Of a stretch of 44,229 bases of DNA, positions 1 to 44,229 are shown one piece after another. Location of the stretch: assembly GCA_040880525.1 (NCBI GenBank), contig JBBDIG010000012.1, positions 1 through 44,229 on the forward strand, given 5' to 3'. The position numbers were made by a program, and so were the translations under genes. Positions within the stretch are counted from its first letter, which is position 1. Every line of letters starts with the position of its first letter. This DNA comes from Bacteroidia bacterium. GTDB lineage: Bacteria > Bacteroidota > Bacteroidia > CAILMK01 > JBBDIG01. The notes below the pieces were generated by a model. It ran no database searches, had not been told where the DNA came from, and saw only the letters and a list, made by a program, of their open reading frames with translations.

Positions 1-118
1 TGGTCGCATGAAACCCTTAGTTATCAACACTCCTGTGTTTATAGACAGACTCTAAGTAGTTATCCACCACTTGTCAATTCTGAGTTTTTGGACTCCCACC
101 TTAAGCAAGCCCCTATGG

Positions 119-1627
119 TTAGTCACCTTGACCGACCTCGCTCAAATATTCAAAGATAGGGACATCAAACCCGATAGATAACATACCTCTTTTTGGAAGA
201 ATTATAGGATCGTCATTTAAATCAAGAGGTAAAGAATAGTTGACGTTAGCCTCAAGTGAATTAAAAAACTCTACCCCAAACCCTACTCCGATTAACGGAA
301 GTTCAAAATTTCTATTAGTTTTAAGATTCACTATATTATAAATAAGTCCAGATCCAAATAAGTGAAAGTAAATATTATTTATTAAAGGCTTACTTGGAGC
401 ATAATTATCCCAATATCGCCAGGTACCACGATATTTGAATGACTGATTAGGGCCAAATGACCTAGTATATTCGAAATCCGCAAGAATGAACTTTAGCCCA
501 AACTTCTCACTGGCAAATGCTAATTGATTCAATGTGTCTGTAAAAGTCTCATTTACTTTTATGGTTAATTCATTAGCGAATACCCCATAATTTAAGCCGA
601 TCAGGAAATATGGTTTAACCCCCACAAATGTATGTTCCAATGAGGTTAATCTCGCATTTGTAAACTCATCCTCCAAAGCAAGTATTGCCCCTTCCCAATC
701 AACCTTATAACTAAAACTTGTCGGCCTATCATTGTTGATTATTGCCGTTAATATTAAATATTCTTTTAGTATATCTAGTATTTTAACAAAAGTCTCATTT
801 TGAACTTGTGTCTGGTATTCCTTGATAATATCTGTTAAGGTATTTTTGACAGCCTTAAGATTTCGATCGGAAACTACAGATCCCTGAAAATCCATAACCT
901 CAGAATACTTGTTATAAAATTCTGGAATATTATCATCTTTCCAATCATTACCATTGAAATACTTGCTTTCTAAATCCTTGAAAATTTGCTTAACATCATC
1001 ATCCACCTTATTCTCATAGTCAAATTCTTTGCCTATTCCATCTTCAAAATATTTTCTTTGCAGGTCTTCTTCTATTTTGCCATTTTTTACAAGCATTAAA
1101 TATAATCGTTGATAGCAGGTATCTATTAGGAAATTAGTCCATTTATTGGCTTCTGAAGTCTCTGCCATCAACACCTTTGATCGATCTTTTCTTAGTCTAA
1201 CATCAGAAGAATCTAACTTAATGCTAAACGCCTTATGAAAGGTCAATGAGTTTTGAATGGTTGAATCCCCTTTTTTTAATGATAGGTTCTCAAAGCTCAT
1301 GGGATATCTATTCATATAGTCCTTAACTAGTTCATGCGTTAGGGTAAATAGGCCAATTTGATCAATCAGCTTTGCCGATATAATTTCAGAATTCTTTTCA
1401 GTAAGCAAAATTTCCATTGACCAATAAAGAGTATTATATGTAGCATAATTTGAAGTCTCAACTCTCTTCGATACAATATTAAACAACACTCTTTTTTGAA
1501 GTTCCTTTTGTTTCTTTCCTATAATTTCAGAAAGAATTTCTACATCAATATCTGTTTGTCCAAACAATGTTGAAGTGTAAAACAAAGATAGGATCACGAT
1601 CAAAAATTTGATTGAAAAGCTCTTCAT
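119..1627 (-). CDS. Secreted protein of unknown function, possible outer-membrane C-terminal domain
   Basis: No family was recognised. The open frame reaches back to 1654, but the start at 1627 is preferred because it opens directly into a signal peptide (MKSFSIKFLIVILSLFY, then LFGQ) and gives 502 residues. After the signal peptide the first ~300 residues are charged and look mainly helical, with many Lys, Glu and Asp. The last ~180 residues alternate hydrophobic and polar residues (YFLIGLNYGVFANEL, NIYFHLFGSGLIYNIVNL, PLIGVGFGVEFF, MLSIGFDVPIFEYL) as beta-strands of an outer-membrane barrel or sheet do. The gene is clearly more AT-rich than the housekeeping genes to its right, which suggests recent acquisition or an accessory role. 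No partner gene lies next to it in the window; the next gene upstream is divergent. Function unknown; export is inferred from the signal peptide. Confidence 0.75.
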   Translation of the reverse strand: MKSFSIKFLIVILSLFYTSTLFGQTDIDVEILSEIIGKKQKELQKRVLFNIVSKRVETSNYATYNTLYWSMEILLTEKNSEIISAKLIDQIGLFTLTHELVKDYMNRYPMSFENLSLKKGDSTIQNSLTFHKAFSIKLDSSDVRLRKDRSKVLMAETSEANKWTNFLIDTCYQRLYLMLVKNGKIEEDLQRKYFEDGIGKEFDYENKVDDDVKQIFKDLESKYFNGNDWKDDNIPEFYNKYSEVMDFQGSVVSDRNLKAVKNTLTDIIKEYQTQVQNETFVKILDILKEYLILTAIINNDRPTSFSYKVDWEGAILALEDEFTNARLTSLEHTFVGVKPYFLIGLNYGVFANELTIKVNETFTDTLNQLAFASEKFGLKFILADFEYTRSFGPNQSFKYRGTWRYWDNYAPSKPLINNIYFHLFGSGLIYNIVNLKTNRNFELPLIGVGFGVEFFNSLEANVNYSLPLDLNDDPIILPKRGMLSIGFDVPIFEYLSEVGQGD

Positions 1628-1681
1628 AGTTTTATATTTTATTATTTTTGACAAAGTTCAACCATTTCCATTCTCTACACA

Positions 1682-1700
1682 ATACTCATTTAATGAGTAT
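1682..1700. promoter_or_regulatory. Palindrome, copy 1, possible operator
   Basis: The sequence ATACTCATTTAATGAGTAT has perfect 9-base arms around one central base. It lies 55 bases upstream of the preferred start of the minus-strand gene ending at 119, a usual place for an operator. A nearly identical palindrome lies 213 bases away. Dimeric regulators bind sites of this form; the regulator is not identifiable here. Confidence 0.45.
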
Positions 1701-1913
1701 CTTTCACAACAACCGCTCATACAGCCTGAAAACGTAGATTTTATAAATGAAAAAAATGTAAGGTAGGGAGAGCTAAAGGTTCAGCGGATGAGGCTTAAGG
1801 CATTAGCCTAGGTCTATCTCAACCCTCCTCACAACCTCTCTCATTTTCCCTTCAGAATCTTCAGTTCCTAAAGAACAATAAGTCAAAGGTCAGCGACCAA
1901 TCCCACATTGTCA

Positions 1914-1942
1914 ATACTCATTAATGAGTATTTATTGAGTAT
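1914..1942. promoter_or_regulatory. Palindrome, copy 2, with an extra half-site
   Basis: Bases 1914-1931 read ATACTCATTAATGAGTAT, a perfect 18-base palindrome with the same 9-base arms as copy 1 but no central base. A further near half-site, ATTGAGTAT, follows at 1934-1942. Repetition of the same arms in one intergenic region argues for a protein-binding site rather than a chance palindrome. It is 216 bases upstream of the cyclase start. Confidence 0.45.
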
Positions 1943-2158
1943 ACAAAAACCAACAAACAGCGATAACAGCCCAAAACGCTACTATTGAAATAATACCCCA
2001 ATTTGTGAAAACGTCCAAAAACTTCCGGAATCAGTAAATTGTGAGTAGAAACAAAGGAATACCCCGGCTGCAATGACGAACCCCAGCAGCAGACGGTGGA
2101 TTTAATGCCCTGATGAGCCTCCACAAAACCCTTTACTTCCGTAGCTTTCGCAAAAAAA

Positions 2159-3361
2159 GTGGCAAGTATTCCTGCTCGATATCAGCCTTTTGACGGTTTG
2201 GAGGAAAGTCGGTTAAAGGTATCTATACTCACCATTTCATCGGTCCTTATTGCCACGATGGGCATTTTTTGGGGGGCCATTTATTATTGGCAGGATATAA
2301 TCTGGGCGGCTGTTATTCCCTGGAGCTACAGTGTGATTAGTTTTCTTGGGATTGGTGTGTTTAGCCGTACCGGGCGTTTTGCATTTTTCCGCTTTTCTCA
2401 ATTACTGATTACGCTGGTACTGCCTTTCATGCTTACGCTTACGCTGGGTGGGCTTACGGCTTCCAGTGGTGTTATGTTGTGGTCGCTCACCTCTCCGCTG
2501 GGTGCGCTCTTGTTTGATAAGCGTCAACGTGCTTTACCGTGGTTCGTGGCTTTCATGGTGCTTTTGCTGTTTACGGTGGTACTTCAGCCTTATCTTCAGC
2601 CGGTGGAAATTACGGCATGGGTAAGCAATGTGTTGTTGCTGCTGAACCTGGCAGGTGTGTCCTTCGTGGCCTTTATCCTCATCAGCTATTTTATAAGAAA
2701 GCGTGACGAAGCCCACGTATTGCTACATAAGGAGAGAGAAAAGTCAGAGGGGCTGTTGTTGAACATCCTGCCCGCGAAAATAGCCGGGGAATTGAAAGCC
2801 GGACAAACCACCATAGCCGAGCATTTTGATGAGGTGACCATCATGTTTGCCGACCTTGTTGGTTTTACGCCTCTGACCGCGCAGTTGAACCCGAACAAAT
2901 TGCTGAATGTGCTGAATGCCGTGTTCTCTTATATGGACGACTTAGTGGAAAAATACAAGGTAGAAAAGATTAAAACCATTGGCGATTGCTACATGATAGC
3001 GGCTGGCGTGCCCGAACCGCGCCCCGACCATGCGATGGTGGTGGCCGACCTGGCACTTGAGGCAATGGTGCATTTCCGGCAGCATACGTTTTCCGGCCAC
3101 CAGTTGGACTTGCGGATTGGTATAAGTTCAGGGCCGGTGGTGGCAGGCGTTATCGGCAGGAAAAAGTTCATGTATGATCTTTGGGGCGATGCGGTAAACC
3201 TCGCCAGCCGCATGGAATCATCTGGCGAGGCCGGGCAAATTCGGGTGTCGGGAAGCACGTGTAGGCTAATCTGCAAACGCTTCCGCTGCCAAAGCCTGGG
3301 GGAGCAGTTGATTAAAGGCAAGGGGAGCCTTGAGGTGTATCAGTTGCTGGGAAAATTGTGA
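2159..3361 (+). CDS. Membrane-bound class III adenylate cyclase
   Basis: It makes cAMP from ATP. Residues ~20-185 form about six membrane segments; a short charged linker (RKRDEAHVLLHKEREKSE) resembles the signalling helix of class III cyclases; residues ~220-400 are the catalytic domain. Visible key residues are the two metal-binding aspartates (FADLVGFT near 232 and TIGDCYM near 277), the adenine-selecting Lys (EKIKTIGD) and Asp (YDLWGDAVN), and the transition-state Asn/Arg pair in NLASRME. Lys plus Asp indicate adenylate rather than guanylate cyclase. The start is uncertain: 2159 is GTG, an in-frame stop lies at 2114, no in-frame ATG lies between, and a run of seven A precedes it. A good terminator follows at 3466. 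No sensor domain other than the membrane part is visible, so the stimulus is unknown. Confidence 0.92.
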   Translation: MASIPARYQPFDGLEESRLKVSILTISSVLIATMGIFWGAIYYWQDIIWAAVIPWSYSVISFLGIGVFSRTGRFAFFRFSQLLITLVLPFMLTLTLGGLTASSGVMLWSLTSPLGALLFDKRQRALPWFVAFMVLLLFTVVLQPYLQPVEITAWVSNVLLLLNLAGVSFVAFILISYFIRKRDEAHVLLHKEREKSEGLLLNILPAKIAGELKAGQTTIAEHFDEVTIMFADLVGFTPLTAQLNPNKLLNVLNAVFSYMDDLVEKYKVEKIKTIGDCYMIAAGVPEPRPDHAMVVADLALEAMVHFRQHTFSGHQLDLRIGISSGPVVAGVIGRKKFMYDLWGDAVNLASRMESSGEAGQIRVSGSTCRLICKRFRCQSLGEQLIKGKGSLEVYQLLGKL

Positions 3362-3465
3362 TGGGAAGAAATGTGTGGAAGGACAGTATTTCCTGAAAGA
3401 ACAATGTTCGTGACGTGATTCCACAGATTGTTCCCGCCCCTGGAATGACAGAATGGAACCGGTCA

Positions 3466-3496
3466 AGGCGCTCTTCCCCGAATTCGCGCCTCTTTT
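3466..3496 (+). terminator. Intrinsic terminator of the cyclase gene
   Basis: AGGCGC (3466-3471) pairs with GCGCCT (3486-3491) across a 14-base loop and is followed by CTTTT. It is about 105 bases after the cyclase stop and lies just beyond the 3' end of the convergent luxR-type gene. The stem is short but all G-C except one pair. The T-run is only on the plus side, so it serves the cyclase transcript. Confidence 0.5.
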
Positions 3497-3522
3497 ACTG
3501 GATTTCAATTTAGGGAAATTTG

Positions 3523-3861
3523 TCAGTAAGCAGATCTATAAAAATATTCTGCTGCACGCTGCCAGTCCAATATGCTGGTAATTTTCAGCTTGCTGATGAT
3601 ATGCCTCCGGTGCGTATCCACCGTGTGTTTGGAGATGAAGAGCTCAACCGCGATTTCACTGCTTTTCCGGCCTGTGGCCACCATGCTCAGAATTTCCTTT
3701 TCCCGAAAGGTCAGGGTTTGGAGCTTCCTTAAGAGCTCCTCAGGAATTTGGCTGAATTCCGGGTTTTTCTCAGGGTGAGCCGGCTGCACAGACTTGAGGT
3801 TGATGTTCACTTTCAACAGACTCGGGGACACGCCTGTATCTTCAAAGCTTTTAAATTTCAT
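3523..3861 (-). CDS. Small LuxR-type (GerE) DNA-binding regulator
   Basis: A 112-residue transcription regulator. The first ~45 residues are low in recognisable structure; residues ~48-105 are a LuxR C-terminal helix-turn-helix domain with its hallmark pattern: LTFREKEILSMVATGRKSSE, then IAVELFISKHTVDTHRRHI and ISKLKI. There is no receiver, PAS or ligand-binding domain, so it is either a stand-alone DNA-binding protein or depends on a partner. Such short LuxR proteins are common in Bacteroidota. It converges on the cyclase gene with 160 bases between their ends, so the two are not co-transcribed. Targets are unknown; the palindromes at 1682 and 1914 are possible sites but nothing in the sequence links them. 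Confidence 0.88.
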   Translation of the reverse strand: MKFKSFEDTGVSPSLLKVNINLKSVQPAHPEKNPEFSQIPEELLRKLQTLTFREKEILSMVATGRKSSEIAVELFISKHTVDTHRRHIISKLKITSILDWQRAAEYFYRSAY

Positions 3862-4209
3862 AGGAGATTAAGGTTGATTGGCACGGAAAGATATAAAATC
3901 CTATTTAAAAAAGTGAAGGTGATAGAGATATGAGAGGGCTTAGGTACAAGTGCTCTCAAATGCCGCTATTTCTTGGGAGGCGTAATTTGTCTGGCTTCGG
4001 TCTGGTCAGAAGGACTTGCATCCGAACCGGGCTCGGACCCCTCCTTTTATTTCTTTAAAAAACCGGATAACAATAATTTATAAAGCAATTACTTTTTTAC
4101 TTCCTTAAAACCATGCACCATAAATAAAAATAACTCAACCTTTTTACATCTCAGGAAGCATACTCCTAAGCCTTTTTATAAAGTCGAACTTGTGATTAGG
4201 ATTTCTTGG

Positions 4210-4241
4210 TTGCTAAGGTTTATTTTTGAAAAATACCTTTG
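4210..4241 (+). promoter_or_regulatory. Bacteroidota-type promoter for the small reading frame
   Basis: TACCTTTG at 4234-4241 matches the -7 consensus TAnnTTTG exactly. TTG at 4210-4212 lies 21 bases upstream, close to the usual -33 spacing. Transcription would begin near 4248, about 16 bases before the ATG at 4264. The spacing is at the long edge, so the -33 part is less certain than the -7 part. Confidence 0.45.
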
Positions 4242-4263
4242 ACCAGTCTTTTGGGAGTATGTA

Positions 4264-4389
4264 ATGAAACAAAATTCAGGACTTTACAAACAGGATCCCA
4301 GCATCATTAATATATGTTCCCGGTATAAAATCAAGAGACTTTGTGAAATTCATAGAAATAAGGAGAGGCTTCATAAAATCATGATTTGA
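4264..4389 (+). CDS. Possible 41-residue basic small protein
   Basis: This frame is short but has two supports. It follows a perfect -7 element (4234-4241), and it has a Shine-Dalgarno-like GGGAG at 4253-4257 with a 6-base spacer, which is uncommon in this phylum and in this window. The product is strongly basic and begins MKQNSGLYKQDPSIINIC; its second half is rich in Lys, Arg and His, with two Cys overall. It matches no family I recognise. It ends 87 bases before trmD and could be read through into it. It may also be a chance frame inside an untranslated leader. Conservation of the frame in relatives would decide. Confidence 0.3.
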   Translation: MKQNSGLYKQDPSIINICSRYKIKRLCEIHRNKERLHKIMI

Positions 4390-4476
4390 AATACAACTAC
4401 TCCGGTTAAAATTAATCCCTGTCCGCTTTGCACAATCCTTCACGAACTTTGCGGTTCACACAAATCCCGCTGCACG

Positions 4477-5166
4477 ATGCATATATCTATTCTCACTATT
4501 TTCCCCGGTATGTTTGATGGCTTCCTAGGCCAGTCCATTCTGAAGCGTGCGCAGGAAAAGGGATTGCTGGAAATAACCGTACATGATCTGCGGAAGTATT
4601 CAAAGAACAAACATAAAAATGTAGACGACTACGCCTACGGTGGCGGGGCCGGAATGGTCATGATGATCCAGCCGATAGTGGATTGCATTGAGGCCTTGCA
4701 GCAAAGTCGCAGTTTCGATGAGATCATTTTCCTGACACCTGACGGGGAACGGTTGACGCAAGCCCTGGCAAACGATCTGAGCCTGAAAAAGAACCTGCTG
4801 ATGATCTGTGGCCGTTACAAGGGCATTGATCAGCGGGTGCGTGATCATTTCGTGACGCGGGAGATCTCCATTGGAGATTATGTGCTCTCCGGTGGTGAAC
4901 TGCCGGCTGCCGTAGTTACTGATAGCATCGCGCGGCTCATCCCCGGTGTGCTCTCTGATGAAAGTGCTGCCTTGCTGGATTCGTTTCAGGGCGACCTGCT
5001 GGATGCACCGGTGTATACCCGCCCGCCCGACTATCGAGGACTGAAAGTGCCGGAAGTGCTGCTGAGCGGCCACCAGGCCCGGATTGATGCATGGCGGGAT
5101 GAGCAGGCACTGAAGAAAACACAGAGCAGAAGGCCCGATCTGCTGAACGATAGCGGGGAGAAATAA
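4477..5166 (+). CDS. trmD: tRNA (guanine-37 N1)-methyltransferase TrmD
   Basis: It methylates N1 of G37, next to the anticodon, in tRNAs reading CNN codons, using S-adenosylmethionine; this prevents +1 frameshifting. The 229-residue length is normal for the family. It is a SPOUT-fold enzyme: the N-terminal YAYGGGAGMVMMIQP loop and the IGDYVLSGGELPA segment form the knotted cofactor site, and SFQGDLLDAP followed by YTRP is the region that holds the catalytic aspartate in TrmD. The C-terminal LLSGHQARIDAWR is also typical. rplS follows after 89 bases, a conserved pairing; rpsP and rimM, often upstream elsewhere, are absent here. The frame starts at its only good ATG, just after a GAACTTTG element at 4444-4451. 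Confidence 0.97.
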   Translation: MHISILTIFPGMFDGFLGQSILKRAQEKGLLEITVHDLRKYSKNKHKNVDDYAYGGGAGMVMMIQPIVDCIEALQQSRSFDEIIFLTPDGERLTQALANDLSLKKNLLMICGRYKGIDQRVRDHFVTREISIGDYVLSGGELPAAVVTDSIARLIPGVLSDESAALLDSFQGDLLDAPVYTRPPDYRGLKVPEVLLSGHQARIDAWRDEQALKKTQSRRPDLLNDSGEK

Positions 5167-5207
5167 TTCCGCCTTTTTGCGGTGTACGGTTTCCAGTGGA
5201 ATATCGC

Positions 5208-5215
5208 TACATTTG
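5208..5215 (+). promoter_or_regulatory. -7 promoter element upstream of rplS
   Basis: TACATTTG matches TAnnTTTG exactly and lies 40 bases before the rplS start. No clear TTG is at the expected -33 distance; the nearest TTTG (5176-5179) is too far. It suggests rplS can be transcribed separately from trmD. Confidence 0.45.
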
Positions 5216-5255
5216 CACCTCATTTTTGAAACCCATTCATTCAAAATAAGTAGCA

Positions 5256-5603
5256 ATGGACGCTATTATCAAAGAGTTACAGGCAGAAAACCTCAGGTCA
5301 GATCTTCCGGAATTCAGCGCAGGTGATACCATCACCCTCTTTTACAAAATCCGCGAAGCCGGCAAAGAGCGGGTGCAGCCTTTTCAGGGCGTGGTCCTTC
5401 AGCGCAGTGGAAGTGGTGCTACGGAAACATTTACCATCCGTAAAATGAGCAGCGGTATTGGCGTGGAGCGCATCATACCTGTAAACTCACCAAGCATAGA
5501 CCACATCGTGGTGAACAAAAGAGGGAAAGTCAGGAGAGCGCGCATTTTTTATCTCCGGGGCCTCAGTGGCAAGAAAGCCCGCATCAAAGAAAGAAGATAT
5601 TAA
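5256..5603 (+). CDS. rplS: 50S ribosomal protein L19
   Basis: L19 sits at the interface of the large and small ribosomal subunits. The 115-residue length is normal. Hallmarks are the early [19 protein letters not shown] segment, [10 protein letters not shown], the [13 protein letters not shown] segment, SPSIDHI, and the basic C-terminus ending [10 protein letters not shown]. The gene follows trmD as in many bacteria, and a strong terminator begins 25 bases after its stop. As elsewhere in this phylum there is no Shine-Dalgarno sequence before the ATG. Confidence 0.98.
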
Positions 5604-5627
5604 TCTTAATTCTTGTCTTTTAAGAAC

Positions 5628-5660
5628 AAAGCCATTTCCAGTACCGGGAATGGCTTTTTG
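5628..5660 (+). terminator. Strong intrinsic terminator after rplS
   Basis: AAAGCCATTTCC (5628-5639) pairs with GGGAATGGCTTT (5646-5657) over a six-base loop, a 12-pair stem with a single T-G wobble. The stem runs into a T-tract (5655-5659). It ends the trmD-rplS unit and also separates it from the minus-strand gene ending at 5703. Confidence 0.9.
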
Positions 5661-5702
5661 TTGTTCGGAGCATTTATTATTGGGGCATGGCTCTGCTGTT
5701 AT

Positions 5703-6329
5703 TCAACCGGCCATTTTTCTCAAAACCCTGAAACTTTCAGGACCTTCATTCATGAGCAGATCCAGTATGCTAAGCCCGGGAACAAAACCATAGCGCTGGC
5801 TGAACACCTGAAGATAGGCAACTTCCCTCAGGGGCATATTCTGTTCTGCCAAATATTGGGGCGACCCTTGCCTGAAATCCAGTGCCTTTGACAATATTTC
5901 TCCGCTCAGCCCGGAATTGCGCTGAAACGTTACAGGCATTCTCATCAGCCCGGCCAGTAATTCGATCAATTTAAAATTGAATTCAAAAAGGCCTGAATAA
6001 CGTTCTTTGAAGAATGGTTCGATCAATGGTGCATAATGCTCAAAAAAAGGTGCTTTGCCATAAGCCGACCGGATGGAGACCCAATGCACTCTTTGCCAGT
6101 CTCTGCTGTTATTGATACGAACCTCTCCTGCGGTTTTTTTTGTTTTTCCCTTTTCGAGGGGAATGCTGAGCACCAGCGGCCCGTTTGCACCCAGGATGGT
6201 GGTTCGGCTGCGGGAAGTTTGTTTTTGGAAAGGCTCCCGGTCGTCAAGGATTACGGCTTCTGCACGGGCGGTAAAGGCAAAAAAAGCAAGTGGCGGCAGG
6301 TATTCTGCATCCATTAATAACAATGGCAT
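5703..6329 (-). CDS. WbqC-like family protein
   Basis: This protein belongs to the WbqC-like family, named from an O-antigen cluster gene but of unproven biochemistry. Family-typical segments are LLMDAEYLPPLAFFA at the N-terminus, DDREPFQKQTSRSRTTILG, GPLVLSIPLEKGKTKK, INNSRDWQRVHWVSIRSAYG, APFFEHYAPLIEPFF and the C-terminal half with FVPGLSILDLLMNEGP. The frame extends to 6359, but that codon is TTG; the ATG at 6329 gives 208 residues, starts right at the conserved core (MPLLLMDAEYLPPL) and is preferred. It is divergent from the GWxTD gene. In related genomes this family is often next to the signal peptidase gene lepB, which is not in this window. Confidence 0.9.
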   Translation of the reverse strand: MPLLLMDAEYLPPLAFFAFTARAEAVILDDREPFQKQTSRSRTTILGANGPLVLSIPLEKGKTKKTAGEVRINNSRDWQRVHWVSIRSAYGKAPFFEHYAPLIEPFFKERYSGLFEFNFKLIELLAGLMRMPVTFQRNSGLSGEILSKALDFRQGSPQYLAEQNMPLREVAYLQVFSQRYGFVPGLSILDLLMNEGPESFRVLRKMAG

Positions 6330-6353
6330 TTTTTTCCGGTTATGAATTTTGAC

Positions 6354-6383
6354 TTGCAATGAACGCTATAATTAATAAATTTG
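6354..6383 (+). promoter_or_regulatory. Promoter of the GWxTD gene
   Basis: TTG at 6354-6356 and TAAATTTG at 6376-6383 are 19 bases apart and match the Bacteroidota -33/-7 pattern. The expected start of transcription (near 6390) lies downstream of the first in-frame ATG at 6359, which supports translation from the second ATG at 6398. Confidence 0.55.
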
Positions 6384-6397
6384 AGAAAAGGCTCTTC

Positions 6398-7783
6398 ATG
6401 CGCTATCTCCTTCCCGTATTACTCCTGCTTTTACCGAATGGCATATCTGCTCAGAAACTGACTGCTTATGCAGACTTTGCGCAGTTTCAAGTGCCTGGCG
6501 GAAGTGCTTATGTAGAGATTTACCTCAAGATTCCGGCACCGCGCCTTCACTTCGTTGAGAAAAAGGATACGGGCTGGCAGGCCACGCTGGAAATAACCCT
6601 GATGGTTACGGAAGGAACCAAAGTGGTTTATGCCAACAAATACGATCTGCAAAGTCCGGGAGTGAACGAGTTTTTCCGGGATTTCAGCCTGGTGGATCTC
6701 AAAAGGGTGGCGCTGGAGCCGGGCATCTACGATTTGGTGGTTGAGGTGCGGGACAGAAATCATACTGATCCTGCATATATTATTAATAAAAATCTCGAAG
6801 TCCTCAATCCAGGAACTCCGCCCTCATTTTCTGATGTGGTGATCGCTGACACTATTTTACCATATCAGGCGAACCATACGCTTATGAAACATAACCTGCT
6901 GATCTTTCCTGTGGTGCGAGGAAGTTTTGGGCAGGACATAAAACAAGGTTTTTTCTATACAGAGGTTTATCCGGCACCTCCTGATTCAATTTACCTGCTT
7001 CGCTATTACCTGAAAAAAGGAGATGAAAGACTGGAGCATTATAGCGGCAAAATGGCCATTCGCGGCTCTCAGGTTATGATTGCCAACAGCGCCTTCCCGC
7101 TGGAAGGTTTGGAGCCGGGCCATTATCAGTTGATGCTGGAACTGCAAAATACCAAAGGCAATCTTTTACAGATTCAGCAAAAACCATTTTCAATTACGCA
7201 AACAGAAGCATTTAAATACCATAAACCTAACCTTGAAGAATTGAAAGTGCTTGGATACATTCTTATTCCCAGACGGGAAAAGGACAAGTATCAAAAAGCA
7301 AAGCAACTGATTGCCGGAAAAGATAGCGCTGAGTTGAAAAAATTGCTGATGGAAGAATGGACGCTTCAACTCAACCGCACACCACAATATGAGTGGAATG
7401 AATTTTTTGAGCGGCTGGAATACGTGAACGGCCGCTTCGGTACTTCGATGGAGGCCGGATACCTGACCGACCGTGGACGCGTCTATCTGCAATACGGGCC
7501 ACCGCATTCCGTAGCCCTTTATCCTGATGAGCCTGCGGCCTATCCTTATGAGCTATGGCACTACTACCGGATGGAGCGCCAAAGCAACAAGCGATTTGTC
7601 TTTTACAATCCTACACAACTCCCGGATGAATTTGTGCTGCTGCACTCGGATGCGCAGGGAGAGCGGAATAATCCGCAGTGGCGGAAGATGATCTACAGCC
7701 GTACGAATAAAAATAATGACCTGGATGAGCGCGGAAGCAACACCAACTACGGCAGCTATCTCGATCGGTTCTGGAACGACTGA
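6398..7783 (+). CDS. GWxTD domain-containing exported protein
   Basis: A 461-residue exported protein with a C-terminal GWxTD domain, a family seen mostly in Bacteroidota and relatives, of unknown function. The start at 6398 is preferred over 6359 because it opens straight into a signal peptide (MRYLLPVLLLLLPNGISAQ) and because a promoter overlaps the upstream ATG. The middle (~25-280) looks like beta-sandwich domains. The C-terminal domain contains WNEFFERLEYVNGRFGTSME, then YLTDRGRVYLQYGPPHSV, then YPYELWHYYRMERQSNKRFV. The motif that names the family reads GYLTDRG here, so the Trp is replaced by Tyr. The gene converges on the VOC gene, with 9 bases between their ends and no terminator visible there. 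Confidence 0.88.
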   Translation: MRYLLPVLLLLLPNGISAQKLTAYADFAQFQVPGGSAYVEIYLKIPAPRLHFVEKKDTGWQATLEITLMVTEGTKVVYANKYDLQSPGVNEFFRDFSLVDLKRVALEPGIYDLVVEVRDRNHTDPAYIINKNLEVLNPGTPPSFSDVVIADTILPYQANHTLMKHNLLIFPVVRGSFGQDIKQGFFYTEVYPAPPDSIYLLRYYLKKGDERLEHYSGKMAIRGSQVMIANSAFPLEGLEPGHYQLMLELQNTKGNLLQIQQKPFSITQTEAFKYHKPNLEELKVLGYILIPRREKDKYQKAKQLIAGKDSAELKKLLMEEWTLQLNRTPQYEWNEFFERLEYVNGRFGTSMEAGYLTDRGRVYLQYGPPHSVALYPDEPAAYPYELWHYYRMERQSNKRFVFYNPTQLPDEFVLLHSDAQGERNNPQWRKMIYSRTNKNNDLDERGSNTNYGSYLDRFWND

Positions 7784-7792
7784 CAGGAAATA

Positions 7793-8182
7793 TTACTGGC
7801 GGGAATGCACGGCTATCCGGTTGCCTTCTGTATCCAGGAAAAGTCCCATGTAGCCGACATCCTCGCTGATCTGCGTTTTGGCCCGCAGCACCTTGCCTCC
7901 CGCTGCTCTTACCCGTTTCAGTTCATTGGCTACGTCACCTGAGAGGGCCGTAAAATAAATCAGCACACCCTGCTGCGAAGGAGAATAATGGTCTTTGTGA
8001 TGAACCAGGCTGCCTGCTGCACCCATGCCGGTCTCTATAAATGGAAACCACGCCATATCCTGATCTCCGAATGAATGCCTTTCCAGTTCAATGTCGAATA
8101 CCGTCTGGTAAAAATTAACCGCACGCTCCATATCCGTAACCGGTATTTCGAACCATCCTACTACATTTTTATCTGGTTTCAT
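7793..8182 (-). CDS. VOC-fold (glyoxalase/dioxygenase-like) protein
   Basis: A 129-residue single-chain vicinal-oxygen-chelate protein. Two beta-alpha-beta-beta-beta halves are visible: VVGWFEIPVTDMERAVNFYQ with TVFDIELERHSFGDQDMAWF, and then GVLIYFTALSGDVANELKRV with AAGGKVLRAKTQISEDVGYM and LFLDTEGNRIAVHS. This pattern is common to glyoxalase-like proteins whose substrates are mostly unknown, so no specific reaction can be given. It is the second gene of a minus-strand pair: the lipoprotein gene ends 4 bases upstream of its start, so the two are probably co-transcribed. No signal peptide; cytoplasmic. Confidence 0.9.
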   Translation of the reverse strand: MKPDKNVVGWFEIPVTDMERAVNFYQTVFDIELERHSFGDQDMAWFPFIETGMGAAGSLVHHKDHYSPSQQGVLIYFTALSGDVANELKRVRAAGGKVLRAKTQISEDVGYMGLFLDTEGNRIAVHSRQ

Positions 8183-8186
8183 ATTC

Positions 8187-8819
8187 TTAAATTTTTCTGG
8201 TGTTAAACCGTTGTCTCGTGATCATTTTTCCGGCCAGGAGCAGTTTCTCCTCTACCCCGATGATATACCGGTATTTATCAAAGCGCTGAATGGACGCCTT
8301 CACATCGGCCATCATCTTATCGCGGTTTTCTTCGTCCCGCCATTCCTCCGGCTCACTAATGAAATATGGCCAGTCGCGGCCCTGCATTCTGCGAAGCGCA
8401 TAGCGAATATCTTCCACATTCACGTACCGAAGCTGGTCTGCCAGATCTATATGCTTTGCAGGATTGATGTCCGGGTTAAGAAAGAAGGTGATCGTGTTGG
8501 AATCCAGGGAAAGCGTTGGCTCCAAATCCTCCATCCGACCTCTGGTAGTCAGCATTTTCTGGTAGTTCATCACCATCCTGAAGAGCGCCAGCGTATCCTG
8601 CTCTGCGATCCGGTGCAGCGCGTCAGCCGGAGGACCGGGCGATACTGCCTTGTGCAGTTCCTCCATCGCGCTGAAAACTCCTTCGATATGTGGCCGTGAC
8701 TCCGCCAATACCGTATCCAGCGTCAATATCCGCACCTGCACCTGCTTCTCACGGGCATTGCAACCTGGCAAGCCATAAGTTATGGCAGCCAGCAGAAATA
8801 AGCGAAAAAATACCTTCAT
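8187..8819 (-). CDS. Predicted lipoprotein of unknown function
   Basis: A 210-residue protein with a lipoprotein signal peptide: hydrophobic residues 4-16 and the lipobox LPGC with Cys20. The mature part is mainly helical and charged, with a repeated pattern of Met, Arg and Asp, and contains a short segment VNVEDIRYALRRMQGRDWPY. No family was recognised. It is the first gene of a pair with the VOC protein (4 bases apart). Nothing indicates a catalytic site. The long plus-strand frame opposite it (8211-8699) is a shadow. Export and lipidation are inferred from the signal alone. Confidence 0.8.
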   Translation of the reverse strand: MKVFFRLFLLAAITYGLPGCNAREKQVQVRILTLDTVLAESRPHIEGVFSAMEELHKAVSPGPPADALHRIAEQDTLALFRMVMNYQKMLTTRGRMEDLEPTLSLDSNTITFFLNPDINPAKHIDLADQLRYVNVEDIRYALRRMQGRDWPYFISEPEEWRDEENRDKMMADVKASIQRFDKYRYIIGVEEKLLLAGKMITRQRFNTRKI

Positions 8820-9016
8820 CTGCTACATTTAATTTCGTGTAAAGTAAGCATTTGTAAACAACAACTCAATGATTCATTTGAAGCCGGGTATTACTTTTAA
8901 AGAATTAATTTCTTATAAATTAATGAATATTTTAAACTGGAAAAAGTAAATGATTTTAAAACTTATTACTTTAAATATTTACGCAATTTTTCATAGAAAC
9001 AGGATATTCCTTAATT

Positions 9017-9625
9017 TTAATATTCAAACATTTTTACGCCTGCTGAAATTTTCATATTAATAAAATTCTCTTTTGGCGGCACAGGGCAGGAATACCGGGA
9101 ATTATAGGCGCAGTAAGGATTATAGGCTTTATTAAAATCAATTATTATTTCTTCTCCTTCGGGAATTTCGAGATCAATATATCTCCCGCCTCCGTAGGTT
9201 TCCTCACCATTGGTTAAATCTGTAAATGGCAGAAAAAGGGAATTCCTGTATTTCTCCTGTTCCCGCAGCGCCACGTTTTGATAAATATTGATCTTGCATT
9301 CTTTACCCATTAAAGTAAATGAAGCTTCCGCAAATTTTACATATTCCGGTTCACGGTCAGTAGTGGTTTTCATTTTAAAGATTTTCTGCTTTTCTACACG
9401 GGCTATTTTTGCCACCACGCGATAGTTGAGATTTACAGGGTAAAAATCGAGCGATTCAAATTCCTGCTGCTGCTCTTCCTTCAATGGCGAAGTCTCAGGG
9501 TCTTCAAACTCCCCGTTCATCTTTTGCTGAAAGGCGAGCACATCAGCCAACTGTCCCGAAGTATCGGTTTGTCCAAATGCCGGGAACGCTATCACCAACA
9601 GCATTAATTTGAGATAATTTTTCAT
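9017..9625 (-). CDS. Exported DUF1684 family protein
   Basis: The frame extends to 9916, but the first 97 residues run through the upstream promoter region and overlap the divergent GNAT gene. The ATG at 9625 opens directly into a signal peptide (MKNYLKLMLLVIAFPAFGQ) and is preferred, giving 202 residues. The mature protein has the DUF1684 signature: FLPFTDLTNGEETYGGGRYI, then EEIIIDFNKAYNPYCAYN with YSCPVPPKENFINMKISAG. The family is widespread with unknown function; it is usually found as a small single-domain secreted or cytoplasmic protein. The surrounding intergenic bases are very AT-rich. It is divergent from the GNAT gene with 135 bases between the starts. Confidence 0.88.
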   Translation of the reverse strand: MKNYLKLMLLVIAFPAFGQTDTSGQLADVLAFQQKMNGEFEDPETSPLKEEQQQEFESLDFYPVNLNYRVVAKIARVEKQKIFKMKTTTDREPEYVKFAEASFTLMGKECKINIYQNVALREQEKYRNSLFLPFTDLTNGEETYGGGRYIDLEIPEGEEIIIDFNKAYNPYCAYNSRYSCPVPPKENFINMKISAGVKMFEY

Positions 9626-9760
9626 AATTAAATTATAAAAATTTTGCTTCCAAAAATACGGCCCCCTAAATCCCCCAATGGGGAATTTCTTCAAAAAGGC
9701 AAATGTGAAGATTTCACCGCAATAACGCAACTTTGAGCCATCTAATCTTATCATTGCCAG

Positions 9761-10372
9761 ATGCCTTTTATCATTCGCCCTGCGCGGCCCGGAGACGAAG
9801 CTGATATTGCGGACATCTACCGTCCGGTGGTGGAAAACACTGCCATAAGTTTTGAGCTTGAGCCTCCGGATGCGGACGAGATGAGGCGCAGGATTGAATT
9901 GACGGAGGTGACTCATTTATGGCTCGTTTGCGAAAATGAGGGCAGAACGGTAGCGTATGCTTATGGCGGGACTCACCGCAGCAGGAAGGCTTATCAATGG
10001 TCCACGGAAGTTTCAGTTTATGTCGGACAAAATTTCCGGGGAAGAGGAATTGCACGGGCGCTCTACGATGTGTTGCTGAAGGGCCTTGAACTACAGGGAT
10101 TCGTCACAGCCCTTGCCGGAATTACCATCCCGAATGCTGAGAGTGAGGCATTTCACCGGGCGATGGGTTTCCAGCCATTTGCCACATATAAGAACATCGG
10201 CTATAAAATGGGACAATGGCACAGCGTAATTTGGTTACGCAGGGAACTTCGCAGTGCTGATTCGGCTCCTCCCCCGCTGAAACACTATACCACTATCCTG
10301 AACCTGCCGGAATGGAAAACCGCCATAGAACACGCAGTGCAAAGAATCAATCATCCTTCTCAATCTCTATGA
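9761..10372 (+). CDS. GNAT acetyltransferase, phosphinothricin acetyltransferase-like
   Basis: A 203-residue acetyl-CoA-dependent N-acetyltransferase. The sequence resembles the phosphinothricin/methionine-sulfoximine acetyltransferase branch: IRPARPGDEADIADIYRPVV, ENTAISFELEPPDADEMRRR and WSTEVSVYVGQNFRGRGIAR, where NFRGRGIA is the acetyl-CoA pyrophosphate-binding loop. It continues with TALAGITIPNAESEAFHRAM and GFQPFATYKNIGYKMGQW. Natural substrates in this branch vary, so resistance is not implied. The C-terminus overlaps the start of the next gene as ATGA, indicating translational coupling. The chain is slightly longer than the family norm because of a ~35-residue tail after the domain. 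Confidence 0.9.
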   Translation: MPFIIRPARPGDEADIADIYRPVVENTAISFELEPPDADEMRRRIELTEVTHLWLVCENEGRTVAYAYGGTHRSRKAYQWSTEVSVYVGQNFRGRGIARALYDVLLKGLELQGFVTALAGITIPNAESEAFHRAMGFQPFATYKNIGYKMGQWHSVIWLRRELRSADSAPPPLKHYTTILNLPEWKTAIEHAVQRINHPSQSL

Positions 10373-10680
10373 TCGCGAAAACACCTGAACCTCCCTATTA
10401 TGCCGTCATCTTTACGTCCGTCCGTTCGGAGGGCGACAATGGATATCAAAAAATGGCTGAGCGAATGGAAGCACTTGCCGCACAACAGGAGGGATTTCTG
10501 GGATTGGAGAATGCCCGAGCTGAATTGGGCATTACCGTCTCTTACTGGCGTGACCTTTCGTCTATTGAAAGGTGGAAGCGTAATGCTGAACATATAGTGG
10601 CACAGCAAAAAGGAAAGGCCAAATGGTATCGCAGTTATAAAGTACGCGTGGCCAAAGTGGAGCGTGAATATGAATCCTGA
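10369..10680 (+). CDS. Antibiotic biosynthesis monooxygenase (ABM) domain protein
   Basis: A small dimeric alpha-beta barrel protein of 103 residues. The frame extends to 10312, but the ATG at 10369 overlaps the stop of the GNAT gene (ATGA), the usual sign of coupled translation, and starts just before the conserved domain (YYAVIFTSVRSEGDNGYQKM). Other typical parts are QEGFLGLENARAELGITVSY and WRDLSSIERWKRNAEHIVAQ. The family includes cofactor-free monooxygenases and haem-degrading enzymes, but most members are uncharacterised. The operon with a GNAT enzyme suggests a linked small-molecule modification step, which is inference. Confidence 0.88.
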   Translation: MIAKTPEPPYYAVIFTSVRSEGDNGYQKMAERMEALAAQQEGFLGLENARAELGITVSYWRDLSSIERWKRNAEHIVAQQKGKAKWYRSYKVRVAKVEREYES

Positions 10681-10707
10681 GCAGGCGCTTTCTGCACTTA
10701 CCGATTC

Positions 10708-12405
10708 CTATCTTTCGCTAATCAGGTCCAGGTCGCGGTTTCTGTGCCGCTCAATAGCATTTAATTGCACCTGATCAAAATCATAGAGGTCATCTCTGAA
10801 ATTTACCTTCCCGTCATCATCCACCCAGGTTGTCCAATAAAGGATGTGTACCGGATATTGCTTTTTTAGTGGAACTACCGTTTCATTTTCAGCAGCCATG
10901 AGTTCTTCTATTTCTTCCGTATCCTTGTCTGGAAGCAGGAAATCTGCAAGCTTTGCAGGTTCTTCAATCCTGATGCATCCGTGGCTGAAATCCCGTTCCG
11001 CACGACTAAATAGATGATCGGTAGGTGTATCATGCAGGTATATATCCATGTCATTTGGAAAGATAAATTTCACATGGCCGAGTGCATTCCAGGGTCCGGG
11101 TTTTTGCCTGATTCGAAATTTAAAACTATCCCTTTTCATTTTCTTCCAGTTTACCCAGATCGGATGCACCACGGATGCATCCTTTCCCCAGCCGCTTAGC
11201 AGTTCATAGTTGTGTTCAGCGAGGTAAGAGGAGTTTTCGATTTGCTTTGGTAAGATCTCCTCTGTGGCGATTGAATTGGGCACATTCCAGTAAGGCGCAA
11301 AAACGAGATATTCCATAGTATCGCTAAAAATCGGGGTCGAATTCATTTTCTTCCCTACGATTACCCTCATCTCCATTGCTTCATTTCCATTTTCTACAAC
11401 GCGCATTTTGTATTCAGGAATGTTAACGAGGATGTAATGCGATCCAAAAGAATCCGGCAGCCAGCGCAATCGCTCTATGTTCAGCTTTATCTGGTTGGTG
11501 CGGTCTGTGGCCGGGATGTTCATCACGCGAACAGTGGCCTCGTCAAGTTTTCCGGATTCTTCCAGTCCGTGCCGTTTCTGAAAGTATTTGAGCGTTGATT
11601 CCAGGTCCCGGTCAAAGATCTGGGGGACTTCCTTCTCTTTTTCGCTACGATTAATTTCCGCATTCAGGCGCTTCCATGCGGCTGCCACCCTGACTGAAGT
11701 ATCCCCCACAGCCAGTTCCGGACCCTGCGGCACAGTGTCCCAGCCCCCGGTCATGATGATCGCCCGGTAAAGTGACAGTGCGCCCTTCAACTTCCTGAAC
11801 TGCCGGTATTGGGGCTTCAGGCTGTCCAGGGAGGCAGCAATATTCTGCTCTTCAATTCCTGCACGGAGGTTTGCTGCAAGATCGCATTCGCGCGGTGTAC
11901 ATTTCCAGATTCCGCCTAAGGTACCGGGATCAATCCTGCCGCGCACGGTATGGTGGGCATACAAAATATAGTTAGCGGTCAGCATCAGATCCAGATAAAT
12001 GAGCTTCATATTCTTTTGAAATTCATCACTTTCAAATACATCATCCCTGAACATCTTAATGCGCCTGATGTCATAATCCTCCCGCTCCAGGCCCTCTTTC
12101 TCAGCATCTTCCAAAATGGCTATGAACTCTTCCGTTTGCGGTAATAATTCATCGTCCTCGTTCCATGCAAGTTCATATTCTCTTGCCCTGTAAAAAGATT
12201 TCATTGCATTAAATAAAACCGTATCCTCCAACTGATATGGGAAAAACCCGGAAATGTCATGTGAGTCAATCACTGTTTGAATGACCGCACTAATATCCTC
12301 TTCCGCAATCTCCCGTCCCTGGTACTGATTATCCGGGTGGTCCGTTCGTTTGCAACTCATAAATGTGGCCCCTGCCAATAAAACTATTATTAAATACCTC
12401 GTCAT
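10708..12405 (-). CDS. L,D-transpeptidase lipoprotein, YcbB/LdtD type
   Basis: A 565-residue cell-wall enzyme that forms or exchanges 3-3 peptidoglycan cross-links or attaches proteins to peptidoglycan. A lipoprotein signal (residues 1-18, TFMSC with Cys18) is followed by a scaffold domain (~40-240), a peptidoglycan-binding helix bundle (~265-300, FDRDLESTLKYFQKRHGLEE) and a YkuD catalytic domain (~310-510). The active site is SHGCIRI, with the catalytic Cys near residue 476; an upstream histidine, HDTPTDHLF, is also conserved. The architecture matches YcbB. The gene is alone, convergent with the ABM gene (27 bases between them), and followed upstream by 327 bases without a gene. Confidence 0.95.
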   Translation of the reverse strand: MTRYLIIVLLAGATFMSCKRTDHPDNQYQGREIAEEDISAVIQTVIDSHDISGFFPYQLEDTVLFNAMKSFYRAREYELAWNEDDELLPQTEEFIAILEDAEKEGLEREDYDIRRIKMFRDDVFESDEFQKNMKLIYLDLMLTANYILYAHHTVRGRIDPGTLGGIWKCTPRECDLAANLRAGIEEQNIAASLDSLKPQYRQFRKLKGALSLYRAIIMTGGWDTVPQGPELAVGDTSVRVAAAWKRLNAEINRSEKEKEVPQIFDRDLESTLKYFQKRHGLEESGKLDEATVRVMNIPATDRTNQIKLNIERLRWLPDSFGSHYILVNIPEYKMRVVENGNEAMEMRVIVGKKMNSTPIFSDTMEYLVFAPYWNVPNSIATEEILPKQIENSSYLAEHNYELLSGWGKDASVVHPIWVNWKKMKRDSFKFRIRQKPGPWNALGHVKFIFPNDMDIYLHDTPTDHLFSRAERDFSHGCIRIEEPAKLADFLLPDKDTEEIEELMAAENETVVPLKKQYPVHILYWTTWVDDDGKVNFRDDLYDFDQVQLNAIERHRNRDLDLISER

Positions 12406-12732
12406 TAAATTCCTTTATTAATTCTTCTTAATTCTTAAATTAATAATCCCTTGCTGCCGTTATTAAAATTCAGGCCATACCCGTTCCCTTGCAGTTCATC
12501 ACTTTCCGGGAATTCCTCTTCATAAGATTTGTGATTTGGCCTTGAATTAAAACATGCATTGTAAAAAATTAAACTCATCTTCTAATTCTTCCAGATATCC
12601 CTCTGCTATCCCCATAACCCACTTCCATTACTTACGTATATATACAGGGGCAAATTGGAAAAGTTCACTTTTGCTTAATATTGAAAGATTAAAATTCGAT
12701 AAGCTTTAGAGGTAATAACTAAATCACAAAAC
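12406..12732. other. Intergenic region between divergent genes
   Basis: 327 AT-rich bases between the L,D-transpeptidase and the TonB-like gene. The only signal seen is the promoter-like element at 12655-12683 in front of the TonB-like gene. No small gene, tRNA fold or strong hairpin was found. Confidence 0.5.
12655..12683 (+). promoter_or_regulatory. Likely promoter of the TonB-like gene
   Basis: TTG at 12655-12657 is followed after 18 bases by TAATATTG at 12676-12683, which matches TAnnTTTG with one mismatch. The coding start is 50 bases further on. Confidence 0.4.
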
Positions 12733-13134
12733 ATGAGAATCATTCAGCCAATAATTTTCTGCATTCTGCTATGCAGCACCATCAGCACTATTTCAGTTGC
12801 GCAGGAAACCGACACTGCACAATCTGCCCATCTCGTAGAAGTTCCGCCCGAATTTCCAGGCGGTGAAGATGCCCTCTATAAATATATCGGTGAAAACCTC
12901 GTTTATCCACGCAGAGCAAAAAAAAAGAATATCGTTGGGAGTGTTGTCGTAACCTTCGTCATTGAGAGGGATGGTTCCATTTCATCCATTAAAGTGCTAA
13001 AATCGCCTCATCGCCTTCTAAGCAAAGAGACGATTCGACTTGTAGAAGGAATGCCAAAGTGGACACCGGGCTACCAGCGGGGAGATACGGTGAGGGTTCA
13101 ATTTGTATTGCCCATCCGGTATAAACTTACTTAA
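12733..13134 (+). CDS. TonB C-terminal domain protein
   Basis: A 133-residue exported protein with a signal peptide (MRIIQPIIFCILLCSTISTI, then SVAQ) followed by a TonB C-terminal domain: VEVPPEFPGGEDALYKYIGE, NLVYPRRAKKKNIVGSVVV, ERDGSISSIKVLKS and MPKWTPGYQRGDTVRVQF. TonB normally has an inner-membrane anchor and a long Pro-rich spanning segment before this domain. Both are missing: the only hydrophobic stretch looks like a cleavable signal peptide. Such short forms are common in Bacteroidota and probably act in the periplasm rather than as energy transducers. No transporter gene is adjacent. Confidence 0.9.
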   Translation: MRIIQPIIFCILLCSTISTISVAQETDTAQSAHLVEVPPEFPGGEDALYKYIGENLVYPRRAKKKNIVGSVVVTFVIERDGSISSIKVLKSPHRLLSKETIRLVEGMPKWTPGYQRGDTVRVQFVLPIRYKLT

Positions 13135-13184
13135 TCAGGCAGTAGTCAGAAATAGAAAAATTACTAAAGGAACGGAAGTCAGGG

Positions 13185-14528
13185 TCAGAGCTTCGGCTTT
13201 TTATCTTCCTCATATTCTTTGAAACCGATTCCATTCTCGCGCAACTCCCGGAGTACCGGATTGTAGATCTCAGGCTTGAGCGGGGCCACCACGCCCGAAA
13301 CCCGGATGCGGCCCTCAAGCCTTAGCCGCGCGGCAATTGCCAGGGGCAGGCCGACTGTTTTTGCCATCGCTGTTTCGCGGGCGTTTTCTCCTCTCAAATC
13401 CAGCACACTTTGGAGAAGCCGTTCTTTCTGCTCAATTTCATATTCCACCTCATGGATCATTACAACCCGGTCCTTGTCATCATCGCGCATTTTCCACTTT
13501 CGTTCCAGCAAGCTCTGAAGGATCATAGCAGGTGTTGCTTCCTCAATGTCAATATTTATTTCATCGAAAAGTCCCAGCCATTGCAGCTTTTGCAATTCGC
13601 TGCCATCTGCCTCAATTCCGAGCAAAGCCGCTAAACGTTCTTTGGGTTCCGAATGTCCCGGAGGCAGGAACAATTCAAGGTATTGCAGGTAATTCAAGCC
13701 CTCGCTGTCTGGTATGACCACGGTGTCGTTGGTGAGGCCCAAACGCACGAGGTGGTTCCATGAGCGGCAGAAACCGGGCATCCTCAACGTTCCCCGCAGG
13801 AAGTTCTGTACGCCCGCCAACTGGTACTTTTTAATATAGCTCAGCGAGTCCCGGTTCAGATAAGCCTCAAATTCGCCAGCCTTTGGTACTGTGAGGGGAT
13901 AGGTCTCAGAAAACAGCCGGTGATAGGGAAGATACCTGAAGCTGTTGTCAGCCAGATATTTGGCCATCCCTTTTCCGGCCCTTACCACATTATAGGGATT
14001 CCAGGTGAATTTGTAGTGCCAGGGATTATCATCACTTTCGGGAGCCATCAGGCCCCCGGCAAAAGACCTGAAGGCATTTATTTTCCCTCCTTTATCCTCC
14101 AGCCGGTGCAGGATATGCATAGCGCTCATGTGGTCAATTCCGGGGTCCAGCCCCATTTCATTGAGAAACAACAGGTTTTTTCCTTTCACCTGCGGATCCA
14201 TCTTTTGCAACTCTTCGCTTATGTAGGAGGCCGTCATTAAATCCACACCCTGCTCCAGGCAATCCTTTGCAATCAGGTTGTGCAACGAAACGGGCATAAG
14301 GGAGATCACCAGGTCTTGCCCGGCTATGGCGGCTTTTCGTTCGTTTTCATGCATTACGTTCAGTGTCAGCTTCGTAACCTCCGCTCCTTGCGGCAAAACC
14401 CGATCAATATTTTCCTGCAATACGTCAGCAACAGTAAGCTGCCAATCGTGCTGCGGTGAATGTTTCAGCAGATATTGAATGAGACTCCATGCACTGCGCC
14501 CGGCACCTGCTATCAGTAGTTTTTTCAT
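13185..14528 (-). CDS. Saccharopine dehydrogenase family oxidoreductase
   Basis: A 447-residue NAD(P)-dependent enzyme of the saccharopine dehydrogenase family (lysine metabolism and related reactions). The N-terminal Rossmann fold begins MKKLLIAGAGRSAWSLIQYL; the second half includes LLFLNEMGLDPGIDHMSAMH, then FRSFAGGLMAPESDDNPWHY and KFTWNPYNVVRAGKGMAKYL, which are typical of the catalytic and C-terminal saccharopine dehydrogenase domains. The length fits a single-domain form. Which reaction it catalyses (saccharopine reductase or another) cannot be fixed from the sequence. It lies alone between the TonB-like gene (convergent) and the sigma factor gene, with 144 bases between it and the latter. 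Confidence 0.9.
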   Translation of the reverse strand: MKKLLIAGAGRSAWSLIQYLLKHSPQHDWQLTVADVLQENIDRVLPQGAEVTKLTLNVMHENERKAAIAGQDLVISLMPVSLHNLIAKDCLEQGVDLMTASYISEELQKMDPQVKGKNLLFLNEMGLDPGIDHMSAMHILHRLEDKGGKINAFRSFAGGLMAPESDDNPWHYKFTWNPYNVVRAGKGMAKYLADNSFRYLPYHRLFSETYPLTVPKAGEFEAYLNRDSLSYIKKYQLAGVQNFLRGTLRMPGFCRSWNHLVRLGLTNDTVVIPDSEGLNYLQYLELFLPPGHSEPKERLAALLGIEADGSELQKLQWLGLFDEINIDIEEATPAMILQSLLERKWKMRDDDKDRVVMIHEVEYEIEQKERLLQSVLDLRGENARETAMAKTVGLPLAIAARLRLEGRIRVSGVVAPLKPEIYNPVLRELRENGIGFKEYEEDKKPKL

Positions 14529-14604
14529 TCTGCAAGTATATTGAAATGTAAACCTCCGGGAGGCATTTCCCTAAAAATCAACGGCAATTCAATCCCTTTC
14601 TTCA

Positions 14605-14643
14605 GAATTAAAAAAGGCAGGACTTGTAAAAAAATCCTGCCTT
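14605..14643 (-). terminator. Intrinsic terminator of the sigma factor gene
   Basis: AAGGCAGGA (14614-14622) pairs with TCCTGCCTT (14635-14643), a 9-base perfect stem. Read on the minus strand, the stem is followed by a run of six T. It lies 30 bases after the stop of the minus-strand sigma factor gene and separates it from the saccharopine dehydrogenase gene. Confidence 0.9.
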
Positions 14644-14672
14644 CTCCTGATGTATTCTTAATGAAAAATGCA

Positions 14673-15536
14673 TTATCCTAAATAATACTTCAGGGGTTCA
14701 CATTCTTCTGAATCCTTGAGCTTGCGCAATGCGCTTTCCCTGATCTGTCTTACGCGTTCGCGCGTCAATTCCAGCTTATGACCCACTTCGTGCAGGGAAA
14801 GTTCCTTGTATCCGCCAATCCCGAAAAGATGGCCTATCACTTCCTTCTCCTTGTCAGAAAGAATATTCATGGTACTTCTTACTTCATCCTTAAGGGACTC
14901 TGCCATGAGGAAATGATCAGGATTGGGTTCATCAGTGTCCACCATCATTCCCAGCAAAGTTTTCTCCTCACCATCTTCAAGCGGAGCGTCAATTGAAACG
15001 TGCCGCCCGGCCAGCCGCTGCGTAGTGGTGATCATATCGTGCTGCATTTCCATTATATCCGCAATTTCTTCAGAAGTTGGCTCCCGCTCATTAACCTGCA
15101 TAAATTCGCTGACTTTCTGATTGATCTTGTTCAAAGTACCAATGCGATTAAGTGGCAGGCGAACCATACGGCTATTCTCTGCCAGGGCCTGAAGGATGGA
15201 TTGCCGGATCCACCACACTGCATACGAAATGAACTTGAACCCACGTGTTTCATCAAATCTTTTAGCGGCTTTTATCAGGCCCAGGTTTCCTTCATTTATA
15301 AGGTCACAAAGGCTGAGTCCCTGGTTTTGATATTGTTTTGAGACCGATACTACGAACCGGAGATTGGCTACAACCAGTTTCTCCAGTGCATGGTCATCTC
15401 CCTTTTTGATCATGATCGCAAGGCTCACTTCCTCCTGCGGCTGAATCATATCCAGCATCCCGATCTCGTGTAAATATTTCTCAAGTGATTTGCTGTCGCG
15501 GTTTGTAATCTGCTTCGTGATCTTAAGTTGTCTCAT
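14673..15536 (-). CDS. rpoD: RNA polymerase sigma factor, RpoD/SigA family
   Basis: A 287-residue primary-type sigma-70 factor with the compact form usual in Bacteroidota. It begins MRQLKITKQITNRDSKSLEK, the N-terminal signature of their primary sigma. Region 2 (core binding, -10 recognition and melting) is NLRFVVSVSKQYQNQGLSLC with GFKFISYAVWWIRQSILQAL; region 3 covers LPLNRIGTLNKINQKVSEFM; region 4 ends in the -35 binding helix LELTRERVRQIRESALRKLK. Several positions differ from the sequence usual in this phylum (NSRMVRLPLNRIG, LSLHEVGHKLELT), so it may be a second, divergent RpoD copy rather than the sole housekeeping sigma. Only a genome-wide count would settle this. It is followed by a good terminator (14605-14643) and is divergent from atoE. 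Confidence 0.9.
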   Translation of the reverse strand: MRQLKITKQITNRDSKSLEKYLHEIGMLDMIQPQEEVSLAIMIKKGDDHALEKLVVANLRFVVSVSKQYQNQGLSLCDLINEGNLGLIKAAKRFDETRGFKFISYAVWWIRQSILQALAENSRMVRLPLNRIGTLNKINQKVSEFMQVNEREPTSEEIADIMEMQHDMITTTQRLAGRHVSIDAPLEDGEEKTLLGMMVDTDEPNPDHFLMAESLKDEVRSTMNILSDKEKEVIGHLFGIGGYKELSLHEVGHKLELTRERVRQIRESALRKLKDSEECEPLKYYLG

Positions 15537-15691
15537 CTGTTTTTCTGTTGGTTTAATACAAAATGTAAAAGTCTCGTACAGGGTAATTACACATAAATCA
15601 GGGTGCCAACCGGTAAGAAAAAAAGCGTGAAATCATAGAGAACCGGTGCTTTTGGCGTCCCAAATTAAAGTTTAATGACAATAAGAATGGA

Positions 15692-15699
15692 TATTTTTG
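15692..15699 (+). promoter_or_regulatory. -7 promoter element of the atoE-type gene
   Basis: TATTTTTG matches TAnnTTTG exactly, 30 bases before the start codon. No clear -33 TTG is at the expected distance. A perfect DnaA box (TTATCCACA, 15708-15716) lies between this element and the gene. Confidence 0.4.
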
Positions 15700-15729
15700 G
15701 CCTCTATTTATCCACAACCTTGCATATAA

Positions 15730-17043
15730 ATGAAAAGGCGCAGCTTTATTGAAGCCATTCCTGGTCCTTTTTTGTTGGCTATCTTGCTGAGCATCACTAC
15801 AATGCTGCTTGCTTTTATCCTCATGCGACCGGAAAATTCAGGATCCGGAACCTACCTAGCGGATATCCTCGGTTTTTGGTATACGGGCTTTTGGTCGTTG
15901 CTGAGTTTTACCATGCAGATGATGCTGATCCTGGTCCTGGGCCACGTATTGGCTTTGACGCCTGCTGCATCGGCCATCATTGATTTTTTTCTGAAGCAAT
16001 GTAAATCGCAGGGAGCACTTGTGTTTTTCATTATGTTGCTGACGCTGTTCATTGCACTGTTCAACTGGGGGATGGGGCTGATATTCGGAGCGGTGATGGC
16101 GCGCAAAGCAGGTGAATATGCCGCACGAAATGACATAGCCGTGAATTACCCTTTGCTGGGAGCAGCAGGATATAGCGGATTGATGGTTTGGCATGGCGGA
16201 CTTTCCGGGTCAGCACCCCTTAAAGTGGCGGAACCCGGCCATTTTCTCGAAAGCCAGGCTGGCGTAATCCCGGTAAGCGAAACCCTTTTTTCTGACATGA
16301 ACCTGGCAATTTCTGCTGCGCTCATTTTGCTGCTGCCATTGTTTATGTGGCTCATCTCAAAGCGGGTGAAAGTGCGGGTGCCGGAAGAATTGAAAATCCT
16401 GCGCCCAAAGAAAGCTGAAATGCAAAAACCTACCAGGAGCTGGCTGATGAACGGTTTCGGACTGCTGATCCTTATTTCCGCTGTAGTAGCCGCTGCCAGG
16501 AGCGAAGGAGGGCTCATGAATATCCTTACGCTTAACTATGTAAATTTTCTTCTTTTCGGACTGGGAATGCTGCTGATGCCGGCAATGCGGAGCTACCTGC
16601 GCGCAGTAGATGAAGCGATTTTGGGAGCGGCAGGCATCCTTATTCAATTTCCGCTCTATGCGGGGATCATGGGAATTATGGCAGACAGCGGACTGCTCAG
16701 GGAATTCACCGGATTTTTTATCAGCATTTCCAACAGCACCACTTTACCGCTCTTTACCTTCATCAGCGCAGGGCTGGTAAATCTATTTGTACCAAGCGGT
16801 GGCGGACAGTGGGCATTACAAGGCCCCATAATTATCGAAGCGGCAAAAACCCTCGGTGTACCCCTGCAAAAGGCCGTAATGGCGCTGGCCTATGGCGATC
16901 AGATTACAAACATGCTTCAGCCTTTCTGGGCCCTTCCGCTCCTGGGCGTTACGGGACTGAAAGCGCAGCAACTCCTGCCATACACGGCTCTCTTGCTGCT
17001 GGCCGGATCGGTGATATTCGTCACCGGATTGCTGCTGTGGTAA
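15730..17043 (+). CDS. atoE: Short-chain fatty acid transporter, AtoE family
   Basis: A 437-residue inner-membrane transporter with about 11-12 hydrophobic segments, of the AtoE family of short-chain fatty acid uptake systems. Family features are the start MKRRSFIEAIPGPFLLAILL, NWGMGLIFGAVMARKAGEYA, YSGLMVWHGGLSGSAPLKVA (the conserved WHGG...G...L motif), FVPSGGGQWALQGPIIIEAA and ALAYGDQITNMLQPFWALPL. In E. coli atoE is in an operon for acetoacetate use; here no such partner genes are present and the gene is divergent from the sigma factor gene, so the substrate is a guess from homology. It is followed by a strong bidirectional terminator. Confidence 0.92.
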   Translation: MKRRSFIEAIPGPFLLAILLSITTMLLAFILMRPENSGSGTYLADILGFWYTGFWSLLSFTMQMMLILVLGHVLALTPAASAIIDFFLKQCKSQGALVFFIMLLTLFIALFNWGMGLIFGAVMARKAGEYAARNDIAVNYPLLGAAGYSGLMVWHGGLSGSAPLKVAEPGHFLESQAGVIPVSETLFSDMNLAISAALILLLPLFMWLISKRVKVRVPEELKILRPKKAEMQKPTRSWLMNGFGLLILISAVVAAARSEGGLMNILTLNYVNFLLFGLGMLLMPAMRSYLRAVDEAILGAAGILIQFPLYAGIMGIMADSGLLREFTGFFISISNSTTLPLFTFISAGLVNLFVPSGGGQWALQGPIIIEAAKTLGVPLQKAVMALAYGDQITNMLQPFWALPLLGVTGLKAQQLLPYTALLLLAGSVIFVTGLLLW

Positions 17044-17055
17044 AGGGAATGGCAG

Positions 17056-17094
17056 AAAAAACGGGAAGCCATTTTTTAAATGTTCCCGTTTTTT
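17056..17094. terminator. Strong bidirectional intrinsic terminator
   Basis: AAAAAACGGGAA (17056-17067) is perfectly complementary to TTCCCGTTTTTT (17083-17094) over a 15-base loop. The A/T flanks give a T-tract on both strands. It ends both atoE (plus, stop 17043) and the long secretome operon (minus, ending 17123). Confidence 0.92.
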
Positions 17095-17122
17095 AAATCT
17101 CAAATTGAAATGTTCTATAGGA

Positions 17123-20100
17123 TTATTGAATTACCAGTTTCCGCATCCAAACGTCAGATCCAACCTGCACCCTGAGGAAATACATTCCTGCTGGCAAATC
17201 CCTGAAATCCAACTGGCTGCTATACCGTCCATTCATTTGTCCCATATCACTGCGGAATTCAACTTTGCCAGTTCCATCTATTAAGGTGATGACCATCCTG
17301 ACATCTTTGCTCAGTTCTGCTTCGAAGTTAAAATAGCCATCTCCCGGATTTGGATAGATCCGGAAATAATGGCCGCCTATCCGGTCTTTTACATCCGTAA
17401 TCAGGAAAGGCTGGGACAATGCAGAACATCCATTGGTATCTGTTCCCATCACGGTATAGGAGCCATTACCGCTAAGTGCAACAAAGCTGTCAGTGGCTCC
17501 GGGAATGAGGTTCCCGTCCTTGTACCACTGGTATTGTGCGAAGCTCGTTACGAAAAGGGTGTCTGACTGCTGGAATATCACGGGTGAAACGGGTGCCGGA
17601 TATTCAACGACTTCAAGCGTATCAGACCCTCCTGTACAACCTGAAACACTGGTTACGTCAACGAAATATTCGCCACTGGCCGTAGCGAGAATGGTTTGGG
17701 TTGTATCAGCATTATTCCACAAATAGGCGGAATAACCGGCTCCGGCATCCAGCCGGACGCTATCACCATCGCAAAACTGTAACGGACCACTGGCTACAAT
17801 CAATGGTTTTGGTGAAGGTTCAACCGTTACCACCACTTGCTGGCTCTCGGCACTGCAACCATTACTATCAGTTACACTAAGTGAATATGTGCCGCTTGTC
17901 CTTACAGTTATCTCTCGCAGTGAATCGGTGGTAGTCCAAGCATAGATGGCAAATGCCTTATCAGCCGATAAAACTACACTGTCACCTTCGCAAAGTTCTG
18001 TACTGCCGAGGGTATCAATTGAAACTACCGCAGCCGGATGTACAATGGCCGCAGTCCGGAAAGTATCTGTGCATCCATCAGGAGTCGCAGCCACCAATTG
18101 AACCTGGTACGATCCGGCAGCCGTGTATAAGTGAACGGGGTTTTCTGCCATTGAATTTCCCCCATCCCCAAATTCCCAGGCAAAACTGAGTGAACCAGAG
18201 GAAATTGTACTTCCATTGATAAAACGGCTGGAATCGCTTTCGCAAACGGCTGCTACCGCGAAATCAGCAACAGGGACTTCAAAAATTTTCAAAGAATCCA
18301 TGATGCTGTCAACGCATCCATCAGGCGTCACCACTATTAAAGTGGCGATGTATGTTCCGCTGGCAGCATACAAATGAGCCGGAGCAGAATCATTGCTGAA
18401 ATTCCCGTCTCCGAAGTTCCAGCCATAGCTTGCCATTGTTCCGGTGGTCTGGTTATCAAATTGGGTTGAATCCCCAAAGCAATCATCCTGGGTAACAAAG
18501 GCCGCAACTGGTTTGGGATAAACGGAAACGGAATGTGATACGCTGTCAATACATGCATTGGCTGTATTTACAATCAGCGTTACCGTGTAATTGGCAGCCG
18601 AATCATACAAATGCCGTGGATTCTGATTGGAGCCGGTGGTCCCGTCACCAAAGCGCCATTGATGAGATGCAATAGCACCATTGCTGCTGTCAGTGAAAAT
18701 CATGCTATCTCCTTCGCATACATTTACAAAGGAAAACCTGGCAACGGGCGATTCAAATACATCTGTTCCTTTTACAATGCTGTCCTTACAACCATCATTT
18801 GTAGTTACCGTAAGCTCCACATTATAATTACCATCGGATCCATACAAATGATTCGGATCCTGAGCCGTGGATGAGGAATTGTCTCCAAAGTCCCAGCTAT
18901 AGCCTGCAATGCTCCCGGAACTCGCATCGCTGAATTCTGTGGAATCTCCGGCACATGCGCTGGTTGCGGTGAAATCGGCAACCGGGTTCGCGTATACCGC
19001 CATATTTCTGGTAACGCTGTCCTGGCAACCATTGCCCGTACTTACTACCAGCTTCACGTTATAATTACCGGCTGTACTGTAAAGGTGAGCAGGATTTTGA
19101 ATTGACGATGTGCCGTTGTCTCCGAAATTCCATGAATAGCTCGTCACATTGCTGCTGCTGGTATCTGTAAATCGCAGGCTGTCACCATCACAAACTGAAG
19201 AAGCAGAGAAACCTGCGGTAGGTTTTGCGTATATTGTTACCGGCTTGCTGATGCTGTCCTTGCAGCCATTGCTGTTTTCCACAATGAGCCATGCATTATA
19301 GGATCCGCTTGCCGAATAAAGGTGCTTTGGATCAGATGCTGACGAGGTGCTGTTATCTCCAAAGCGCCACAAATAATTCGAAATTCCACCGGTTGAAGAA
19401 TTGGTAAATACGGTGGAATCTCCTTCGCAGACTGTTGAAACACTAAAGTTGGAAGAAGGCAGGGAATAGACCTGAACATTCTGCGAAAAGCTGTCAACAC
19501 AACCATTAGCGGTTTGAACGATCAGTTTCACCGCATAGCTGCCAGTAGTTGTGTACAAATGACGAGGCGCAGCAGAGGATGAAGTGTTATTATCCCCAAA
19601 ATCCCATGAGTAGCTGCTAATGCTGCCTGTGGTTGTATTGCTGAAAATAGTAGAGTCTCCGAGGCAGGAATTTGCTGCAGAAAATCCTGCCACAGGATTA
19701 GCATACACAGAAACATTTTTAGTAATGCTATCTGAACAGGCATTGGAATTCGTAACCACCAACTTCACATTGTAGTTGCCGCTGCCGGAATACAGATGTT
19801 TTGGGCTTTGAGCGACAGAAGAATTATTATTTCCAAAGTCCCATTGATACCCGCTGATGCTGCCGCTGCTTGTGTTCGTAAAACTGACGCTATCTCCATC
19901 GCAAACATTGCCGGCAGAGAAGTTTGCAGTGGGAACAGGATATACTGTTAGGTTCGTGCTGCCGCTATCTGTGCATCCGTTAGCGGTAGTAACCCAAAGC
20001 CATACGTTGTAGCTGCCACTATAGCTGTACAGGTGTTTAGGCGACTGCGCTGAAGAAGTGGTTGTATCGCCAAAATCCCAGAAATAATTGCTGATATTGC

Positions 20101-22774
20101 CGGTTCCGCTGTCTATAAATGCCGCAGAATCTCCAAGGCATATATTACTGACCGTAGGCAATGCGTCAGGATTGGGGAATACACCTACATTTTTTATTAT
20201 ACTGTCAGCGCATGAATGAGCATTGCTGACAACAAGTTTTGCGTTGTAGCTTCCCGTATCGGCATATAAATGCACTGGGTTCTGGTTTCCGGAAAATGTA
20301 TTGTCACCAAAATTCCAGGCAAAACTGCTTATGCTGCCGATACTTGTACTTGTAAAACTCATACTGTCGCCATCACAAACTCCGGCTGCTGTGAAATCAG
20401 CTACGGGCGTTGGATGCACGGTGAGATTTATAACGGTGCTATCCTGACATCCATTTGCGGTAGCCACTACCAGTTTCACATCATACGTTCCGCTGTCCGC
20501 ATAAAGATGACTAGGTGCCTGTAAACTTGAAGTAGTACTGTCACCGAAATTCCAGGCATAGCTCACGATGCTGCCGGTACTGTTATTTGTAAACTTCACG
20601 GAGTCGCCATCACAAACCGGATCTGCAAAAACAGAAGCCTGGGGCATCTCGAAAACAGATATACTTTTTGTTGTGCTGTCTGCACAGCCGTTCGTGGTGT
20701 TCACCACCAGCTTTACCTGGAAAGTTCCGGTAGTGTCGTACAGATGCTTCGGATGCTGCACTGTGGATGAGGCAGCATCACCAAATGACCAATTGTAGCC
20801 AGTTACCGGTCCGGTGCTTTGATCAGTAAAATTCGCACTGTCGCCATCACAAACATTGGCCGTAACGAAATCTGCAACGGGCATTGGATATACAGAAATC
20901 ACTTTCCCGCTGCTATCAGCGCAACCATTAGTTGTGGTTGCCAGCAGTTGAACGAGATAGCTCCCTGTATCCGCATAGAGATGCTGCGGATGCTGAGCTG
21001 ATGATGAATCTCCATCTCCGAAAGTCCAGCTATATGTGCTGGACGGGCCACTTGTCGTATTGGTAAAGTTTACACTGTCTCCATCACACACACTGGCTGC
21101 CGTAAAATCAGCGGATGGTGCCGCATAAACTGTGATTTGCGAAGTAGTTGAGTCGCTTTTCCCTTTGGCAGAAGTAGCCACCAGGGTTACATCGTAGGTT
21201 CCAGCAGTTGGATATTTGTGTTTGAAGCTGCCGGGCGGAGAAGTGAAAGTCGCAGAGGAATCATCACCGAAATCATACTTCCATGTGGCAATGCTTCCGA
21301 ACGAAATAGAAGAAGTATCAGTAAATTGAAGAGAATCGCTGACACATCCGTTGTTTAGCGTAAACCCGGGGACCGGAGGAATAGAATCGGTGTTGATAAG
21401 CAGGACTTCCTCGTCTCCTGCAGTTTTCATCGCCTCCTGGTTGCCGGTGTTATCCGTAGCGAGCGTGAAGAAGTCATAAGTATTCCCAAGGGTTCCCTGA
21501 AAAATTACAAATGTGTCTTCTATATTTTTCAAGTAATTCTGGAAAGGTCCTTTGTTCTCTGCATAATAGAGTGCATAATTTCTGATTCCAGAACCCCCGG
21601 GATCATCTTGCCCGCTCCACGAAATTACTATCCGGCTGGAATCAATAATGGGAGCAAGGGAAGAATCTATACTACTTGCCGGTGCTACCGCATCTATAAG
21701 ATTATAAATTTCGGGTGTATTGATTTGGGAATTCTCATCAAATACAATTTCGGCATAGGCATTAATGCTGTCTCCGGTTACAGTAGAAGATTTCGCCATA
21801 ACGGTAAACTCCACGAAACCCTCGCCATCGTGCGTGGCTGTATCATTTACCGGTAAAACGCCTTTAAATGGGTCATTTGGTGCTAAGCCAGTCAAAGGGT
21901 CAATGGCCTGGAATATCCAGAACGCTTCATTTCTTGATACATCTATTCCTGCCACTACGTCCACATATACTCCTAATGAATCACGCACATCCAGCCGCTG
22001 TGAATAGTATGTACTATTGGGAGGAACGTTAAAAACCATATTTGCGAATCCAAAATCGGCCAGTCGCAGGGAGAACCTGTTTACTTTATCAGGGAACGGA
22101 TGCCTGATCTCTACCTTTTGGGCCGGGGCAGTTGCAAAATCAGGATCATTTTCAAATCGAATTTTGTAAGGATGCACATCAAATTTAGAGATCCATTTTT
22201 GCGGTCCAAAGCCTTCAGGACCGATAATATCATTGGGGTCGCGGGAGCAAACAATGGGTATAAAAACGACTGTTACGCTTCTCGTTTTTGAGCAGTTATT
22301 GGTATCAGTTACCGTACAGGAATAAGTACCTGAACCACTTACGGTGCGGCTTCCTCCGGGCCATGAATAGGTATACGGTGGAGAACCGCCACTTGCCGAG
22401 GCAGAGAGGGTAATGCTCGGTGGACCATCCTGAATACAAAATTCAATATTTCCACCTCCTGAAACGCTTATGCTGAGCGGTGGCGGGCCGTCAATTACCA
22501 CTTCTTCTGTGCCAGTACAATTATTCGAATCTGTAACCGTAACGGTATAAGCGCCTTTGGCAAGGTTTGTCGCGGTTTGCCCGGCTTGGCCGTTCGACCA
22601 GCTATATTGAAAAGGCGGGGTGCCATTCTGCACGTTCGTTACCGTTGCAGAACCGTTCTCCCCGCAACCTGTGGCATCGGTTTTATCAATTGTAATTTGT
22701 GCCTGTGCAATTCCCACCCACCCTGTAAGAATGGAGATAAGATTTATCAGGAATATTTTGTACCAGATTTTCAT
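17123..22774 (-). CDS. Secreted PKD-array protein with a T9SS sorting domain
   Basis: A 1,883-residue secreted or surface protein. Order: signal peptide (1-26); two SprB-like Ig repeats (~28-175; PPFQYSWSNG, YTVTVTDSNNCTG); a domain starting DPNDIIGPEGFGPQKW (~180-370); an FN3-like domain (~375-460); 14 PKD repeats (~467-1578); three Ig-like domains (~1580-1800); and a T9SS type A C-terminal sorting domain (last ~80 residues; FRIYPNPGDGYFNFEAE, LPAGMYFLRVQVGSDVWMRK). Thirteen of the PKD repeats are about 79 residues long with a fixed pattern (CDGDS, W-FGD, HLY, NGC-DS), each holding two Cys that could form a disulfide. PKD/Ig stalks usually serve adhesion or cell-surface display; no catalytic domain is visible. 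It is the last gene of the four-gene unit, 31 bases after the helical protein, and the only one with a recognisable sorting domain. Confidence 0.93.
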   Translation of the reverse strand: MKIWYKIFLINLISILTGWVGIAQAQITIDKTDATGCGENGSATVTNVQNGTPPFQYSWSNGQAGQTATNLAKGAYTVTVTDSNNCTGTEEVVIDGPPPLSISVSGGGNIEFCIQDGPPSITLSASASGGSPPYTYSWPGGSRTVSGSGTYSCTVTDTNNCSKTRSVTVVFIPIVCSRDPNDIIGPEGFGPQKWISKFDVHPYKIRFENDPDFATAPAQKVEIRHPFPDKVNRFSLRLADFGFANMVFNVPPNSTYYSQRLDVRDSLGVYVDVVAGIDVSRNEAFWIFQAIDPLTGLAPNDPFKGVLPVNDTATHDGEGFVEFTVMAKSSTVTGDSINAYAEIVFDENSQINTPEIYNLIDAVAPASSIDSSLAPIIDSSRIVISWSGQDDPGGSGIRNYALYYAENKGPFQNYLKNIEDTFVIFQGTLGNTYDFFTLATDNTGNQEAMKTAGDEEVLLINTDSIPPVPGFTLNNGCVSDSLQFTDTSSISFGSIATWKYDFGDDSSATFTSPPGSFKHKYPTAGTYDVTLVATSAKGKSDSTTSQITVYAAPSADFTAASVCDGDSVNFTNTTSGPSSTYSWTFGDGDSSSAQHPQHLYADTGSYLVQLLATTTNGCADSSGKVISVYPMPVADFVTANVCDGDSANFTDQSTGPVTGYNWSFGDAASSTVQHPKHLYDTTGTFQVKLVVNTTNGCADSTTKSISVFEMPQASVFADPVCDGDSVKFTNNSTGSIVSYAWNFGDSTTSSLQAPSHLYADSGTYDVKLVVATANGCQDSTVINLTVHPTPVADFTAAGVCDGDSMSFTSTSIGSISSFAWNFGDNTFSGNQNPVHLYADTGSYNAKLVVSNAHSCADSIIKNVGVFPNPDALPTVSNICLGDSAAFIDSGTGNISNYFWDFGDTTTSSAQSPKHLYSYSGSYNVWLWVTTANGCTDSGSTNLTVYPVPTANFSAGNVCDGDSVSFTNTSSGSISGYQWDFGNNNSSVAQSPKHLYSGSGNYNVKLVVTNSNACSDSITKNVSVYANPVAGFSAANSCLGDSTIFSNTTTGSISSYSWDFGDNNTSSSAAPRHLYTTTGSYAVKLIVQTANGCVDSFSQNVQVYSLPSSNFSVSTVCEGDSTVFTNSSTGGISNYLWRFGDNSTSSASDPKHLYSASGSYNAWLIVENSNGCKDSISKPVTIYAKPTAGFSASSVCDGDSLRFTDTSSSNVTSYSWNFGDNGTSSIQNPAHLYSTAGNYNVKLVVSTGNGCQDSVTRNMAVYANPVADFTATSACAGDSTEFSDASSGSIAGYSWDFGDNSSSTAQDPNHLYGSDGNYNVELTVTTNDGCKDSIVKGTDVFESPVARFSFVNVCEGDSMIFTDSSNGAIASHQWRFGDGTTGSNQNPRHLYDSAANYTVTLIVNTANACIDSVSHSVSVYPKPVAAFVTQDDCFGDSTQFDNQTTGTMASYGWNFGDGNFSNDSAPAHLYAASGTYIATLIVVTPDGCVDSIMDSLKIFEVPVADFAVAAVCESDSSRFINGSTISSGSLSFAWEFGDGGNSMAENPVHLYTAAGSYQVQLVAATPDGCTDTFRTAAIVHPAAVVSIDTLGSTELCEGDSVVLSADKAFAIYAWTTTDSLREITVRTSGTYSLSVTDSNGCSAESQQVVVTVEPSPKPLIVASGPLQFCDGDSVRLDAGAGYSAYLWNNADTTQTILATASGEYFVDVTSVSGCTGGSDTLEVVEYPAPVSPVIFQQSDTLFVTSFAQYQWYKDGNLIPGATDSFVALSGNGSYTVMGTDTNGCSALSQPFLITDVKDRIGGHYFRIYPNPGDGYFNFEAELSKDVRMVITLIDGTGKVEFRSDMGQMNGRYSSQLDFRDLPAGMYFLRVQVGSDVWMRKLVIQ
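18040..21125 (-). repeat. 13-unit tandem array of ~237-base PKD repeats
   Basis: Within the PKD-array gene, a unit of about 237 bases (79 codons) recurs 13 times head to tail. One visible phase marker is the stretch encoding CDGDS (seen on the plus strand as GTCGCCATCACAAAC and variants near 20365, 20607 and 20843, and a variant near 21080), spaced 236-242 bases apart. Copies differ at many positions, so this is an old, diverged array rather than a recent expansion. A 14th, more divergent PKD repeat lies just upstream (21125-21365). Confidence 0.85.
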
Positions 22775-22805
22775 GGCTAAATTATTTAAGCCTGTTCAGG
22801 AGTTT

Positions 22806-23732
22806 TCATTTCCGTATGGCGTATTCACTTTGTTGATCCATCCATTGACGGGCAGTTTCGATATCTTCCTTTGTGTAGCCAAAACCCTTTTGCTGAACAG
22901 GAAAATTTTCAAGGCTTTGAGCCAGGAGCTCCATAGCATATTGAGCGTGAAGATTACCCGGTGATCCTTCGCGGGTTGTAGGCAGGCGCGCATCCGTATC
23001 TAAGATTGATTCGAGATATTTGATCGACCCCGGTTGCCGGATAAATGCAACATCCCTCGAAACACGGGAAACCCGGATTACCTCATCCGGCTCTGTAGGA
23101 GCCTGCTGCAATACTTTTTCAATGGCATCAGTTTCTCCAAGCCGTGCCAGGGCGAGGAATGCATGCCAGGTAAACGTGCCGTACCATTTGCCGACACGGC
23201 CCACGGGATCCAGCCGGGCGCTGTCAGCAATTATTTCCCGAAGTCTCTTCTTCTCCCCGGACATCTGTGCGACACCAGCCAGCAAGATTGCTTCCCGCTT
23301 TGGTGTTTCCTCCTCAAGTAAATCCGAAATATTCTTTTTGGCGGTCCTGCTAAAATCTTCGGACTCGAACTGTTGCAGGGCCTTAGCCGCTTGTTGCCAT
23401 ATTGCCGCAAGAGGATCACTGAGTTTCTCCGTAAGCCGCTCCACAACTTCCTCTTTTACATTCTCTGATGGATATTCCCTGGCTGTTTTTATTTCCAGCA
23501 TAGTCTTAATGAGCCTCACATTATCATCCGGATCACCTGCATATTCTTGTAAGGCATTCAATATTTCAGCGGGAGGCGATTTTAATATTTCAACATCATC
23601 CACGGTCATGCTTTTCTTGCCCCGGTTCAATTCCATCAACTCATCAATTTGTTGAGAAACACTCTGGGCTCCGGCAGATTTGCTCAGAAAAAAGAGGATA
23701 CTGAAAAGTAAAATATTTCGTATCATTTTCAT
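22806..23732 (-). CDS. Exported HEAT-like helical repeat protein
   Basis: A 308-residue protein with a signal peptide (MKMIRNILLFSILFFLSKSA, GAQ). The mature part is almost entirely alpha-helical and is built of paired helices in the style of HEAT/armadillo repeats: VKEEVVERLTEKLSDPLAAI with WQQAAKALQQFESED, then AILLAGVAQMSGEKKRLREI, then TFTWHAFLALARLGETDAIE, and LHAQYAMELLAQSLENFPVQ. Such folds normally act as protein-binding scaffolds; an exported one is unusual. No catalytic residues are seen. It is the third gene of the four-gene unit, 14 bases after the protease and 31 before the PKD-array gene, so a role with those proteins is likely but inferred. The start could also be Met3. Confidence 0.85.
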   Translation of the reverse strand: MKMIRNILLFSILFFLSKSAGAQSVSQQIDELMELNRGKKSMTVDDVEILKSPPAEILNALQEYAGDPDDNVRLIKTMLEIKTAREYPSENVKEEVVERLTEKLSDPLAAIWQQAAKALQQFESEDFSRTAKKNISDLLEEETPKREAILLAGVAQMSGEKKRLREIIADSARLDPVGRVGKWYGTFTWHAFLALARLGETDAIEKVLQQAPTEPDEVIRVSRVSRDVAFIRQPGSIKYLESILDTDARLPTTREGSPGNLHAQYAMELLAQSLENFPVQQKGFGYTKEDIETARQWMDQQSEYAIRK

Positions 23733-23746
23733 ATCAGAATATTAGG

Positions 23747-25273
23747 TTAAGGATTAATTAAATCCCATTGAAATTTCCTTAATTTAATTTTGGAACAATA
23801 GTCCATTAAATTATCCGGGTCCTGGTAATTTGAGGCCCCATCGCTTGCACCGCAACCACTTGTCCCTGGCCCCGGATGTCTCAATCCAAACAATCCGTGG
23901 CCCGCCTCATGGGCACCCGTTTGTTCCACAGTATTGGGCGCGCTATGGTTTGCTACATTTATAAAAGCATAGCGCTGATTAAAGCCCATTTGGCCTAAAG
24001 CTGTATTTCCAAATTTCGGATTGTCTATCAAAAAGAAGTTTGCATCATACGTATCGTCTTTGCAACTATCTCTTATGAGCTGTGCTTCAGCGGTTGACAT
24101 AAAAGCGCCATCATCATCATACATTCCATCTCTGTCAAGATCGAAATTGATGGTTTTAGCGGGCAAACGTGTGATCGTAAAATCATGTACCGCCTGGTTA
24201 AAAATATCATCATTGAGCGCAGCTAGGATAACAGCATCGGAATAATTAGAACTTATAATATCTGTATTATTGGCCGCTGTATTACAAATCCCATCTGCAC
24301 CTGTATAGATGCTGTCACCGGTAATTACATCGTCCCCCGATTTTGGATGTGTGTCGCGGAAATTATTGGGACCCGACCTCACACAAAGTTGGTTGGGCTG
24401 CCCCTGGTTGACCGGTATCACCTGTGCATCGTTCCCTGAAGCTGTGGAATTGCAAACGCCATCAGCCCCGGTAGTAATGGTCTTACCCACCACCTGATCA
24501 TCACCTGAAGCTGTGCTGTTCAGGATAGTATCGGTTCCGTTGTTGATGCAGACCTGATTGGGTTTTCCATTACCTACAGGAATTACCTGAATGTCATCAT
24601 TATCTTCATGCACCAGGCGTATCATAATGGTTTTTGATTGCTTCTCATATACTGCCACTTCGCATTTATGAAGGTTATCTCCACTTGCGCTGCCGCAGTT
24701 TCCTTCTATATCCGCATCCGCACCTTTGGCGACACCGGTGATAGTTACCGTCTGATTGTTGGCTCCCATTTGGGCCGGTGAAACCGTTGCCTTTGCCACA
24801 ACCGAACTCTTAAAATAGACCCCTTCAAATCCGTTGGGAGGCACCACCTTAGCCTTTACCGGATCATCTTCGCCCTTCTCTACTGATTTCCATGGAAATT
24901 TTGTCCCTCCCTTATTTGTCCAATCATCAAATCCATAGTCTTGTGAATTGTCTTCAAGGAAATACAAGCTGTCCATTACAATTACTTTTACCTCATCCGT
25001 GCTTTTGAAGCTAAAATTTTCTCCGGTTACCGTGAGTGTATAGGTCAATGTTGAATCAGGATCGGCCGTTGGCTTAGGTGCAGTTGGGTTGTCCAGGCCG
25101 TGAATGGGCGACCATGAATAACACCAGTCGTTATTCGTATTTTTACCAATAACCACCGTTCCTGTTTTACAAGTAACGGTATCAGGTCCTGCATCAGCCT
25201 GGGCAATTGCCATAGCAGGCAAGAGCAGTAAGACCGCCAGGATAGATATGAACCATATCCGCATATATTTCAT
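23747..25273 (-). CDS. Secreted zinc metalloprotease (zincin)
   Basis: A 508-residue secreted protease. Signal peptide (MKYMRIWFISILAVLLLLPA, MAIAQ), an Ig-like N-terminal region (~25-100) with paired Cys, a middle region with tandem ~58-residue units (from ~225; GDD, TGADGVCN, then GDD, TGADGICN), and a C-terminal catalytic domain. The zinc site is HEAGHGLFGLRH (455-466) with a likely Met-turn LMDY near 490, and GASDGASNYQDPDNLMDYCS around it. The third histidine is one residue further along than in the textbook metzincin motif; the same spacing occurs in other Bacteroidota secreted zincins. No T9SS sorting domain is seen at its C-terminus. It is the second gene of the unit, 11 bases after the giant protein gene. 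The start could also be Met4. Confidence 0.9.
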   Translation of the reverse strand: MKYMRIWFISILAVLLLLPAMAIAQADAGPDTVTCKTGTVVIGKNTNNDWCYSWSPIHGLDNPTAPKPTADPDSTLTYTLTVTGENFSFKSTDEVKVIVMDSLYFLEDNSQDYGFDDWTNKGGTKFPWKSVEKGEDDPVKAKVVPPNGFEGVYFKSSVVAKATVSPAQMGANNQTVTITGVAKGADADIEGNCGSASGDNLHKCEVAVYEKQSKTIMIRLVHEDNDDIQVIPVGNGKPNQVCINNGTDTILNSTASGDDQVVGKTITTGADGVCNSTASGNDAQVIPVNQGQPNQLCVRSGPNNFRDTHPKSGDDVITGDSIYTGADGICNTAANNTDIISSNYSDAVILAALNDDIFNQAVHDFTITRLPAKTINFDLDRDGMYDDDGAFMSTAEAQLIRDSCKDDTYDANFFLIDNPKFGNTALGQMGFNQRYAFINVANHSAPNTVEQTGAHEAGHGLFGLRHPGPGTSGCGASDGASNYQDPDNLMDYCSKIKLRKFQWDLINP

Positions 25274-25284
25274 AGCCTCTTAGT

Positions 25285-28200
25285 TTATTGATTTGGTAAC
25301 ACCAGAATAAATCCTAGTGCCTTAGTGGATTTAGCGTATACAACGATGCTTCCATGGTAGCCCGGACGAAGGACACCACCTAACCGGTCGCTTTCCTGTA
25401 AGTTTAGAATAAGGGAAGTTTTTTCCTCTGCCAGCCCGCTCACTGAAAAAGCTACCGGAGCCCCTGCCACACTCTTTAATTCAATTTGCACATTATGGAG
25501 ATCCGTATTACCATTATTTGAAAAATCTATCTGCAATGCCACTACCCTGTTCGCTCTTGTACTGGATGGATAGTTCAGATGCGTTTGAAGGTCGCCCAGC
25601 GTACCGGTTATTACTTCAAAAGACTCATATAATACTGCGGTATCGCCCGTTATCTTTTGCGCAATTACATCATAATCACCGGTAGGTGACCCTTTCAGAT
25701 TAAAAGTAGCATAAACAGTTGTAGGATCAAAATAATGAACTGCCGCAGCCTTTATTTTAATAGAATCTTTCCTAAGGTAAAGGCTCATCAGCGGATCAAA
25801 TTTGGAACCTTCCACCAGCAATGTGATGGTTCCGGCATTAGCGCCTTTATCAGCCTCCACTGACCGTACCTCAAAGTCAAGGATTCGGGCGTGCAGAGTA
25901 ATATTCTGAGATGCACTTCCCGGTTTATTTCCATAAGTCAGAATATATCCGTTTCCTTCCTGGAGTTCCGGTACAACTACCTCCTGGTTTCCTGCAAACG
26001 GATCAGAGAAAGATTCATCATAATCTACACGGGTAGGCATTTGATCATGGCGATAGTATAATTCGTTGTTGCCGTTTACGGAATCACCTTTAAGCGTAAC
26101 AAGCAGCGATTCCCCTTCTAATGTGTCAGCTACTTCTACGCGATAATATAATTCCGTGTTATTCTCAAGAATTTCAGGAGTGAGTACATTCAGGTATAAT
26201 TGCTTTACATCCACACTCAACAGATCAGTCGAGGCTGTTAAATTATTGGTGTCATTGCTTTCGCGAATGTTCTCCTTAATGTCCGTTTTCACCAGCACAT
26301 AATAGTTGTCAAGAGGAATATTTTTCAGCTTGGACGAAAGGGAGCGCGATGCCTCGGCATTTGGCGTAATGTTGATCGTGCCACTTCTGATACCAAATAG
26401 TTCGTCCTGAATATCCCACAATGAATCGGTTGACAAATAAACCGCATCGGTCATATAGCCTGAAGCCGGGTTTAATCCCGTATTCTTCACTTTCCAGGTG
26501 ATATTTATTGTTTCCCCGGCAATCGCACTGTCGGGCAGAGAAATTTCTGATATCACCAAGTCCGATGGCGGTTGCTGGCTAATGAGCACCGGCCCATTGA
26601 ATTCATTATTGTTTTCATTAAGATATTCATAAACAGCATTGCCATTATCCGTAACTATTATAATTACGCGGGCACCTGATACACCTGCCGGGAGAAATGC
26701 TTCGACACTGTCAGTATAGGACCCGTTAACGGCAAGGTTTCCGGAGTGTATTCGGGTGGCAATTACCGGATCTCCGGTAATTGAAAAATCCGTGGAGAGA
26801 TAAATCCTGTCAGTCCATGTACCTGCGAGGGTTGGACCGGTTCCGTTATTTTCAACCGTCCATTTCAATTTAATGGGCTGTCCGGCTGTTCCCACAGTTG
26901 GAATATCTGCACTGGTAATTTGAAGGTCGGGAGGAGGCGTGAAGGTAATATTGATGACAGCGGGGTTTCCGGAACTATCACGCATCAGGCCTACATTGTC
27001 CGCTCTGTTGTCATCATCGCAGACATCATGACGATCCGCGAGTAACATGAGATAGTAATCCCCGGAAAGACCATTTGGAATTGTGATATTTCTTGCCGTG
27101 GAGTAGCTGGCACCTGTATCCAAAAACCCGTGATGAACCAGCTCGCCCGCATATTTATCAACGGAAGTCTGAAGGATCGTATCGGTAGAAAGATAAATCG
27201 CATCATACCACTGATTGGGAATGGTGCGGGCAAGACCGGTGTTCGTTGCCTGCCACTGAACATTGACGAGCTGCCCGGAATTGGCGGAATCCGGCCCCGA
27301 TACCGAGGTAACTGTCAGATCCACGGGAGGATACCGGTATATGAATACAGCCTTGCTCCTAAGGAGGTTATTGTTCTCATCAGTATGCTCATAAATCTCG
27401 TTTTTGCTGTCCGTCTTAAGATAAAAATAATAAAGACCTTGTGCTAAAGTTGATGATAGAACGACCGGTGTGATCACAGAATAACCCGAGTCAGGTTGTA
27501 AGAAAGCAGGCCCGCTGTTACTGGAAACCCTGGTGGCATTGGATGCATTCCAGACTGAATCCGCTGAGATATAGAGTTCATCGCTCCATAAACTTGCCGT
27601 GGAACTGCTGCCTTTATTCTCAATCTCTGAATCAATATAAATTAAATTGCCTGCTGTAGTCGTATCCGGCAGGGTGAGAGAAACCGGCAGGAGGTCTGGC
27701 CAGGGCGAAAGCACAACCGACATTCCATTGCTGCGTGTGATATTATTGCCTTCGCCTGATGCTTCAACAACTGCATTTTTATAATCTGTATAGATAAAAA
27801 CATAATAGGTTCCTGAAATTCCATTAGGTAAGGTTACTAATTTCTGACGAAGTAAGCTGTCCCCCGAATTTATGTTTGAGTTGCTGAACAGTTCTCCAAG
27901 GTAGGTCAACGAATCAGGATCAAAGCTGCTGTACCGGCTGAGATAAACTGCGTCATAGTAACTTCTGCCCGTTAGATTTCCGTGACCATTATTACGATTG
28001 TACCATGAGATCAAGATGTCTTTGCCTGAAGAATCTGCTGACGGTGTATTAATAGTAGCTACCTGCAGGTCAGCGTTTGTAACTTCCATGGCATCCGGAC
28101 TACGGCCTATATTATTGGTTTCGATCAGGAATTCATATATCCTGTCATTAAAATCGGTATGAACAAAGAAATAGTAAGGACCCGTGAGGTAATGCGGGAT

Positions 28201-31200
28201 TCGAACGATGGAGCTTACGGAATACGAATCAGTTGGCTGTAATGGCCCGTAGCGGAGATTTGTTTTAAGCAAAATAGAACGACCGGGAACAAAGTCAGCC
28301 GTATCAGAAATATATACCCTGTCATACCACGAGGTGACAGGACTACTTCCGCCTTCATTGCCCACCACATAATCCACACTTATCCATTGCAGATTATGCG
28401 CTGAATCCGGCACTGAAACACTCCTGACGGCTAAGTCAGGCGGAGGTGTAAGTATTACTGTAATAGAATCGCTCTGGGTGGTATTATTAAGCTCTGAAGA
28501 ATGCTCATAAATATTATTATGAATATCCGTGGTAATAAAAATATAATGCCTTCCAAAGTCGCTGATTGGAATTTGGAAATTGACTGTCCTGGTATACGAA
28601 CTGTCTGGCAACAAAACTCCTGTATGTTTAAAAGTACCGACAAGATCCGAATTGGCAGGATTGAAAAGAGAATCCTTAGAGAAATAAACCCGGTCATACC
28701 ACTGGCTTCCGGCAGTTGCGCCAATTCCATTATTTTGAACTTCAAAAGTAATGGGCATTGTTTGTCCGGAAAATACATTGTTTGGAACAATAATGCTGTC
28801 AACCACCAGGTCAGGAGGAGGTGTCAGCGCTACCGACATTGCCGAAGTGCTTCTTGTTCGGTTGTTGTTTTCGTTAGCCTCTGATAAATAACTATAGTTG
28901 TCGGCAACGGCAAAAACGTAATAGTTACCACTAATGCCTTGTGGTAATGTAAAACCAAAACTTTGGGAATAACTGCTGTTTTTGCCCAGGGCGCTAAAAT
29001 TCTTTACGCTTCCTAAATAACTGTCTGTGCCTGGATCATAGATGCTGTCAGCAGATAGATACACCGCATCATACCAAACCCTCGAACCAGTGCTTCCATT
29101 CCCAGAATTTCTTACTTGCCAGTTCACGTTCACATTTTGGCCTGAAAAGGCATTTGAAGGCAACGAAACAGACTGCACGATAAGATCCGGCAAGTCTTTC
29201 AGCGTAAAGATCTGACTTGGGCCTGCTGAGTCCTTACAAGTATTCTTAGAAACTATAAGCCATTCATATGTCACTCCGGGTGAAAGTCCTGAATAAACCA
29301 CCGTGGAAATTCCATTAATATTCGTAGTGAGTGGTGTTCCAGGCTGAACCGCGGAATCCGGCCATAGATAAAGGTCATATTTTGTTGCGTCAGTTCCCGG
29401 AAACCAGCTAAAAGAAACAGGCAGTGTAATTTCTGAAGCGGAATCCACAGGGATCATCTGGCTCACGGGTCCGGGTTGGTTCAGGAAAAGCACATCTACG
29501 TCCACTGTATCATGATAAACGCAACCAATGGCATTCGTCACTGCAACTGTAAAACTGCTGTCATTTGGCGGATTCACCGAAATTGACCGAGTGGTCTGGC
29601 CAGTAGACCAGCTATAGCTTTGGCCATCATTTACAGTGAGAATGGCTGTATCACCCGGACACAATCCTGCAGCAGCCGAATTGGTAACCGATGGCAATGG
29701 AAGCATTTTAACGGCCTGTGTGGCAGAGGTTGTAAAGCATCCGTGCTGATTGTAAGTCCGAACCCAATATCCGCCTGAAGTTTTTGCATAAATGGAAGAT
29801 GTTGTGGCGTTGGTATTCCAGAGAAGATTGCCGGTGGCTGAAGTGCTTAACTGCACCGAATCACCGTAACAAATGGTATCGTTTCCATTCACCGTAATCA
29901 CTGGCGCGACAGGTACAGGCAATACATCCACTCGTACAGTATCCGTTTCTTTACACCCCTGAGCATTAGTTATGGTAACACTATAGCTGGTGGTGTCAGC
30001 AGGGCTTACATATATTGCAGACGAGCCGCTGCCAATACTCCAGTAATAAGAACTTCCGCCAGTAGCATAAAGACGAACTGTATTGCCATAGCAGACTGAA
30101 GTATCAGCGATTACAGACGGATTGAAAGGTGCGTAATTTGTTACGGCTTGTTTCAGGGTGTCGTTCGCAGGTATAGAATCATTCGTCAGTGAGGTATAGA
30201 ATATGAAATTGTAAGTGGTCTGGGATCCGATATCCACCGTTGTGTTAAAAGTGAAGTCGAAGGACTCACCGGGCTGGATTGTGTCAGTTCCTATACTTTG
30301 TGTAATGGGCGTCCCATTGTCTTTGATATATGTTACATCAAAATTGGTCTGAGGCTGGAAGCCGTAGTTCTTGATCCGCACTGTGACCTTTTCAGCGCTG
30401 CTGTGCCCACAACCGGTTACAGGATTGATCACGCTTGCTATGCCTACATCTTTGCTAACTGGATTGAATTCATCCGCCCCGATATCAGGTGTAGATGTGC
30501 TTCTTAAGTCCCCGTCCACATCAGTTGTAATACCACTTATGGTTGTAGCCATCTCGTTCAATCCGGTCTGGCGTGCATGCAGATTAGTAGCCGAGACATA
30601 AAACGGATCTATAGAAAGAGAGTTAGCATCCTTTCCCGTGGCACTTTGCCAGGAGGCAAGATCGCCTACGTTGCCAGAGTTGTAGTACGCCAGGCTGCTG
30701 CCGGTACTGTAAATGTTATTGTAATCAGAAACCGAAAACACATTGGAACTGGCATAGACGGCATACGCCCCGGCTGAATTGACGAGATTATTATTTTGAG
30801 CGTAAATGCTGGATGAACTGGTTACCTCAAGCGCGCGGCTGTTCAGCGAATCTGTCCCATAAATATTTAGGCTGTTGAAATAGATGTTTACATAATTACA
30901 ATTGCTTATCAAAAGTGCACGGGGGTAACTCGAACCGGCCACACTGATAAAATTATTGACAAGACGCATTCTGTTAGAGAAATTCCCGCTGAACGCATAT
31001 AAGTAAATGCCTATGTTGCCGCTCTCGTTATCAATCCGGTTTGCAGCAATAACAGGAGTACCACTTGCATAATAAATGTAGATATTGTAATGGCCTTGGT
31101 ATCCTCTTGCCGTATGCATCTGGTTTCCCTGGATAGATGGAGAAGCCTGGAATGAGAGGTAGAGTCCATACCGGAATTGATCATCAAAAATATTGTCCTC

Positions 31201-34200
31201 AATTTTTAATCCCGTTTCAGGATTTGAGGTATTGTAACCCTCAGCCAGCACTCCGTAGTTGCCGTTTTCAAAATAGTTGTTCTCTATTACCACGTTTTTG
31301 GCCCGGCCGGAATATCCCATGTGGATCAACATGGGATAATAATAGTAATAAGTAGCGCTATTCCCGGTAATATGGTTATTGCTGAAAGAAACATTTTCAC
31401 AACGGTCAGTCATCCATATCACACGGCCGTAGTGAGACCCGGTAGCTTTTATCCCCATATTACGGAATGTTACATACCTGGCGCCTTTAAGATACACCAC
31501 ATAATTTTTGCTGCTATTTCCGGAAAATGAGAGCGTCACCAGGCTGCTGTCAAGATTTTCCGATTCAAAGGTGATCGTATTGGAAGAAGATGCCCCTGGT
31601 ACTGAACCGATAAGGATTTGCTCATTATAGGTTCCGTTGCGCACTTTGAAAGTTACGGCTCCGGAAACGCCTCCATTGTTGAGTGCGTCTACAGCATCCG
31701 TAAATGTAGGAAAATCGGGATTCGTGCCGCCAATGCTATAAATCCCTGAGAGGGCCGGGTATACGTTTAACCATTCAATTGTATCATTAAACCTGCTCCC
31801 ATCGGTTTGTCCGTTAGGCTGAGAAGTCCAGGCCACAATGTTTACTGCGCTCGCAACAGAAAAGCTTACCTGTCCCAGATATACCAGCGCGGAATCTTCC
31901 GGAAGCAATGTGTCATTCCAGTTAACGGTAGTCTGACCGGAGCCATTAAGCGTCCAGTTGATCGTGACCTGCGTCAGGCTATCAGAACCATAATTTTTCA
32001 GCTTCACCCATACATTATGCACCCCGGCCATAAAGCCGGCTGCCGGAGAGTCTACGGCTGTAAGTCCGGCATCATTTGGAAAAGTAGTGAATTCGTCAGC
32101 GCCAATATCCGGAGCAATGCTGTCCCGGAGTTCCCCATCAATATCCTCAGACACAGAAGAAAGGAATGTTCCTGCTCCATTCAGAATTGATTCCCGCACG
32201 TGGAGATCCGTAGCAGAAACAAATTGAGGATTTATGGAAAGGGAACTGCCATCCATTCCCGTCCCCGATCGCAGGCTGCTGAGGTTGCTATAAGTGGTGG
32301 GTGACCAATACCCCAACGTGGAACCGGAAGTATAAAAATTATTAAAATCTGAAGAAGTAACTGCAGAGGAGGAGGTAATATAAAAGGCACTACCCCCCGA
32401 ACTATTGGCAAATATGTTATTCTTCAGCCGTATGTTACTGCCAGCGGCAATATAGGAATACCCCGAATTGCTATTTCCCTGCGCATTAAAACTGTTATGA
32501 TAAACATCGATGTAGGATGAACTGTACAGGTAAAGCGGGTAAGGCCAGGAGGAAGTCCCACAGGACACGAAATTATTGGCGACTAAGGCACTTTTAGATG
32601 ACGTACCTGATGATGAGTAAATCAAAATTCCGTACCGGATACTGGTATTACCGTTGACATAGTTCTTCAGGATCCGGATGTCGTACTGGCAACTCGTGAG
32701 GTAAATTCCATTAAAGGATGAGTAAAAGGTTTTTGGCTGAATCTTATTTTCTGCAATCAACGGAGAGTGTCCATAGGCGACATAAATGCCCATATAATAC
32801 TGGTCTGAGAACAGGTTGTTGACAACCTGATTATCCCGCTGGTAAAGGCTGGAGTTACCACTGAATTGCACACCGATGCTTCCATAGCGAATAAGGTTAT
32901 TTCGGAAAATGATGATAGAATCAGAAGTTCCATCAATATGTGCCGCGATCATATTGGAAGAAGTGGTGGAAAGATCCACACCTGTAATCCGGTTTTGCAA
33001 AAATGACAGATGATGGGAATTATTCGTGGTATAAATAACCTTCCCATAGGTGTTACCGGTAGCTATCAATGTCATCTCCCTGAAAGTGATATATGCAGAA
33101 TTATCAAATAGCACCGTATAATTTGAATCGGAATGGGAAGCCGAATAAGTTAGCTCCACCAGAGTGCTGTCGCTGTTCTCAGATTGGAATATCACACTAC
33201 GTGTATCTGAAGCGCCTGGAATATTGCCAAACCGGAGTTGCTCGTTATAGGAGCCATCCCGGACATTAAAAATTACCGGCCCGGCCACACCACCATAAGT
33301 TAGTGTGGTGACGGCATCCCCGAAGGTCGCAAAGTCAGGACTTACGCCACCGATGGTATAAGTGCCGCTCAGCGCAGCATAAAGATCTTTCACTTCCAAC
33401 GTATCATTCGTATTTATGCTGTCAATTCCGCCATTGGGAGATGAAGACCATAATTTAATATCATATCCAACTCCCGGAAGAAAATTGAAATACCCAATGC
33501 CAGTAGATATGGTATCTCCGGAATTCAGCGAGCCATGCCATTTAGTTGAAGGTTGTGCCACCCCATTCACGGTCCAGTTCAAGGTTACGCTGTCAAGATC
33601 ATTCAGGCCATTGTTCAGCAGGCGAACAAATACCTGATGAGAATCTGCCAAAAACGGGATAGCCGGAAAGACCAGAGCAGGAACGGCCGCATCCTGAGGA
33701 CTGGCATTGAATTCATCGGCTCCAATGTCGGGCGCTGTGTTGCTGCGTGATTGTCCGTCAATATCTATTGGTACACCGGAAAACGGTATTCCGGCATTAT
33801 TGAATGCCACATTAAATGTATGAAGATCCGTTTCGGATATAAATCCGGGAGATACCGAGATGGAATGGCTGTCAAGGCCTGTTGTCGAAACCCAATCAGC
33901 AAGAGTAGCGCGATTCCCGCTGTAGTAGGCCAGCACAGACCCGGTTGTATAAATGTTGTTGTAATCAGAATAATCCAGAGAAAATAAGGAAGCAAGATAA
34001 AAAGCTACTCCTCCCCCGCTCTGTGCCAATATGTTGTTTTGCACCGTGTTTTCTGAGCCATAATAAATACTCAGCGCTCTGTTGGTTGATGTGCTCTCAG
34101 CCGTAATGTGAATGGAATTATGCACAATGTCAACATTTTCCAGATAGTAGAGAAGCATTCCTTCCACATCAGGGTTGCCACTACCATGAATAAAATTGTT

Positions 34201-37200
34201 GGCGATCAGCCCTCGCTTTGCCCCGGTAGTTTCATGATCGTACATATAAATGCCATACCGGCCCTCTCCTACCCCAAGTTTATTTCCGCTGATAATAATC
34301 TCTTCCTTCGTATCTTCTGTTAGTATTCCGAAGTAAGAGCTGTAATTACCGGTCGGCATTCCAATCACATTATCGGATATTTCCAGGTCCGTCTGATATT
34401 CCGCATAAATGCCACAATAATTTTGATTCCTCAAAATATTTCCCTTCACTAAATTATTCATTCCCAGAAAAGAAGATCCTCCATAAAAATAAATACCCCT
34501 TGAGCCACCTTCTATTAGGTTATTCATGATTTCGTTTCCACTGTTGGAAGCGCCATAATCCAGCAGAATGGGGCTGTAGGCATACGAGGTTGAGGTGGTG
34601 GTTGGCGCCAGAATGATACAGTTCGTAATAATGTTATGCTCAGCACGATCATTCAACCAGAATACCCGCGAATAACCTCCGCTGGTAGCTTCCAGTGTCA
34701 TGTTTTTAAATCTTATATAATCTGCGCCATTAAGATATACCACGAAGCTTTCTGAGAAATTGTTACTACTATAATATAATCTCACAGCAGTGCTATCGCC
34801 AGTCTGGCTTTGGAAAGTAATGGTATGGGTGGCTGAAGCACCGGCAATTTCGCTAAGTGTTATTTGTTCGTTGTAATTACTATCACGCACATTGAATACA
34901 ACCCATCCGTAAACGCCTCCCTGTTCCAATGCCGTAGCGGCTGCTGTAAAATTGGCAAAGTCCGGATTTGTGCCCCCGATCGTATAGGTGCCGGAAAGGC
35001 CGGGAAAAATATTGTTGAGTGAAAAAGTATCATTTGCATTCAGAGGATCCTGGATGCCGTTCGGTAAAAACGTCCATGCAATAATGTCAACTCCGGAACC
35101 GAGCGTGAAAGAACGATTTCCCAGCAATACATGAACAGTATCTCCTGTGGCGAGTTGTCCCTGCCAGGTGACCGGAGATTGCGCCACTCCGTTCATGGTC
35201 CAGCCGACTGACACACTGTCCAGCGTATCGAGCCCTGCATTGAGAACAATGGCTTTTACCGGTTGATTTCCCGGTGAAAAAGGAATATCCGGTGAATTGA
35301 AACCTGCCAATGCACAATCCAGCGCGGGAAGCGGGAACTCATCAGCCCCTATATCAGGTGCCAGGCTATCGCGAAGTTCACCATCAATATCCGTTGTAAT
35401 TCTGGATATGGGAAGCGCTACATCACGCAGCAGGATGTTGGTGGTATGGAGGTCAGTAGCTGATACGAAAAGCGGGTCTGCTTCTATCGAATTCGAATCA
35501 AGGCCGGTGCCTGCCTGCCACCCCGACAAACTTGAATAACTAGAAGAACTATGCTCTCCTAATGATGGACCTGTAACATTAAAATTATTATAATCCGATC
35601 TGTTTATTTGTGTACCGCCTTCAAAAGTTACAGCCATCGAACCATCAGTGCATGAAATAATATTGTTCAAAATATTAAGTTCATCGCAGGCATAAAATTC
35701 TAACGCTGAATAATTTGTGGAATTAACAGCATGTAAAATTGAGTTAAAGTAAACATCCAGATATTCGCAATATTCTGCGGTAATAGCATTTCCATAGGAA
35801 AATCCAATATGAATAAAATTATTGGCAATAGTGGCCGGGCTGGATAAATTGGAATAGCTTTCATAGGCATAAATTGCATAACCCGAATTATTCTGTTTAA
35901 AGTCATTATTTAAAATACTAAATGACGGACAGTAATAGATATAAACGCCATAAAAAGTGGTAGTGGTCCCCGGCAGAATAACATTATTCCTGATAGAAGG
36001 CCCGTCAAGATACTCCAAATAGATACCGTAGCGCACCGGGCTTTCGATCAGGCAATGGCTTATATCTATACCGGGATTTTCAGAACCATAATCACCATAA
36101 AGCATGATCGCTGAACTTCCGTTTTTAAGGTGGCATTGAGATAAAACAAGGTTGCTGTCTACCGCCTCGTAATCGCTCCAGAAAATTGCATTTATATCGG
36201 ATGTGGAAGTAGAAGTAGTGCCTTCCATCACACAATTGGAGAACTGAATATCGCCATTTACATCCTCTAATGCGACAACCCGGGCATAACTAAATGACAG
36301 CGATTTAAATGAGATTTGATGAAACCGAATCCACTGAGCTTCGCGCAGCAGCACCACATAATTAGCTGAAGAGGAAGTTGAAAACTCCATTTTCACCAGG
36401 CTGCTGTCTCCGGATTCTGAACGAAAAGTAACGGTGTTAGTGGCTGACACACCCGGAATCCTTCCAATTTCGATTTGCTCGGTGTAAGTTCCGTTACGTA
36501 CATCAAAAATTACAGGCCCGGCCACACCTCCCGAATGCAGGGCGGAAACAGCCGAAGTAAAATCCGGGAAATCTGGTGTAGTACCTCCGATCGTATAGGT
36601 TCCGCTTAGTGACGCTACCAGGATTTTTGAGATGGTATCATTGTAATTCAGCGTATCAGAGATACCATTCGGGGCAAAAGTCCAGGCAACAATAGTATCC
36701 GCTTTTCCTGCTCCAAATGAGTTGGTTCCGAGCATTACGGAATCTACTTTCCCGGATGGCAGGTTGCCCGTCCAGGAATATGTGGTTTGTGGCGTACCAT
36801 TGATTTCCCAGGCTATTGAATCCGTCAGCAAGGTGTCTGTTCCGCCATTCACCAGGGAAACCCAAATGGCGTTGCTGCCGGGATTAAAAGGCGTAACAGG
36901 CGAATCCACTGCTATCAATCCTGCATCCACCGGAGGAAGGATAAATTCATCAGCGCCTATATCTGGTGCCAGCGTATCGCGCGAATCTCCATCTATATCA
37001 TGGATAATACCTGCTACCGGTATCCCGGAATGTTTAAGGACAGGCTGCCTTACATGGAGATCCCCAGCGCTGACATAAAGCGGATCAACATTGAAAGAAT
37101 TGGAATCCATACCTGTAGCCGCCATCCAATCTTTCAAATTGTTTAAATCTCCATCCCAATAAAAATCTGCGGTTCCAGAGCCAAAATAATTGTTATGATC

Positions 37201-39168
37201 GGATAAAGAAACAGAATTCGTATCCGCCATATATGAACTATATCCGCCACCACGATTCAGGAAGTTGTTGTTGAGTATTCGTAAATTACTGGAGTAGTCA
37301 ACCCGGAAGGCATAATTTTCCGGGTATGATGATGCGATGCTGACGTTGTTGTAAAAAATATCCGCAAATGCAGAAGAATAAAGATAAATCCCATAAACCC
37401 GATTCGTAGCCCCCGGATGTCCTGCACTGAAAAAATTATTCGTCACATGGCCCCGATTCACTGAATCGCCAGCGCAATAACCGAGATAGACAGCATATTC
37501 AAGATTGTCAATCGCTACCCGATTATTTGCCACCATAAATCCATCACGTACATAATACATGTAAATACCATATCCATAAGGATAGGTAGTGGCGGAAGTA
37601 ATGACATTATTAAGTACCTGGGATCCCGACTGGTAAGTAAGGTAAACTCCCATGTAGTATTGATCTGAAAACAGATTATTAATGATACGCGTACCGGCCT
37701 CACGATCAATGGAATTGTTTCCTGAGCAATACAATCCATAGGCCCCATCAATAAATATATTATTACTGAAGGTTAAGGAATCATTTTTATAGCTTGAAGA
37801 AAAAACGAGGGCATAATGGGTAGATGTTGAGGTAACTGAAGTACCTGAGATAATGCAATTTGATAAACTAATGTTATGGCTGACATTTCTGATATCCACC
37901 ACACGGCCGTAGCTGCTGCCGGTCGCGCCCAGGCTGATGCCATGAAAACTTAAATGGCTCGCACCATCTATCAGCAGGGTCCAGTTGCTATCGCTTCTGG
38001 AGGAAGGATAATTCAGGATACACGCGGTGCTGTCGCCAGACGCGGATTTGAACCTGATGAAGTTAGAAGCTGAGGCACCATCAATTTTTCCAATGTTAAC
38101 CTGCTCCGAATAGGTGCCATCCCGTACATCAAAAACTACCGGACCACAAACACCGGCAAATGCCAGATCCGCGACTGCCGCAGAAAATGTTGGATAATCA
38201 GGTGTTGTCCCACCGATGGTATAGGTTCCGGAAAGCCCCGGCATTCGCACTACTTTCAGCGTGTCATTCCGGTTTATCGTATCGGTCCGGTTATTTGGGC
38301 CGGTTGTCCATACCTTGATCGCTGTGGGAATTCCTGCACTGAACATCCTCGAACCCAGCATCACCTGTACTGAATTCTGACCAGCCCCACCAAATGTATC
38401 CAGCGTACCTGTAAATAAGACCGGGGTTTGAAGCGTATCATTAATTGACCAGTTCACGGTAACTGTATCAATTTGGTTTATGCCATAATTCCTAATCTCT
38501 GCTACAATATTATGCGTACCCGGGCAAAATTGAGCGGGCGAATCAATCGCTGAAATCCCCGCATCATCGGGTGCGGTGGCCGCAAAGAACTTCACGGTCA
38601 TGGTTTGTGTAGGAGCGTTGCAAGAAGTAGTTCCGTACCCACCCCAATTGTGATTTCCAATTGCCGGACGTAAAATAGGACCAACATCGCAATAACATTC
38701 TCTCGCCTGGTTATTTGCATTCAGTTCCACGGCATCCAAAGATGATGACCCTGAACCGCAGCCTGAACCGCAGCCCGTGCCCACTGTCCAATCTACACCA
38801 TTACAAGTGATGGTAACGTCCGTTCCATTCCTGAGTGCAGCCGCTATCTGGCGTACTTCTGCTGCGGAGCTACATGTAACTCCGGTGGTGTTAATTGATC
38901 CGGAAAAGGTTACAGATAAAAAGTTATGTGCGCTGGTATCAAGCGAACTACGAAAGGTTTTCCAGTTGTCATATTGTGAAGAGCCTGCACAATAGGATGC
39001 CGAGTTAACAAATGTCTCACTGTATTCAAAATTCTGAGCATTGGCGGGATGAGCGTATATCGTAATGCAACCCACCGTTAGAATCACAACTGTTTTGCAA
39101 AAACTTTTTAACCGGTTTCGATGTCCGGCACCAAATAGCTTATGCCTCACGCGAGTAGAAAAACTCAT
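25285..39168 (-). CDS. Giant 4,627-residue beta-helix / CARDB surface protein
   Basis: A secreted protein with a long-n-region signal peptide (hydrophobic core ~25-40, cleavage near ANAQ). Order: a Cys-rich N-terminal domain (~46-205; GCGSGCGSG, ECYCDVG); a CARDB-like domain; five large modules of about 540 residues, each starting LSGTYTIGG or similar (near residues 311, 852, 1388, 1931 and 2471) and holding a right-handed parallel beta-helix that ends in DIGADEF, followed by a ~110-residue CARDB-like domain; three Ig-like domains (~3010-3235; VCYGNTVRL, ICYGDSVQL, LCPGDTAIL); an FN3-like domain (~3240-3320); eight CARDB repeats (~3324-4326); and three last domains (~4326-4627), one TIG-like. 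Beta-helix plus CARDB organisation suggests a long adhesin or polysaccharide-binding stalk. No catalytic site and no T9SS sorting domain were found. First gene of the four-gene unit. Confidence 0.92.
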   Translation of the reverse strand: MSFSTRVRHKLFGAGHRNRLKSFCKTVVILTVGCITIYAHPANAQNFEYSETFVNSASYCAGSSQYDNWKTFRSSLDTSAHNFLSVTFSGSINTTGVTCSSAAEVRQIAAALRNGTDVTITCNGVDWTVGTGCGSGCGSGSSSLDAVELNANNQARECYCDVGPILRPAIGNHNWGGYGTTSCNAPTQTMTVKFFAATAPDDAGISAIDSPAQFCPGTHNIVAEIRNYGINQIDTVTVNWSINDTLQTPVLFTGTLDTFGGAGQNSVQVMLGSRMFSAGIPTAIKVWTTGPNNRTDTINRNDTLKVVRMPGLSGTYTIGGTTPDYPTFSAAVADLAFAGVCGPVVFDVRDGTYSEQVNIGKIDGASASNFIRFKSASGDSTACILNYPSSRSDSNWTLLIDGASHLSFHGISLGATGSSYGRVVDIRNVSHNISLSNCIISGTSVTSTSTHYALVFSSSYKNDSLTFSNNIFIDGAYGLYCSGNNSIDREAGTRIINNLFSDQYYMGVYLTYQSGSQVLNNVITSATTYPYGYGIYMYYVRDGFMVANNRVAIDNLEYAVYLGYCAGDSVNRGHVTNNFFSAGHPGATNRVYGIYLYSSAFADIFYNNVSIASSYPENYAFRVDYSSNLRILNNNFLNRGGGYSSYMADTNSVSLSDHNNYFGSGTADFYWDGDLNNLKDWMAATGMDSNSFNVDPLYVSAGDLHVRQPVLKHSGIPVAGIIHDIDGDSRDTLAPDIGADEFILPPVDAGLIAVDSPVTPFNPGSNAIWVSLVNGGTDTLLTDSIAWEINGTPQTTYSWTGNLPSGKVDSVMLGTNSFGAGKADTIVAWTFAPNGISDTLNYNDTISKILVASLSGTYTIGGTTPDFPDFTSAVSALHSGGVAGPVIFDVRNGTYTEQIEIGRIPGVSATNTVTFRSESGDSSLVKMEFSTSSSANYVVLLREAQWIRFHQISFKSLSFSYARVVALEDVNGDIQFSNCVMEGTTSTSTSDINAIFWSDYEAVDSNLVLSQCHLKNGSSAIMLYGDYGSENPGIDISHCLIESPVRYGIYLEYLDGPSIRNNVILPGTTTTFYGVYIYYCPSFSILNNDFKQNNSGYAIYAYESYSNLSSPATIANNFIHIGFSYGNAITAEYCEYLDVYFNSILHAVNSTNYSALEFYACDELNILNNIISCTDGSMAVTFEGGTQINRSDYNNFNVTGPSLGEHSSSSYSSLSGWQAGTGLDSNSIEADPLFVSATDLHTTNILLRDVALPISRITTDIDGELRDSLAPDIGADEFPLPALDCALAGFNSPDIPFSPGNQPVKAIVLNAGLDTLDSVSVGWTMNGVAQSPVTWQGQLATGDTVHVLLGNRSFTLGSGVDIIAWTFLPNGIQDPLNANDTFSLNNIFPGLSGTYTIGGTNPDFANFTAAATALEQGGVYGWVVFNVRDSNYNEQITLSEIAGASATHTITFQSQTGDSTAVRLYYSSNNFSESFVVYLNGADYIRFKNMTLEATSGGYSRVFWLNDRAEHNIITNCIILAPTTTSTSYAYSPILLDYGASNSGNEIMNNLIEGGSRGIYFYGGSSFLGMNNLVKGNILRNQNYCGIYAEYQTDLEISDNVIGMPTGNYSSYFGILTEDTKEEIIISGNKLGVGEGRYGIYMYDHETTGAKRGLIANNFIHGSGNPDVEGMLLYYLENVDIVHNSIHITAESTSTNRALSIYYGSENTVQNNILAQSGGGVAFYLASLFSLDYSDYNNIYTTGSVLAYYSGNRATLADWVSTTGLDSHSISVSPGFISETDLHTFNVAFNNAGIPFSGVPIDIDGQSRSNTAPDIGADEFNASPQDAAVPALVFPAIPFLADSHQVFVRLLNNGLNDLDSVTLNWTVNGVAQPSTKWHGSLNSGDTISTGIGYFNFLPGVGYDIKLWSSSPNGGIDSINTNDTLEVKDLYAALSGTYTIGGVSPDFATFGDAVTTLTYGGVAGPVIFNVRDGSYNEQLRFGNIPGASDTRSVIFQSENSDSTLVELTYSASHSDSNYTVLFDNSAYITFREMTLIATGNTYGKVIYTTNNSHHLSFLQNRITGVDLSTTSSNMIAAHIDGTSDSIIIFRNNLIRYGSIGVQFSGNSSLYQRDNQVVNNLFSDQYYMGIYVAYGHSPLIAENKIQPKTFYSSFNGIYLTSCQYDIRILKNYVNGNTSIRYGILIYSSSGTSSKSALVANNFVSCGTSSWPYPLYLYSSSYIDVYHNSFNAQGNSNSGYSYIAAGSNIRLKNNIFANSSGGSAFYITSSSAVTSSDFNNFYTSGSTLGYWSPTTYSNLSSLRSGTGMDGSSLSINPQFVSATDLHVRESILNGAGTFLSSVSEDIDGELRDSIAPDIGADEFTTFPNDAGLTAVDSPAAGFMAGVHNVWVKLKNYGSDSLTQVTINWTLNGSGQTTVNWNDTLLPEDSALVYLGQVSFSVASAVNIVAWTSQPNGQTDGSRFNDTIEWLNVYPALSGIYSIGGTNPDFPTFTDAVDALNNGGVSGAVTFKVRNGTYNEQILIGSVPGASSSNTITFESENLDSSLVTLSFSGNSSKNYVVYLKGARYVTFRNMGIKATGSHYGRVIWMTDRCENVSFSNNHITGNSATYYYYYPMLIHMGYSGRAKNVVIENNYFENGNYGVLAEGYNTSNPETGLKIEDNIFDDQFRYGLYLSFQASPSIQGNQMHTARGYQGHYNIYIYYASGTPVIAANRIDNESGNIGIYLYAFSGNFSNRMRLVNNFISVAGSSYPRALLISNCNYVNIYFNSLNIYGTDSLNSRALEVTSSSSIYAQNNNLVNSAGAYAVYASSNVFSVSDYNNIYSTGSSLAYYNSGNVGDLASWQSATGKDANSLSIDPFYVSATNLHARQTGLNEMATTISGITTDVDGDLRSTSTPDIGADEFNPVSKDVGIASVINPVTGCGHSSAEKVTVRIKNYGFQPQTNFDVTYIKDNGTPITQSIGTDTIQPGESFDFTFNTTVDIGSQTTYNFIFYTSLTNDSIPANDTLKQAVTNYAPFNPSVIADTSVCYGNTVRLYATGGSSYYWSIGSGSSAIYVSPADTTSYSVTITNAQGCKETDTVRVDVLPVPVAPVITVNGNDTICYGDSVQLSTSATGNLLWNTNATTSSIYAKTSGGYWVRTYNQHGCFTTSATQAVKMLPLPSVTNSAAAGLCPGDTAILTVNDGQSYSWSTGQTTRSISVNPPNDSSFTVAVTNAIGCVYHDTVDVDVLFLNQPGPVSQMIPVDSASEITLPVSFSWFPGTDATKYDLYLWPDSAVQPGTPLTTNINGISTVVYSGLSPGVTYEWLIVSKNTCKDSAGPSQIFTLKDLPDLIVQSVSLPSNAFSGQNVNVNWQVRNSGNGSTGSRVWYDAVYLSADSIYDPGTDSYLGSVKNFSALGKNSSYSQSFGFTLPQGISGNYYVFAVADNYSYLSEANENNNRTRSTSAMSVALTPPPDLVVDSIIVPNNVFSGQTMPITFEVQNNGIGATAGSQWYDRVYFSKDSLFNPANSDLVGTFKHTGVLLPDSSYTRTVNFQIPISDFGRHYIFITTDIHNNIYEHSSELNNTTQSDSITVILTPPPDLAVRSVSVPDSAHNLQWISVDYVVGNEGGSSPVTSWYDRVYISDTADFVPGRSILLKTNLRYGPLQPTDSYSVSSIVRIPHYLTGPYYFFVHTDFNDRIYEFLIETNNIGRSPDAMEVTNADLQVATINTPSADSSGKDILISWYNRNNGHGNLTGRSYYDAVYLSRYSSFDPDSLTYLGELFSNSNINSGDSLLRQKLVTLPNGISGTYYVFIYTDYKNAVVEASGEGNNITRSNGMSVVLSPWPDLLPVSLTLPDTTTAGNLIYIDSEIENKGSSSTASLWSDELYISADSVWNASNATRVSSNSGPAFLQPDSGYSVITPVVLSSTLAQGLYYFYLKTDSKNEIYEHTDENNNLLRSKAVFIYRYPPVDLTVTSVSGPDSANSGQLVNVQWQATNTGLARTIPNQWYDAIYLSTDTILQTSVDKYAGELVHHGFLDTGASYSTARNITIPNGLSGDYYLMLLADRHDVCDDDNRADNVGLMRDSSGNPAVINITFTPPPDLQITSADIPTVGTAGQPIKLKWTVENNGTGPTLAGTWTDRIYLSTDFSITGDPVIATRIHSGNLAVNGSYTDSVEAFLPAGVSGARVIIIVTDNGNAVYEYLNENNNEFNGPVLISQQPPSDLVISEISLPDSAIAGETINITWKVKNTGLNPASGYMTDAVYLSTDSLWDIQDELFGIRSGTINITPNAEASRSLSSKLKNIPLDNYYVLVKTDIKENIRESNDTNNLTASTDLLSVDVKQLYLNVLTPEILENNTELYYRVEVADTLEGESLLVTLKGDSVNGNNELYYRHDQMPTRVDYDESFSDPFAGNQEVVVPELQEGNGYILTYGNKPGSASQNITLHARILDFEVRSVEADKGANAGTITLLVEGSKFDPLMSLYLRKDSIKIKAAAVHYFDPTTVYATFNLKGSPTGDYDVIAQKITGDTAVLYESFEVITGTLGDLQTHLNYPSSTRANRVVALQIDFSNNGNTDLHNVQIELKSVAGAPVAFSVSGLAEEKTSLILNLQESDRLGGVLRPGYHGSIVVYAKSTKALGFILVLPNQ
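26190..29195 (-). repeat. Eight tandem CARDB repeats in the giant gene
   Basis: Eight units of about 120-130 codons begin with the pattern PPDL/V (LPDLIVQSVSLP, PPDLVVDSIIVP, PPDLAVRSVSVP and so on) and share WYDxVYLS, a hydrophobic strand, and ENNN near the end. They encode CARDB domains, a beta-sandwich fold used for adhesion. The copies are diverged in sequence but regular in length. Confidence 0.8.
30475..38240 (-). repeat. Five tandem ~1,620-base beta-helix modules in the giant gene
   Basis: The strings encoding LSGTYTIGG or LSGIYSIGG occur near 38235, 36612, 35003, 33375 and 31755, about 1,620 bases apart. Each is followed by the conserved run PDF-TF-AV-L-GGV-GPV-F-VRDGTY-EQ and ends with DIGADEF. 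The unit is unusually long for a tandem intragenic repeat. Confidence 0.85.
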
Positions 39169-39295
39169 AGAAGTGTGTTATTTCTGAATAAAGGCAATTT
39201 GGAAAAGAGAGGAATGCGGGCCTGATTGCATATCAGGAGCTACTTCAAAGTAAGTCTTTTAAAATCATACAAAAAACGGATTCCAGCCGGTTAGG

Positions 39296-39303
39296 CAAAA
39301 ATA
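39296..39303 (-). promoter_or_regulatory. -7 promoter element of the secretome operon
   Basis: On the minus strand the sequence reads TATTTTTG, an exact match to TAnnTTTG, about 130 bases upstream of the giant gene. A matching -33 TTG at normal spacing is not clear. The expected leader would be about 120 bases. Confidence 0.35.
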
Positions 39304-39311
39304 TTTGTACT

Positions 39312-39355
39312 ATTCAAAAAATATTATTCCAGTAATACTGAAATGTTTTTTGAAT
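39312..39355. repeat. AT-rich inverted repeat upstream of the operon
   Basis: Bases 39312-39325 (ATTCAAAAAATATT) and 39342-39355 (AATGTTTTTTGAAT) are complementary in 13 of 14 positions, with a T-G wobble at the other. A shorter inner pair, CAGT/ACTG, lies in the 16-base spacer. The stem has few G-C pairs, so it is a poor terminator. It is just upstream of the -7 element of the giant gene. Confidence 0.5.
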
Positions 39356-39481
39356 TTTATAATAAGGGGAAGGCAAGAAAATTTTAAAAAAACCTTATTA
39401 CATGAAAAAATTATCTTGGATAAATAAATAAAATTGGGATTCTTTCATCCGTCAGCAATGTTGGAAATGTTCTTCTTTTAA

Positions 39482-42400
39482 TTAATTGCCGTGTCGCGTC
39501 TTTTCAAGCCTCAGTATCTTTTCGTTCTGATCTCTGATGATGCGGCACAGAATCGTCATAATGCCCTGCGCTATTTCACCCCGGATTGACATCAGTTCAT
39601 AAAACGATTCCTGATCAATGCGCAGCAGCAGGCAATCCGTAACTGCAGTTGCAGCGGCTGACCGCGGTTCCGGGTCCAGAAGCGCCAGCTCTCCAAAAAA
39701 GTCACCTTTCTTCAGGATGGCAAACTGATGTCCGCCATCATGTATGCAAATCTCCCCTCCATATATAATGTACATATTCTGCCCCAGATCTCCTTTCTGG
39801 AAGAGCATTCCTTTGGCCCGAAGCGTTTCTTCCACCACAATGGATGCGATATCCACCAGAATATTTTCCGGGGTATCAGAGAAAATACGGGTATTTTTTA
39901 ACGTCAGCACTTTTTCTATTTCGGTGAGGGAATGCCGCGTCATTACCTCGATGTTGGCCTGATTGCTCATAACTGTATCATTTTTATTTAATACTTGCCT
40001 GGCTGCTTCTGCCATAATTTTATTTTCATTGTCAATATAATCCTCTGCTTTATGGAGTATTTGCGGGAATTGCTGAAGCGATGCCAATGCAAGTGCAATG
40101 GTATAGCGGGAGAACTCAGTACTGCCTTTTTCCAGCAGGTGCTCCACAATTTCCTGCACTGATAGCTCCGGGTGCAATTGTCGCGAGGTGAGGATCCTTG
40201 CCTTCTCTGCCGCAGGCTGATCTTCTGCATGGGCAATGATCCTTTGGCTTACCCATTTGGGCAGCAGGTTCTCGGCAGTTTCAAGGGCGTTGGCGGTGAG
40301 TTCTTTCCGCTTCACCCGCAGCGCCTCCCGGATGCTGATCACAGATTTCCTGTCGTATTGAAAGGACAGGATCAGGAATATCATCTCCTCGCGGATGAGC
40401 AGTTCATGCGCCAGGGACTGACGAAGGTCTTCCAGGGAATTTTCTTCCTTCAGTATTTCCATTGCTCCGTAGCACCAGGCCAGGTAGGTGAAATTGCCTT
40501 CAAGCTTCCGGTGCAGCGCTGGCTGATGCTTCATCTCCGCCTGGAATCCGGTGCTGTGCAATTCCCGTAGTGCATCCAGCCTTACCCTCAGGTTCCTGCT
40601 TTCTGAGAGTTTCAGTAAAAGAGGAATACCGGCTTTCCCGCGCATATTTCCCAATGCTACACATAGGGCGGAAAGCGCCTGGGGATCAATATTTCCTAAA
40701 TCTATTTTCTTTTCAATACTGATCAATGCCTCCTTGCCAAACTGTGAAAGCGCACGGGTAATTTCCTGCTGCCACCGCCTCGATTCCAGCAAGGTCAGCA
40801 GCGGATCCAGCAAATGATGATTGCCAATATTTCCGCTGGCCCTGATCGCAGCTTTTTTTACTACAGGATCATCATCTTCATTTAAGAATGTAAGCAATGG
40901 ACGGTAAAAGTTCTTGATGTGCAGCTCGCCAATTATATCGGCTGCCATTTTCCGGTCACCGGCCTCCGGAGAAGCAATGAGCTCCAGCAATTTGTGGCCG
41001 CCCATTACCACCGCCTCTACCCCGCCACTCTTCATGAGTCCGGTAATTGCAGCCTCCCGCAGTGCTCCTGACTCATGCTCCAGGTACGGCAGAAGCAATT
41101 CCGATGGATCGTCCTCAAGATGCGAAGCAGCCTTAATTGCTGCTGCTCTTACGTCAATATCCTCATCATTAACTGCCTTATCCATTATTTTTCCAAGCAC
41201 TTCCCTTTTATTCAGCGATCCCAGTTTTTCAAGTACAAGCCTCCTGATTTGCGGTGAAGGATGATCCAGCAGCAGAACAAGCTGATTTTCTGCCTTTTGA
41301 TCTCCGGACTGCAAGAGCAGGTGAACCGCATACGCCACTTCGGCCGGTTCGCTGCTTGCCAGCTTTTGGCGCAGCAACTCCCGCGTTTCAGGGTCATCCG
41401 TATCTATTTGAGATCCTTCTAGAAACCTCTTTTTTATGGCTGTACTTAATGTTTTTACGTATTGTTTTTTGGTAATAAATACCCAGCCCACCCAGCATGA
41501 GGCCAGGATAAATAAGGCAAGCGTAACCGGAAACAGGCCCTGGTTCTCACTCAAAGGATATATGATCCACAATCCGGCACCGGCCACGATAATTCCTATC
41601 GCATCAATATTTCCCTTTACCAGTGTATGCCCGAACAATCGCATGTGCCGGTTCAGGGGCTGGAAAAGGGTGAGGAATACCGGTACGTGGAGGCTATAAT
41701 AAAGCATATTGGTAACTACCACCGTTATTCCGAAAAGCAGCAACAGCAACGAATGCTGCGGCACAGCAAGTCCCGTAGCAATAATCCCCAAGGTAAATGT
41801 GGCAAGGAAAACGGGAAGGACCAGCAGCACATTATTCACTCCCAGTTTGGTAATAATCCTTCCCGAAAGAAAGACTTTGGGGATTAAAATAACGGCATAC
41901 CCAATACTATAAAAGAAACCTAGAAAATAAGCGATCCGCGCTCCTGCGGCATCACCGGCAGCGTCTCCCTCAAACCTGAATTTCACTTCCCTTAAAAAAG
42001 AGAAATCAATAAGGATAAGCGTTACCGTGGCGAAAAAGGAAAGAACGGCCAATACAAATATGAAACGGTTTCCAAAGAAGCGTTTCATGTTCCGGATAAA
42101 GCCGGGTTCACGCGGCTCCGCAGCATCCTCCTGGTGCGGCACGAACAGTTCAATGGAGGCGTTTTGCCAAACTTTCTGTAAAAAGAAGAAGGAGATCAAA
42201 AAGCTGCCGGCAGAAAACAGCAGGAAATCAGGAATGGAAATATAACCTGCCAGCCCCGAAACGGCCAGGAATCCCAGTGCCTTGGCAGCACCATCACCGG
42301 CACTGATGAGGCCGAACAGCCGCTTGCTTTGCCGCACATCGAACAGCAGTGCAGATATGCCCCAGAACTCAAGACTGTTAAGTTGATAAAGCATCCTGTG

Positions 42401-42763
42401 CCAGGCAATCATCAGGACCGGCAGCCAAAACACATTGCCAATATTCAACGCTCCATAAAAAAGCAGCGGAGAAGCCGCCAGCATCAGCAGCACAAAATAC
42501 ATGAGCTTCTTAAGCTCCAGTTTATGCTCAAAATGGCTGTAGATACGAGTGGTTGCCAGCAGCAGCAAAGCACCGGTTACGTAAGCCTGCGGAAGGAATC
42601 GAATATTGATCTCACTGATAAAAAGCGTGAGTGCCGTGGAATAAAAAAAGGCCAGGCCCACTCCCTGAAAAAAATTATGGAAGAAAAGGTTACGCACCAC
42701 CAGCGCTTCTCCTCCCCGCAGATTCAGGATGCGGTCAACGGTTTCAGATACGTTCCAGGCCAT
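39482..42763 (-). CDS. Nucleotide-transporter-like membrane protein fused to HEAT repeats and a cNMP-binding domain
   Basis: A 1,093-residue fusion. Residues ~20-430 form about 12 membrane segments and resemble the ATP:ADP translocase (Npt/Tlc) branch of the major facilitator group; ~450-930 are HEAT-type helix pairs (SPQIRRLVLEKLGSLNKREV, DIDVRAAAIKAASHLED, DDPVVKKAAIRASGNIGNH); ~955-1093 is a cyclic-nucleotide-binding domain. Its phosphate-binding cassette FFGELALLDPEPRSAAATA keeps the Glu and Arg that contact the ligand. The same three-part fusion is known from other bacteria; its substrate is not established. cAMP probably controls the membrane part through the HEAT region, which is inference. 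The adenylate cyclase at 2159 could supply the ligand. The gene stands alone. Its initiating ATG is at 42763 and the following MAWNVSETVDRILNLRGGEA is soluble. Confidence 0.88.
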   Translation of the reverse strand: MAWNVSETVDRILNLRGGEALVVRNLFFHNFFQGVGLAFFYSTALTLFISEINIRFLPQAYVTGALLLLATTRIYSHFEHKLELKKLMYFVLLMLAASPLLFYGALNIGNVFWLPVLMIAWHRMLYQLNSLEFWGISALLFDVRQSKRLFGLISAGDGAAKALGFLAVSGLAGYISIPDFLLFSAGSFLISFFFLQKVWQNASIELFVPHQEDAAEPREPGFIRNMKRFFGNRFIFVLAVLSFFATVTLILIDFSFLREVKFRFEGDAAGDAAGARIAYFLGFFYSIGYAVILIPKVFLSGRIITKLGVNNVLLVLPVFLATFTLGIIATGLAVPQHSLLLLLFGITVVVTNMLYYSLHVPVFLTLFQPLNRHMRLFGHTLVKGNIDAIGIIVAGAGLWIIYPLSENQGLFPVTLALFILASCWVGWVFITKKQYVKTLSTAIKKRFLEGSQIDTDDPETRELLRQKLASSEPAEVAYAVHLLLQSGDQKAENQLVLLLDHPSPQIRRLVLEKLGSLNKREVLGKIMDKAVNDEDIDVRAAAIKAASHLEDDPSELLLPYLEHESGALREAAITGLMKSGGVEAVVMGGHKLLELIASPEAGDRKMAADIIGELHIKNFYRPLLTFLNEDDDPVVKKAAIRASGNIGNHHLLDPLLTLLESRRWQQEITRALSQFGKEALISIEKKIDLGNIDPQALSALCVALGNMRGKAGIPLLLKLSESRNLRVRLDALRELHSTGFQAEMKHQPALHRKLEGNFTYLAWCYGAMEILKEENSLEDLRQSLAHELLIREEMIFLILSFQYDRKSVISIREALRVKRKELTANALETAENLLPKWVSQRIIAHAEDQPAAEKARILTSRQLHPELSVQEIVEHLLEKGSTEFSRYTIALALASLQQFPQILHKAEDYIDNENKIMAEAARQVLNKNDTVMSNQANIEVMTRHSLTEIEKVLTLKNTRIFSDTPENILVDIASIVVEETLRAKGMLFQKGDLGQNMYIIYGGEICIHDGGHQFAILKKGDFFGELALLDPEPRSAAATAVTDCLLLRIDQESFYELMSIRGEIAQGIMTILCRIIRDQNEKILRLEKTRHGN

Positions 42764-42863
42764 GGGCTAATACCAGTCGTGAAGATAAATGCCGGTGGAA
42801 AGGTAATGATGCTAAAGCGAGGTTCGGAATTATAAATCCAAAAAAAAAGCACCGCTATTCCTT

Positions 42864-43247
42864 TTAATGGGAAAATGCCCTCCACGAACCCACTGCCATG
42901 CAAAGCCAGCCCGCCAGGAAACAAAGCCCACCGAATGGAGTAACCGCCCCAAAAGTGCGAATGCCGGAAAGTGCTAACGTGTAGAGACTGCCGGAAAAAA
43001 GAATGATGCCCGCCAGAAAAAGCCAGCCCGACCAATTCAACCAGCCATTAGGATGTGGCGCCAAAAACAACAGTATTCCTACAATCAGCACGGCAAAGCT
43101 GTGGTAGAAGTGATATGCTGTTCCGGTATTGTATATCTCCAGAAGATCAGCCGAAATCCGGCTCTTTACGGCATGTGCGCCAAAAGCACCTATCGCTACT
43201 GCAAGGAAAGCTGCTGCGGCACCGAGGATTAGGAATGTTTTGCTCAT
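42864..43247 (-). CDS. DUF423 family inner-membrane protein
   Basis: A 127-residue membrane protein with four hydrophobic segments, of the DUF423 (YgdD-like) family, function unknown. Typical parts are LGAAAAFLAVAIGAFGAHAV, then TAYHFYHSFAVLIVGILLFL, then GSLYTLALSGIRTFGAVTPF and GGLCFLAGWLCMAVGSW. The frame starts at its first ATG, where the first membrane helix begins almost at once. It ends 100 bases before the start of the fusion gene and reads in the same direction, so the two could share a transcript, though nothing proves it. Confidence 0.93.
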   Translation of the reverse strand: MSKTFLILGAAAAFLAVAIGAFGAHAVKSRISADLLEIYNTGTAYHFYHSFAVLIVGILLFLAPHPNGWLNWSGWLFLAGIILFSGSLYTLALSGIRTFGAVTPFGGLCFLAGWLCMAVGSWRAFSH

Positions 43248-43265
43248 GCTGCAATATTAGCATAT

Positions 43266-43293
43266 CCGCTCTCGCTCGCCTCTGGCGAGTGTG
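43266..43293. repeat. 28-base repeat with hairpin, copy 1
   Basis: An exact 28-base copy of the element at 44175-44202. It contains the perfect hairpin CTCGCC-TCT-GGCGAG (43275-43289). Both copies are followed two bases later by CTATC. It lies between the DUF423 gene and the pair of hypothetical genes. The form is that of a short intergenic repetitive (REP-like) element. Confidence 0.75.
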
Positions 43294-43400
43294 GGCTATC
43301 GGTGTGTGTGGGAGTGGGAGAGATTTAAAGACGGCCTCGCCTGTATGAATAAGGTGGAAGCCAGGGCAGAATTATAACGTGTTTTTCGTAAATTCGAAAT

Positions 43401-43940
43401 ATGAAACACTTGGTAATAATATTAGGATTGCTTCTTCCTGCTTGTTGCGCCTATGCACAATCTAAAAATCCTGTTGAAGCCGTCAGCCGCTATGGCGACA
43501 CTTTGATGATTGAAATCGTCAATACCAATCAGGAATATGTATACTTTTATTTAGCGAATGACACCAGTAAGTCAATAAGGAAGGTTCGTCATTCATATTT
43601 CATAAACGTTCCCGGAAATTTTGATATGAAAGCGCCATTGCCACGGTTTCAAAAAGAGGACTTGACTCAACTAAGTCAACAGGAACTTTATTTGGATATT
43701 TCCCATGATTTAATCCGACTCCGAAATCAGGAGCATATTTCCTATTTGTGTATGGGTGGGGCATTTCTTTTTTCAATGTTATCAATACCTCCTTATGTAA
43801 ATGGCAAACCCACAAAGGGAAATATATTTGTTGGGATAAGTGGCAGCCTCTCCATTATTTGGATTACAGTTTGGATATCAAGAGGCGTCCACTACACCCG
43901 CCTTGCTGATAAATTTAATGAGTTAAGTTCTCGGAAATAG
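43401..43940 (+). CDS. Hypothetical exported membrane protein
   Basis: A 179-residue protein with a signal peptide or N-terminal anchor (MKHLVIILGLLLPACCAYAQ) and a second part carrying two hydrophobic segments near 110-127 and 140-160 (HISYLCMGGAFLFSMLSI; IFVGISGSLSIIWITVWI). The middle is polar, with YVYFYLANDTSKSIRKVRHS. No family was recognised. It is AT-rich compared with the genes to its left. It reads in the same direction as the small membrane protein 27 bases downstream and probably forms a unit with it; the two lie between two copies of a 28-base repeat. The first ATG was used because it opens the signal peptide. Confidence 0.75.
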   Translation: MKHLVIILGLLLPACCAYAQSKNPVEAVSRYGDTLMIEIVNTNQEYVYFYLANDTSKSIRKVRHSYFINVPGNFDMKAPLPRFQKEDLTQLSQQELYLDISHDLIRLRNQEHISYLCMGGAFLFSMLSIPPYVNGKPTKGNIFVGISGSLSIIWITVWISRGVHYTRLADKFNELSSRK

Positions 43941-43967
43941 TTTTTTAATCAGTAAAATATTAGCCAC

Positions 43968-44159
43968 ATGGACATAGTATTATTAATTGGAGGCCTGATA
44001 GGTTTCTTATTTTCTTTAGCAATGTTTGGTGATATCCGGATAGCAGGAATGTTTGCCAGCATTACAGCAATCGGTGCTGGCATTGGCCTGATGATGCATA
44101 GACGGCAGATGAAAAAGATTAAAAAGGAAATTGAGGAATTGAAAGCTCGGTTTCCGTAA
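43968..44159 (+). CDS. Small membrane protein with a basic tail
   Basis: A 63-residue protein with two membrane helices (residues ~3-20 and ~26-44, joined by a short loop) and a charged C-terminal tail RRQMKKIKKEIEELKARF that can form a short coiled coil. Small proteins of this shape are usually partners or regulators of other membrane proteins. No family was recognised. It follows the 179-residue protein by 27 bases. A repeat copy begins 16 bases after its stop. Confidence 0.65.
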   Translation: MDIVLLIGGLIGFLFSLAMFGDIRIAGMFASITAIGAGIGLMMHRRQMKKIKKEIEELKARFP

Positions 44160-44174
44160 TATTCATAGCCCTCC

Positions 44175-44202
44175 CCGCTCTCGCTCGCCTCTGGCGAGTG
44201 TG
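44175..44202. repeat. 28-base repeat with hairpin, copy 2
   Basis: Identical over 28 bases to 43266-43293, with the hairpin CTCGCC-TCT-GGCGAG at 44184-44198. The window ends 27 bases later, so the element may continue with the next hairpin. Confidence 0.75.
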
Positions 44203-44211
44203 AACTATCCC

Positions 44212-44226
44212 CAGGCGTCCCGCCTG
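44212..44226. repeat. Second hairpin next to repeat copy 2
   Basis: CAGGCG-TCC-CGCCTG is a perfect six-pair hairpin with a three-base loop, 13 bases after the hairpin of repeat copy 2. Its size and loop match those of the first hairpin, suggesting a paired, REP-like element. The window ends at 44229. Confidence 0.55.
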
Positions 44227-44229
44227 CGG

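What the first reader, a model, noticed from the sequence alone, without database searches (positions are those of the whole stretch)
17123..39168. Four-gene, 22-kb operon for a giant stalk protein, a protease, an exported helical scaffold and a T9SS cargo
Four minus-strand genes follow each other with gaps of 11, 14 and 31 bases and end at one strong terminator. All have signal peptides. The mix is odd: a 4,627-residue beta-helix/CARDB protein, a zinc protease, a helical HEAT-like protein and a PKD-array protein. Only the last carries a recognisable T9SS sorting domain. Inference: the unit makes a surface assembly in which the giant protein is presented or processed by the protease and held by the scaffold. 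I know of no described system with this gene set.
Basis: partly seen in the sequence, partly recalled or inferred. Interest (0 to 1): 0.8.

Follow-up and report, generated by a model that had tools for sequence, protein, structure and literature searches.

The report
Split giant with swappable protease slot
A very large bacterial surface protein that is one chain in many Bacteroidota has, in one lineage, been cut into two neighbouring genes, with an exchangeable module (a different protease, or an Rhs shell, in different bacteria) between them, and only the second half keeps the known export tag, so the first half may have to leave the cell by holding on to it.

Summary
The four-gene minus-strand unit is real: gaps of 11, 14 and 31 bp, four signal peptides, one terminator, one T9SS sorting domain. 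But the four-gene set is not the conserved object. The two outer genes are halves of one ancestral giant: in 18 other Bacteroidota loci the CARDB array plus C-terminal module of the 4,627-aa protein and the DUF7619 region of the PKD/T9SS protein lie in one chain. The window and 15 other loci are split at the same domain end. Between the halves lies a variable slot: zincin gene plus HEAT gene (window only); M23 peptidase (4 loci); M4 thermolysin (5); trypsin-like domain (1); Rhs (5). Split loci form one clade in the widest tree; slot type changes at least five times along it. No other locus seen has P0002 or a full-length P0003. Best reading: a two-part T9SS surface chassis with an exchangeable, mostly proteolytic module; the CTD-less giant is probably presented through its CTD-bearing partner. 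Architecture and history are shown; re-association, export in trans and protease function are inferred. New variant of a known kind.

The parts
25285..39168 (-). P0004, giant half of the split chassis: signal peptide, five tandem Ig + right-handed beta-helix units, Ig_7-like part, CARDB array, C-terminal three-domain module; no T9SS CTD
30466..38571 (-). five tandem units of about 540 aa (CARDB-like Ig + beta-helix, each ending DIGADEF at residues 736, 1272, 1814, 2354, 2895)
   Evidence: 36-40% identical over 2,200 aa in L090-L092
26179..29190 (-). CARDB array, conserved in split and unsplit relatives
25288..26265 (-). C-terminal module (CT) of the giant; stop codon at the same domain end in the 15 other split giants; internal to the chain in unsplit relatives
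   Evidence: model pLDDT 88.9, last strand 319-322 of 326
23747..25273 (-). P0003, slot gene 1: signal peptide, Ig/SprB-like domain, two ~55-aa repeats, zincin catalytic core; no CTD
23876..23911 (-). HEAGHGLFGLRH zinc motif of P0003 (residues 455-466); LMDY Met-turn at 489
22806..23732 (-). P0002, slot gene 2: exported HEAT-repeat protein, no relative found
17123..22774 (-). P0001, tail half of the split chassis: SprB/Ig - DUF7619 - Fn3-like - PKD array - Ig - T9SS type A CTD
21374..22264 (-). DUF7619 + Fn3-like region (residues 171-467), in the same chain as the giant's CT in unsplit relatives
17129..17359 (-). Por_Secre_tail sorting domain, the only CTD in the unit
17056..17094 (.). bidirectional terminator hairpin shared with the convergent gene
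   Evidence: sequence

Best explanation
The unit encodes a surface chassis made of two polypeptides that come from one ancestral T9SS giant: a CTD-less stalk (P0004, beta-helix + CARDB) and a CTD-bearing tail (P0001, DUF7619 + PKD array). Between the halves is an exchangeable module, in most cases an extracellular protease; here it is a free-standing zincin (P0003) with an unexplained HEAT partner (P0002). All four enter the periplasm by Sec. The tail is exported and anchored or released by the T9SS through its CTD. The giant most likely docks on the tail through its last beta domain, restoring the old chain non-covalently, and reaches the surface with or through it; the protease acts at the stalk-tail junction on captured protein or on the assembly. 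Shown: the two halves, the split point, the slot variation, a T9SS translocon in the genome. Inferred: docking, export in trans, what the protease cuts, any role of P0002.
For: Same chain in unsplit relatives: CT and DUF7619 co-occur in one ORF in all 18 unsplit loci used in the tree. Split at the same residue in 16 loci. Split loci on one side of one branch, SH-aLRT 98, 33 loci, 99 for the giant half alone. The halves diverge together across 14 split loci (Mantel r 0.85, none of 5,000 permutations; shared species history alone could give much of this). Junctions after the giant are short: -29 to +62 bp in 15 of 16. Slot modules are fused to the tail in 12 loci, and Rhs is fused in two and a separate gene between the halves in three, so slot and tail have a fusion link. 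Slot contents: M23 (L144 by homology), M4 (L124, L125, L143 by sequence), trypsin-like (weak), Rhs. Slot type changes at least 5 times on the tree; the M23 loci as one clade are rejected, p 6.7e-6. T9SS translocon SprA in the own genome and in every split-locus genome tested; CTD on all complete tails but one (weak, below Pfam's cut-off, in L072, L090, L125, L130). Among 20 CTD proteins from the own genome only 3 have a peptidase domain, so repeated independent peptidases in one slot are not simply the base rate.
Against: No direct evidence that the halves bind or that the giant leaves the periplasm. The Rhs loci show the slot is not only for proteases. L129 has junctions of 372 and 411 bp; L126's tail ends without a recognised CTD. 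Support for the split clade falls to 60/84 in the careful tree with few outgroups, and the DUF-only tree needs two changes. The trypsin-like call is weak (Trypsin_2 E 0.034). P0003 was never seen fused to a chassis. The number of loci is small and several are MAG contigs.
Confidence: 0.55

Rival explanations
1. Decay product: the giant gene broke in two, the downstream half picked up a signal peptide, and the CTD-less giant is stranded; neighbouring genes are chance arrivals.
For: The giant lost its CTD, and in the same genome beta-helix giants of the same kind carry their own CTD (L157).
Against: Frames are intact in all 16 loci (about 2,900-6,600 aa where complete), split at one domain end, with conserved sequence (34-50% in CT over the split set) and short junctions; a decaying gene of this size would not stay open over such divergence.
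Confidence: 0.1
2. Two independent secreted proteins that share an operon for joint regulation: a periplasmic or vesicle-released giant and an ordinary T9SS protein with a PKD/DUF7619 tail. No physical complex.
For: Each has its own signal peptide; the giant has no CTD; a CTD-less enzyme has been found outside cells of a soil Bacteroidete, with vesicles proposed as the route (PMC6247017).
Against: Giant and tail are one chain in 18 relatives, and the tail's DUF7619 belongs to that family rather than being a random one.
Confidence: 0.25
3. Polymorphic toxin: the slot carries an antagonistic effector (Rhs, zincin, M23) delivered by the giant, like the TANFOR toxins that neighbour SprB-CTD T9SS proteins.
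For: Rhs in five split loci and in the unsplit f62 giants; relatives of the P0003 core sit inside large proteins of other families of the class, one with a C-terminal AHH nuclease; TANFOR precedent (PMC7073777).
Against: No recognisable immunity gene lies in the unit, and no toxin domain was recognised in the Rhs proteins; M4 and trypsin-like domains are more typical of digestive enzymes than of toxins (general knowledge).
Confidence: 0.2

Closest known systems
Unsplit T9SS giants with CARDB array, DUF7619 and Por_Secre_tail (e.g. L074, L054)
   Same: Same domain order and homologous CARDB, CT and DUF7619 regions
   Different: One chain with one CTD; slot holds short helical, Gly-rich, TSP3-like or Rhs sequence, and no peptidase was recognised there by eye
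TANFOR polymorphic toxins of Bacteroidetes (PMC7073777)
   Same: Large exported protein encoded beside a SprB/PKD/CTD T9SS protein; the authors propose T9SS export and note toxin domains either fused or in the adjacent gene
   Different: Different domains, toxin at the C-terminus, often with immunity gene; no ancestry in one chain is reported in the sections I read
Rhs/YD-repeat proteins and polymorphic toxins in general (PMC3482391)
   Same: Swappable effector on a conserved carrier; Rhs shells in five loci
   Different: Most slots here are proteases, the variable part is internal rather than C-terminal, no immunity genes seen
SprB and other T9SS adhesins
   Same: Giant repetitive surface proteins, SprB repeats, T9SS CTD
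   Different: CTD is on a second polypeptide here; no gliding link tested

Membership tests
T9SS type A cargo (P0001, tail) | N-terminal signal peptide and C-terminal Por_Secre_tail/TIGR04183 | tested here: met
T9SS type A cargo (P0001, tail) | T9SS translocon in the genome | tested here: met
   SprA TIGR04189, 2,549 bits, G000:C50
T9SS cargo (P0004, giant) | C-terminal CTD of type A or B | tested here: not met
   no Por_Secre_tail, TIGR04183 or CHU_C hit; C-terminus is an internal domain of relatives
Metzincin protease (P0003) | HExxHxxGxxH and Met-turn | tested here: inconclusive
   HEAGHGLFGLRH, one residue longer, with LMDY; Reprolysin_5 E 0.0027, under cut-off; same spacing in L060, L061
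HEAT-repeat protein (P0002) | HEAT_2 match over Pfam cut-off | tested here: met
   31.1 bits against 27.7
Polymorphic toxin system | variable effector on a conserved carrier | tested here: met
Polymorphic toxin system | cognate immunity gene next to the effector | tested here: inconclusive
   slot genes are followed within 31 bp by the tail; P0002 as an immunity protein is not excluded but it is exported and HEAT-like
Polymorphic toxin system | toxic activity of the effector | not testable with these tools
   needs bench work
DUF7619 isopeptide domain | Lys-Asp-Asn triad (Lys in DPNDK by position, PMC12617251) | tested here: not met
   DPNDI in the window; Ile, Leu or Met at that place in nearly all relatives, Lys only in L140/L142; my mapping of the Lys onto DPNDK is inferred from its residue number

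The most novel reading that the evidence does not exclude
The T9SS exports a CTD-less giant in trans: fission of a giant left the signal on a smaller partner, and the pair has been kept in a dozen or more genomes as a two-part carrier whose middle module is freely exchanged between unrelated proteases and Rhs shells.
Probability: 0.35. Interest if true: 0.85.

Novelty: new variant of a known kind. Interest (0 to 1): 0.6.

Why it matters
T9SS cargo is understood as carrying its own CTD. A conserved pair in which a giant of several thousand residues has lost the CTD to a neighbour makes a clear test of whether the T9SS can move or display a passenger on a partner. The slot also shows that Bacteroidota swap unrelated proteases and Rhs modules on one conserved surface chassis, a modular logic known for toxins but not, in the papers I could search, for exported proteases.

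Tried and rejected
P0003 alone against genome contigs: no relative. P0002 against 60 genomes, 4 other chassis genomes and the PDB: nothing useful. AlphaFold of P0003 as a single sequence: pLDDT 33, useless. Foldseek of the giant's CT: only generic Ig-like tandem proteins, no whole-chain match. Stop read-through or programmed frameshift joining giant and next gene: rejected, because the frame relation is 0, 1 and 2 in different loci and the next gene starts with its own signal peptide. Isopeptide bond joining the halves: the Lys is missing. Promoter scan: 20 sites found, 20.8 expected, so uninformative; one TAnnTTTG 135 bp before the giant, not taken as evidence. Literature: no paper found on this gene pair.

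Full report
What is there. The window is one whole contig (G000:C12) of a 3.8 Mb Bacteroidota genome in 60 contigs (contig length). The terminator is a palindromic hairpin shared with the convergent gene. The three junctions hold no terminator-like site on the minus strand, and the genes are alike in composition, so a single transcript is likely but not shown.

The outer genes are halves of one protein. A search of 247 genomes of the phylum with the last 298 aa of the giant found ten other genomes. Reading the regions around those hits showed that in most the giant's CARDB array and C-terminal module (CT) lie in the same ORF as the part of P0001 that holds DUF7619 and the following Fn3-like domain. 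The order is CARDB array, CT, a variable stretch, DUF7619, Fn3, sorting tail. In the same order, G006 has it in one chain (L074), while G001 and G010 have it in separate genes. A profile of CT (A2) searched over 395 genomes of the class gave 25 genomes with a match; the strongest matches were in the split form. Adding the genome-contig hits L090-L092 and order-wide searches, I have 16 split loci including the window and 18 unsplit loci used in the tree.

Split point. The giant stops within a few residues of the same place in all split loci, at the end of a complete beta domain. The AlphaFold model of this module, from 18 aligned sequences, has pLDDT 88.9 and its last strand at 319-322 of 326. 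In unsplit relatives the same domain is internal.

History. A tree of 33 loci on CARDB+CT+DUF7619 puts all 15 split loci that have both parts on one side of a branch (SH-aLRT 98); the giant half alone gives 99, the short DUF half alone needs two changes. A careful tree of 22 rows with six outgroups supports it only at 60/84, probably because long outgroup branches move. In one search the split clade lies with unsplit loci of the same class and away from those of other classes, which favours fission of a longer gene over fusion; the tree itself is unrooted, and gene transfer is not excluded.

The slot. Between CT and DUF7619 the split loci carry: P0003 + P0002 (window); an M23 peptidase at the tail's N-terminus in L072, L073, L126, L144, with an extra ~350-aa exported gene in three of these (L072, L073, L144) that are homologous to each other; thermolysin M4 with FTP propeptide in L123, L145 by Pfam and in L124, L125, L143 by clear sequence similarity; a trypsin-like domain followed by PPC in L090 (weak by Pfam); Rhs repeats fused to the tail in L127, L131 and as a separate gene between the halves in L128, L129, L130. 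Slot type needs at least five changes on the chassis tree, and the M23 loci are not one chassis clade. Unsplit giants of family f62 have Rhs in the same slot; others have helical, Gly-rich, or TSP3-like stretches. As a base rate, 3 of 20 CTD proteins sampled from the own genome have a peptidase. Four unrelated peptidase types in one slot would have a chance of roughly 0.15^4 = 5e-4 if slots were filled with random T9SS cargo; this is a crude estimate from one genome, and it leaves the Rhs loci aside.

Export. SprA is present in the own genome and in all tested split-locus genomes. About 30 ORFs with a CTD-like end were found in 793 kb of the own genome, the last few weak, so the T9SS is well used. 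Complete tails end in a CTD, except L126. The giant has none. In the same genome, two other beta-helix giants with units 32-35% identical to those of P0004 do have their own CTD (L157). This contrast makes the CTD-less giant notable: it must either depend on its tail or take another route.

The middle genes here. P0003 has an N-terminal Ig/SprB-like domain common in the phylum, two internal repeats, and a zincin core with the 12-residue motif HEAGHGLFGLRH and LMDY. The relatives of that core are in large proteins of other families of the class; one ends in an AHH nuclease. P0002 is a HEAT protein with no relative found. Neither recurs in other chassis loci, so any mechanism that needs both is specific to this lineage.

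Mechanism, with marks. Shown: halves, split point, slot variation, CTD distribution. Supported by the fusion principle: giant works with tail (fused in 18 loci); slot module works with tail (fused in 12, separate in 4). Inferred: docking by the giant's last domain; export or display through the tail; the protease acting on captured protein. Unknown: substrate, and what P0002 does.

Known work. DUF7619 is named in one paper, as a predicted isopeptide family (PMC12617251); the Lys that I map to DPNDK is not there in the window. The nearest concept is the TANFOR toxin class, exported proteins beside SprB-CTD T9SS proteins, for which T9SS export was proposed but not tested (PMC7073777). I found no description of the split pair or its slot; subscription papers could not be searched.

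Noticed in passing
39482-42763 (-): P0005: MFS-like transporter fused to HEAT repeats and a cNMP-binding domain (1,093 aa), 313 bp upstream of the giant on the same strand.
   Followed up: no
L157:1-18406 (G000:C19): Two adjacent giants (over 3,164 and 2,895 aa) in the own genome with beta-helix units like P0004, SprB and FG-GAP repeats, each with its own CTD.
   Followed up: partly
L062:5768-12364: 2,198-aa protein with a zincin core like that of P0003 and a C-terminal AHH nuclease: looks like a polymorphic toxin.
   Followed up: partly
L132, L134, L136-L139 (slots between CT and DUF7619): Collagen-like Gly-rich (GGPGGPGG) stretches and a hydrophobic glycine-rich segment in unsplit giants.
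   Followed up: no
L046-L053 (family f62): Unsplit giants with CARDB, Rhs and DUF7619 in one chain, up to 6,437 aa; in the one f62 genome tested, G152, SprA was not found, so their export route is open.
   Followed up: partly
L129:952-1326 (-): Short ORF of LPNDTRG tandem repeats between the Rhs gene and the tail.
   Followed up: no
24263-24592 (-): Two ~55-aa repeats in P0003 (QVIPV...PNQ.C...TGADG.CN) with no Pfam family.
   Followed up: no
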